In this document: positions 1 through 38,885 of the stretch, one piece after another | Layout of the letters: every line of letters begins with the position of its first letter | Position numbering within the stretch: the stretch's first letter is position 1 | Source of the DNA: Taibaiella sp. | Lineage (GTDB): Bacteria > Bacteroidota > Bacteroidia > Chitinophagales > Chitinophagaceae | Length of the DNA stretch: 38,885 nucleotides | Direction of reading: 5' to 3' | Assembly (NCBI GenBank): GCA_021740995.1 | Contig: JAIOYR010000033.1 | Span: 1 to 38,885 of the forward strand | Position numbers and translations under genes: made by a program | Notes under the pieces: generated by a model | What the model was told of the DNA's origin: nothing | Databases searched by the model: none | What the model saw: only the letters and a program-made list of their open reading frames with translations

Positions 1-177
1 AGCAGATACCACTTTACTGCCGGCTCCTTCAGGTCGTCTGTAGCAATTTTGTTCAAAAAACTGGCAAATCGTATTAACAATCTTTTTCGTCCTGAAGAAG
101 TGGAAGTAACGTTCAAGGTAGATGGTAAGAATATCACCTACACCTACACAGTAGTAGAACAAAAGCAGGTAGCCTGA
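1..177 (+). CDS. C-terminal end of an unrecognised protein (partial)
   Basis: Frame 1 is open from the window edge to a TGA at 175-177 and encodes the last 58 residues of a protein. The tail is basic in its first half (FKKLANRINNLFRP) and ends in a beta-rich stretch (VEVTFKVDGKNITYTYTVVE). No family is recognised. The codon pattern looks like real coding sequence and no competing frame is better. The start lies outside the window. Confidence 0.55.
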   Translation, partial: SRYHFTAGSFRSSVAILFKKLANRINNLFRPEEVEVTFKVDGKNITYTYTVVEQKQVA

Positions 178-340
178 TATTAATGGCTATTAACTCCTAG
201 TCCTGGTTTCATTATTTTGTCCTGCGCTTGTCAGAGCAGTAACCATCGCTACAGTCATCACGTTATATGTTACTGTAAATCAGGTAAAACACCTCTTTCA
301 TAAAATTTGTGTAGCTTGAACTTCAAACAGGTAGCTCAAT

Positions 341-2563
341 ATGCGCCATTTCCTGAAAAGAATCTATTATTTTTTACCTGTTCAGTTGCTGCTGCTTCAC
401 TTTCGCAGGTATCAGATGCTGCTTGCGTTTTGGGTGATACTCCTTTTAATACTAAGTGGTGATTTTGCATCTAATTTTGGTGCATCGTCTTTGTTTCTTG
501 CCCCTGAGTACCTTGGCGAAATCAGCTATCTTAGTATGTTTCTTGTAGGCTGTGCCATGTGTGTGTTTATGATGATGTGGCACATTACTACCTTTATCAT
601 ACATGCAAAACGTATTCCCTATATGGGCGCCACCAGGCATGCTTTTGTGGTCTATGTATACAACAATTCTATTATTCCTCTTGCCTTCCTTGTTTATTAT
701 TCGGTGGTTTGTATCCGGTTTCAGTGGTACGATGAGCATACATCAGTCACTAATATAATCCTGTTGCAGCTTGGTTTTTACATTGGTTTCTTTGTGATTC
801 TGCTGATATCATTTGCCTATTTTTTCAGGGTAAGCCGCGATTTTTTTAAAAATACTTTTTCCAAACTTACAGCGCCGGTTAATAACCTGAGCGGGCAGCT
901 ACCGCACGATAATTTCGACTATGAAATTGATGTGATTCCTGCCAAGTCATTTATCTCTGCCAAGTTCAAACTAGAGCACAATGATATGTTGAGCCGGCTG
1001 CAACCGCTGATGATGAAAACGGTGCTGCAACGGCATCACCGTAATGTTGTATTTGCTACGTTCATAGCTTACGTATTGCTGCTGGTGATGGGGATATTTA
1101 TAAAGAGCCCCTTAATGAGGGTGCCTGCGGGAGCCGGGTTTCTGTTGTTATTTTCCATTATCATGGGGCTGGTAGGTGCTTTCAAGTACTTTCTGAAAAG
1201 CTGGGAAGCTATTGGGTGGATAGTGTTTGTTTTATTCCTTTCCACATTGGTTCAGTACAAGGTGTTTGACCTGCGCAGCATTGCATACGGTCTTGACTAT
1301 CACAAGTCGCTGGAGCAGGTATATCATTATAAAACATTACGTAGCCTGTTCACTACAGTTCGCTACAACTCTGACAGGCGCACCGAAGAAAAAAGGTTGA
1401 ATAAGTGGAAGGCAAGGGTAGCACCTGACAGTACTAAACCGCCGCTGGTGGTCATAACAGTAAGTGGTGGCGGCTCCCGCTCGGCATACTGGACTTTTAG
1501 GGCGCTGCAGTATGCCGATAGTCTATCCGGCGGCAGGCTGTTCAATAATACCGTAATGATAACGGGTGCATCGGGCGGGATGATAGGTGCTGCATATTGG
1601 CGCAATATACATGCGGCACACGAGCGTGGGCTTCTGCTCAATCCCTATCTGAGTACTTATCAGGATAATATCGGCAAAGACTTGCTCAATGCTATTGTTT
1701 TTTCGTTTGCCAGCATCGACATGATATCGCCATTCAATAAAATTACTATTGCCGGTCACAGTTATACCACCGACCGTGGCTATGCAATGGAGCACGAAAT
1801 GACCCGCAATACTGATGGAATTTTGGATAAACCCATTGGCTACTTCAGCGAGCGGGAAGAAAACGGAATCATACCCCAGCTCATCATCAACGGCACTATA
1901 GTAAATGACGGTCGCAAACTGATGATTTGCAACCAGCCTGTGGCTTACCTCACACAGCCTGAATACTCGCTCAACCTGCCTGCACCACCTATAGACGCTG
2001 TAGATTTTTGCGCCTTCTTTCCGGAGCAAAACGCTAAAGAACTTAAGCTGACCTCTGCCCTGCGCATGAATGCTACTTTCCCTTATATTCTTCCGGTGGT
2101 GCGGCTCCCTTCTAATCCCCGAATGAACATAATGGATGCCGGCCTCCGTGATAACTTTGGGGTACAGGTAGCCAGCCGTTACCTGCATGTGCTGCGGGAT
2201 TGGCTAAAAAACAATACCAGTGAAACTGTATTCCTGGAGATAAGGGACACACGTGAAAATGATGTGAGCGGCAATACCGACCAGACCTCTCTGGGCAGCA
2301 TGGTTGCCGACCCGCTTTTTGTGATACAGAACAAATGGGAGGCTTTTCAGTCTTACGGATACAACTATGTCAAGGACTTTGCCCCTGCCTATGTTGATGG
2401 AAAGCTATCGTTCATTACCCTTCAGTATATACCGAAGGAATTTAAAAAAACCGCCGCCCTCAACTTCCATCTTACCCAGAAAGAAAAGGAAGACTTGTAT
2501 GAATCCATCAACCATCCTTACAATCAGGGAGAAATTAAGAAGTTGATGAAACTGTTAAAGTGA
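341..2563 (+). CDS. Patatin-like phospholipase with multi-pass membrane N-terminal domain
   Basis: A 740-aa protein. Residues about 20-310 hold several hydrophobic membrane segments. The C-terminal half is a patatin-like lipid acyl hydrolase: oxyanion-type glycine loop GGGSRS at 376-381, nucleophile motif GASGG with Ser411, and the dyad aspartate motif DAGLRDNFG with Asp599. Patatins hydrolyse acyl esters of (lyso)phospholipids with a Ser-Asp dyad, so the likely role is membrane lipid turnover at the inner membrane; the substrate is unknown. The ATG at 341 fits the membrane topology. It stands alone: 163 bp of non-coding DNA precede it, and the next gene starts 66 bp after its stop. The large membrane domain sets it apart from soluble bacterial patatins. 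Confidence 0.85.
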   Translation: MRHFLKRIYYFLPVQLLLLHFRRYQMLLAFWVILLLILSGDFASNFGASSLFLAPEYLGEISYLSMFLVGCAMCVFMMMWHITTFIIHAKRIPYMGATRHAFVVYVYNNSIIPLAFLVYYSVVCIRFQWYDEHTSVTNIILLQLGFYIGFFVILLISFAYFFRVSRDFFKNTFSKLTAPVNNLSGQLPHDNFDYEIDVIPAKSFISAKFKLEHNDMLSRLQPLMMKTVLQRHHRNVVFATFIAYVLLLVMGIFIKSPLMRVPAGAGFLLLFSIIMGLVGAFKYFLKSWEAIGWIVFVLFLSTLVQYKVFDLRSIAYGLDYHKSLEQVYHYKTLRSLFTTVRYNSDRRTEEKRLNKWKARVAPDSTKPPLVVITVSGGGSRSAYWTFRALQYADSLSGGRLFNNTVMITGASGGMIGAAYWRNIHAAHERGLLLNPYLSTYQDNIGKDLLNAIVFSFASIDMISPFNKITIAGHSYTTDRGYAMEHEMTRNTDGILDKPIGYFSEREENGIIPQLIINGTIVNDGRKLMICNQPVAYLTQPEYSLNLPAPPIDAVDFCAFFPEQNAKELKLTSALRMNATFPYILPVVRLPSNPRMNIMDAGLRDNFGVQVASRYLHVLRDWLKNNTSETVFLEIRDTRENDVSGNTDQTSLGSMVADPLFVIQNKWEAFQSYGYNYVKDFAPAYVDGKLSFITLQYIPKEFKKTAALNFHLTQKEKEDLYESINHPYNQGEIKKLMKLLK

Positions 2564-2596
2564 CCTCGCGGCAGGGGCAATAACATTTATAATAAG

Positions 2597-2625
2597 TTGT
2601 ATAAGCCAAATAAGTGCTATATTTG
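2597..2625 (+). promoter_or_regulatory. Bacteroidota-type promoter for the Cys-rich exported protein
   Basis: TTG at 2597-2599 is followed, after 18 bp, by TATATTTG at 2618-2625, an exact match to the Bacteroidota -7 consensus TAnnTTTG. The GTG start at 2630 lies only 4 nt downstream, implying a leaderless or nearly leaderless transcript. It also argues against the upstream TTG as the start codon, since that TTG is the -33 element. Confidence 0.55.
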
Positions 2626-2629
2626 TTCT

Positions 2630-2971
2630 GTGAAATTTCTGTGCACCTTATTGGCTTTTTTGGTACTGACACTGTCAGTACAGCCGGTATGTGCCGATGT
2701 TTCATCGTCTAATGCCTGTTGCAGCAGTGTTGCCTGCAATGAGGATGCCGGTCAGCAAGAGTCTACCGGGAGTCATGATGATGAATGTAACAGTGTGTGC
2801 AATCCATTTCATGAGTGTGGCTGTTGCGCATTTTGTATTGTTATACCCCATCAATTGTCATTTGTGCCTACCTATGTAGCACCTGTTATATTGGTCAACT
2901 GGGGTGTACTGTCTGAAGATGTGGCAGACGAGCCCGTTTCAGGTTTCTGGCAACCTCCCAGAGTTGCTTAA
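2630..2971 (+). CDS. Small Cys-rich exported protein, DUF6660-like
   Basis: 113 aa from the GTG at 2630. The N-terminus (KFLCTLLAFLVLTLSVQPVCAD) is a clear signal peptide. The frame is open upstream to a TTG at 2597, but that TTG fits a promoter element better. The mature part is rich in cysteine (CCSSVAC, ECGCCAFC) and acidic/His residues, then ends PVSGFWQPPR. Short exported proteins of this layout are commonly found before metal-related TonB receptors in Bacteroidota; the DUF6660 name is from memory and unchecked. The cysteines and the two downstream genes suggest periplasmic or outer-membrane metal handling, probably copper. This is an inference. Confidence 0.6.
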   Translation: MKFLCTLLAFLVLTLSVQPVCADVSSSNACCSSVACNEDAGQQESTGSHDDECNSVCNPFHECGCCAFCIVIPHQLSFVPTYVAPVILVNWGVLSEDVADEPVSGFWQPPRVA

Positions 2972-2997
2972 TTCCAATCAATTTACTGTAAGTCTAC

Positions 2998-3021
2998 AGT
3001 GCTGCACCTTGCTGTAGCACT
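2998..3021 (+). terminator. Hairpin between the Cys-rich gene and the HMA-like gene
   Basis: AGTGCTGCA (2998-3006) and TGTAGCACT (3013-3021) form a 9-bp stem with one G-U pair and a 6-nt loop. An AT-rich tract (ATCATTTATTATT) follows. This could be a weak terminator or an attenuator that sets the ratio of the first gene to the HMA/TonB pair. There is no clean T-run, so confidence is limited. Confidence 0.4.
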
Positions 3022-3120
3022 ATCATTTATTATTACATCATCCATATTCTGCTGGTGTTCACTTATGTTGCTGTGGTTTCATCCGCAACATCGCCTGGCA
3101 ACTATAAAAAACTCATAAAA

Positions 3121-3480
3121 ATGAAAAACCTGATTACATATATAATCATAGTAGTAGCTGCTGCATTTTATACACAGAAAGCAGCTGCACAAACAAGCAT
3201 AGACAGTATAAAAAAGGTGCAGATAAAGGTCAAAAACCTGCATTGCAATAACGACATGCCTACCATTAAAAAGAGGTTGATTAACCAGGATGGGATAGAC
3301 GAAGTAACTTTTACAGACATCAGCTCCGGGACTTCTGTGTTTACAGTTACTTATCATTCTTCCATCACTAATCAGGAGCTTATAGAAAAAAACATAGAGT
3401 CTACACCCGGCTGCGACAACAAAGACGAAACACCCTACAAGGTGAAGAGGGAAAACACACGTAAAAAAGACAGACTATGA
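3121..3480 (+). CDS. Exported HMA-like (heavy-metal-associated fold) protein
   Basis: 119 aa starting at the ATG at 3121. The frame extends upstream to a GTG at 3055, but only the 3121 start gives a proper signal peptide (MKNLITYIIIVVAAAFYTQKAAAQ). The mature part reads like an HMA ferredoxin-like fold: strand VQIKVKNLHC, helix MPTIKKRLINQDGI, strand DEVTFTD, strand SVFTVTYH, helix TNQELIEKNIES. The usual metal loop CxxC is reduced to one cysteine (HCNND, Cys42), with a second Cys near the end (TPGCDN). The stop overlaps the start of the TonB receptor (ATGA at 3477-3480), so the two are translationally coupled. Probable periplasmic metal carrier or sensor working with the receptor; the metal is inferred to be copper. 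Confidence 0.72.
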   Translation: MKNLITYIIIVVAAAFYTQKAAAQTSIDSIKKVQIKVKNLHCNNDMPTIKKRLINQDGIDEVTFTDISSGTSVFTVTYHSSITNQELIEKNIESTPGCDNKDETPYKVKRENTRKKDRL

Positions 3481-5717
3481 GGCTATCCATTATAGCCTGC
3501 CTGTTTTTCCTTTCCCTGCCGGTTTTTGCGCAAAGCGTAAAAGGGAAATTGTTTGGAGAAGCAGGTGCCGGCAAGGAGATATTGCCCGGCGGCACTGTGC
3601 GCTGGATAGGCACTGAAACGGCTGCCTTTGCCAATGAGAATGGCGTGTTTGAGCTGCCGCTGGCGGGTATTACAGACAGGCGCATTATTGCTACTAATAT
3701 GGGATTTATAGCCGACACCATAGTGGTGGGCGACAAAACATACATAAGCATAGTGCTGCGCAAGAACGAGAAAGAACTGGGCACAGTCACCATCACCGAC
3801 AAAAGCGGTGCATACATATCGAGCCTGAGTGTAGGGCAAACAGAGATTATCAACCAGCGGGAACTGTCTAAGGCAGCCTGTTGCGATCTGGCAGGGTGTT
3901 TTGGTACACAGGCATCGGTGCAGCCACAGACCACTAATGTGGTGACCAATGCACAGGAACTGCGGATACTGGGGCTGTCGGGTGTATACAATCAGGTGTT
4001 GTTTGACGGTATGCCTATGGTGCAGGGCCTGAGCTACACTTATGGTATCAGTACCTATCCGGGCACGGTGGTCAATAATATTTATGTCTCAAAGGGCACC
4101 ACCTCTGTCTTGCAAGGCTATGAGAGCATCAGCGGACAGATAAATCTGGAGAGCCGGCAGCCCGATAATACAGATAGATTGCTGCTCAATGGATACATAA
4201 ACAGCTTTGGCGAAAAGCATTTGAATACCAACCTATCGCAGGCATTGGGCAAAAACAAAAAGTGGCATTCATTGCTGGCAATTCACATGGTGCAACCTGC
4301 TGGAAAAGTTGATGGTAATAAAGATGGATTTATGGACCTGCCGTTGCTCACACGCTACATGGCTTTCAACAAATGGAAGTATGGCAACGATAGAGAAAAG
4401 GGCTTCTCTATGCAGGTGGGACTGCGGGTAGTGAATGAAAGAAGAATAGGCGGACAAACAGGATATGGTCCGGAATCGGAGGAAGGCAATACTGCAGTAT
4501 ACGGACAGTGTGTACACTACACTCAGCCCGAAGCGTATGTAAAGACAGCCTATCGTATCAATGATGACCACGCTGTGGTTTTGACTGCGTCGGGTTTTCT
4601 TCACGACCAGCGTTCATGGTTTGGCACTACCGGCTATGTGGCTAAGCAAACAAGCGGATATATGAACCTGCAACATGAGTGGTTGTGGCGCGATAAACAC
4701 CTGCTTAAGTACGGTATCAGCTACCGCTATCTGGATGTGAATGAGACTATACGGTTTACAGATACCACGTTGCTCAGAACCTTTGCAGGCAACTACTATA
4801 CGAAGCTGCGCGTGCCGGGTGTCTTTGCAGAGAATACATTTCACTGGTACGACGACAAAGTCATTATGATAAATGGCGCAAGACTAGATAATCACCAGCG
4901 CTGGGGTACTTACTTCACCCCACGCTCTATGCTGAAGTATGCCATCAACAGTAAGCATACACTACGGGCATCGGCAGGTACCGGTTGGCGGCAGGTCAAT
5001 CTGTTTAGCGAGCAGATAAACCTGCTGGTGAGCTCGCGTGATATAGTGTTTGCAGAAACCCTGAAACCCGAGGCTGCATTTAACTGGGGGCTTAGTCATA
5101 CCTACCGCTTCACCGCTGGCAAAACCACAGGTACGCTGAGCGGAGATTTCTACAGCACCCATTTCACCAATCAGTTTTTCCCTGATTATGATGCTGACCC
5201 CCGAAAGGCAATCATTAGAAATTTTGAGGGCACTTCCCGGTCAAACGGGCTGCAGCTCGAGGCTTCCTTTGTGTTCTTCAAACAGCTGGAATTCAGAACA
5301 GCCTACAATTATCTGGATGTGTATAGGATAGAAAACGGCACTAAAAATAGTATCCCTTTTAATCCTGTAAACCGTGCTATGACCGCACTTTCTTACCGCA
5401 CCAAGGACAATAAGTGGCAGGCCGATGTAAACACGCATTGGTTCGACAGGATGCGCCTGCCTGATACCCGCAGCAATCCGGCGCCCTATCAGCGACCGTT
5501 GTATTCTGTGCCCTATATTACCTACAATGTACAGGGAACATTCAGGTGGAAAACACTGGAGATATATGCCGGTTGCGAAAACCTAACCAACTACCGCCAG
5601 CCAAATCCTATCATCAGTGCCGAAAATCCTTTTGGTCCCTACTTCGACCTCTCGTCAGTATGGGGGCCCGTAAGAGGCCGGGAGCTGTACTTGGGTGTGC
5701 GCTATGCTATTAAGTAA
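3477..5717 (+). CDS. TonB-dependent outer-membrane receptor, metal (copper) type
   Basis: 746 aa. A signal peptide ends around residue 19 (PVFAQ). A carboxypeptidase-like regulatory domain follows (about 22-100; VKGKLFG...GGTVRWIGTETAAFANENGVFEL), then the plug (about 110-230; RILGLSGVYNQVLFDGMPMVQG, GYESISGQINLE) and a 22-strand-type barrel ending in GVRYAIK with hydrophobic terminal residues. The plug carries a cysteine motif ACCDLAGC (Cys135, Cys136, Cys141); a similar KAACC motif recurs in Bacteroidota receptors linked to HMA proteins. It imports a metal or metal complex using TonB/ExbBD energy. The substrate is inferred from the cysteines and neighbours, not shown. It is the last gene of the cluster starting at 2630 and overlaps the HMA-like gene by 4 bp. 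Confidence 0.85.
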   Translation: MRLSIIACLFFLSLPVFAQSVKGKLFGEAGAGKEILPGGTVRWIGTETAAFANENGVFELPLAGITDRRIIATNMGFIADTIVVGDKTYISIVLRKNEKELGTVTITDKSGAYISSLSVGQTEIINQRELSKAACCDLAGCFGTQASVQPQTTNVVTNAQELRILGLSGVYNQVLFDGMPMVQGLSYTYGISTYPGTVVNNIYVSKGTTSVLQGYESISGQINLESRQPDNTDRLLLNGYINSFGEKHLNTNLSQALGKNKKWHSLLAIHMVQPAGKVDGNKDGFMDLPLLTRYMAFNKWKYGNDREKGFSMQVGLRVVNERRIGGQTGYGPESEEGNTAVYGQCVHYTQPEAYVKTAYRINDDHAVVLTASGFLHDQRSWFGTTGYVAKQTSGYMNLQHEWLWRDKHLLKYGISYRYLDVNETIRFTDTTLLRTFAGNYYTKLRVPGVFAENTFHWYDDKVIMINGARLDNHQRWGTYFTPRSMLKYAINSKHTLRASAGTGWRQVNLFSEQINLLVSSRDIVFAETLKPEAAFNWGLSHTYRFTAGKTTGTLSGDFYSTHFTNQFFPDYDADPRKAIIRNFEGTSRSNGLQLEASFVFFKQLEFRTAYNYLDVYRIENGTKNSIPFNPVNRAMTALSYRTKDNKWQADVNTHWFDRMRLPDTRSNPAPYQRPLYSVPYITYNVQGTFRWKTLEIYAGCENLTNYRQPNPIISAENPFGPYFDLSSVWGPVRGRELYLGVRYAIK

Positions 5718-5791
5718 GGATGCGATGTTGGCTAAGACTAAGTAGACCTGACAATCATTATTGCGAAGTGCTAAAAATTACTGAAAGCCTC

Positions 5792-5819
5792 CCAATGCGC
5801 GTTACATAATGCGCATTGG
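5792..5819. promoter_or_regulatory. 28-bp near-perfect palindrome, probable operator of the aro gene
   Basis: CCAATGCGCGTT (5792-5803) and AATGCGCATTGG (5808-5819) are inverted repeats of 12 bp with one mismatch (a G-U pair if transcribed) around the centre ACAT. The outer 9 bp are perfect. No T-run follows, so a terminator for the TonB gene is unlikely. The palindrome ends 3 bp before the -7 box at 5823 and covers the position of the -33 element, as expected of a repressor operator. Confidence 0.6.
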
Positions 5820-5822
5820 TAT

Positions 5823-5830
5823 TACCTTTG
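5823..5830 (+). promoter_or_regulatory. -7 promoter box of the DAHP synthase gene
   Basis: TACCTTTG matches TAnnTTTG exactly. The ATG start at 5835 is 4 nt downstream, so the transcript should have almost no leader. The 28-bp palindrome lies directly upstream. Confidence 0.55.
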
Positions 5831-5834
5831 CCAT

Positions 5835-6911
5835 ATGTCCTATTTCAAAACAGCCAGACCATATATTGTAGCCGGACCATGTAGTGCAGAGACCAGAGAG
5901 CAGGTGCTGAATATGGCTGCCACGCTTGCCGGTATGAATGTGCACCTGATGCGCGCAGGTGTGTGGAAACCACGCACCAGGCCGGGTTCGTTTGAGGGCA
6001 ATGGTGCTGTAGCACTGGCATGGCTACAGGAGGCTAAAGAACTATACAAGCTACCTGTAACTACCGAAGTTGCAGAACCGGAGCATGTGGAGCTGGCACT
6101 GAAACATGGCATAGATGTGCTGTGGATAGGGGCTCGTACAGTAGTAAACCCCTTTCAGGTGCAGCGCCTTGCCGATGCACTTAAAGGTGTAGACATACCT
6201 GTAATGGTAAAAAACCCCGTAAACCCCGATGTGAACCTGTGGCAGGGCGCGATAGAGCGTTTTGAGCAGGCAGGTATAACGAGTGTTGCCGCCATTCACC
6301 GTGGTTTTTCGGGCTATACAGCTGCTGCCGGCTACCGCAATCAGCCCAACTGGCCCATCCCTATAGAGCTGAAAAGACGCAAGCCACAGCTCACCATGAT
6401 ATGCGACCCCAGCCACATTACCGGCAGCCGGGATAGGATAGGGGAGGTGGCACAAAAGGCAATGGACATGCACTTTGACGGACTGATGATAGAAACCCAC
6501 CATCAACCCGACGAGGCATGGAGCGACGCAGCACAGCAGGTTACACCGGCACAGCTACAGCAGATACTAAGTGGGCTTGTAGTGCGGCAGGAGCATACAC
6601 ACGATATGAGTGGGCAGGAGCAACTGGAATACCTGCGCCAGCTGATGGACAGTACAGATGCGGAGATAATAGACCTGGTGGCACGCCGCATGGAGCTGAG
6701 CGGGCAAATGGGTGCAGTAAAAAAACTCTGCAATATGACCGCCTACCAGCCGGCACGCTGGCGTGAGATAGTAGAAACCCGCAGCGACAGGGGCAGTATT
6801 CACGGATTGACCAGAGAATTCATCGTGGAGCTGTATGAAAAAATTCACCACGAAAGCATAAGGATACAATTATCTGTACTGGAAGAAGCAGCTAAAGAGC
6901 TGAAAAAGTAA
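5835..6911 (+). CDS. Bifunctional 3-deoxy-7-phosphoheptulonate synthase / chorismate mutase (type II)
   Basis: 358 aa. Residues 1 to about 245 are a DAHP synthase of the KDO8P-like class: PYIVAGPCSAET, RAGVWKPRTRPGSFEG, VMVKNPVNPDVNLW, CDPSHITGSRD and IETHHQPDEAWSDA. It condenses phosphoenolpyruvate and erythrose 4-phosphate, the first step of the shikimate pathway. Residues about 262-350 are an AroQ-type chorismate mutase (LRQLMDSTDAEIIDLVARRMELSGQMGAVKK), which converts chorismate to prephenate. The mutase is at the C-terminus, as known in Bacteroidota, rather than at the N-terminus as in Bacillus. The mutase domain often serves as the feedback sensor in such fusions. A single-gene unit with its own promoter and operator-like palindrome. 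Confidence 0.93.
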   Translation: MSYFKTARPYIVAGPCSAETREQVLNMAATLAGMNVHLMRAGVWKPRTRPGSFEGNGAVALAWLQEAKELYKLPVTTEVAEPEHVELALKHGIDVLWIGARTVVNPFQVQRLADALKGVDIPVMVKNPVNPDVNLWQGAIERFEQAGITSVAAIHRGFSGYTAAAGYRNQPNWPIPIELKRRKPQLTMICDPSHITGSRDRIGEVAQKAMDMHFDGLMIETHHQPDEAWSDAAQQVTPAQLQQILSGLVVRQEHTHDMSGQEQLEYLRQLMDSTDAEIIDLVARRMELSGQMGAVKKLCNMTAYQPARWREIVETRSDRGSIHGLTREFIVELYEKIHHESIRIQLSVLEEAAKELKK

Positions 6912-7032
6912 GACACCGGCAGTTATAATGCTGCCTGAAAAGACTAACAATTGGCAATCAAAAGCAAATTTTTTCTGCAAGTGTGCCTAGTTGAGCTATA
7001 AGGCACTAAATTTACCCACAAAAGAATAAGTA

Positions 7033-7827
7033 TTGGCCCTCAAACAACACTTGGACGACAAAGTCCGCTTCGACCAGCAGGTGGACAATTCATTGTCTTA
7101 TGTACTGCCTTTTATAGAGACTACACAACCGCTTACACCGGCTACTACTGTGTTTGAGGTAGGTACGGCCGAGGGAGGTGTGTTGTTGCCATTCATAGAG
7201 CGGGGCTGCAGGTGCGTGGGGGTAGACCTCGCTCAGGAGCGCATAGACCTTGCTAAAGGGTTTCTGCACAAAGAGGTTGCCGCAGGTATGGTAGAGCTAC
7301 TCTGCCAGAATATTTATGATGCTGATTTTCTTGCTCGTTTCAGGGGCAAGTTCGATATCATTATTCTCAAAGACGTAATAGAGCACGTGCCGGAGCAGGA
7401 GAAATTTGTTCCCTACCTCAAGAATTTTCTGAAGCCCGGCGGACAGATATTTTTTGGTTTTCCACCTTGGTATATGCCATTTGGCGGACACCAGCAGGTA
7501 TGCCGCAAAAAGTGGGCAAGTGTACTGCCCTGGTATCATATTTTACCCCGCCCAATATACGGAGCTATGCTGAAACTCGCCGGTGAGCATGAGCTGGTAA
7601 TAAAGGAGCTGATGGAAATAAAGGATACCCAAATTACCATAGAGCGTTTTGAGCGAATAGTGAAGGATAGTGGTCTTAAGGTAAAAAACAAAGCACATTA
7701 CCTTATCAATCCCATATACAAGTATAAGTTCGGCCTCACACCCCGCAAGCAAACCCCACTATTGTCCTGGATTCCATTCTTCCGAAATTTCGTTACTACT
7801 TGTGTATATTATACGGTGGGGGTGTAG
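7033..7827 (+). CDS. Class I SAM-dependent methyltransferase
   Basis: 264 aa. An in-frame TAA sits at 7027-7029, so the first usable start is the TTG at 7033; there is no nearby ATG. Motif I is VFEVGTAEGGVLLPF (about 40-54), followed by the acidic strand end GVDLAQERIDLAK, then LLCQNIYDADF and IIILKDVIEHVPEQEKF, with LKPGGQIFFGFPPWYMPFGGH as the post-motif strand. This is a Rossmann-fold methyltransferase resembling UbiE/polyketide-type enzymes. The C-terminal 100 residues are basic and hydrophobic. The substrate cannot be told from sequence or neighbours. It converges on the M15 peptidase gene, 26 bp away. Confidence 0.8.
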   Translation: MALKQHLDDKVRFDQQVDNSLSYVLPFIETTQPLTPATTVFEVGTAEGGVLLPFIERGCRCVGVDLAQERIDLAKGFLHKEVAAGMVELLCQNIYDADFLARFRGKFDIIILKDVIEHVPEQEKFVPYLKNFLKPGGQIFFGFPPWYMPFGGHQQVCRKKWASVLPWYHILPRPIYGAMLKLAGEHELVIKELMEIKDTQITIERFERIVKDSGLKVKNKAHYLINPIYKYKFGLTPRKQTPLLSWIPFFRNFVTTCVYYTVGV

Positions 7828-7853
7828 GATAGAATAATCATGACCCGGAGTTA

Positions 7854-8462
7854 CTACAGTACACCAAACTTGGCATAGAGCTTATCCCATGCTTTGAGGT
7901 TGCGTTCGGTTTCTCCGGTAGCCTCTTTTAGTGCCTTTAGCGAGCCGGGGCCGAATATGCCGTCAAGCACACCCTTATAGGTGCCGGCCTTTACCAGATA
8001 TTGTTGCCACACATACCCACTGTCTTTGATGATATTGCTTTTGAAAAATTTGTTGGTTGGTATTTCCAGGTGTGGCTGATCTTTAAAGCTACTCCAGTCG
8101 CCACCCCACTCAAGACCAAATTTTTTACCTTCCTTCACATGTTGGTATAATCGGCTGTCTCCCAGATAGGTGCTGCCGTTAAATATACCTATATCCAATG
8201 CCGTTGCCGGCAGGTTATTATGTCGCGACTGTTTCACATATCCGTCCAGGTTGGTTACTACTGCTCCGGTTTTCACCCAGGTGCCGTTTCTGAATGTTCT
8301 GCCTTGTTTGAACAACGCAAACTGGTCGGCTGGTGTGCGGTGCACCGATATTACTTTGGCAGAGTGACCGGCCGGTAATTTGGCATTGATAGCACCCATT
8401 ATAGCAGTAAGTTGCTTTGCAATATAAGGATGCAGGTATTTAGTGTCGCGCGAATAGGACAT
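7854..8462 (-). CDS. M15-family peptidoglycan peptidase, endolysin-like
   Basis: 202 aa without a signal peptide. The zinc-peptidase signature is present: SRHNNLPATALDIG (His81, Asp90) and WGGDWSSFKDQPHLEI (Asp128, His131). This is the layout of the M15 L-alanyl-D-glutamate / VanY-like peptidases of phage lysins, with the S-x-HN-x-x-P-x-x-A-x-D-I variant. Residues about 150-200 (VKAGTYKGVLDGIFGPGSLKALKEATG) look like a single peptidoglycan-binding repeat. It would cut the stem peptide of murein. The absence of an export signal is typical of a lysin used with a holin or released by lysis, so this may be a leftover prophage gene, but no other phage gene is nearby. Confidence 0.8.
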   Translation of the reverse strand: MSYSRDTKYLHPYIAKQLTAIMGAINAKLPAGHSAKVISVHRTPADQFALFKQGRTFRNGTWVKTGAVVTNLDGYVKQSRHNNLPATALDIGIFNGSTYLGDSRLYQHVKEGKKFGLEWGGDWSSFKDQPHLEIPTNKFFKSNIIKDSGYVWQQYLVKAGTYKGVLDGIFGPGSLKALKEATGETERNLKAWDKLYAKFGVL

Positions 8463-8717
8463 TGTTTTTTAGATTTTGCCTGAAAAGAATAGAGTATAAA
8501 TATAACAAGTGTTGGCAATTAGTTACACTATGTTACATGCTACGTTTTTGTAGTTCTTTTTTGAGCGTTTTACCCAGTATAGTATCCGTAATACAATGAT
8601 AGTAATAATCATCTTAAGGGAGTTTTATTGTGCCTACTCTTTGATACCCGTTTTCAGCTTGCCGGTGTTCTTTTGTGTAATACAAAAGTGGGGCAGGAAT
8701 GGAAGCTTGCACCAATG
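8463..8717. other. Intergenic stretch without a recognisable gene
   Basis: About 255 bp upstream of the M15 gene (minus strand) and downstream of mlaE. No ORF looks coding. The only structure noted is a short inverted repeat CTTTTGT / ACAAAAG (8670-8676 and 8682-8688). A TATATTTA sequence upstream of the M15 start on the minus strand is one base off the -7 consensus. Confidence 0.4.
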
Positions 8718-8746
8718 AAAAACACCCAATTTAGAAGGGTATTTTT
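8718..8746 (-). terminator. Terminator downstream of mlaE
   Basis: AAAAACACCC (8718-8727) and GGGTATTTTT (8737-8746) form a 10-bp stem with one mismatch, 28 bp past the mlaE stop. Read on the minus strand, it ends in a T-run. The shape could also work in the other direction, but no plus-strand gene ends nearby. Confidence 0.6.
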
Positions 8747-8773
8747 CACGTATCAGTAAAGAGAATGGTAATA

Positions 8774-9514
8774 TCAGAGAAGAAGGATAGACAGGCCGTA
8801 GTCAGCACACAGTATAAGAATACAGCTTACTATTACCGATGTTGTAGATGCCCGACCTATCTCCAGGGCACCGCCCTGCACATAATATCCGTAGTAAGAA
8901 GGTATGATAGAGATAATCAGAGAAAAGACAAATGCCTTTATCATGGCGAAGAATAGATTGTAAGGGAGAAAGCCCATGGTAAGTCCCTGAAAAAACTGTT
9001 GCTTGGTGAGTATGTTAGAGAACATACCCGCTATATAGCCACCCCATATACTCACCGCTATAGATACTACAATCAATGTGGGCACCATGATCATGGCCGC
9101 AACTATTTTAGGCAGCACCAGATAAGTCTTTGTGTTGATACCCATTATCTCCAATGCATCTATTTGCTCACTCACGCGCATATTACCCAATTCTGACGCG
9201 ATTTTTGAGCCTACAACGCCTGCCAGCACTATGCATATTACAGTAGGCGAAAGTTCCAGGATGGTAGAATCCCGTACTATGGAGGCAACTACTGTCTTTG
9301 GTATCCAGGAGCTTACCAGCTGGTAAGAAGTCTGTATGGTGAGTACCATTCCCAGAAAAACGGAAATGATGAGTACTATGGGCAATGACCGGATGCCAAT
9401 GTCGTTGCACTGAGCCATGAATTCTATCCAGTACACACGGGCATTCTCTGGTCTGCGAAAACCGCCCTTTACCATCATCACGATTTTGCCCAGATGCTCT
9501 AGAAATGTTTTCAT
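8774..9514 (-). CDS. mlaE: MlaE-family ABC transporter permease
   Basis: 246 aa from the ATG at 9514 (MKTFLEHLGKIVMM). The frame opens 11 codons earlier, but that part covers the -7 box, so 9514 is preferred. The permease core is typical of MlaE/TTG2B: long N-terminal amphipathic part, IGIRSLPIVLIISVFLGMVLTIQT, the cytoplasmic coupling loop SELGNMRVSEQIDALEIMGIN, and five or so membrane helices to the C-terminus. It forms the membrane part of the phospholipid transporter that keeps outer-membrane lipid asymmetry. The ATPase (MlaF) and MCE protein (MlaD) are usually adjacent but are not in this window on either side, so the gene is separated from its partners or they lie elsewhere. Confidence 0.88.
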   Translation of the reverse strand: MKTFLEHLGKIVMMVKGGFRRPENARVYWIEFMAQCNDIGIRSLPIVLIISVFLGMVLTIQTSYQLVSSWIPKTVVASIVRDSTILELSPTVICIVLAGVVGSKIASELGNMRVSEQIDALEIMGINTKTYLVLPKIVAAMIMVPTLIVVSIAVSIWGGYIAGMFSNILTKQQFFQGLTMGFLPYNLFFAMIKAFVFSLIISIIPSYYGYYVQGGALEIGRASTTSVIVSCILILCADYGLSILLL

Positions 9515-9521
9515 AGCATTG

Positions 9522-9529
9522 CAAAAGTA
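9522..9529 (-). promoter_or_regulatory. -7 promoter box of mlaE
   Basis: On the minus strand TACTTTTG matches TAnnTTTG; the ATG at 9514 follows after 7 nt. The upstream half of this promoter overlaps the T-run of the secDF terminator, so mlaE starts its own transcript right where secDF ends. Confidence 0.5.
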
Positions 9530-9544
9530 GGGAAAAGATACCAG

Positions 9545-9578
9545 CAAAAATCCCGTTCCGGTGTGCCGGAACGGGATT
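9545..9578 (-). terminator. Strong rho-independent terminator of secDF
   Basis: AATCCCGTTCCGG (9549-9561) and CCGGAACGGGATT (9566-9578) form a perfect 13-bp stem with a 4-nt loop. Read on the minus strand, the stem is followed by a T-run (9551-9545 region). It lies 25 bp after the secDF stop. Confidence 0.85.
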
Positions 9579-9602
9579 GACGAAATTATCTGAAATCAGG
9601 TA

Positions 9603-12600
9603 TTAAGCGAGTTTTTTCAGTTCTTCTACACGTGCTTCGTGGTCTACTTCGTTACCTAGTCTGTCGCTCTTGTCCATATCTACAAGTACTGGCGCCGCAA
9701 CAAATATAGAGGAGTAAGTACCGGTAACTACACCTATCAGCATTGCGAATGCAAAACCACGGGTAGCCTCACCACCAAATATGAAGAGGATAAGAACAGT
9801 AACAAACACAGTGAAAGATGTCATAATGGTACGGCTCAGTGTATCATTAATCGCACTGTTGATTACTTCTTTCTTGTTACCATTTGGTGTCTTTCTGAAG
9901 TATTCGCGGATACGGTCAAAAACGATAACCGTATCATTCATTGAGAAACCTATAACGGTAAGCACCGCTGCAATGAAGTGCTGATCTATCTCCAGGGCGA
10001 AAGGTACAATGCCACGGAAATAAGAGAACACTGCCAGCGTTACACAAACATCATGCAACAAAGACACAACCGTTCCCAGAGAGTACTGCCATTTGCGGAA
10101 ACGAAGCAGGATGTAAAGGAAGATGGCTATAAGCGAAATTATTGTAGCCTGTACAGCGCCCTTCTTCAAATCGTCTGATATGGTAGGCAATACAGTCTGC
10201 GAGCTCTGAATATACTTTGATTTGAACTGCTCTTCTGTAGTACCTGCGGGTACCAGACCTTCTTTGGTAGCACCTTCATACAGCTTTTTAGTTACTTCCT
10301 GCTCTACTCCCTGACCAGGCTTGGTAATCAGATAAGAGGTAGTGATGTTGAGTGTGTTATTAGTTCCAATAGTTTTTACAATCGGGAACTCACCAAAGTA
10401 ATTATGCAGTTTTTCACGTACATGCTCAGATGTGAATTTCTGATCAAACTTAATGGTATAGCTACGTCCACCGTTAAACTCTACTCCATAGTCGAACCCG
10501 GTAAAGATGGTGCTCACACCCATTATCAGTACTGCTATAGAAATCATATAGGTATACTTACGCATGCCTACGAAATCTACATGTGCTTTACGGAAGATTG
10601 TTTTAGACAATCCGGTGAAGTAATTGAAGTGACGCTCACGCTTAGTGTAAATGTCTGTAATAAGGCGTGAAACCAGAATACCACAAAACAGAGATAACAG
10701 AATACCAATGATCTGTGTAGTTGCAAAGCCACGTACAGGACCAAGACCAAATATAAACAGTATGATAGCCGTGATAAGTATCGTTACGTGACCATCAAGT
10801 ACAGGTGCATAAGAACGTTTGTAACCATCAGCAACCGCCTGCGAATAACTCTTGCCACCGGCAAGTTCTTCTTTTATACGCTCAAAGATGATAACGTTTG
10901 TATCCACCGCCATACCTACTGTGAGTACCAGACCTGCTATACCAGCCATAGTAAGTGTAGCGTGCAATGCTGATAGTACACCTACCGTGAATACCAGGTT
11001 AAGGATAAGCGCAATATCTGCAACCATACCGCCTGTGTTGTAATAAACCAGCATCAGTACGAATATTACTATGAATGACAGCAAAAGAGAGAACATACCT
11101 TTATCAATGTTCTCTACACCCAGTGTAGGACCTACTACCTGCTCCTGTACAATGTGCGCAGGTGCCGGCAGTTTACCCGACTTAAGGATATTTGCAAGGT
11201 CTTCCGCTTCCTCAGGAGAAAAAGAACCTGATATTTCGGTGTTACCGCTCGCAATTTCGTTTTCTACACGTGGGCAGGAGTATACTTTATCATCAAGTAC
11301 TACAGCTACATATTTTCCTACGTTACGGCCGGTCATATCTTTCCAGATACGTGCACCGGTCATATCCATTTCCATGCTTACGTTTGGCTGTCCGGTCATA
11401 GAGCTATAGTCGGCACGTGCACCGGTAATATGCTCGCCTTCCAGTCTTGCTACACCACCCGGTGCCATTTTGATAGCATATAATGGCATGATACCATTTG
11501 GATCTTTACCTTTCGTTTTATCACCGGGTCCATAAAGGAACTTGATGTTAGAAGGGAATTTGTTTTTAAGTACATCAAGCGACAGGTATCTATTAACCTT
11601 AGCTGTATCTTTTCTGGCTACATATCCTACTACAGGGCTGGCGAAGTATCCGTCTTCAACAGTGCCATTTGGCATTATCAGCATGCTCAGCGGGTTTTCC
11701 TTTGCCTGATTCTCTCTTTGTGCGGTAGAGTCACCTGCTGCTGGGGTAGATTTACCACCTGAAAGTACATTGGCAAGATTTGCAGTATCGCTCTTGGTAG
11801 TTGCAGAGTCGGTAGAAGCGCCTGCAGTAGCTGCAGAATCAGTTGTGGCAGTAGTATCTTCTTCTTTTATACCAGACAGGTAGTTATATAGCGGCTTGTT
11901 GGCAGCACCTATCATTGGTCCTATTTCCTGATTAGAATAAGTTTCGAAAAACTGGAGTTTTGCAGTTGCCTGAAGGTAGGCACGCACACGCTCCGGGTTT
12001 TGCACACCTGCCAGCTCTACTGTAATGATACCTTTCTTCTCATCAAGGTTCACATTCGGATTGGCTACACCAAACTTATCAATACGTGTCTGCAACACAT
12101 GGTGTGTACGATTGATGGCCGCTTTCGACTCCCTATTCAGTTTAGCTATCACATCCTGATTAGAGGAATTGAGCGTGATGTCTTTTTCAGATGGCTTGGT
12201 AAAAAGGTAAGAAAGCTTTACACCCGCATTCTGGCGCTCGAAAATCTCACCAAACAAAGTGATAAAGTTTGCTTCGCTGTTTGCTTTCGCAATATTTGCA
12301 TCAGCAATAGCTTTGTTTAAAGCGGCATCACGCGGATTGTTCGACATAGAACGTACCAGATCATCAAGGCTTACCTCAAGGGTTACACTCATACCACCCT
12401 GCAGGTCCAGGCCCAGACTCAACTCTTCAGCCTTAGCAGCCTGATAGGTATACTTCTTGATTAGGGCATTGAATATCACTTCGCCCTGCATACTATCTGC
12501 TATAGACTGATAATACTTATTGCTCAGTTTTTCAAGGTCGGTTCCGGTGGCCGAAGGGCTTTCTGCCAGCGCCTGGCGCCTGGCTTTTTCCCGCATACTC

Positions 12601-12698
12601 TTCTCCTCATTACGGACTATAAACGTTAAAGAAAGCTGGTACAGCGAAATAAGGATAAGCATCACTGTAAAAAACTTTATCAGACCTTTTAAATGCAT
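9603..12698 (-). CDS. secDF: Protein translocase subunit SecDF (fused SecD and SecF)
   Basis: 1031 aa. The SecD half has one N-terminal membrane helix (LIKFFTVMLILISLYQL), the marker LGLDLQGGMSVTLEV, a long periplasmic domain and helices with GMAVDTNVIIFERIKEEL. The SecF half starts about residue 700 with the marker FTGFDYGVEFNGGRSYTIKF and ends with GFSMNDTVIVFDRIRE and the remaining helices. SecDF uses the proton gradient to pull secreted proteins across the inner membrane after SecA/SecYEG. An unusual low-complexity Ala/Ser/Thr/Asp/Lys-rich insert lies at about residues 280-330 of the periplasmic domain, probably a linker. Fused SecDF is normal in Bacteroidota. The gene is monocistronic: own -7 box and own terminator. 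Confidence 0.96.
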   Translation of the reverse strand: MHLKGLIKFFTVMLILISLYQLSLTFIVRNEEKSMREKARRQALAESPSATGTDLEKLSNKYYQSIADSMQGEVIFNALIKKYTYQAAKAEELSLGLDLQGGMSVTLEVSLDDLVRSMSNNPRDAALNKAIADANIAKANSEANFITLFGEIFERQNAGVKLSYLFTKPSEKDITLNSSNQDVIAKLNRESKAAINRTHHVLQTRIDKFGVANPNVNLDEKKGIITVELAGVQNPERVRAYLQATAKLQFFETYSNQEIGPMIGAANKPLYNYLSGIKEEDTTATTDSAATAGASTDSATTKSDTANLANVLSGGKSTPAAGDSTAQRENQAKENPLSMLIMPNGTVEDGYFASPVVGYVARKDTAKVNRYLSLDVLKNKFPSNIKFLYGPGDKTKGKDPNGIMPLYAIKMAPGGVARLEGEHITGARADYSSMTGQPNVSMEMDMTGARIWKDMTGRNVGKYVAVVLDDKVYSCPRVENEIASGNTEISGSFSPEEAEDLANILKSGKLPAPAHIVQEQVVGPTLGVENIDKGMFSLLLSFIVIFVLMLVYYNTGGMVADIALILNLVFTVGVLSALHATLTMAGIAGLVLTVGMAVDTNVIIFERIKEELAGGKSYSQAVADGYKRSYAPVLDGHVTILITAIILFIFGLGPVRGFATTQIIGILLSLFCGILVSRLITDIYTKRERHFNYFTGLSKTIFRKAHVDFVGMRKYTYMISIAVLIMGVSTIFTGFDYGVEFNGGRSYTIKFDQKFTSEHVREKLHNYFGEFPIVKTIGTNNTLNITTSYLITKPGQGVEQEVTKKLYEGATKEGLVPAGTTEEQFKSKYIQSSQTVLPTISDDLKKGAVQATIISLIAIFLYILLRFRKWQYSLGTVVSLLHDVCVTLAVFSYFRGIVPFALEIDQHFIAAVLTVIGFSMNDTVIVFDRIREYFRKTPNGNKKEVINSAINDTLSRTIMTSFTVFVTVLILFIFGGEATRGFAFAMLIGVVTGTYSSIFVAAPVLVDMDKSDRLGNEVDHEARVEELKKLA

Positions 12699-12777
12699 AG
12701 GTTATTATTGAAATAATATATGTAAAAATTTAAAAAATATCACAATGGCATAGGAAACCCATGCCTTGTAAGGGGTG

Positions 12778-12785
12778 CAAAGATA
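12778..12785 (-). promoter_or_regulatory. -7 promoter box of secDF
   Basis: TATCTTTG on the minus strand matches TAnnTTTG exactly and lies 79 bp upstream of the secDF ATG, in an AT-rich tract. No TTG at the usual distance was found. Confidence 0.45.
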
Positions 12786-13364
12786 TGATTTAATATAAAA
12801 AAATAAAGCCCTATCCAAATTTTGTAGATATTTTCATTAATGCAATGTATTGTAGTCTCCGTTTTAAGCCGATAAAAGGACTAAATGATGAAATATAGAG
12901 CTAAATAATTTTCTACAAACCGTCGTTGACATACGCTTCCAGGACAAAAAGTCAAATTCACGAGCTAATTACTTCATAAATGCAAAACAGACCTGTCTGA
13001 AATTGTTCAACGGAAACAACCTAAAGTAGACCACAGCATACCAGCTTCTGTTTTTATTTTTTGTGATTCCGGCTATAAATACATCGATATTTGTAAAAGT
13101 GTTCAATGGTGATATTAAACCATCAAGCGAACTGGGATCAGGGCGCATTTTTGCAATTCCCTTTCTTCAGACATGATGTAAGTTATTTTTAGTGGTATGA
13201 GGTATATTAAACAATGAGGGTTCTTTGAGTCGGCAAGGAGTGAAAGGTTCATTATTTGCTTTTTATTATTATACTTTTGTAAAAACCAATAGAATGGCAT
13301 CTATTGCTGGGTATATAGCAGTTTATTTGCTGATTATTTGGTTCCCTTACTTATAAAGATAACT
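12786..13364. other. Intergenic stretch between secDF and the histidine kinase
   Basis: About 580 bp between two divergent genes. It is AT-rich and no ORF in it looks coding; the longest, on the minus strand at 13115-13300, has no promoter or family resemblance. A short inverted repeat CAGAC-CT-GTCTG lies near 12988-12999. A TACTTTTG box at 13272-13279 on the plus strand is the best promoter candidate for the kinase, with a leader of about 85 nt. Confidence 0.4.
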
Positions 13365-15536
13365 ATGAAATGGAGTATGTGTGGCAAAAGGAAGTATGTT
13401 CTGTCAGCAATTCTGGTTTTGTTTTTAGTGCCCATAGTCTCCTTTGCGCAAAAGACGGATAGTCTTAGAAACATACTCAAACAAAAAAATACTCCCGACA
13501 CTACTAAGGTGCTTTTGAATGCTGAATTGGCGTGGGAGTTCAAAAACCGAAATACGAATGTTGATTCTATAATTTTTTATGCAGAGCAGGGCATGGCTAT
13601 TGCCAACGCTATTCATTTCAGGCAGGGCGCCGCACTTTGCAGCATGCATATAGGTATCGCACTCATTCTTCGGGATGAGTACGATCCCGCTGTGGTGAAC
13701 CTGAATGGTGCTTTGGCCTATTTTGAGACATTGCCTGCCACCAAAGAACTGAATGAGATATACCACAACCTGGGCCTGAACTACTACATGCAAACCCGCT
13801 TCGACTCAGCACTAGCCAATTTCGAGTTATCGAAAGCCGCAGCGGCAGCCATAGACAACAAGAGCAGGCTGGCAAGGGCGCATTACTACCTTGCGGACAT
13901 TCACAATGATATGGGCAATTATGCCCCCGCACTTCAGCATTATCTGGCCGCACTAGACCTCTATGAAAAAGGCGGTAAAAAGAATGCTGCTTCTAATTGC
14001 CTTACTAATATTGCCACTGTTTATGCCCAGTTGAAAGACTACAAAAATGCACGTTTGTATGTAGATAAGAGCCTTAAAGAGTTTTCGCACTCCACAAATG
14101 TTCAGGAGGTGTATCAGAACTACGCCAATATTGGTATCGTGTATAGCATGATGGGGGATTATGACGAAGCGCTGTCACTTTTCAGGAAGGGAGTAGCGCT
14201 TACAGATTCACTGGGCGATGACTACTGGAACACCGTTTTTCTTGTAAACATTGCAGAGGTATATACCAGCTCAGATAAACCGGAACTTGCACTGGCAGCA
14301 TACCGGCAGGTATTGGCAAGAAATGAGAAGGCGCAGGAGGTGAACTTCACCTTATCTGCCCACTCCGGCATGGGGAGAATACTATACCGTCAGGGCAAAA
14401 AACAGGAAGGTATCATTCACCTTACCGAAGCTTTCAGGCTAATGAAAGAGAACAGGCTCAAAAGGCTGATAATGGAAACCGCCCTCGAATTGTCTAAGAT
14501 GTATGAGCAGGATGGTGACTACAAAAGAGCACTGGCATATAACCGGGTATATAACACTTACAACGACAGCCTGTTCAACGAAAACAACTACAAAAAGATT
14601 CAGCAATTACAGTTCGATTACGAGCTGGCCAAAAAGCAACAACAAATTACGCAGCTGAAGAAAAAGAAAGAAATACAAAAGGAAAAAAATGAAAAGCAGC
14701 GCATAGTGTCGTGGTCGCTGGCGGGAGCTATGATACTGCTGTCTATCGTTATAGTGGTGATGTGGCGCAGCCGCTTGTATGAGAAAAGAAGTAAGGCGGA
14801 AATACTCAATCAGAACCACGAGATACTGCAGCAGGCTGCCAAACTCGAAGAGCTAAACAGCTTCAAAGACAAAACATTTTCGGTACTATCGCACGACCTG
14901 CGTGGACCTATCAATTCCATCACTGCAGCTATTCAGATGTTCAACGACAAGGACATCTCTCCTGAAGAATATGCAGAGATGAAGCCTGAAATAAATGCGC
15001 AGTTGAATTCGCTCAATCTGCTGCTCGATAATGTATTGTTATGGGCTAAAACGCACATCAAAGAAGGAAAAGCTGTAAGCCCCTCAAAAACAGATTTGTA
15101 TCAGCTGGTGCTGCAAAATATAGACTTGCTCAAAGATGCAGCAGACCGAAAACAACATACGCTCAACAACAATATCTCAGAAGCAGTATTCGCCTTTTGC
15201 GATGCCGGGCACATAGATATTGTAATCCGAAACCTGATAATGAATGCCATAAAGTATACCAGAAATGGCGGCACCATCACCCTGGATGCAGTTGCCGGCG
15301 GCGGCAAGGTATCGCTATCTGTAACAGACACCGGTGTGGGTATGAATCAGCAACAGCTGGCAGAACTATTTGCTGCGAAATCAGGCCGGAACACCTACGG
15401 CACCGCCGGCGAAACCGGCATAGGTCTCGGCCTCCTGCTGTGTCACGAGTTTGTAACAGCAAACAATGGAACTATTGCAGTATGCAGCACGCCCGGCAAA
15501 GGAAGCACTTTCACCATCACCTTGCCTGCGGCATAA
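13365..15536 (+). CDS. Hybrid-free sensor histidine kinase with periplasmic TPR domain
   Basis: 723 aa from the ATG at 13365; a TTG 9 codons upstream is less likely because the signal peptide (YVLSAILVLFLVPIVSFAQ) fits the later start. Residues about 30-400 are tetratricopeptide repeats (for example NEIYHNLGLNYYMQTRFDSALANFE). A coiled coil rich in Lys/Gln follows (about 415-446), then one membrane helix (about 447-467), a second coiled coil, and the kinase core. The phosphoacceptor is His510 in SHDLRGPINS; the N box is NLIMNAIKYTRNGG; G boxes are DTGVGMN and GETGIGLGLLLCHEF. The TPR domain probably senses a protein or peptide partner. No response regulator is adjacent, so the partner is encoded elsewhere. 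Confidence 0.9.
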   Translation: MKWSMCGKRKYVLSAILVLFLVPIVSFAQKTDSLRNILKQKNTPDTTKVLLNAELAWEFKNRNTNVDSIIFYAEQGMAIANAIHFRQGAALCSMHIGIALILRDEYDPAVVNLNGALAYFETLPATKELNEIYHNLGLNYYMQTRFDSALANFELSKAAAAAIDNKSRLARAHYYLADIHNDMGNYAPALQHYLAALDLYEKGGKKNAASNCLTNIATVYAQLKDYKNARLYVDKSLKEFSHSTNVQEVYQNYANIGIVYSMMGDYDEALSLFRKGVALTDSLGDDYWNTVFLVNIAEVYTSSDKPELALAAYRQVLARNEKAQEVNFTLSAHSGMGRILYRQGKKQEGIIHLTEAFRLMKENRLKRLIMETALELSKMYEQDGDYKRALAYNRVYNTYNDSLFNENNYKKIQQLQFDYELAKKQQQITQLKKKKEIQKEKNEKQRIVSWSLAGAMILLSIVIVVMWRSRLYEKRSKAEILNQNHEILQQAAKLEELNSFKDKTFSVLSHDLRGPINSITAAIQMFNDKDISPEEYAEMKPEINAQLNSLNLLLDNVLLWAKTHIKEGKAVSPSKTDLYQLVLQNIDLLKDAADRKQHTLNNNISEAVFAFCDAGHIDIVIRNLIMNAIKYTRNGGTITLDAVAGGGKVSLSVTDTGVGMNQQQLAELFAAKSGRNTYGTAGETGIGLGLLLCHEFVTANNGTIAVCSTPGKGSTFTITLPAA

Positions 15537-15541
15537 GGTGC

Positions 15542-15970
15542 TCAGCTACTATGGTCAGCCACTATCACCCATTCCCCTTTTATTTTGCGAATGAGCAATG
15601 TGTAAGAGCCGCTCACATCGCCAGCCTTTCTTTGTAGTGCCCACTTGCCTACCACAAAGTAGTATCGGTGAGATAGTTTTTTGATACTGGTAATGGTAGA
15701 GGTAAGTGTGCCGGAGTGGTCGGTGTCGGGGTATGCTTTTTTGTAACGGGCAAGGGTAGCTGCATAACCATACGTAGGCCCTTTGGAGCCTATAAACAAC
15801 AGGCTGTCATTTTCCCAGTAGCCCTTCATATAGCCTGCTACATTGCCTTTGTTCCATTCGGTTACCTGTGCAGCCATCATTTTTCTGATATCCCGCACAT
15901 CCTTACCCCTTGAGAGCGAGACTAACGGAACAGCCATAAACAGCAGTATTGCGGCTATAAGTCGGCTCAT
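15542..15970 (-). CDS. Exported NTF2-like protein (DUF4440/SnoaL type)
   Basis: 142 aa. Signal peptide about residues 1-20 (MSRLIAAILLFMAVPLVSLSRG). The rest is a single NTF2-like cone fold: helix VRDIRKMMAAQVTEWNKGNVAGYMKGYWENDSLLFIG, then strands TLTSTITSIKKLSHRYYFVVGKWALQ and SGSYTLLIRKIKGEWVIVADHSS. This is the DUF4440 pattern. Such proteins bind small ligands; no catalytic residue can be assigned. It starts 2 bp after the stop of the 65-aa membrane protein and is the last gene of a three-gene operon. It converges on the histidine kinase with 5 bp between the stops. Confidence 0.75.
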   Translation of the reverse strand: MSRLIAAILLFMAVPLVSLSRGKDVRDIRKMMAAQVTEWNKGNVAGYMKGYWENDSLLFIGSKGPTYGYAATLARYKKAYPDTDHSGTLTSTITSIKKLSHRYYFVVGKWALQRKAGDVSGSYTLLIRKIKGEWVIVADHSS

Positions 15971-15972
15971 GG

Positions 15973-16170
15973 CTAATAGATGGTCTCGTTGCGTAAACGG
16001 AAGTTGTCATTGTTTGGGGTAAACATCCAGCATGCCAGATAAATGATGAGACCAATAGCTATAAGAATCATTCCGGCTTTTCTACCCTTATCATCACCGG
16101 TAAAAGCAAGAATCAAACCACTTACAAATAAGACGGTTGCAATAAAAAGTACCGTGAGCAATTCTCCCAT
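15973..16170 (-). CDS. Small two-helix membrane protein of unknown function
   Basis: 65 aa with two clear membrane helices (ELLTVLFIATVLFVSGLILAF and AGMILIAIGLIIYLACWMF) joined by the polar loop TGDDKGRK, ending in a polar tail. No family is recognised. It sits 40 bp after the TPR gene and 2 bp before the NTF2-like gene, all on the minus strand, so it is probably co-transcribed with them. Confidence 0.6.
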   Translation of the reverse strand: MGELLTVLFIATVLFVSGLILAFTGDDKGRKAGMILIAIGLIIYLACWMFTPNNDNFRLRNETIY

Positions 16171-16210
16171 ATGGTCTGCTAAAAAATGAAAATTTATTGG
16201 TGAATGGCTA

Positions 16211-17635
16211 TCAGGATTTTTTTGATTTCTTGTACTTACCTATCAGCTCTGTTACAGCAGTTCTCATTAGCAGTTCGGGGTTCAGTTCTGTAAACAACTT
16301 CACCTTGCCAGGCGCCATTACCAGTGCTTTCTCCAGCAGCAGCATTGCTTCCTTAGCTTTTCCCAGCCCGAAAAGCGATGCTGAATGCAAATAATGAAAA
16401 TCACCTTTTTGGCCGCAATGCTCTGTAGCTACCTGCAACTGCATGATAGCCTCATCGTAATAACCGGCTATATACAGCCCACGCACCAGCGACACCCAGG
16501 TAGTTTTGTTATCGGGCTTCAGGCGCACTGCATTCAGGTAGCACACCAGTGCCTCGCTCTTCACATTCAGCTCCATCAGGCAGTTGCCTATAGCCATGCA
16601 GTAAGATGCATTCTCCTTATCCAGATGCAGGGCTACAGAAAATGATTTTATAGCTTTTTCCCACTGTTTTTCGCGGGTATAGGTCTCGCCTATTTTATAA
16701 AAAATACCATCGTCCTGCGGGCTTAGCTGCGAGGCCTGACGGTAAAACTGGCGGGCGCGGTTGTAGTCTTTTCTTTTTTCCCAGCAATAACCCATGGCCT
16801 CGAAAATCACATCCTCAGGCTTGCCTATTTCCATGTGTTTTTCCAGCACCTCCAGTGCTTTCTCATAATATTTTAGCCGCATAAACGCGTCGGCCATATT
16901 GCGGTAAGCAAACTCAAATTTCTCATCTATAGCCACACAAAACTCATAGGCATCTATAGCCTTTTCGTACATTTTAAGCCCCTGGTACGCTGCCCCCAGA
17001 TTGAACCAAGCCAGCGCATTGTATGGGTCATCGTCTGTAAGCTGGGTATGTATCTCCACACTTTCATCCAGCCTTTCTGTAAACTCTGCCCAGAAACACA
17101 GCTTTTGCAGTGCCTCTTCATTGCGGCGGTCTATTTTTATTATTCGTTTCAGGGTATTGAATACAGCATCAAATTCTTCGCTCTCATCATAGACATCAGA
17201 GAGCTCCAGCAGAATCTCGGTTTTTTCTTTACCGTCAAACGACGCCACCTGACCTTCCAGCCACTGCGCGGCCTGCTGATGCTTGAATTGGGACATCAGT
17301 ATATCTGCACGGAGCAATACAGCATCTATATTGCTGAAGCCGTGCTGGTCCATCTCATCGAGCACACGCAATGCCTGCCCATATTTCTGGGCTTGTGTAA
17401 GTATCTCTGCCTTCAGCAATAGTATGGAAGCAGAAAAAGGATAGTAAGTACTGGCTATTTCGCAGGCTATCATTGCCTGCTCTTCATTACTGTTCTGAAA
17501 ATAATACTCTATTACCCGCTCAAACTCCTCTTCGTCCAGTATTGTTGCCGACTGACCTCTTCTCACTTCCTCGTAGCGCTGCAGGGTGTCTTCAAAAGGG
17601 CCCCATTCGTCGTCATTAAAATCATCGTCAAACAT
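16211..17635 (-). CDS. Tetratricopeptide repeat protein, cytoplasmic
   Basis: 474 aa from the ATG at 17635 (MFDDDFNDDEWGPFED); a GTG two codons upstream is also possible. An acidic N-terminus is followed by at least ten TPR units (for example ALAWFNLGAAYQGLKMYEKAIDAYEFCVAI, FAYRNMADAFMRLKYYEKALEVLEKHM, IFYKIGETYTREKQWEKAIKSFSVALHL). It ends in a basic LIGKYKKSKKS. There is no signal peptide, so it is probably a cytoplasmic scaffold. The partner is unknown. It heads the operon with the 65-aa membrane protein and the NTF2-like protein. Confidence 0.85.
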   Translation of the reverse strand: MFDDDFNDDEWGPFEDTLQRYEEVRRGQSATILDEEEFERVIEYYFQNSNEEQAMIACEIASTYYPFSASILLLKAEILTQAQKYGQALRVLDEMDQHGFSNIDAVLLRADILMSQFKHQQAAQWLEGQVASFDGKEKTEILLELSDVYDESEEFDAVFNTLKRIIKIDRRNEEALQKLCFWAEFTERLDESVEIHTQLTDDDPYNALAWFNLGAAYQGLKMYEKAIDAYEFCVAIDEKFEFAYRNMADAFMRLKYYEKALEVLEKHMEIGKPEDVIFEAMGYCWEKRKDYNRARQFYRQASQLSPQDDGIFYKIGETYTREKQWEKAIKSFSVALHLDKENASYCMAIGNCLMELNVKSEALVCYLNAVRLKPDNKTTWVSLVRGLYIAGYYDEAIMQLQVATEHCGQKGDFHYLHSASLFGLGKAKEAMLLLEKALVMAPGKVKLFTELNPELLMRTAVTELIGKYKKSKKS

Positions 17636-17652
17636 AAGCACGTGGTTTACAT

Positions 17653-17660
17653 CAAAGTTA
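17653..17660 (-). promoter_or_regulatory. -7 promoter box of the TPR operon
   Basis: TAACTTTG on the minus strand matches TAnnTTTG. The ATG at 17635 is 17 nt downstream. Confidence 0.45.
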
Positions 17661-17780
17661 CTGAAAATAACATACGCTGTATATGGTAGAATGTTACGGC
17701 ATTGTCAAAATGCACATGTTTTTAACAATTGGCAAATAGATAAAAAGTGTTCTATTTTCTGAGCCTGTACTAATTAACAA

Positions 17781-17809
17781 TTGCTTCATGACCATTTTTC
17801 GTACTTTTG
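17781..17809 (+). promoter_or_regulatory. Promoter of ssrA
   Basis: TTG (17781-17783), 18-bp spacer, TACTTTTG (17802-17809): both elements and the spacing fit the Bacteroidota housekeeping promoter. Transcription would start near 17816, giving a 5' extension of about 85 nt that must be removed before the mature tmRNA end at 17901. The extension contains a small GCCCG/CGGGC hairpin. Confidence 0.65.
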
Positions 17810-17900
17810 CATAAGTTCTTTAAAAAGCAGTTTATCACAAGGCAATCGCCCGTTCCCGGGCAACTGCCGACTGTAGACTGAGAACTGCCAACTCAATGCC

Positions 17901-18265
17901 GGGGCCGACCGGTTTTGACAGCATAGGGCAGGGTCTGTAAGCATGTCGTGCGTTGTGTAATTAGCACGTAAATCTGAAGACACAAAATCTATAAGGCGAG
18001 AATACTTACGCCATGGCTGCCTAATCAGAGATTAGACACCCTTTATAGCCGCCGGGAGGGCCGCCTGTTGTCGTCCCCGCCGCCGAATCAAACAATAACG
18101 GGATAGGTCTGTGCCTGCTGTGTGTACAGAATGAAAACTGAAACAGATAGGGAGGTGGTAGGTTTGTCCTGCCCCGGCCGGCTCCCGAAAACCAATGCAG
18201 GAATACACATGTAGAAAGCTTATCGGGCATATGTTTGGACGCGGGTTCGACTCCCGCCGGCTCCA
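17901..18265 (+). ncRNA. ssrA: Transfer-messenger RNA (tmRNA)
   Basis: tmRNA rescues stalled ribosomes by acting as a tRNA and then as a short mRNA. The 5' end GGGGCCG (17901-17907) pairs with CGGCTCC (18258-18264) as the acceptor stem, with one G-U pair. The T arm GCGGG-TTCGACT-CCCGC lies at 18241-18257 and the D-like 5' element ACCGGTTTTGACAG follows the stem. The tag frame is GGC GAG AAT ACT TAC GCC ATG GCT GCC TAA (17995-18024), giving GENTYAMAA, close to Bacteroidota tags I recall. After the discriminator A at 18265 the sequence is CTT, so the CCA end is not encoded and must be added by nucleotidyltransferase. Its 3' flank is where the serine-recombinase element abuts. Confidence 0.95.
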
Positions 18266-19787
18266 CTTTACGGGAAGGAAGGCGAAATAATTCTCGCCTT
18301 CCTTCTTTCTTTTCTCCCAAACCCTTACCTGTATTAGCTATTAGGATAAGAACATTGTCGTCTGTTGCGGTTCGATAGGTGCCATCTTTATAAACTAACT
18401 TTTCAGGGAAGGTCGAACCGAGAAAGTATCTTTTCTTGTCCAAATCCGCTTCAGTAAAGACTTCGTCAATATTATTGAGAAAATGGAAACCAAACTCTAT
18501 CATATCCTTCTCATTGGTGCTATTACTGCTTAGCGTTGAAACCTTTGCCGCTAACCTGTCAATTTCCGGCTCCAGTTTGGACTTAATCTTACGATACTCT
18601 GCTGTATCCAACTGTCCATCAAGCATGAGCGTTTGAGCATTGTCCAGTCGTTTCTGGTAGGTATCCAGTTCCTTCTTCACTTGTTGTAGTTCTGCCGTTT
18701 TATCCTGTCCGTCTTTCTTGTTAGAGTCCTTCATGATAAGCGCATAGGAGGTAAAGACCTTTTTATTGCGACTAACCGATCGTAATAGATCGTAAAACTT
18801 CTCGTTGGCTTCTTCAGCCCTAATACGTTCTTTGCAACTTCCCTTGCAGTGGTAATAGTAGTATCGGGCACTCCTTCCCTTGGATGCACTTCCAGTTAAA
18901 GTCTTGCCACATTTTGAGCAGGTCAAGAACCCTCTTAGTGGCAGTTCTTCCTTTTGACAAAATTGAGAAACAGGCAGGTTCCTTTTTCTACCCTCTAAAA
19001 CATCCTGTACTTCATAAAATAGGGCATCGGCAATAATCGGCTCATGTGTTCCTTTCACGATCATTTCAGGTTCTTGCTTGTAGGCTGGTACGAATATCTT
19101 GCTGATATAAACCAGATTGCGCAATAAACACCAGAAACGGGTACGGCTTAACGGCATTCCCTTTTTGTTTAGGATATGTCGCAGCTCTTCAATGTGATAG
19201 TTGCCGGTTGCCATCATCTCAAATGCCAATTGTACAAATGCCTGTTCTTTTACACTTGGTATAATACATGGCTTATTGGCATCGTTTCGGCCATGTTTGT
19301 AGCCATATGGGGCTGACCCCATGTATCTACCATCTTTCATTGCTTTACGCATACCAGCCGTAATATTGAGTGCCCTGCGGTCATTTTCAACTTCCGGTGC
19401 AGTGAGGTATAATGCAAGCAGGAACTTTTGTTCTGGAATTTCCATGTTGAGCGGCTGCTCAATTCCCTGTGGCTCTATACCCAGTTTATACAACTGGCTA
19501 ATCATGCTGTAAGCTTCCGGCGCATTACGTGAGAACCGGTCCCATTTGAGGAACAAGAGCAATTCTGCTGCACCTTTGTTTTTCCTGAGGAAGGCAAGTA
19601 TTTTATTGAACTCTGGTCTTTCAAACGTTTTAGCGGAAAAGTCCTCTTTATAGAAGCCTGCAATTTCTATGTTGTTGATAGCACAGTACTTGCGCAGCAT
19701 ATCTTCCTGATGTGCAAGGCTATTACCTTTCTCAGCTTGCTCGTCTGTACTCACCCGGACATATAATATTGCTTTCCGTTGTTTCAT
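18021..19787 (-). CDS. Large serine recombinase (integrase) running into ssrA
   Basis: 588 aa as an open frame. The N-terminal resolvase domain has catalytic Ser13 in ILYVRVSTDEQ and the arginine helix LKWDRFSRNAPEAY. The recombinase domain follows (PYGYKHGRND...SVKEQAFVQLAFEMM, about 155-260), then a zinc ribbon CSKCG...YHCKGSC (about 290-320) and a coiled-coil segment (about 350-420). It catalyses integration and excision of the element. Residues from about 491 on are encoded by the antisense strand of the ssrA terminator and ssrA itself (tail starting VEPAGVEPASK), so this tail was gained at integration and the true native C-terminus probably lies near residue 480-490. The frame overlaps the 104-aa gene upstream by 56 bp. 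Confidence 0.92.
   Translation of the reverse strand: MKQRKAILYVRVSTDEQAEKGNSLAHQEDMLRKYCAINNIEIAGFYKEDFSAKTFERPEFNKILAFLRKNKGAAELLLFLKWDRFSRNAPEAYSMISQLYKLGIEPQGIEQPLNMEIPEQKFLLALYLTAPEVENDRRALNITAGMRKAMKDGRYMGSAPYGYKHGRNDANKPCIIPSVKEQAFVQLAFEMMATGNYHIEELRHILNKKGMPLSRTRFWCLLRNLVYISKIFVPAYKQEPEMIVKGTHEPIIADALFYEVQDVLEGRKRNLPVSQFCQKEELPLRGFLTCSKCGKTLTGSASKGRSARYYYYHCKGSCKERIRAEEANEKFYDLLRSVSRNKKVFTSYALIMKDSNKKDGQDKTAELQQVKKELDTYQKRLDNAQTLMLDGQLDTAEYRKIKSKLEPEIDRLAAKVSTLSSNSTNEKDMIEFGFHFLNNIDEVFTEADLDKKRYFLGSTFPEKLVYKDGTYRTATDDNVLILIANTGKGLGEKKEGRRELFRLPSRKVEPAGVEPASKHMPDKLSTCVFLHWFSGAGRGRTNLPPPYLFQFSFCTHSRHRPIPLLFDSAAGTTTGGPPGGYKGCLISD
18274..18315 (+). terminator. Rho-independent terminator of ssrA
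   Basis: GAAGGAAGGCGA (18274-18285) and TCGCCTTCCTTC (18294-18305) form a perfect 12-bp stem with an 8-nt loop, followed by TTTCTTTTCT. It lies 9 bp after the tmRNA end. It is also read, in antisense, as codons of the recombinase frame. Confidence 0.85.
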
Positions 19788-20046
19788 TTGCGTTTGGTTT
19801 TAGTTCAATGATCTTATTGTTGTTTGCTTGCTTCTCCTTTACATGAATGATGACTCTTGTTAGCGCATACAGCCATTCCCTTATTTTGTAAAGCTGTTCG
19901 TCACTGTATTGTACCTGTTCGTCATTCCATATAGCCCTAAGTTTTTCCAGCGGCACTTTGTCAGGAAATATATCATCATGTACAGTTTCCTTTGTCCGTT
20001 CGGCTTTCACTAAAGGGCTGAACTTTGCTTGTCTGTTTTTCTTCAT
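19732..20046 (-). CDS. Accessory protein of the recombinase operon, unknown function
   Basis: 104 aa, basic at the N-terminus (MKKNRQAKFSPLVKAERTKE), then a helical segment LEKLRAIWNDEQVQYSDEQLYKIREWLYALTRVIIHVKEKQ. No family is recognised. It overlaps the recombinase start by 56 bp in another frame, so the two are translationally linked. Small proteins of this kind often precede serine recombinases in Bacteroidota elements; a role as recombination directionality factor or regulator is possible but not shown. Confidence 0.6.
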   Translation of the reverse strand: MKKNRQAKFSPLVKAERTKETVHDDIFPDKVPLEKLRAIWNDEQVQYSDEQLYKIREWLYALTRVIIHVKEKQANNNKIIELKPNANETTESNIICPGEYRRAS

Positions 20047-20048
20047 AC

Positions 20049-20074
20049 CAAAGATATAAAAGGTTGATTATCAA
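20049..20074 (-). promoter_or_regulatory. Promoter box and palindromic operator of the recombinase operon
   Basis: TATCTTTG (20049-20056, minus strand) matches TAnnTTTG; the ATG at 20046 follows after only 2 nt, so the transcript would be leaderless. A perfect palindrome TTGAT-T-ATCAA lies at 20064-20074, inside the promoter spacer. A protein bound there would block transcription. Confidence 0.5.
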
Positions 20075-20133
20075 TGTGCATAGGGTGCTTCCCGCTTTGT
20101 TAATTAAGGAATGTTTAAGACATCATGAGTGAA

Positions 20134-20370
20134 TTATTTATTCCGTAAACCTTTCATCTTACGGAGGGGTTCTTCAATTTCTTGCATTGCTTTATTGTGC
20201 CTTTGGGCAATCACGGATAGCTCCGAACATAACTTAGTCACGCTGCCGAGTACATCGTTTAGAGTGACTTTTTTATGTTCTGCTGCGATCTTCATAAACG
20301 TCAGCAGTTTTTCTTCTGCTTCCTTTCTTGAATTGGCTTCAATCTGTATTGGTAATGTATATAATGGCAT
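20134..20370 (-). CDS. Small protein of the integrated element, unknown function
   Basis: 78 aa from the ATG at 20370 (MPLYTLPIQIEANSRKEAEEK), or 90 aa from 20406. The longer form would overlap the end of the upstream gene by 11 bp. The first part looks like a beta strand plus a helix typical of small DNA- or protein-binding domains; the second is helical (LGSVTKLCSELSVIAQRHNKAMQEIEEPLRKMKGL). No family is recognised. Same strand and direction as the neighbouring element genes. Confidence 0.55.
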   Translation of the reverse strand: MPLYTLPIQIEANSRKEAEEKLLTFMKIAAEHKKVTLNDVLGSVTKLCSELSVIAQRHNKAMQEIEEPLRKMKGLRNK

Positions 20371-20395
20371 AGCTGGTTTTTGTTGAGTGAAAAAT

Positions 20396-21235
20396 TTAAG
20401 CGGCACTTTTTTGCTTTGCTGATTCTGCTAGTATACCAGCTATCTGATCTATCAGGTGATTGTTGTGATACATATACCTTATTATAGTTGATACCTTTTC
20501 AAGGTGAGATTCAGGGAATAGCGGTATTAGTGCATTTTCCAGCCGTGCCACATCTTCTTCACCGATAGTCCCGGAGTAAGTCTGTTGTTTTTTGCTGAAA
20601 GAGACTTTGCTGTCCTGTTTGCCTTCAGCGTCATTTACACTATTTTGCGAAAAACTGTCGGTTTTCCCATCACTACCCAGAAAATCGCCAATCAAAGGCA
20701 ACCCACTCAATACATTTGGATTCTTTGAAAGGTAAACGCCAGCAAGGCCAATAACAGCATCCGTTATTTTGCTCGATGACTTTTGTTTCTCCGATTCAAG
20801 TATGGATATCGTGTTCTGAAGCACGTCGGAATACTTTTCTAGTTCTTCCACTTCCTCCTTTAAGCTCTCGTTTTCCTTCTTTAGTTGGTCGTGATCCCAT
20901 TGCTCCTTTGCTTGTGACAGTCTATCGTCAATAGTCTTCTCGATACCAGCCAAGGCTTGTTGGTGCGTTGATTCTTGTTCCTTTAAAAACAACACATAAC
21001 GGATACATCTCCTTGAATTACCTACAAACAAGCGGATAGTAACATTTTTTGTATCGTCCTGGATAAAGTCTTCGTGATCGAAGAATCGCTCTGGATCACG
21101 GTTTCGTGAAATGACAATCAACTCATCAATACTTACGTCATAGTCCTTTGCGTTGCCAGCTTCTTTTTCATTGAGCAGCATTTGGTAAATAAGATTTACC
21201 CGTTTTTCCGTGTACTTTTCTCTTACAATACTCAT
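20396..21235 (-). CDS. Coiled-coil protein of the integrated element, unknown function
   Basis: 279 aa. N-terminal part (1 to about 85) mixed alpha/beta. Residues about 90-160 form a long coiled coil (DQLKKENESLKEEVEELEKYSDVLQN). A short hydrophobic stretch with Gly/Pro follows (ITDAVIGLAGVYLSKNPNVLSGLPLIGDFLG, about 165-195), which may be membrane-associated, and the C-terminus is helical (EEDVARLENALIPLFPESHLEKVSTIIRYMYHN). No family recognised. It lies 30 bp after the HTH gene in the same direction. Possible roles in element maintenance or mobilisation are guesses. Confidence 0.6.
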   Translation of the reverse strand: MSIVREKYTEKRVNLIYQMLLNEKEAGNAKDYDVSIDELIVISRNRDPERFFDHEDFIQDDTKNVTIRLFVGNSRRCIRYVLFLKEQESTHQQALAGIEKTIDDRLSQAKEQWDHDQLKKENESLKEEVEELEKYSDVLQNTISILESEKQKSSSKITDAVIGLAGVYLSKNPNVLSGLPLIGDFLGSDGKTDSFSQNSVNDAEGKQDSKVSFSKKQQTYSGTIGEEDVARLENALIPLFPESHLEKVSTIIRYMYHNNHLIDQIAGILAESAKQKSAA

Positions 21236-21265
21236 CGGCTTGTTTTTTAGTGTTACTAATGAATT

Positions 21266-21538
21266 CTATTTGGTTTCTGATAAATACTCGTTTAGCTGAT
21301 CTAGGGTAAACAGGAGCCGTGCGTACTTCTTTTTTTGCAAGGGCTTTAATTTGCCTTCATTTATCAGGCAGTAAATTCGGGATAATGATAAATGGAGATA
21401 ATCCGCAGCTTCCTTTGCGCTTAGCGGCTTGTTATCAGTTTTGACGATATCTCTTTCTACAGATAAATGAGAGCGGCTGTCTAGCTTCTCATTTATGAGA
21501 GCCAATTGCCGAAGGATTTTGTTTAGCTTTTCGATCAT
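21266..21538 (-). CDS. Excisionase-like helix-turn-helix protein
   Basis: 90 aa. After a helical N-terminus (IEKLNKILRQLALINEKLDS), the winged HTH of the excisionase/MerR-like HTH_17 type spans about 37-85: PLSAKEAADYLHLSLSRIYCLINEGKLKPLQKKKYARLLFTLDQLNEYLSE. Such proteins bind att sites to steer the recombinase to excision, or control element genes. It is the first gene of the element operon and is preceded by two repeat arrays that are its likely binding sites. Confidence 0.8.
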   Translation of the reverse strand: MIEKLNKILRQLALINEKLDSRSHLSVERDIVKTDNKPLSAKEAADYLHLSLSRIYCLINEGKLKPLQKKKYARLLFTLDQLNEYLSETK

Positions 21539-21555
21539 GTTTTTCTAATTTTACA

Positions 21556-21563
21556 CAAAGCTA
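21556..21563 (-). promoter_or_regulatory. -7 promoter box of the HTH gene
   Basis: TAGCTTTG on the minus strand matches TAnnTTTG; the ATG at 21538 follows after 17 nt. The CCCGAT repeats begin 22 bp upstream of this box. Confidence 0.45.
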
Positions 21564-21585
21564 AAACGAGGTAAAAAACTACTTT

Positions 21586-21611
21586 CCCGATCTTCCCCGA
21601 TTTTACCCGAT
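21586..21611. repeat. Three CCCGAT direct repeats at exact 10-bp pitch
   Basis: CCCGAT starts at 21586, 21596 and 21606. The 10-bp units differ only in their last bases. One-turn spacing places all copies on the same face of the helix, as for cooperative binding of a small protein. They lie just upstream of the HTH gene promoter. Confidence 0.75.
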
Positions 21612-21638
21612 TTTGAAGAAGATTAAACAAGATTGATA

Positions 21639-21728
21639 CTTTTTAAACGTTTGTGCCACTTTTTGTCATTTTCTAAACGTTTCTAAACATTGTTAGCACT
21701 TTTTAAACGTTTCTCGACATTGTCAGCA
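21639..21728. repeat. Three 30-bp iterons each with the palindrome AAACGTTT
   Basis: AAACGTTT starts at 21645, 21675 and 21705, an exact 30-bp pitch. The second and third units also share ACATTG-T/C-AGC near their ends. The 30-bp units span 21639-21668, 21669-21698 and 21699-21728. They lie upstream of the excisionase-like gene and could be its operators, recombinase accessory sites or a replication/transfer origin. Confidence 0.75.
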
Positions 21729-22140
21729 AGTTTAGCAACAGGAAAATTGTTTCAATAGCTTTTAGAGGGGAGCCACAAGACTGATTTTATGTATCAAAAC
21801 CGAACAGTAACGATCAGGTAACGGACTATTCTCACTAAACTGTAGCATACTACAAATAGCGACAAACAGGTAACAGGCTAAAAACGGGTTGGATTTTCCG
21901 TAAGAATGCACGATTGAGCCGCCGTTTTCTTGGTTTACAGACTAGGTGCAAAAATCATTGACAAGAAAGTGAGCACAGATATGCAAATTCTACATCGAGT
22001 TCAGGAAACGCTATTTAAGAGATGGAAATTATCTGGTTGGAATAAACATCATTATGACGAGGGTCATAATACAGTTGTGTTAGGCATGGAAGTAGTAGCA
22101 AAACACATAACGAATGGCTATCCAGTATGTGACAGGGCAG
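21729..22140. other. Spacer between the element operon and norD
   Basis: About 410 bp with no recognised gene. It contains GTAAC-type short repeats (CAGGTAAC near 21814 and 21867). The only ORF of note is on the plus strand: ATG at 21981, 56 codons to 22151, overlapping the end of norD by 11 bp (a TTG at 21930 is in frame). It shows no family features and is probably not a gene. A right-hand attachment site may lie here but none could be identified by eye. Confidence 0.35.
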
Positions 22141-23901
22141 TCAGTATTTAATCCGCTCGTACAATTTTACTATCGACTGCAGTAATTCCGTAGGCGAGGT
22201 CAATATCTGGTAATGATTAACCCCAAACATTTGTGGCAGGTAGTATTTCGCCTGTGCTTCTATTGCTAAAGCATATGAATTGATTTTGCGCTCGTTCATT
22301 TCACGTAATGCCTGCTTTACATCGTTAATGCCATACCTGCCTTCGTATTTATCATAATCATTTGGCTTGCCGTCTGAAATTAAAATGACCCACTTTTTCT
22401 TAGAGCTGCGATTGTTAAGCAAGGCTCCTGAATGCCTTAGCGCTGCGCCTATCCTTGTATATCCCTGTGGTTCTACGGCGCCTATCTTATACTTTGCAGT
22501 ACTCCATTTCTCGTCAAAGCCTTTTATAGACAGGTAAGTAGAATAATTCCGTGTTTTTGAATAAAAACCCTTTATTGCAAAATCAACGTTATACTCATTT
22601 AATATTTCCCCGAAGAGTATAGACACTTGTTTTTCAACATCAATGACCCGGTTCCCGTTTGCGTAGCCGTCGCTGGACAAGCTAATATCCAATAGCAGCA
22701 AGATAGACAGGTCTTTTTCTTTTTTTCGATTGGAAAAATATATCTTATCGGATGGGGTATGCCCTGTATGCACATCGGCATACAGATCGGTGATGGCATC
22801 AATGTCAAATTCATCGCCCTGCGTTTGCCTACGCTGCTGTTGCCATTTATTGTTGACACTTGCTAACGCTTTGCGCAATGTGGTGAGGACAGTTGCATAC
22901 TTGGTTACAGTTTCCCGGTAATACACCATATCGTGCTGCATTGAATGTACGGTATATACTTTGCAATATTTTTCTTTGTATGCCCGCTTTGAATAATCCC
23001 ATTCAGGGTATTCCAGGTAAGGCCCTTTAGTATCAGTCTCTGCGCTTTCTGAAATGGATGTATTCTCCGTAAAGTCTGCCTGGTAAATAGAGTGTACGGG
23101 ATCGTCAACCCGTACAGTGTACTTCATATTCAGCTCGTCAAGGGCATTACTATGGTCTTCAAGTTCATCTTCTCCATCAAAATCGCGCCATACTCCACTG
23201 AATTCATCGGCAGTTTCTACCTTCTCAAAATTGTGGGTAAGTACATAGTCTTCCTGTTGCTTCTTGTCCACTTCTAAACTTCTGACTTCTTCTACCGCAT
23301 TTGCATTCAGTATAGTTGACGGTGTTGCTTCAAGTGCCGTCCTGGTTTTGTCTGAAATATTATTTAACCTTTTGTCAGATGGTGCGTTACTTTCATTGTG
23401 CATCCATTTGCCATACAGCCATGAATAATCAGGATTAGTACCCCCCCGGGTAGTTTCTGATAAATACGTTTCGAAGGTATTGTGCAGTTCGCGTATGACA
23501 GGGTAATGGCGGAATAGTTCATGCAGCACATTGGGGGCTGTTTCCGCAGCTTTTAGTTGCGATAGCTCCTGGCCTTGCTGCTCACTGTTGTTCCAGTTGA
23601 AGTTCAGTTCTTTCTGAACAGAAAGGTAGAACACCCTATACAGGTAGAAGGAATAATTAGCTTCAGCTGATGGAAATAAGAAGAAGGAGGCCGGCAGAAA
23701 GAAATTATCGTCCTTATACCCTCCTTCCCTTTCTGCTGGGTATATTTCAATTTTATTGCCTGATAAGGCTGTTGATACAATTGCCAATTTCGATTTTATA
23801 TCGTTTAAGTGAACGGTACGCTGTGCCATCTCGGTAGAAGTCCTTTTGTTCTTCTTGAAATAGTTGGCCACCCTGCTGAATAAATATTCGTCTAATGCCA
23901 T
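22141..23901 (-). CDS. norD: NorD, von Willebrand A-domain NO reductase activation protein
   Basis: 586 aa. The C-terminal third is a VWA domain with the MIDAS motif LLLLDISLSSDG and the second motif ISDGKPNDYD; the N-terminal part is variable and partly acidic. NorD works with the AAA+ ATPase NorQ to assemble or activate the NorBC nitric oxide reductase, probably by inserting the non-haem iron. Its ATG overlaps the norQ stop by 1 bp (TAATG), which is typical of norQD pairs. It is the last gene of the denitrification run on the minus strand. Confidence 0.88.
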   Translation of the reverse strand: MALDEYLFSRVANYFKKNKRTSTEMAQRTVHLNDIKSKLAIVSTALSGNKIEIYPAEREGGYKDDNFFLPASFFLFPSAEANYSFYLYRVFYLSVQKELNFNWNNSEQQGQELSQLKAAETAPNVLHELFRHYPVIRELHNTFETYLSETTRGGTNPDYSWLYGKWMHNESNAPSDKRLNNISDKTRTALEATPSTILNANAVEEVRSLEVDKKQQEDYVLTHNFEKVETADEFSGVWRDFDGEDELEDHSNALDELNMKYTVRVDDPVHSIYQADFTENTSISESAETDTKGPYLEYPEWDYSKRAYKEKYCKVYTVHSMQHDMVYYRETVTKYATVLTTLRKALASVNNKWQQQRRQTQGDEFDIDAITDLYADVHTGHTPSDKIYFSNRKKEKDLSILLLLDISLSSDGYANGNRVIDVEKQVSILFGEILNEYNVDFAIKGFYSKTRNYSTYLSIKGFDEKWSTAKYKIGAVEPQGYTRIGAALRHSGALLNNRSSKKKWVILISDGKPNDYDKYEGRYGINDVKQALREMNERKINSYALAIEAQAKYYLPQMFGVNHYQILTSPTELLQSIVKLYERIKY

Positions 23902-24680
23902 TATATCATAAGGTTACACAGGTCGGTAAGGGCTGCGATAGTTTCGGTTTCATCAGTGAGAGGTTCCACTACCGCTACTTTGACAGCAAGACGTCTTGCA
24001 AGCCCGCTGCGTATCAGCTTCGCTGCGTCAACTAATAATCGTGTGGATGCCGTTTCGGTTAATCCAAGTTCAGTCAGGTTTCTTATCTTATTTCCTATAC
24101 GCACCAACTTTTGTGCATCGGCAACGTCTATACCGGTTTCTTTTACCAGTATCTCTGTTTCAATATCCTGCTCCGGGTAACGAAAAGAAATTGCCACAAA
24201 ACGTTGCCGCGTAGAAGGTTTCAACTCTTTAAACCCTTTTTGATATCCGGGGTTAAATGATGCCACCAACATAAAATTATCATGGGCCTTTATGCGCTCC
24301 CCTAATTTGTCAACATATAGTTCACGCCTGTGATCGGTGAGTGAGTGAATAGCAACAATCACATCAGGGCGAGCCTCTGCTATCTCGTCCAGGTAAACTA
24401 TAGCCCCTCCTTTGACACCCATGGTCAGCGGTCCGTCTTGCCATACTGTTTCTGCCCCTTTGATAATAAAACGTCCGATAAGGTCGGTGGATGAAGTCTC
24501 CTCGTGACAGCTAATCGTGATCAAATCCCTTTCTAGTTTATGTGCCATAAACTCAACAAACCTTGATTTACCTGTCCCCGTAGGTCCCTTCAACAGGAAG
24601 GGCAGGTCATTACCACAGGCGTGTTCAAAAACTTCAATTTCCTTACCTGTGGCATGATAATATGGTGATGCTATCTTCAT
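23901..24680 (-). CDS. norQ: NorQ/CbbQ-type AAA+ ATPase
   Basis: 259 aa, the usual NorQ length. Walker A is GPTGTGKSRF (about 33-42), Walker B IVYLDEIAEARPDV, sensor-like SFNPGYQKGFKELKPSTRQRFVAI. Belongs to the MoxR branch of AAA+ proteins, which remodel a metalloenzyme together with a VWA protein; here norD overlaps it by 1 bp. 54 bp separate it from norB. Confidence 0.9.
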   Translation of the reverse strand: MKIASPYYHATGKEIEVFEHACGNDLPFLLKGPTGTGKSRFVEFMAHKLERDLITISCHEETSSTDLIGRFIIKGAETVWQDGPLTMGVKGGAIVYLDEIAEARPDVIVAIHSLTDHRRELYVDKLGERIKAHDNFMLVASFNPGYQKGFKELKPSTRQRFVAISFRYPEQDIETEILVKETGIDVADAQKLVRIGNKIRNLTELGLTETASTRLLVDAAKLIRSGLARRLAVKVAVVEPLTDETETIAALTDLCNLMI

Positions 24681-24734
24681 TTTATTTTGTTTTCCGGGTC
24701 AATCCAAGTACCTTATCTGCGCAAATGACATGTG

Positions 24735-26066
24735 CTATTTTATTAGTGCTTCATCTGATGGGCGGCCATGTTTGAAGAATTCATAAATAAACATTCCAAT
24801 GCCCGTGGTAAACATGGTAGCGCAACAGATAAGAATGAAAAAGTGAACCTGTATTTCCTTTTGAACATCGCCGAATTCCAAACCCACTTTCCTTTCTAAA
24901 TAGACTTGCGCCACTCCGGCAACACCAAAGGCAACAGTCATCCCTAACATACCGATATTGGACAACCAGAATGCCAATAATCCCACAGTAGTGTCGTAGT
25001 ATTTCCTTCCTGTCAGGTTAGGTAGCGTATAGCTGATTATTGCCAACACTATCATTGCATATGCCCCCCAAAATGCAAGGTGTCCATGCATGGCAGTTAC
25101 CAGTGTGCCATGGGTGTACATGTTCACCTGCGGAATGGTATGGGCCAGCCCTAATAATCCCGCGCCCACAAACGATACTATTGCTGTGCCTAATGTCCAG
25201 CTAAGTGCAATTTTATTAGGATGTTTCTTTTCCCCTTTCCGGTACATGGCAATAGCAAACAGCGCCATTCCGAGAAACGCCAGCGGCTCTAAAGCTGAAA
25301 ATATACCACCAACTATCAACCATACTTTACCAACACCAATGTAATAGTAGTGGTGCCCTGTTCCTAGAATCCCTGATATAAATGTCAGCCCCACAATCAC
25401 ATACAGCCACTTCTCTATCACTTCCCTATCTACACCGGTGATCTTTATCAGCAGGAAGGCGAGTATTCCACCCATTATCAGTTCCCAAACACCCTCAACC
25501 CATAAGTGTACCACCCACCAGCGAAAGAACGAATCCATGGTTTGGTTATCAAACCAGATCATTCCGGGAAGGTAAAGCAGGGCGGCAAATACCAAACCCA
25601 TAGTAAGCACTAGTGAGGTTGTTGTTCGTTTCTTCCCCTTAAATAACGTAGTGACGATTATGCCCAGAAAAGTAAGCACATTAACCACAACAAGGTAATC
25701 CAACGGCCTTGGTATTTCCAGGAATTTCCTGCCTTCCCAATAATTGAAGTGATAGCCCACAATAGCAATAACGCCAACAATCGCGAGCGATATCAATTGT
25801 GCATAGGCCAGCTTCACGCTTACCAGTTCATTCTCCGATTCTTCAGGGATGATATAATATGCTGCTCCCATGAAACCCGACAACAGCCAAACCACTAGCA
25901 GGTTTGTATGCACAGCCCGTGCGGTATTGAACGGGATTACGCTATGCAAGTTGTCGAATCCCATATGGGCAAACCCCATGATGAAACCATAAATAATTTG
26001 CAGGGACAACAATAGCATTGATAGAGCAAAGAACCAATACGCTACTTTCTGTGATTTATATTTCAT
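24735..26066 (-). CDS. norB: Nitric oxide reductase large subunit, cytochrome c type (cNorB)
   Basis: 443 aa with about 12 membrane helices and no N-terminal quinol-oxidising extension, so this is a cNOR rather than qNOR. Haem/FeB ligand motifs are visible: VVHLWVEGVWELIMG (His and Glu of the active site), LGTGHHYYYIG (His pair) and THGTLVTAMHGHLAFWGAY (haem His). It reduces two NO to N2O at the haem b3-FeB centre in the inner membrane. 23 bp after norC, same operon. Confidence 0.95.
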   Translation of the reverse strand: MKYKSQKVAYWFFALSMLLLSLQIIYGFIMGFAHMGFDNLHSVIPFNTARAVHTNLLVVWLLSGFMGAAYYIIPEESENELVSVKLAYAQLISLAIVGVIAIVGYHFNYWEGRKFLEIPRPLDYLVVVNVLTFLGIIVTTLFKGKKRTTTSLVLTMGLVFAALLYLPGMIWFDNQTMDSFFRWWVVHLWVEGVWELIMGGILAFLLIKITGVDREVIEKWLYVIVGLTFISGILGTGHHYYYIGVGKVWLIVGGIFSALEPLAFLGMALFAIAMYRKGEKKHPNKIALSWTLGTAIVSFVGAGLLGLAHTIPQVNMYTHGTLVTAMHGHLAFWGAYAMIVLAIISYTLPNLTGRKYYDTTVGLLAFWLSNIGMLGMTVAFGVAGVAQVYLERKVGLEFGDVQKEIQVHFFILICCATMFTTGIGMFIYEFFKHGRPSDEALIK

Positions 26067-26089
26067 AGATTATGTTTTTGAATCGTGAA

Positions 26090-26515
26090 TTATTTTTTTA
26101 AGTCTGGCTTTGGTGGAAACCCATTCAGGTCTGTTTCTCCTATCCACTTTAAGAAAGCAACTACATCATTAGCATCTTCTTCCTTAAAGCCATAGGCTAC
26201 CATTTTTCTTCCCCGCGGCGACCATGGGGTTTTCGACATCAATGCTGCCTTGATGTACCCCTCTCCACGCCTTTCATACACTTTCGTTAATTCCGGGGCA
26301 TAATACGCCCCCTCTCCCAAGATGGTATGGCACCCCATGCAGTTGTTGGCCTCCCATATTTGTTTACCCCTCACAACTTGCGGTGTAAGGTTTTCTTCGT
26401 GTGTTCGCTTAGGCACCTCATTGCTCAATGAAGTCCAGGATAGTATGAGAAAGACTGCAAACGTTACAATCGTACCTCCCAGAAAAAACAATTTCGCCTG
26501 TGATTTTGACAACAT
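26090..26515 (-). CDS. norC: Nitric oxide reductase cytochrome c subunit NorC
   Basis: 141 aa. One N-terminal membrane anchor (KLFFLGGTIVTFAVFLILSW) and a periplasmic cytochrome c domain with CMGCH and the following TILGEGAYYAPELTKVYERRG typical of NorC. A Met (SKTPWSPRGRKMVAYGF) is available as the distal ligand. It delivers electrons to NorB. Confidence 0.95.
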   Translation of the reverse strand: MLSKSQAKLFFLGGTIVTFAVFLILSWTSLSNEVPKRTHEENLTPQVVRGKQIWEANNCMGCHTILGEGAYYAPELTKVYERRGEGYIKAALMSKTPWSPRGRKMVAYGFKEEDANDVVAFLKWIGETDLNGFPPKPDLKK

Positions 26516-26583
26516 ACTTTTTTGTTTTTGAGTGTAATGAAATATTATTCTGTTATGCGCTATTGCTGGAAATAGAACTCCGC

Positions 26584-27231
26584 CTATTGTTGCAACGATT
26601 TTATTGCTGCTATTGTTTCTGTTTGCGCGCCTCCCAGCCCGTCTTTTTTGTACGTTATTACTCCATTGGTGTTTAACACGAATATGGTGTTTGAATGATC
26701 AAACCCGCCACCCGATAATTTTTTTATACGAACACCTAATACATTCGCTATTTCCGTTGTTGCATCTTCGTCTGAACAGACGAGTGTCCAATTGTCATTT
26801 AACTGGTGCTCTCTTTGGAAAGTGCTTAGCCTACCGGGCGTATCCCGTTCAGGGTCCATGGTTACTAACAAAAACTGCACCTGTTTCATTTCCTCGGCAT
26901 TTAAGCCGGATTCAATATTTTTCAGGTCAGCCATTATCCTTGGGCAGGCCGACTGACATGAAGTAAATATCATTGCCGTTATGGTAGTCTTTCCTTTAAG
27001 ACCATTAAACGCAAATGTTTGCTTCTTCTGGGTTTGCCATTGGCTGGATATATTGAAGAGTGACTCATCCGAAATTGTTTCCATAGCCCCGGCACCTGTT
27101 TCCTTACTGCAACACTCCTTTTTCTGATTTGTTTCTGATTTTACCTGTTCGGTTTTTGCCCCATTACTGCAGGACAGCATGGAAACACCAACAACAAGCA
27201 AAGCAATCTGGTTATTTTTCATTTTGTTCAT
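26584..27231 (-). CDS. SCO1/SenC family copper chaperone, lipoprotein
   Basis: 215 aa from the ATG at 27231, whose ATGA overlaps the nirV stop; the frame extends upstream but this start gives the coupled arrangement. A lipobox-like SMLSC lies at the end of the signal peptide. The thioredoxin-like domain has the copper ligands: CxxxC in TSCQSACPRIM and His in GGFDHSNTIFVL. SCO proteins load copper into cupredoxin-type sites or reduce their cysteines. Between nirV and norC, it most likely serves the copper sites of NirK. Classical SCO acts on cytochrome oxidase, but no oxidase gene is in the window. Confidence 0.88.
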   Translation of the reverse strand: MNKMKNNQIALLVVGVSMLSCSNGAKTEQVKSETNQKKECCSKETGAGAMETISDESLFNISSQWQTQKKQTFAFNGLKGKTTITAMIFTSCQSACPRIMADLKNIESGLNAEEMKQVQFLLVTMDPERDTPGRLSTFQREHQLNDNWTLVCSDEDATTEIANVLGVRIKKLSGGGFDHSNTIFVLNTNGVITYKKDGLGGAQTETIAAIKSLQQ

Positions 27232-27992
27232 TTTACACATCTGAACCCAATATTGGGCACACAATAATTTGCCTTTACACTTGACCGCATCGCAAACCGC
27301 ATAAAGGACGCATAGTTGTTAATGTCTTTGGAATCAAAGGAGCCTCCACCGCAAAAGAACGTATTGTCAAGGCTGCTGTTCCCTCTCGATTCCCCAGTTG
27401 TTAATGCACTATTGAAATCGTACGTCCATTCCCACACTAACCCATGCATGTCATACACACCATAGTAGTTCTTAAAGGTTGTACCAACATTTGGCAACAC
27501 TTTAGCGGTTGGTTTGGACACCCAATTCAAAACCCACTGGTTGAATTCCTTGTCCTTACTCGCGTCAGCACTTTTTTCGTTCGACCTGGCTACCAATTCC
27601 CATTCAGCTACTTTTGGTAACCGTTTCCCGTTACATTCGCAATATTTTTTTGCGGCGAACCAGGAGACGTTTACGACAGGGCTGTTCATTATATTGTTGT
27701 TGAACGAGGAATCTGTAATCCAGTGGTTCAAATAAGAACTATCCGCAAACAGGGATTTTACTTTGCGCCTACTCCATTCCGGGTATTTTGACAGAAACAG
27801 CAGGTAGTCTGCATTTGTGACGGGGTATATATCCATGTTAAATGCCCTTAAGGTTATTCTTTGCGTATCAGCTGAATATAGAGGTAAATAGCTCCCCCCT
27901 TTTATCATGGCCATTCCTTTCCCGGCTACCGCCGGTTGGGCAGACATTGAAAAAACACAGAGCACCATCAATATTGTTAGTTTACTTTTCAC
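27228..27992 (-). CDS. nirV: NirV-like protein of the formylglycine-generating-enzyme (SUMF) fold
   Basis: 254 aa from the GTG at 27992, directly after the nirK stop; a TTG at 28016 would overlap nirK by 23 bp and is less likely. Signal peptide TILMVLCVFSMSAQPAVAG. The SUMF fold is shown by MAMIKGGSYLPLYS, MDIYPVTNADYLLFL, PVVNVSWFAAKKYCEC-NGKRLPKVAEWE, GLVWEWTYD, CGGGSFDSKD and NIGFRCVK. The two cysteines of true FGE enzymes are not present at the equivalent place after GGSF, so it should not make formylglycine by the known route. NirV genes follow nirK in several denitrifiers; the function is not settled. Confidence 0.75.
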   Translation of the reverse strand: MKSKLTILMVLCVFSMSAQPAVAGKGMAMIKGGSYLPLYSADTQRITLRAFNMDIYPVTNADYLLFLSKYPEWSRRKVKSLFADSSYLNHWITDSSFNNNIMNSPVVNVSWFAAKKYCECNGKRLPKVAEWELVARSNEKSADASKDKEFNQWVLNWVSKPTAKVLPNVGTTFKNYYGVYDMHGLVWEWTYDFNSALTTGESRGNSSLDNTFFCGGGSFDSKDINNYASFMRFAMRSSVKANYCVPNIGFRCVK

Positions 27993-27993
27993 C

Positions 27994-29439
27994 TTATTTT
28001 CTTCTTTGTTTTGCAACGTCTGCTGCTGTCACTTCTCCACCTTTATTCCCGAAATTATTGAGCACATAAGTTATAACTGACGCAATTTGCCCGTCACTCA
28101 TGGTTTGTTTGGGCATAATGCCGTCAAAGGTTTTTCCGTTAACGGTAATCTTTCCTGAAACCCCGTGCAATACCGCCCTGATTGCCTTATTGGGTTCAGT
28201 AGCAAAATAGTCAGAACGGGCTAAAGGAGGGAATGAACCGTCTATACCATTTGCATCGGCCTGGTGGCAAGCCTGACAGATACTTGTGTACAACGCTTTT
28301 CCTTGTGCTATTTTTTCTTCTTTTGTCAATGGCTTTTCAACTGCTACAGGAACATCGGGCATTGTCTGGGATGCGCCGCCTTCAGCCTGGTATATTCTGT
28401 CGTCTTGCTGGCCGGAGAAAATGGTTTTGTTTTCTGCACCTTCTACTTTCAGCATACCTAGCGACCCCTTGTTGAAAGTTCTGAAAATAGAATGGTCAAC
28501 CAGTATCAGTGTTGCAGGAACGTCGCATTTGAATTCGGTTATAGCAGAGCCTCCAGCAGGAACCAATGTGGTTTGTATGTCATGATTTGCAACACAGCCC
28601 CCTTCCTGGTATACATTGTCAAAAATTTCACCGATAACATGAAAACTGGACACAAGGTTTGGCCCACCATTTCCTACAAATAGCCTTACCGTCTCACCTA
28701 CTTTTGCTTTAAGTGCATTGTCTCCTGTAAGAGCACCTACCTTGCCGTTAAACACCACATAGTCCGGCTGTTCTTTCAATGCCTTGTCCATGTTGAATTG
28801 TTGTAAGCCGGATTCTCCATATGCGCCCTTTGTGTAAAAATCTCCCTGGCATACGTAATACTCTTTATCCACTTTTTTCAATCCTTCTTTCGGTTCTACA
28901 AGTATCAGCCCATACATTCCATTACCAATATGCATACCTACCGGAGCCGTAGCGCAGTGGTATATGTACAGTCCATGATTCAACGCCGTGAATGTGAATT
29001 GTGTTTCATGTCCCGGTGCCGTGAACGTTGCTGCGGCACCGCCACCTTGCCCTGAAACTGCGTGCAGGTCAATGTTGTGCGGCAACTTGTTATTGGGGTT
29101 GTTCTTCAGATGAAATTCAACTACATCCCCCTGCCGCACACGGATAAATTTCCCCGGAACACTGCCACCAAAAGTCCAGAAGTTGTATTTTACGCCATCC
29201 ATCATCTCCATCTCCTTTTCTATTACTTCCAGTGTTACTATCATCTTTGTAGGGTGATTCCGTGTGATAGGTGGTGGCACATTGGGTGCGTCTGTCAGTA
29301 CCGCAACCTCTTCGCCACTTAGTATCTCTGAATATTCTTTAGTAGTGTTCTCTTCCCTAGAATTGTTGCAGCCGAAAGCCAGGGTGCAAAACGCTAATAC
29401 TGTAATGGAGGTTTTGAAAATTGATTGTTTCATATACAT
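27994..29439 (-). CDS. nirK: Copper nitrite reductase NirK with fused C-terminal cytochrome c, lipoprotein
   Basis: 481 aa. Lipoprotein signal [12 protein letters not shown]. Two cupredoxin domains: His121, His126 (LPHNIDLHA, with catalytic Asp124), His161-Cys162 ([16 protein letters not shown]), His170 and Met175 supply type 1 and type 2 copper ligands; the second domain has [11 protein letters not shown] and LVDHSIF for the last type 2 His and the catalytic His. A cytochrome c domain follows with CQACH and MPKQTMSDG. It reduces nitrite to NO. The fused cytochrome gives direct electron delivery. First or second gene in the minus operon, 6 bp after the porin. Confidence 0.95.
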
Positions 29440-29445
29440 TGGATT

Positions 29446-30750
29446 TTATTTAGTGAACTCTTGAATAAATATTGTTGGAGAAACTTTCAGCATCACATAT
29501 GCCGATCCGTTGTAGTTGGTTGCATCGCCCCCCTTTATCAACTCCATATTTTTTGTTGCGAACATCATACAGTACCCAGCCTGCAAGCTGATGATGGGTG
29601 TCGGCTTGTAATCAAACAGCAGGTCCAATTCCTGTCCCAGGTCCTGCGAAATTTTCTTTGTTGCAGTATTGTTGGGGTTAGCTAATGAAAAAGAATGCAC
29701 ATCTAATGTGAAGGCGAATTCTTTTTTAGGGGATATACCAAAACGTGCATACATATCCATTAACCCTCGCTGTTTTGTGTCGCCGGGAAACGTGAGGAAA
29801 TAGTCCATATACCCGTAGAATTTATGGTTAGTAGCATATAGCGTAGAAAAATTGTTGCTTTCTGTCGTGAGTGTGTTATCAGAGTTTCCTGATATCAAGT
29901 CAGTTCCCACACCCCCAAACAGTTTGCTTTTCCTGTATTCTACATAGCCGTTCACCATGTATGCACTTATGGATAGGTTGTTGTCCGTTTTGCCCGTCTG
30001 GTAATATGCGCCGGCGATTGCCTTCCACCCCTTGTTTGAAAAATTGAATACAGGACCAATCGTATAACTTGTATTTGCTGCCTTTTGAAAAGTGTCGGTT
30101 GGTGTCATCCCATTCATTACTGCCATAGCGCCCAGTGTGCTGTGTATTTTGGTAAAATCTTTCTTCATCCAGGTAAATCCGAGGTGTTTGTAATTTTTGA
30201 GATTGTATTTTGCTCCAAAAAGAGGCTCTCCAACCTGGTTATATGCCCCACCGATGTGCCAATTGAAGTCTTTTTTCTTGTTAGTGTATTTGACAAGCAG
30301 GGCATCATGTGAAATGGTGAGGTTTGCCCAATCGAGATTTCCTAAAATCCGGTGGTCGTCATATGCCAATTCTTGCCTTCCCATTTTGATAGAGAACCCC
30401 TGAGGTAGCGCAAGCTCAAGCCATGCCTCGTTGAACTGCAGCCCCCCGATGTCTTTTCTTTGTTCTTCATCTCCCCATGTCCGGGAATCCTGCAACGATG
30501 TGTAAAAGGCAATCTTGTTTTTCTTGTAATCGACTATGAGCCGTGCTCTCTGTCCTATAAAAGACTCTCCGCCTGTTGTATCAAAAGCGAGTGTTCTGTA
30601 CCCATTCCTGTATTCGGGCCGAATCCTGTATTGTCCGGAGATTTTAATGTATTCACTTGGAACCTCATTTTCGGGTTTCTGTGCCAGCAGCGCTTGATAG
30701 CAGAATAAAAATATGGCGGTTAATAACTGTATTTTTTTAAGCTTTTGCAT
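29446..30750 (-). CDS. Outer-membrane porin, alginate-export-like
   Basis: 434 aa from the ATG at 30750 (MQKLKKIQLLTAIFLFCYQALLAQ gives the signal peptide). The rest is a 16-18-strand beta-barrel of the Alginate_exp type (SGQYRIRPEYRNGYRT, FIGQRARLIVDYKKNKIAFYTSLQDSRTWGDE, WANLTISHDALLVKYT). Family members are outer-membrane channels; several Bacteroidota copies sit next to denitrification genes, where nitrite or other anion entry is a possible role. It is the first gene of the minus operon, 6 bp before nirK, so it should be expressed with it. Confidence 0.78.
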   Translation of the reverse strand: MQKLKKIQLLTAIFLFCYQALLAQKPENEVPSEYIKISGQYRIRPEYRNGYRTLAFDTTGGESFIGQRARLIVDYKKNKIAFYTSLQDSRTWGDEEQRKDIGGLQFNEAWLELALPQGFSIKMGRQELAYDDHRILGNLDWANLTISHDALLVKYTNKKKDFNWHIGGAYNQVGEPLFGAKYNLKNYKHLGFTWMKKDFTKIHSTLGAMAVMNGMTPTDTFQKAANTSYTIGPVFNFSNKGWKAIAGAYYQTGKTDNNLSISAYMVNGYVEYRKSKLFGGVGTDLISGNSDNTLTTESNNFSTLYATNHKFYGYMDYFLTFPGDTKQRGLMDMYARFGISPKKEFAFTLDVHSFSLANPNNTATKKISQDLGQELDLLFDYKPTPIISLQAGYCMMFATKNMELIKGGDATNYNGSAYVMLKVSPTIFIQEFTK

Positions 30751-30768
30751 ATCAAGTGTATTTGATAA

Positions 30769-30776
30769 CAAAACTA
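30769..30776 (-). promoter_or_regulatory. -7 promoter box of the porin-nirK operon
   Basis: TAGTTTTG on the minus strand matches TAnnTTTG. The ATG at 30750 lies 18 nt downstream. A weak FNR-like dyad (TTACTnnnnGTCAT, 30799-30812) is centred 29.5 bp upstream, the same spacing seen at the regulator and hemN promoters. Confidence 0.55.
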
Positions 30777-30841
30777 CCCCCCTCTTAATCTGAATAAAAT
30801 GACCTTCAGTAACTATAATTGTGTTTGTTAAAACAATAAAC

Positions 30842-30857
30842 TGTGATGTAAATCACA
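30842..30857. promoter_or_regulatory. Perfect CRP/FNR-type dyad in the divergent promoter region
   Basis: TGTGAT-GTAA-ATCACA is a perfect inverted repeat with a 4-nt centre, the half-site layout of CRP/FNR/NNR proteins. It lies between the divergent porin-nirK and regulator genes. Confidence 0.65.
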
Positions 30858-30947
30858 TTCACCGTGATTGGTTTCAGGGTGGTAATTTCATAGGCAAATG
30901 GGTATTCATTGCAAAAATCACCCGGCATATTTACACATACAGGCTTT

Positions 30948-30963
30948 TGTGATTCCAATCATA
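30948..30963 (+). promoter_or_regulatory. CRP/FNR-type site upstream of the regulator gene
   Basis: TGTGAT-TCCA-ATCATA, one mismatch from a perfect dyad. Its centre is 29.5 bp upstream of TATCTTAG (30985-30992), a 7-of-8-like match to the -7 consensus, which suits activation or autoregulation by the regulator encoded 48 bp downstream. Confidence 0.5.
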
Positions 30964-31010
30964 TTGACATTGTTTTTTGAATACTATCTTAGGGTCAAAT
31001 CGCATTTGAA

Positions 31011-31727
31011 ATGACTAACTCAACCGTTCGGAATTGTACTACCTGCAATTTGTGTTTTGCAAGAAACGATTCTGTCTTTAGTGTCCTTACTGCTGAACAG
31101 TTAGCTGAATTGGAGGATGTTAAAAGTTACATTTCATATGGCGACGGTGAATTAATATTTAAAGAAAGGCAACGCCCTTTCGGTATTTACATTGTTCAGG
31201 ATGGTAAGGTAAAGATTTCCAAATATGGTTTCGAAGGCAGGGAATACATTGTGCGCTTTGCAAAAAAAGGGAACATTATTGGTTATAGGTCTTTTTTTAA
31301 TGGCGAACCTTATTCATGTTCAGCCACTGCAATTTCCAAAACGCTGGTTTGTTTTATTCCCGGGGATGTGATTCTTGATTTAATAAGGAGAAATTCAGAA
31401 TTGGCGCTTCAGTTTATGAAGTATTTGGCTCAGGATCTCAAATATGCTGAAAAGAAATCCATAAGCATCGCCCAAAAACCCGTAAGAGAACGAGTTGCCG
31501 AATCAATAATAATTCTAAAAGACATTTATGGATTTGAACAAAATAATACAATAGTTGATGTGAGCCTAAAAAGGGATGAAATTGCAAGTATAGCCGGCAC
31601 ATCCAGAGAAACAGTAACCCGGCTGCTGTCTGAATTTAACGAAGAAGAAATTCTTCTTCTTGAAGGAAGAAAAATAAGAATCCTCGATCTGCCCAGACTT
31701 CAGGCTATTGCAAATAAGTCATTTTAA
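31011..31727 (+). CDS. FNR-type Crp/Fnr regulator with N-terminal Cys cluster
   Basis: 238 aa. N-terminal CTTCNLC (Cys9, Cys12, Cys15) plus Cys103 and Cys114 in the effector domain suggest an oxygen-labile Fe-S cluster, although the spacing (CxxCxxC) differs from E. coli FNR. The cyclic-nucleotide-like fold follows (LIFKERQRPFGIYIVQDGKVKISKYG, GNIIGYRSFF), a dimer helix, then HTH DEIASIAGTSRETVTRLLSEF whose SRETVTR resembles the FNR recognition helix. It probably senses low oxygen (or NO) and switches on the neighbouring denitrification genes. Divergent from the porin-nirK operon and 111 bp upstream of hemN. Confidence 0.85.
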   Translation: MTNSTVRNCTTCNLCFARNDSVFSVLTAEQLAELEDVKSYISYGDGELIFKERQRPFGIYIVQDGKVKISKYGFEGREYIVRFAKKGNIIGYRSFFNGEPYSCSATAISKTLVCFIPGDVILDLIRRNSELALQFMKYLAQDLKYAEKKSISIAQKPVRERVAESIIILKDIYGFEQNNTIVDVSLKRDEIASIAGTSRETVTRLLSEFNEEEILLLEGRKIRILDLPRLQAIANKSF

Positions 31728-31781
31728 GGGCTGTAATGCTTTGGTCTGAATTGTCACCCAGTAATCATATTGTGTAGTCGG

Positions 31782-31825
31782 TTGATTTTGGTCATAAATT
31801 CCCTCATCTGCGGGACATACATTTA
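31782..31825 (+). promoter_or_regulatory. FNR-like site and -7 box of hemN
   Basis: TTGAT-TTTG-GTCAT (31782-31795; first half perfect FNR, second half 3 of 5) is centred 29.5 bp upstream of TACATTTA (31818-31825), one base from the -7 consensus. The hemN ATG is at 31839. Confidence 0.45.
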
Positions 31826-31838
31826 GAAAAAATCAAAC

Positions 31839-33206
31839 ATGCAAACAGAAGAGTATTCGCTTAATAAGTACAACATCCCTGTTCCAAGGTACACAAGTTA
31901 CCCTACTGTACCATACTGGAACGAGGGTATAGATACCGCGGAATGGATGAGTTTGTTTTGCACAGACTTTAGCAGGTGTAATAATGACAAGGGGATTAGC
32001 TTGTATATACATCTGCCTTTTTGCGAGTCTTTGTGCACCTATTGCGGTTGCAATAAAAAGATTACTAACAATCATACCGTAGAAGACGCATACATAAACG
32101 CAATTCTCCGAGAATGGGAGTTATATAGGGCCGCAATGGACAGTCTGCCTGTTTTGAGGGAGTTGCACCTTGGCGGCGGCACCCCAACATTTTTTTCCCC
32201 TGATAATCTTAGGCGTTTGCTCTTACCAATTCTTGATAGTGCTAAAATACATGAGGAGTATGAGTTCAGTTTCGAAGGCCACCCAAACAACACTACCGGC
32301 GTACATTTGCAGACTTTATATGACCTCGGTTTTAGGAGGGTTAGTTATGGTGTACAAGATAATGACCCAAGGGTACAGAGAATAATAAACAGGATGCAGC
32401 CATTTGAAAATGTAATGCTCGCCACTGAAAGGGCAAGGGAAGTCGGGTATAAATCTGTCAACTTTGATCTTATATACGGATTGCCGCTACAGACACAGGG
32501 CAGTATGCGTCGGACAATCGAAGAAACCATAGAGCTACGGCCCGACAGGATTGCTTTTTATAGCTATGCGCATGTGCCGTGGACAAGTAAAGGCCAGCGT
32601 TTGTTTGATGAAAGAGACCTGCCTACAGCAAGCGAAAAGCTAGAATTGTACCTCTTAGGCAAGCAGCTGTTATTGAATGCAGGCTACCATGATATAGGTA
32701 TGGACCATTTTGCATTGGAACATGATGATCTTTACATTGCCCAGCAAGAAGGCCGCTTACATCGCAGCTTCATGGGATATACTACTCAAAACACCGAAAT
32801 AATGATAGGGTTGGGTGTTTCAGCAATCAGTACCATACGTAGGGCATATATGCAGAACGACAAAAGCCTTCGCAATTATTATGATGCGGTAAACCAAAAG
32901 AATGTGCCCGCTAATAAAGGGATATTTCTTTCGGAGGAGGACATTCGCTTCGGTGTCTATATCAGGGATATCAGTTGCAAAGGCCGTACAACATTCTCCG
33001 CAATGGATATGCAGGCCATTAATAAATACTGTTTACCCGAAATAAAAGAACTTGAGACAGACGGGCTAGTGGAGATCAAGGGAAATACAGTAATTGTTTC
33101 AGCCATTGGACACAACTTTATCAGGAATGTTTGCAGCGCATTTGATTTATACTTGCTAAGAAGTGGTGATGCTAATAAAAGAACTTTGTTCAGTAAGGCA
33201 GTTTAG
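31839..33206 (+). CDS. hemN: Oxygen-independent coproporphyrinogen III oxidase HemN
   Basis: 455 aa, the length of true HemN. The radical-SAM motif is CESLCTYCGC (Cys62, Cys66, Cys69, Cys71), the HemN hallmark CxxxCxxCxC; PRYTSYPTVPYW precedes it and LHLGGGTPTFF, FEGHPNNTT, VSYGVQDNDPRVQ and NFDLIYGLPLQT follow. It makes protoporphyrinogen without oxygen, supplying haem for the cytochromes NorC, NirK and NorB under anoxia. Linkage to an FNR-type regulator and denitrification genes is common. Confidence 0.95.
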   Translation: MQTEEYSLNKYNIPVPRYTSYPTVPYWNEGIDTAEWMSLFCTDFSRCNNDKGISLYIHLPFCESLCTYCGCNKKITNNHTVEDAYINAILREWELYRAAMDSLPVLRELHLGGGTPTFFSPDNLRRLLLPILDSAKIHEEYEFSFEGHPNNTTGVHLQTLYDLGFRRVSYGVQDNDPRVQRIINRMQPFENVMLATERAREVGYKSVNFDLIYGLPLQTQGSMRRTIEETIELRPDRIAFYSYAHVPWTSKGQRLFDERDLPTASEKLELYLLGKQLLLNAGYHDIGMDHFALEHDDLYIAQQEGRLHRSFMGYTTQNTEIMIGLGVSAISTIRRAYMQNDKSLRNYYDAVNQKNVPANKGIFLSEEDIRFGVYIRDISCKGRTTFSAMDMQAINKYCLPEIKELETDGLVEIKGNTVIVSAIGHNFIRNVCSAFDLYLLRSGDANKRTLFSKAV

Positions 33207-33357
33207 TCTTTTTTTATACTACAACATCGCACTAATATTCAAACTGAGATACTACCGAAAACTCAGATAAATTATTTGCGTTCGCCCATATCCTGAATTT
33301 ACGGCAACTTGTCATATTTTAATCAACTGCAAAATCCGGGTTAAACTGCAAATCAGT

Positions 33358-35067
33358 TCAATCAGTATTTTCATAATTGGATAAACACTTAACAAAAAAA
33401 TTCTTCAACTTCACCTTTTTATGAAGAAGTTTTATGTAATCATATTCATCTCCCTTTGCTTTCAATAAAAATAACTCATCCAGACTTACTTCTGATATAT
33501 AGTTTTTCCAGTAATCATTCAAGCCAAGAATTCTAAACCAGTTTTCAGCAATTCTATTTTTTACCGATAATGCATTCTGATTGCTCCTTCTGTCTTTTTT
33601 ATAACCTAGGTGGGCATTTGTCAGGTTACCTGAAAAATCCCTTTTAATAATATTTTGATACAGTATACTTAAATCAGTGGCATCAAAGAATATAGTGCTG
33701 TCCTTTTTAGAAACAATATATTCGAGTTTTGAGTTTGCTAATTCAGTTAAGGTTTTTGTTGCCGTTCGGTAGCTCTTTGTCGTTTGAATCTTGATTGATT
33801 CCCTGTTAGCCATTTCCTGCAATTCCGCTTTCGTAGACCTAAAGCCAAGGCGATAGTACATCCAAAATGCTGCTGACTTTATTCCATCACTATTATTTTT
33901 TCCTATTTGGTAAGGATCGACAGTAAATCGGTTTATTGAAAATACATGCTTGTATAAGCCGAGTATTTGTGCAAAAATTAATGACGACTCTCCTCCGCGG
34001 AATGAAGGGAAAACGTTTATCCCAATTCTACAACTTTCGAATAAAATCCATCCACCGCCATACGCAATAGGGGTACCATTTTTAAATGCCATATACCCTA
34101 TGTAAGTATCAACTGGTTGCCTCCTGTCGGGCTGCATTCCTAATAGAGTGACAGACAAGCCATTTTTAAGGGAATAGTACCGACAGAAGTCTACACAAGA
34201 ATAAGTTACAGGGTCAGTCTCACGTTGGTAACATACAAGTGCCATTCTGGATAGCGATATTATTTCTTCTTTCTGGCCATCGTTTAAAGCTACAGTTATC
34301 GGTTTTTGATCAAGTATATACTTGACATCAGGTGTTTTATTTATTCTTTTGTGGCAGTATTGCGGACCTGAAAAAGAGACTTCACTACCTCTTGTTAAAA
34401 TGTCATCGTTTAACGCGATCGAAACAACTATTTGCATGTCGTTCCATAGCTCCTCTTTAAGGCGGGAAGAAAGAGAAGACTGATCAAACACTTTTATCAA
34501 GATGTCCAGAATGTCTTCTTTATTCGTTGTTGCGAACTTCTTTATCCAAATTTTCCATTTTATATAACCTTCTTGCAAAATTTCCGTGGGAACTTCACCT
34601 AATAGGCACGTCAAGATAGAAATTGATTTTCTTTCATCAGCACCTATTGAAATGGTCTTTACATTTTGGTTGAATTGAAATCGCAACCATTTTATCAATT
34701 CAAAACTGAATATACCCGAAACATTGGTATTGGAAATACCCGAATCGCGGAGGCTTTCAGCCAATTTTTTGTCACTAAAAAGTATAAATGACACCCTTCT
34801 CAGTTCGTTAGCGGCGAAAGAAAAGATAACTTTGTCATCGGGATAAGCCTTTATAAAAAGAAGCAAATCAAAATATCTCTTGATTTGGTTTCTATTGAAA
34901 TGATCTTTTTGTGATAGAAGTAGCAGAATTGACTTTTTTTCAGCGGTTTCTTCTTTCCTAAACCGAGTTCTTATTTCATAAAGTCTACCTAGAAGTATAT
35001 TACTTTCAATACTGGGATATGCTTTTGTGACATCCATTATAAAAAAATTTGGGATTGTTTTCTGCAC
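33358..35067 (-). CDS. Large protein of unknown function with a GNAT-like C-terminal half
   Basis: 569 aa, no signal peptide or membrane helix. Residues 1 to about 250 are helical and polar, rich in Lys/Leu/Ser. Residues about 260-430 hint at an N-acetyltransferase fold: YIGYMAFKNGTPIAYGGGWILFESCRIGINVFPSFRGGESSLIFAQI (strand, strand, then an R-G-G-like CoA loop plus helix) and, later, WMYYRLGFR as in GNAT C-termini. This is a visual resemblance only. The gene is AT-richer than its neighbours, a sign of recent transfer. It has no co-oriented neighbour except a 56-aa ORF 43 bp upstream. Confidence 0.6.
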   Translation of the reverse strand: MQKTIPNFFIMDVTKAYPSIESNILLGRLYEIRTRFRKEETAEKKSILLLLSQKDHFNRNQIKRYFDLLLFIKAYPDDKVIFSFAANELRRVSFILFSDKKLAESLRDSGISNTNVSGIFSFELIKWLRFQFNQNVKTISIGADERKSISILTCLLGEVPTEILQEGYIKWKIWIKKFATTNKEDILDILIKVFDQSSLSSRLKEELWNDMQIVVSIALNDDILTRGSEVSFSGPQYCHKRINKTPDVKYILDQKPITVALNDGQKEEIISLSRMALVCYQRETDPVTYSCVDFCRYYSLKNGLSVTLLGMQPDRRQPVDTYIGYMAFKNGTPIAYGGGWILFESCRIGINVFPSFRGGESSLIFAQILGLYKHVFSINRFTVDPYQIGKNNSDGIKSAAFWMYYRLGFRSTKAELQEMANRESIKIQTTKSYRTATKTLTELANSKLEYIVSKKDSTIFFDATDLSILYQNIIKRDFSGNLTNAHLGYKKDRRSNQNALSVKNRIAENWFRILGLNDYWKNYISEVSLDELFLLKAKGDEYDYIKLLHKKVKLKNFFVKCLSNYENTD

Positions 35068-35110
35068 TTTTTTAATAGCTTATATGCTCTGTTATATTGG
35101 CTTGAAATTG

Positions 35111-35281
35111 CTAAAATACAATGTGAACCAAGTGAGGCTGTACCTCTGCACTTATCTCCCATCTTTCAAATAGTTCGTCTTTATCGTGCCCTTTTATTAT
35201 AACATCCAGAAATTCGGTAAAAGATTTACTCGGATTTCTAACAAAAAGGATGAATTGCATTTTGCTAGTAACTACTGCCAT
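35111..35281 (-). CDS. Possible small protein (56 aa) upstream of the 569-aa gene
   Basis: ATG at 35281, TAG at 35111. The product reads MAVVTSKMQFILFVRNPSK..., a sensible mix of hydrophobic and charged residues (FTEFLDVIIKGHDKDELFERWEIS, EVQPHLVHIVF) rather than random translation. It is on the same strand as the 569-aa gene, 43 bp away. No family is recognised and no clear promoter box was found. Confidence 0.4.
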   Translation of the reverse strand: MAVVTSKMQFILFVRNPSKSFTEFLDVIIKGHDKDELFERWEISAEVQPHLVHIVF

Positions 35282-35529
35282 AAGAATGTTGAATGAATCA
35301 CAATTTATGACAAAGTAAACTATGGAAAAACTTATTTTCTACCTTCTTCCTTGCAGGCATTATATAAATATCTAAAATGACAATAGAGACCTAATAGATT
35401 CATTCACTCCTTGATAAGACTTGACAAATTTCTAACGAATAAAGTGGATAGTCAATAATGGCACCCAAGTTGCTTTTTGATGTGAATATTGATTTCACCA
35501 TCATTATCTACTATAGTTGGATTATCAAT
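35282..35529. other. AT-rich intergenic stretch
   Basis: About 250 bp between the 56-aa ORF and the broken decarboxylase gene, with no recognised gene, hairpin or promoter box. Confidence 0.35.
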
Positions 35530-36785
35530 CTATTTTCTCTCCTCTATGCAGAACGCGGCTATCAATTCTCTTATAAATTCCTGCAAATACTCAATTTCAA
35601 CATGGTCCATTACCACAATTTTATACCAGTTGGGCTCATCTGTATGGGTATCAGGCACCATCCCATATTTGCACACGACAGGAGCAGGTATATGCTTTGA
35701 CCTTATTGCTACAATACTCAGATATGGATGGCGGTAATAACTAACATTGAGCTTATCCAGCTGATTACAAAGCCATTTTGTGCGGAGAAGTAATTTATTG
35801 ATTTTCTCAAACCAACCGTGCGGACCATAGGTAAACAGTATCATCCACACAGCAATTGCATTTGTGCCGGAACGGCTGCCGGATAGTGTAATATCCATCC
35901 CACTAACGTATTTCGCCTCCTTAGTACAGACATATAGCATCAATCCTTTTCGCACAAGAAAAACACCCGTACCATACGGTGCCTGGAGCATTTTATGGGC
36001 ATCAAGAGTTATTGATGAAACATTGGGATTACTGAAGTTCACATTATTCTCCGGACAACTTACTGGAAAAATAAAGCCTCCGAATGCGCCGTCTACATGT
36101 ATTTTATAGACAACTTTGTACTTTGAAAGATGTGCTGCGTAAACGTCGGGATCATCAACGCTACCAAACATGGTTGTAGCCATTTTGAGATGACAATAAA
36201 GTACTTTATCCCGTCTTGTATTGCCTGCTTTATGGCATTGTCCAGGAATTCCGCAACTACTATTCTTGTTTCGTCATCCACAGGTATCCCTATGGATCGG
36301 ATGTTTAAGAGATTTGCAGCTTTGGTTACAGAATAATGAGTATCGACAGAGCTAAGCAGTGCAATTTCCTCAATCCGGGCATCAAAATCCTCAATAAAAT
36401 AGTTGCGGTATATCCATGCCGCCTGGATGTTAGCTTCTGTCCCACCGGTTGCAATGTATCCGTCGCAACTATTTTTATTTGCCTTCAGAAGGTCAACACT
36501 GAGCAATTCTATTACCTCACGCTCTAATTGCTGGGTGCCTTCAAAAAATGGCTCGGAATTACCCAGCGTATGGCATCCGATATGGTTGGGGTTCTGAATA
36601 AACGCCCTTAACAACGGAGCCTCTTTAAGAAACGAAGCGTGCTCATAAAAGACATTGGAATCAAGTTTTGAAACCGGGATTCCTATCGGAACAATATCCC
36701 TGTAGTTGATATTTATCTCCAGAGCTTCCGTAATTCTGATGTCCTGCTCCTTGTGCGACAACTTCTTCCAATATTTCATTTCCAT
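35530..36785 (-). pseudogene. Group II PLP-dependent decarboxylase, broken by one frameshift
   Basis: Two abutting frames make one enzyme. The upstream frame (36785 down to about 36190) holds SKLDSNVFYEHASFLKE, IGCHTLGNSEPFFEGTQQLERE and GYIATGGTEANIQA (PLP phosphate site). The downstream frame (from about 36183 to 35530) holds HVDGAFGGF (PLP-ring Asp) and SITLDAHKMLQAPYGTGVF (Schiff-base Lys). The family decarboxylates amino acids such as glutamate, aspartate, tyrosine or histidine; the substrate is unknown. Reading runs ...YFIVISK then must shift to MATTMFGSVDDPD; adding one A to the A4 tract (36183-36186) restores the frame. It could be a real mutation, a sequencing error, or slippage. The rest of both halves shows no other damage, which suggests a recent event or an error. 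It lies 51 bp after proline dehydrogenase. Confidence 0.85.
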
Positions 36786-36836
36786 TAAACTTACAATTAG
36801 GCATCCAATACTCAGTTATTCGCGGTCTGTTAACAT

Positions 36837-38003
36837 CTACAAACTTCTCCTTTTTATCTCTTTCCTTATCAGAGTAAGCTCACGAGATGTTTGTCCTGCA
36901 ACAGACGTATTTTCCGTAGCGCGTCTCAAAAGGTAGGGGACAACATTTTTGACAGGGCCATATGGCAAATATTTTGCCACGCGGTAACCTGCCGACGCAA
37001 AATTGAAGGAGATGTGGTCGCTCATTCCAAAAAGCTGCGAAAATATCACTCGGTCGTCATTGTTCGCAATGCCACATTTGTTCATAAGTTCCGTTGCCTT
37101 CAAGCAACTTTGCTCGTTATGGGTGCCAATGAATAGGGACAAGCTATTCAGGTTTTGCATGCAAAGCCGCACGGCCTCATCGTAATCTTTGTCTGTACGC
37201 GCCTTGTCCGGCTGAATGGGATCTGCGTACTGCCATTGCCAGGCGTGTGAACGCTCTTTTTCCATGTAGGCTCCCCTTACCAGTTTTGCCCCAAGCAAAT
37301 AGTCATTGTCGGCGGCGTGCTTTATGGCCTCCTGAAGATAAGGCAATGTTCCGTGACAATACATCTGAAAGGTATTGTAGACCACTACTTTACCACGATT
37401 GAACTTCCACATCATTTGCGCCGTGATCTCATTGCAGGGCTCCTGTATCCATGTTTCCTCAGCATCTATCAACACCATCACATTGCGATCTGCGGCTGTC
37501 TTGCATATCTGATTGATCCGATCGCAAGTTCTCTTCCACTCTCCGTCTTCGGTTGTGGTCCGTGGCGTGCCAATATGCTTTTTTACCAGTAGCCCGAAAC
37601 GGCAATAGCCGGTTATCTTCAAACTGATAAATGGTATGTTCTTGCTGGTAGCTGCAAAACCTATCGCCCGGATACATTCTTCAGCTGCCCTGTCATATTC
37701 AGGTTCGCTTTTAGCACCTTCCACGCCATAGTCGAGGATACTGCCAACATTATATTTGCCCAACATATCTGCAGTCTTTCCGGTTTCTTCAAGTGTTTCG
37801 CCACCGCAGAACTGCCTGAAGATGGTGCGCTTCAGTATGCCCCGTATGGGCAGATGTAGTGCCATAGCTGCCTGCACAGCACCTATGCCTATCCTTGTAC
37901 GTAGCGGAGAGGCGATAAACGAGTACAGGAAATTGGCGCGTTTTAAGTCGTTGTCTGTACGATACCTGAATGCGATTTCTGTATTGTCAATATCGGGGAT
38001 CAT
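36837..38003 (-). CDS. Proline dehydrogenase
   Basis: 388 aa, single-domain PRODH (not PutA fusion). Barrel motifs: LDYGVEGAKSEPEYDRA, FISLKITGYCRFGLL, VMVLIDAEETWIQEP, VVYNTFQMYCHGTLPYLQ, LLGAKLVRGAYMEKER (FAD/substrate loop), LFIGTHNEQSC, FSQLFGMSDHISF, and YLLRRATENTSV at the end. It oxidises proline to pyrroline-5-carboxylate with FAD and passes electrons to the respiratory chain. Its ATG is 3 bp after the stop of the upstream partial gene and 51 bp before the decarboxylase, so the three form one operon. Confidence 0.93.
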   Translation of the reverse strand: MIPDIDNTEIAFRYRTDNDLKRANFLYSFIASPLRTRIGIGAVQAAMALHLPIRGILKRTIFRQFCGGETLEETGKTADMLGKYNVGSILDYGVEGAKSEPEYDRAAEECIRAIGFAATSKNIPFISLKITGYCRFGLLVKKHIGTPRTTTEDGEWKRTCDRINQICKTAADRNVMVLIDAEETWIQEPCNEITAQMMWKFNRGKVVVYNTFQMYCHGTLPYLQEAIKHAADNDYLLGAKLVRGAYMEKERSHAWQWQYADPIQPDKARTDKDYDEAVRLCMQNLNSLSLFIGTHNEQSCLKATELMNKCGIANNDDRVIFSQLFGMSDHISFNFASAGYRVAKYLPYGPVKNVVPYLLRRATENTSVAGQTSRELTLIRKEIKRRSL

Positions 38004-38006
38004 TTT

Positions 38007-38885
38007 CTATTGTTTTACCGGCACCTCGGATGTTATCGGCAAAGTGTTCAGTTGATTTTGAAAATCGTTTAGCTGGCACATCACTCTTTCTATGTACTCT
38101 GCTGTTTCCTTCTTCAGCCCAGGTGCCAGTGTTTTGTAATAATTTATCCCATTGAGCAAATTGGCGCGAAATGAATTGAAGAATTTCTCCTGTTTCTGGT
38201 TTAGCATTTGCGCACATTTGTCAATCTCATTCCTAAGGTAATCGACATAAAGGTTCAGCTCGTTAATGAACATATTGGGACGGGGTAGCGGATTGAGTAT
38301 ATTTTTTCTGCCATAAATATGCCCTATCATATCAGGCAGGGTAAATGTGCCTGAAAAGTAAGCTAGGTTTGGACCCGGGCACATGGCTACTGCTTTCAGA
38401 TTGTGTGATACATGTATGCTGTCCTTAAGCAATACTGATGAAGCCAAGCCCTCACAAAGGCATTCTTTCTCGGTTACCTTATCTACTTCTGCGTTATAAT
38501 CATCGGCAGAAAGGCCCTTCGCTTTCAGTTGTTTGATCTTGAGATCCTGGTACTGCCTGGATGCAGTGCAAATGGGCGTTGTGGTAAATTCTGTATTTGA
38601 CGACAGGAACTTCTTGTAGCATGGGCTTCCCGGCCGTCCCTTTCTTATCCGTTCATTTCGCTGCTGCTCCGATGTGCTTTTTCTGAAGTTATGAAACGGA
38701 ACACCGAGCGGAGAAGCGTGGCTTAAGTAGTAATCATCTTTCGATGCGGTTGCAAGTTGCTCCAGGGTATCGTAATCTACATTTGTGGCTTCGGGTACCA
38801 GTAAGAACGGGCTTCCCCAGCCGGTGCCGTCCAGTTCATAATACTCCCTTAGGAATTCGTCTTCATTTGCAGTACCTATACCACC
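38007..38885 (-). CDS. C-terminal part of a large unrecognised protein (partial)
   Basis: The frame is open from the right window edge down to the TAG at 38007-38009: 292 residues, no stop. It begins GGIGTANEDEFLREYYELDGTGWGSPFLLVPEATN and goes on with a basic KGRPGSPCYKKF, ending in a helical MCQLNDFQNQLN. The GGIGT start could be the phosphate-binding end of an FMN-type TIM barrel, which is a guess. The internal TTG at 38447 is not the real start. The stop is 3 bp before the proline dehydrogenase ATG, so the two are co-transcribed. Confidence 0.65.
   Translation of the reverse strand, partial: GGIGTANEDEFLREYYELDGTGWGSPFLLVPEATNVDYDTLEQLATASKDDYYLSHASPLGVPFHNFRKSTSEQQRNERIRKGRPGSPCYKKFLSSNTEFTTTPICTASRQYQDLKIKQLKAKGLSADDYNAEVDKVTEKECLCEGLASSVLLKDSIHVSHNLKAVAMCPGPNLAYFSGTFTLPDMIGHIYGRKNILNPLPRPNMFINELNLYVDYLRNEIDKCAQMLNQKQEKFFNSFRANLLNGINYYKTLAPGLKKETAEYIERVMCQLNDFQNQLNTLPITSEVPVKQ

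Follow-up and report, generated by a model that had tools for sequence, protein, structure and literature searches.

The window analysed here is the whole of contig JAIOYR010000033.1 (38,885 nt) from the Taibaiella sp. assembly GCA_021740995.1, and all positions refer to its forward strand. The tmRNA gene ssrA, the integration target, occupies 17901-18268 (+; Rfam RF00023, 140.8 bits); ARAGORN found no tmRNA in the window. The stretch from its T-arm to the A73-C74 end (18244-18266, +, a 23-nt spacing) would form the target-derived half of attL, and we propose from sequence comparison that element DNA starts at 18267: in relatives at tRNA-Arg and tRNA-Ala genes, the common element DNA begins at or directly after ..CCAC. 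The left end of the element carries a terminator-like hairpin (18267-18310, +), and near-alike sequence is found 3' of tRNA-Arg, tRNA-Ala and tmRNA genes in different genomes. Such a hairpin would substitute for the target gene's own terminator.

The hairpin is followed by the gene for a large serine integrase (18300-19787, - strand), whose reading frame is open over 18021-19787, into antisense ssrA. The protein matches the integrase family phrog_95 (E 3.6e-76) and carries, in the order that defines this class, Resolvase (PF00239, 6-155), Recombinase (PF07508, 180-267) and Zn-ribbon (PF13408, 283-335) domains. Its translation contains a YVRVS motif with Ser13, which we take to be the catalytic motif, and it is 98% identical at the amino acid level to the copy in G010, a genome of the same genus. 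Four small genes follow on the same strand. The product of the first (19732-20046) overlaps the integrase gene and is conserved with it, a relative adjoining the integrase in 9/9 integrase-holding loci of one set and 9/9 of another. Next come a 90-aa protein (20134-20406), with relatives in five element loci and no family match in domain or PHROG searches, and a coiled-coil-like protein of 279 aa (20396-21235), with relatives in element loci and a leucine-zipper match below threshold only. The last is an HTH_17 protein (21266-21538; PF12728) that, from its weak matches to the excisionase families phrog_2907 and phrog_4691 (E about 5e-5), may be the element's excisionase.

The denitrification genes begin with four nor genes on the - strand: a NorD-like VWA protein (22141-23901; PF05762), the NorQ AAA ATPase (23901-24680; PF07728 and the CbbQ/NirQ/NorQ C-terminal domain PF08406), the cytochrome c-dependent NO reductase NorB (24735-26066; PF00115; cNOR 3o0r_B, E 1.7e-111) and the cytochrome c NorC (26090-26515; PF00034). 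On the same strand are a SCO1/SenC copper chaperone-like protein (26584-27264; PF02630), an FGE-sulfatase-domain protein (27228-28016; PF03781), NirK bearing a cytochrome c domain at its C-terminus (27994-29439; TIGR02376 at 372.9 bits against the NCBIfam cut-off of 296.3; PF00034) and a porin-like outer-membrane protein of the Alginate_exp type (29446-30771; PF13372). The + strand carries a CRP/FNR-family regulator (31011-31727; PF00027 and PF13545) and hemN (31839-33206; TIGR00538, 427.9 bits). With nirK, cNOR and the accessory NorQD together (TIGR02376, 3o0r, PF08406), this is a denitrification cluster. NirK with its tethered cytochrome c is predicted to reduce nitrite to NO, and NorCB, assembled with NorQD, would reduce NO to N2O, with the block under the CRP/FNR-type regulator; a search for FNR boxes lent this no support (4 matches, where chance alone would give 6.2). 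NirK aligns over both domains, the Cu-NiR core and the C-terminal cytochrome c, with the heme-c-tethered copper nitrite reductases 3ziy and 2zoo, a likeness seen by sequence comparison. It differs from these in being a Bacteroidota member within a NirK-FGE-SCO1 cluster. Among the 33 loci with a NirK of 60% identity or more, 30 have a relative of the FGE-domain protein.

Further right lie an AT-rich orphan gene (33358-35067, -) with no Pfam, PHROG or PADLOC match, a PLP-dependent decarboxylase whose frame is broken in two (35530-36785, -; PF00282 in both pieces, one slightly below cut-off; a single 412-aa frame in G002) and an accessory proline dehydrogenase (36837-38003, -; PF01619), which adjoins the nir-nor block in G010 too. 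Rfam, Pfam and NCBIfam matches thus agree with the gene order that an earlier note had read from the sequence (ssrA, recombinase, four small genes, nirK-nor-regulator-hemN), and, as it had stated, the stretch from ssrA to NorD contains no recognised core gene. In the comparison of base composition with the flanks that the note had advised for 18.3-35.5 kb, GC content marks no single island (left flank 44.8%, element 40.3%, nir-nor block 42.5%, hemN 42.7%, orphan gene 35.1%, right end 44.5%). As for the haem supply, hemN lies behind the block as a second copy (the other, G000:C115, is 69% identical, and at the threshold used only G000 among 35 genus genomes has two matches), and a hemN relative occurs in 4 of 78 other nirK loci. 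The orphan gene, which the note thought could be part of the element, looks ssrA-associated, since its only relative in the 35 genus genomes (G011:C155, 69%) lies 1.6 kb downstream of ssrA. The serine element itself has its proposed right end at about 21874.

This right end was placed by pairwise DNA comparison with G010. There, the element lies at ssrA (C29:85149-89119, 95% identical) and the denitrification block is found on a different contig, away from ssrA and beside the proline dehydrogenase (C8:14384-24117, 96.6% identical). The DNA common to both genomes stops at 21874 (last shared bases 21861-21874, +) and restarts at 21992, leaving a gap of 117 bp; the shared block runs over 21992-31726. 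Resting on one genome pair, the break at 21874 could be a deletion point. We do not call it a proven att site because a similar break in three relatives (G365, G405 and G417), whose common 5.3-kb backbone had been considered as whole elements, proved to be the mere start of variable cargo, and that candidate was rejected. A right-end (attR) motif of the family type was absent at 21874 and everywhere in the window right of ssrA. A direct repeat of the ssrA end was likewise absent, both for exact 11-mers sought to about 30 kb and for exact 10-mers of the ssrA 3' end sought in 18400-38885, that is, to the contig end; a repeat of the ssrA-flank core at the other end was what the earlier note had advised looking for. 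If 21874 is the right end, the circular joint of the 3.6-kb element would read ..GTAAC followed by TTTACGGG. Within the gap, and up to the first base of the block, lies a possible C-terminal fragment of a tyrosine integrase (21948-21992, +; 15 codons), with best DNA matches of E 1.1e-4 in G006 and 0.005 in G024, one genome each; the G024 relative is a PF00589 integrase adjoining ssrA.

Both units moved recently. Divergence at four-fold sites is 0.03-0.12 in the element and ranges from 0 (NorB, NorC) to 0.30 (CRP) in the block, against 1.1-1.6 in flanking genes, and the block holds 1465 identical bases while synonymous sites of core genes are near saturation. These values bear out the view that the block was horizontally acquired or exchanged. 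They do not extend to the claim that the serine element carries it: with the block on another G010 contig and the shared DNA broken at 21874 and 21992, the one continuous shared stretch supposed earlier has to be corrected to two. An att site at 21.5-22.1 kb that excludes the denitrification genes, which had been named as one of the observations that would overturn the single-module idea, was nearly found; the shared DNA ends at 21874 and the block lies away from ssrA in G010, but this is one pairwise break and no proven att site.

We therefore favour, at a probability of roughly 70%, a reading in which the region downstream of ssrA is an accretion zone holding at least two independently acquired units, the serine element and the nirK-nor block. 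Because G010 carries element and block in separate places, two imports side by side are the most likely account, rather than one portable respiration module. The first unit, a serine-integrase element from 18267 to about 21874, would have entered the 3' end of the tmRNA gene through an integrase that recognises the T-arm/acceptor end of tRNA-like genes; crossover at or near A73-C74 (the inferred point) would leave the RNA gene intact and supply it with a new terminator. The second, 21992-31726, would have been exchanged recently between species of the genus, and not as cargo of this integrase. Among the 78 named nirK loci, only one, G010 C8, gave any match to the integrase at E 1e-5, and that match is the margin of a 58% relative lying 7.3 kb past the block. 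In a sample of 394 family genomes searched at strict thresholds, 12 had NirK and 9 the integrase, with both only in G000 (G010 was not among the matches). The fetched stretches of G151, G163, G239, G291 and G364 show the nir-nor order with no integrase, as does that of G449 in rearranged form.

Several observations count against two imports. Three of the four nirK genomes of the genus (G000, G010 and G034) also hold a close relative of the integrase, in G010 and G034 elsewhere in the genome; the nirK contig of G021 has a 25% integrase relative behind ssrA, at a distance of 9.4 kb from the block; the blocks of G021 and G034 are 4-10 kb away from the ssrA neighbourhood, on the other side; the orphan gene to the right of the block is linked to ssrA; and the G010 block has the 58% integrase relative 7.3 kb away. 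A rival reading is a single serine-integrase island at ssrA with nirK, nor, regulator and hemN as its cargo, from which G010 later lost or moved the block. Element and block are directly adjacent and both recently acquired, and relatives of the element reach 20 kb or more, one group being prophage-like, so cargo-bearing members exist. A published precedent is also at hand in the Dehalococcoides vcrABC genes, respiration islands of a serine recombinase at ssrA (PMC3146451). We nevertheless consider this improbable, as the adjacency was seen nowhere else among the 394 family genomes and 78 nirK loci, the two units differ in divergence, and cargo enclosed between the attL and attR of one element, the mark of a vcr-GI-type island, was not found: no attR motif lies right of the block within the contig, and the G010 loci are separate.

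Alternatively, an older tyrosine-integrase island at ssrA could have carried the nir-nor block, with hemN and the orphan gene, its integrase surviving as the possible fragment at 21948-21992, and the serine element could have inserted between ssrA and that island later. The fragment lies directly against the block, on the strand that the tyrosine integrase beside ssrA in G024 also uses, and both the ssrA linkage of the orphan gene in G011 and the variety of sequences behind ssrA in the genus (about 14 different ones at 25 loci, counted by eye) are as this history would predict. We regard it as unlikely: the fragment covers 15 codons and its statistics are weak, the ssrA 3' end has no exact 10-mer that recurs downstream in the window, the G010 block is not at ssrA, and the two ORFs that separate ssrA from the orphan gene in G011 are unlike an integrase, as judged without a family scan. 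That the junction at 21874-21992 is instead an assembly chimera seems very unlikely. The two sides do match different G010 contigs, and the assembly (151 contigs) has a contamination value of 4.6%, but the junction DNA contains no repeat longer than 16 bases in its own assembly, and in G011, too, the orphan gene from beyond the junction is linked to ssrA.

The relatives of the integrase bear on how the element in our two-import reading would choose its site. A complete tRNA or tmRNA gene, convergent with the integrase and at most about 130 bp from its 3' end, was found at 63 of 85 independent loci (16/21 closer and 47/64 more distant genus loci). The recombinase belongs to a family whose members sit at the 3' ends of tRNA and tmRNA genes, in keeping with the earlier note's view of an ssrA-targeting element. 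The genus gave 79 matches, of which 76 were counted (12 closer, 64 more distant); G023:C635 and G001:C331, cut at the needed end, and the fragment G010:C29:89275 were left out. Matches from other genera came from 10 genomes, with G439 left out. The distant loci comprised batches with an RNA gene at 24/32 (Rfam agreeing for 23) and 22/31, plus G021:C53 at ssrA; L268 and L270, with tRNAs 421 and 462 bp away, were scored as misses. Among the five closer loci lacking a complete RNA gene, three have a partial 3' fragment (G017, G028, G010:C8), G378:C3 has a T-arm-like sequence and G402:C15 begins at the contig end. A tRNA-Val gene in G249, considered as an empty site, held other DNA and was rejected.

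The distance from the T-loop motif to the proposed crossover is 23 nt in the RNA gene and 28 nt at right ends (7 sites in 6 relatives; 2 sites in 794 kb for the reversed-strand control). The right-end scan covered 24 sequence sets, several of which run out, with the contig or the fetched stretch, too early to show a right end, and included nine added elements chosen for their long contigs. The 28-nt spacing also occurs in 11 overlaps with left ends (the first five element bases there end in AC once more) and at site 1215 in G029:C31, these 12 lying outside the seven right ends; a 29-nt spacing gave 7 sites in one set and was dropped, as those listed lay inside elements. On this evidence we lean towards the view that tRNA and tmRNA genes serve as attB for an entire branch of large serine integrases in Chitinophagaceae-type Bacteroidota. 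The zinc ribbon would read the T-loop motif GGTTCRA, whose distance from the crossover would be 5 bp shorter in the RNA gene than in attP. Members of the branch would serve tRNA genes for Arg, Ala, Leu, Val, Gln, Met, Lys, Ser, Pro, Glu, Asn, Asp and Phe as well as ssrA, with prophage, defence and other cargo, and the window element would be a minimal, 3.6-kb member.

Parallels exist in the literature. The Dehalococcoides ssrA islands (DsiA, DsiB; vcrABC) likewise have a serine recombinase gene on the reverse strand at the left edge, with its frame running into antisense ssrA; they too target the 3' end of ssrA, follow one another in tandem behind it and have respiratory genes nearby. They differ in the 20-bp ssrA direct repeat at their right ends, not found in the window, in an insertion placed in the T-loop rather than at the proposed A73-C74, and in that the nir-nor genes here, probably not cargo, have no attR motif to their right within the contig (PMC3146451). 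The A118-type large serine integrases of Listeria share the Resolvase, recombinase and zinc-ribbon domains, and in them the zinc-ribbon motif is closer to the crossover by 5 bp in attB than it is in attP. The 23 and 28 nt of our integrase's relatives may reflect a like offset, the window element itself showing no attR motif; the motif-crossover distance of about 16-22 in our family overlaps the 11-19 of that model in part. Here, however, the common motif is the T-loop of tRNA and tmRNA, so many RNA genes could be attB (PMC3783163). The RNA-gene-targeting islands of a 2014 paper resemble the window in that the 3' end of the RNA gene is targeted, the gene is kept whole and islands accrete in tandem, whereas the recombinase here is of the serine family. 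According to that paper, tRNA genes are not known as targets of serine integrases. Among the titles listed from the open-access PMC literature none concerns serine integrases at Bacteroidota tRNA genes; the TIGER island resource named in PMC12884075 may already hold cases.

The nirK-nor block shows clearly that nitrite-to-N2O genes were exchanged very recently between related Bacteroidota species and bears on the spread of partial denitrification. Targeting of tRNA and tmRNA genes by this integrase branch, if true, would contradict what has been published on serine integrases and tRNA genes, and it suggests a simple, testable recognition rule and a possible tool for inserting DNA at conserved tRNA sites.

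The earlier note's observation holds for the most part and its interpretation in part; the element that it placed at ssrA is real. The window is a complete contig (38,885 bases of a 3.9 Mb assembly in 151 contigs), on which the tmRNA gene (ssrA; 17901-18268, + strand) is followed by a large serine integrase (18300-19787, − strand), whose frame extends without a stop to 18021, within antisense ssrA, and by four small − strand genes, the last encoding an HTH_17 protein with weak excisionase matches. From 22141 onward come NorD, NorQ, NorB, NorC, SCO1, an FGE-domain protein, NirK (with a cytochrome c domain at its C-terminus), a porin-like protein, a CRP/FNR regulator and HemN. Beyond HemN lie an AT-rich orphan gene, a PLP decarboxylase whose frame is broken, and proline dehydrogenase. 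The decarboxylase frame (35530-36785) is in two pieces here and forms one frame of 412 aa in the compared genome G002. HemN is a second copy, found within the genus in this genome (G000) alone; other nirK loci have a hemN relative in 4 of 78 cases.

The earlier note proposed one portable island, with the recombinase carrying nirK, nor, regulator and hemN. The mobility of the nir-nor block (NorD to regulator) is borne out by recent exchange with G010, a metagenome bin of the same genus, but its carriage by the element is not, as G010 holds the two at separate places. Window 17899-21874 aligns at 95% to G010 contig C29 (85149-89119), at the G010 ssrA, and 21992-31726 at 96.6% to contig C8 (14384-24117), where proline dehydrogenase lies at most 200 bp from the regulator; the part scanned of the surrounding 40 kb showed neither a tRNA nor a tmRNA gene. 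Flanking genes share at most 76% DNA identity. At four-fold degenerate sites, three genes left of ssrA show a corrected divergence of 1.57-1.59 and proline dehydrogenase one of 1.11, against 0.03-0.12 for the element genes, 0 for NorB and NorC, 0.01-0.07 for SCO1, FGE, NorQ, NorD and porin, 0.26 for NirK and 0.30 for the regulator. From this contrast, together with an identical run of 1465 bases (24687-26151), it follows that element and block both moved recently between the two species, the block as a mosaic and out of step with the element. The block copy of G021 was not exchanged recently with G000, since its NorB (1.82) and NirK (2.10) are as diverged at four-fold sites as the rest. Just right of the G010 element, the C-terminal end of the integrase is present once more as a stretch of 134 bp (C29, 89277-89410), perhaps the scar of an earlier tandem insertion.

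Across a sample of 394 family genomes, strict thresholds detected NirK in 12 genomes and the integrase in 9 genomes, with G000 alone in both lists; G010 is not among these matches. NirK occurs in 4 of the 35 genus genomes, three of which (G000, G010, G034) have a close integrase relative, located elsewhere in the genome in G010 and G034. In G021, the remaining nirK genome, a 25% relative stands behind ssrA on the nirK contig, 9.4 kb from the block. Among 78 nirK loci from named genomes, an integrase match was found only at the G010 C8 locus, and it is the edge of a relative of 58% identity, with a prophage-like element that starts 7.3 kb past the block. The loci whose NirK is at least 60% identical number 33, of which 17 span at least 18 kb, so many others are too short to reveal a neighbour. 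The order NorD-Q-B-C-SCO1-FGE-NirK-porin recurs, whole or in large part, in five genomes (G151, G163, G239, G291, G364) and rearranged in G449, and the fetched stretches of these six loci contained no integrase. Parts of the proline-dehydrogenase gene cluster adjoin the block in G010, G163, G239, G291 and G449.

The right end of the element, at 21874, is a proposal resting on one genome pair. The signature of right ends in this family is GGTTCRA, ending 28 nt on in YAC. A scan of 24 sequence sets located it in 6 elements, at 7 sites (G343, G365, G405, G417 twice, G000 contig C83 and G007 contig C28). A terminator-like hairpin often comes after it, and in G343 DNA syntenic with G249 follows within about 120 bp. 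The motif scan found no such signature in the window right of ssrA, so the element is without a recognised attR, as had already been noticed. The C83 element, a further member of this integrase family in the window's own genome, lies at tRNA-Gln, is about 25.8 kb long and has both end motifs visible (L240, L241). In the G365 element, a PtuA/PtuB (Septu) defence pair stands right behind the shared backbone (L096, 10634-12642).

An older ssrA island may have brought the block. In the gap between element and block (21875-21991), 15 codons on the + strand may be a fragment of a tyrosine integrase, a relative of which lies directly behind ssrA in G024. The orphan gene, which the earlier note thought might be part of the element, has a single relative among the 35 genomes, in G011, 1.6 kb downstream of ssrA. 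The distance between the block and the first gene of the ssrA neighbourhood is 4.4 and 9.4 kb in G021 and G034, where the block lies upstream, on the other side and in the opposite orientation relative to the window; G021 also has the distant serine integrase behind ssrA. The absent attR, the fragment, the orphan gene and these block positions speak for a true accretion zone, for a contig that is probably joined correctly and for an older ssrA island as a possible source of the block. Immediately after ..CCAC, 25 genus ssrA loci show about 14 different sequences (counted by eye), which makes the 3' side of ssrA a busy hotspot. The best reading is that element and block are two imports side by side in this hotspot.

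Most of the integrase-family loci examined lie beside RNA genes. In 16 of 21 closer loci (at least 57% identity), the integrase match ends about 30-130 bp from a complete tRNA or tmRNA gene in convergent orientation. The same holds for 47 of 64 loci of more distant relatives (24-68% identity, some of them partial), which gives 63 of 85 together. Given that a genome of some 4 Mb has about 45 tRNA genes, we estimate chance proximity at well under 1%. Among the more distant loci, the 3' flanks of 63 homologues from this genus (L195-L226, L249-L279) show an adjoining tRNA 3' end in 46. In G008, G010, G012, G033 and other genus genomes, the split of a yifB-like gene near residue 283 suggests another integration site. 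Intron matches were also met, of group II on the G028 element contig (L050, 1697-1772) and of group I in G027 (L196, 618-861), beside an integrase without a recognised tRNA.

The DNA common to elements at different RNA genes begins at ..CCAC and supplies a terminator-like hairpin. From the T-loop motif to the proposed crossover there are 23 nt in the RNA gene and 28 nt at the right ends found; the reversed strand, scanned likewise, yielded 2 sites over 794 kb. The published model of large serine integrases has the zinc-ribbon motif shifted by 5 bp between attB and attP (PMC3783163), although the absolute position of the motif here overlaps that of the model only partly. Islands at ssrA in Dehalococcoides are a precedent for the tmRNA target, including a recombinase frame overlapping ssrA (PMC3146451). 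Against the statement of Islander that no tRNA gene is known to be the target of a serine integrase (PMC4383910), serine recombinases of this genus do adjoin tRNA 3' ends, and the use of tRNA genes as targets by this branch of serine integrases is the more surprising result.
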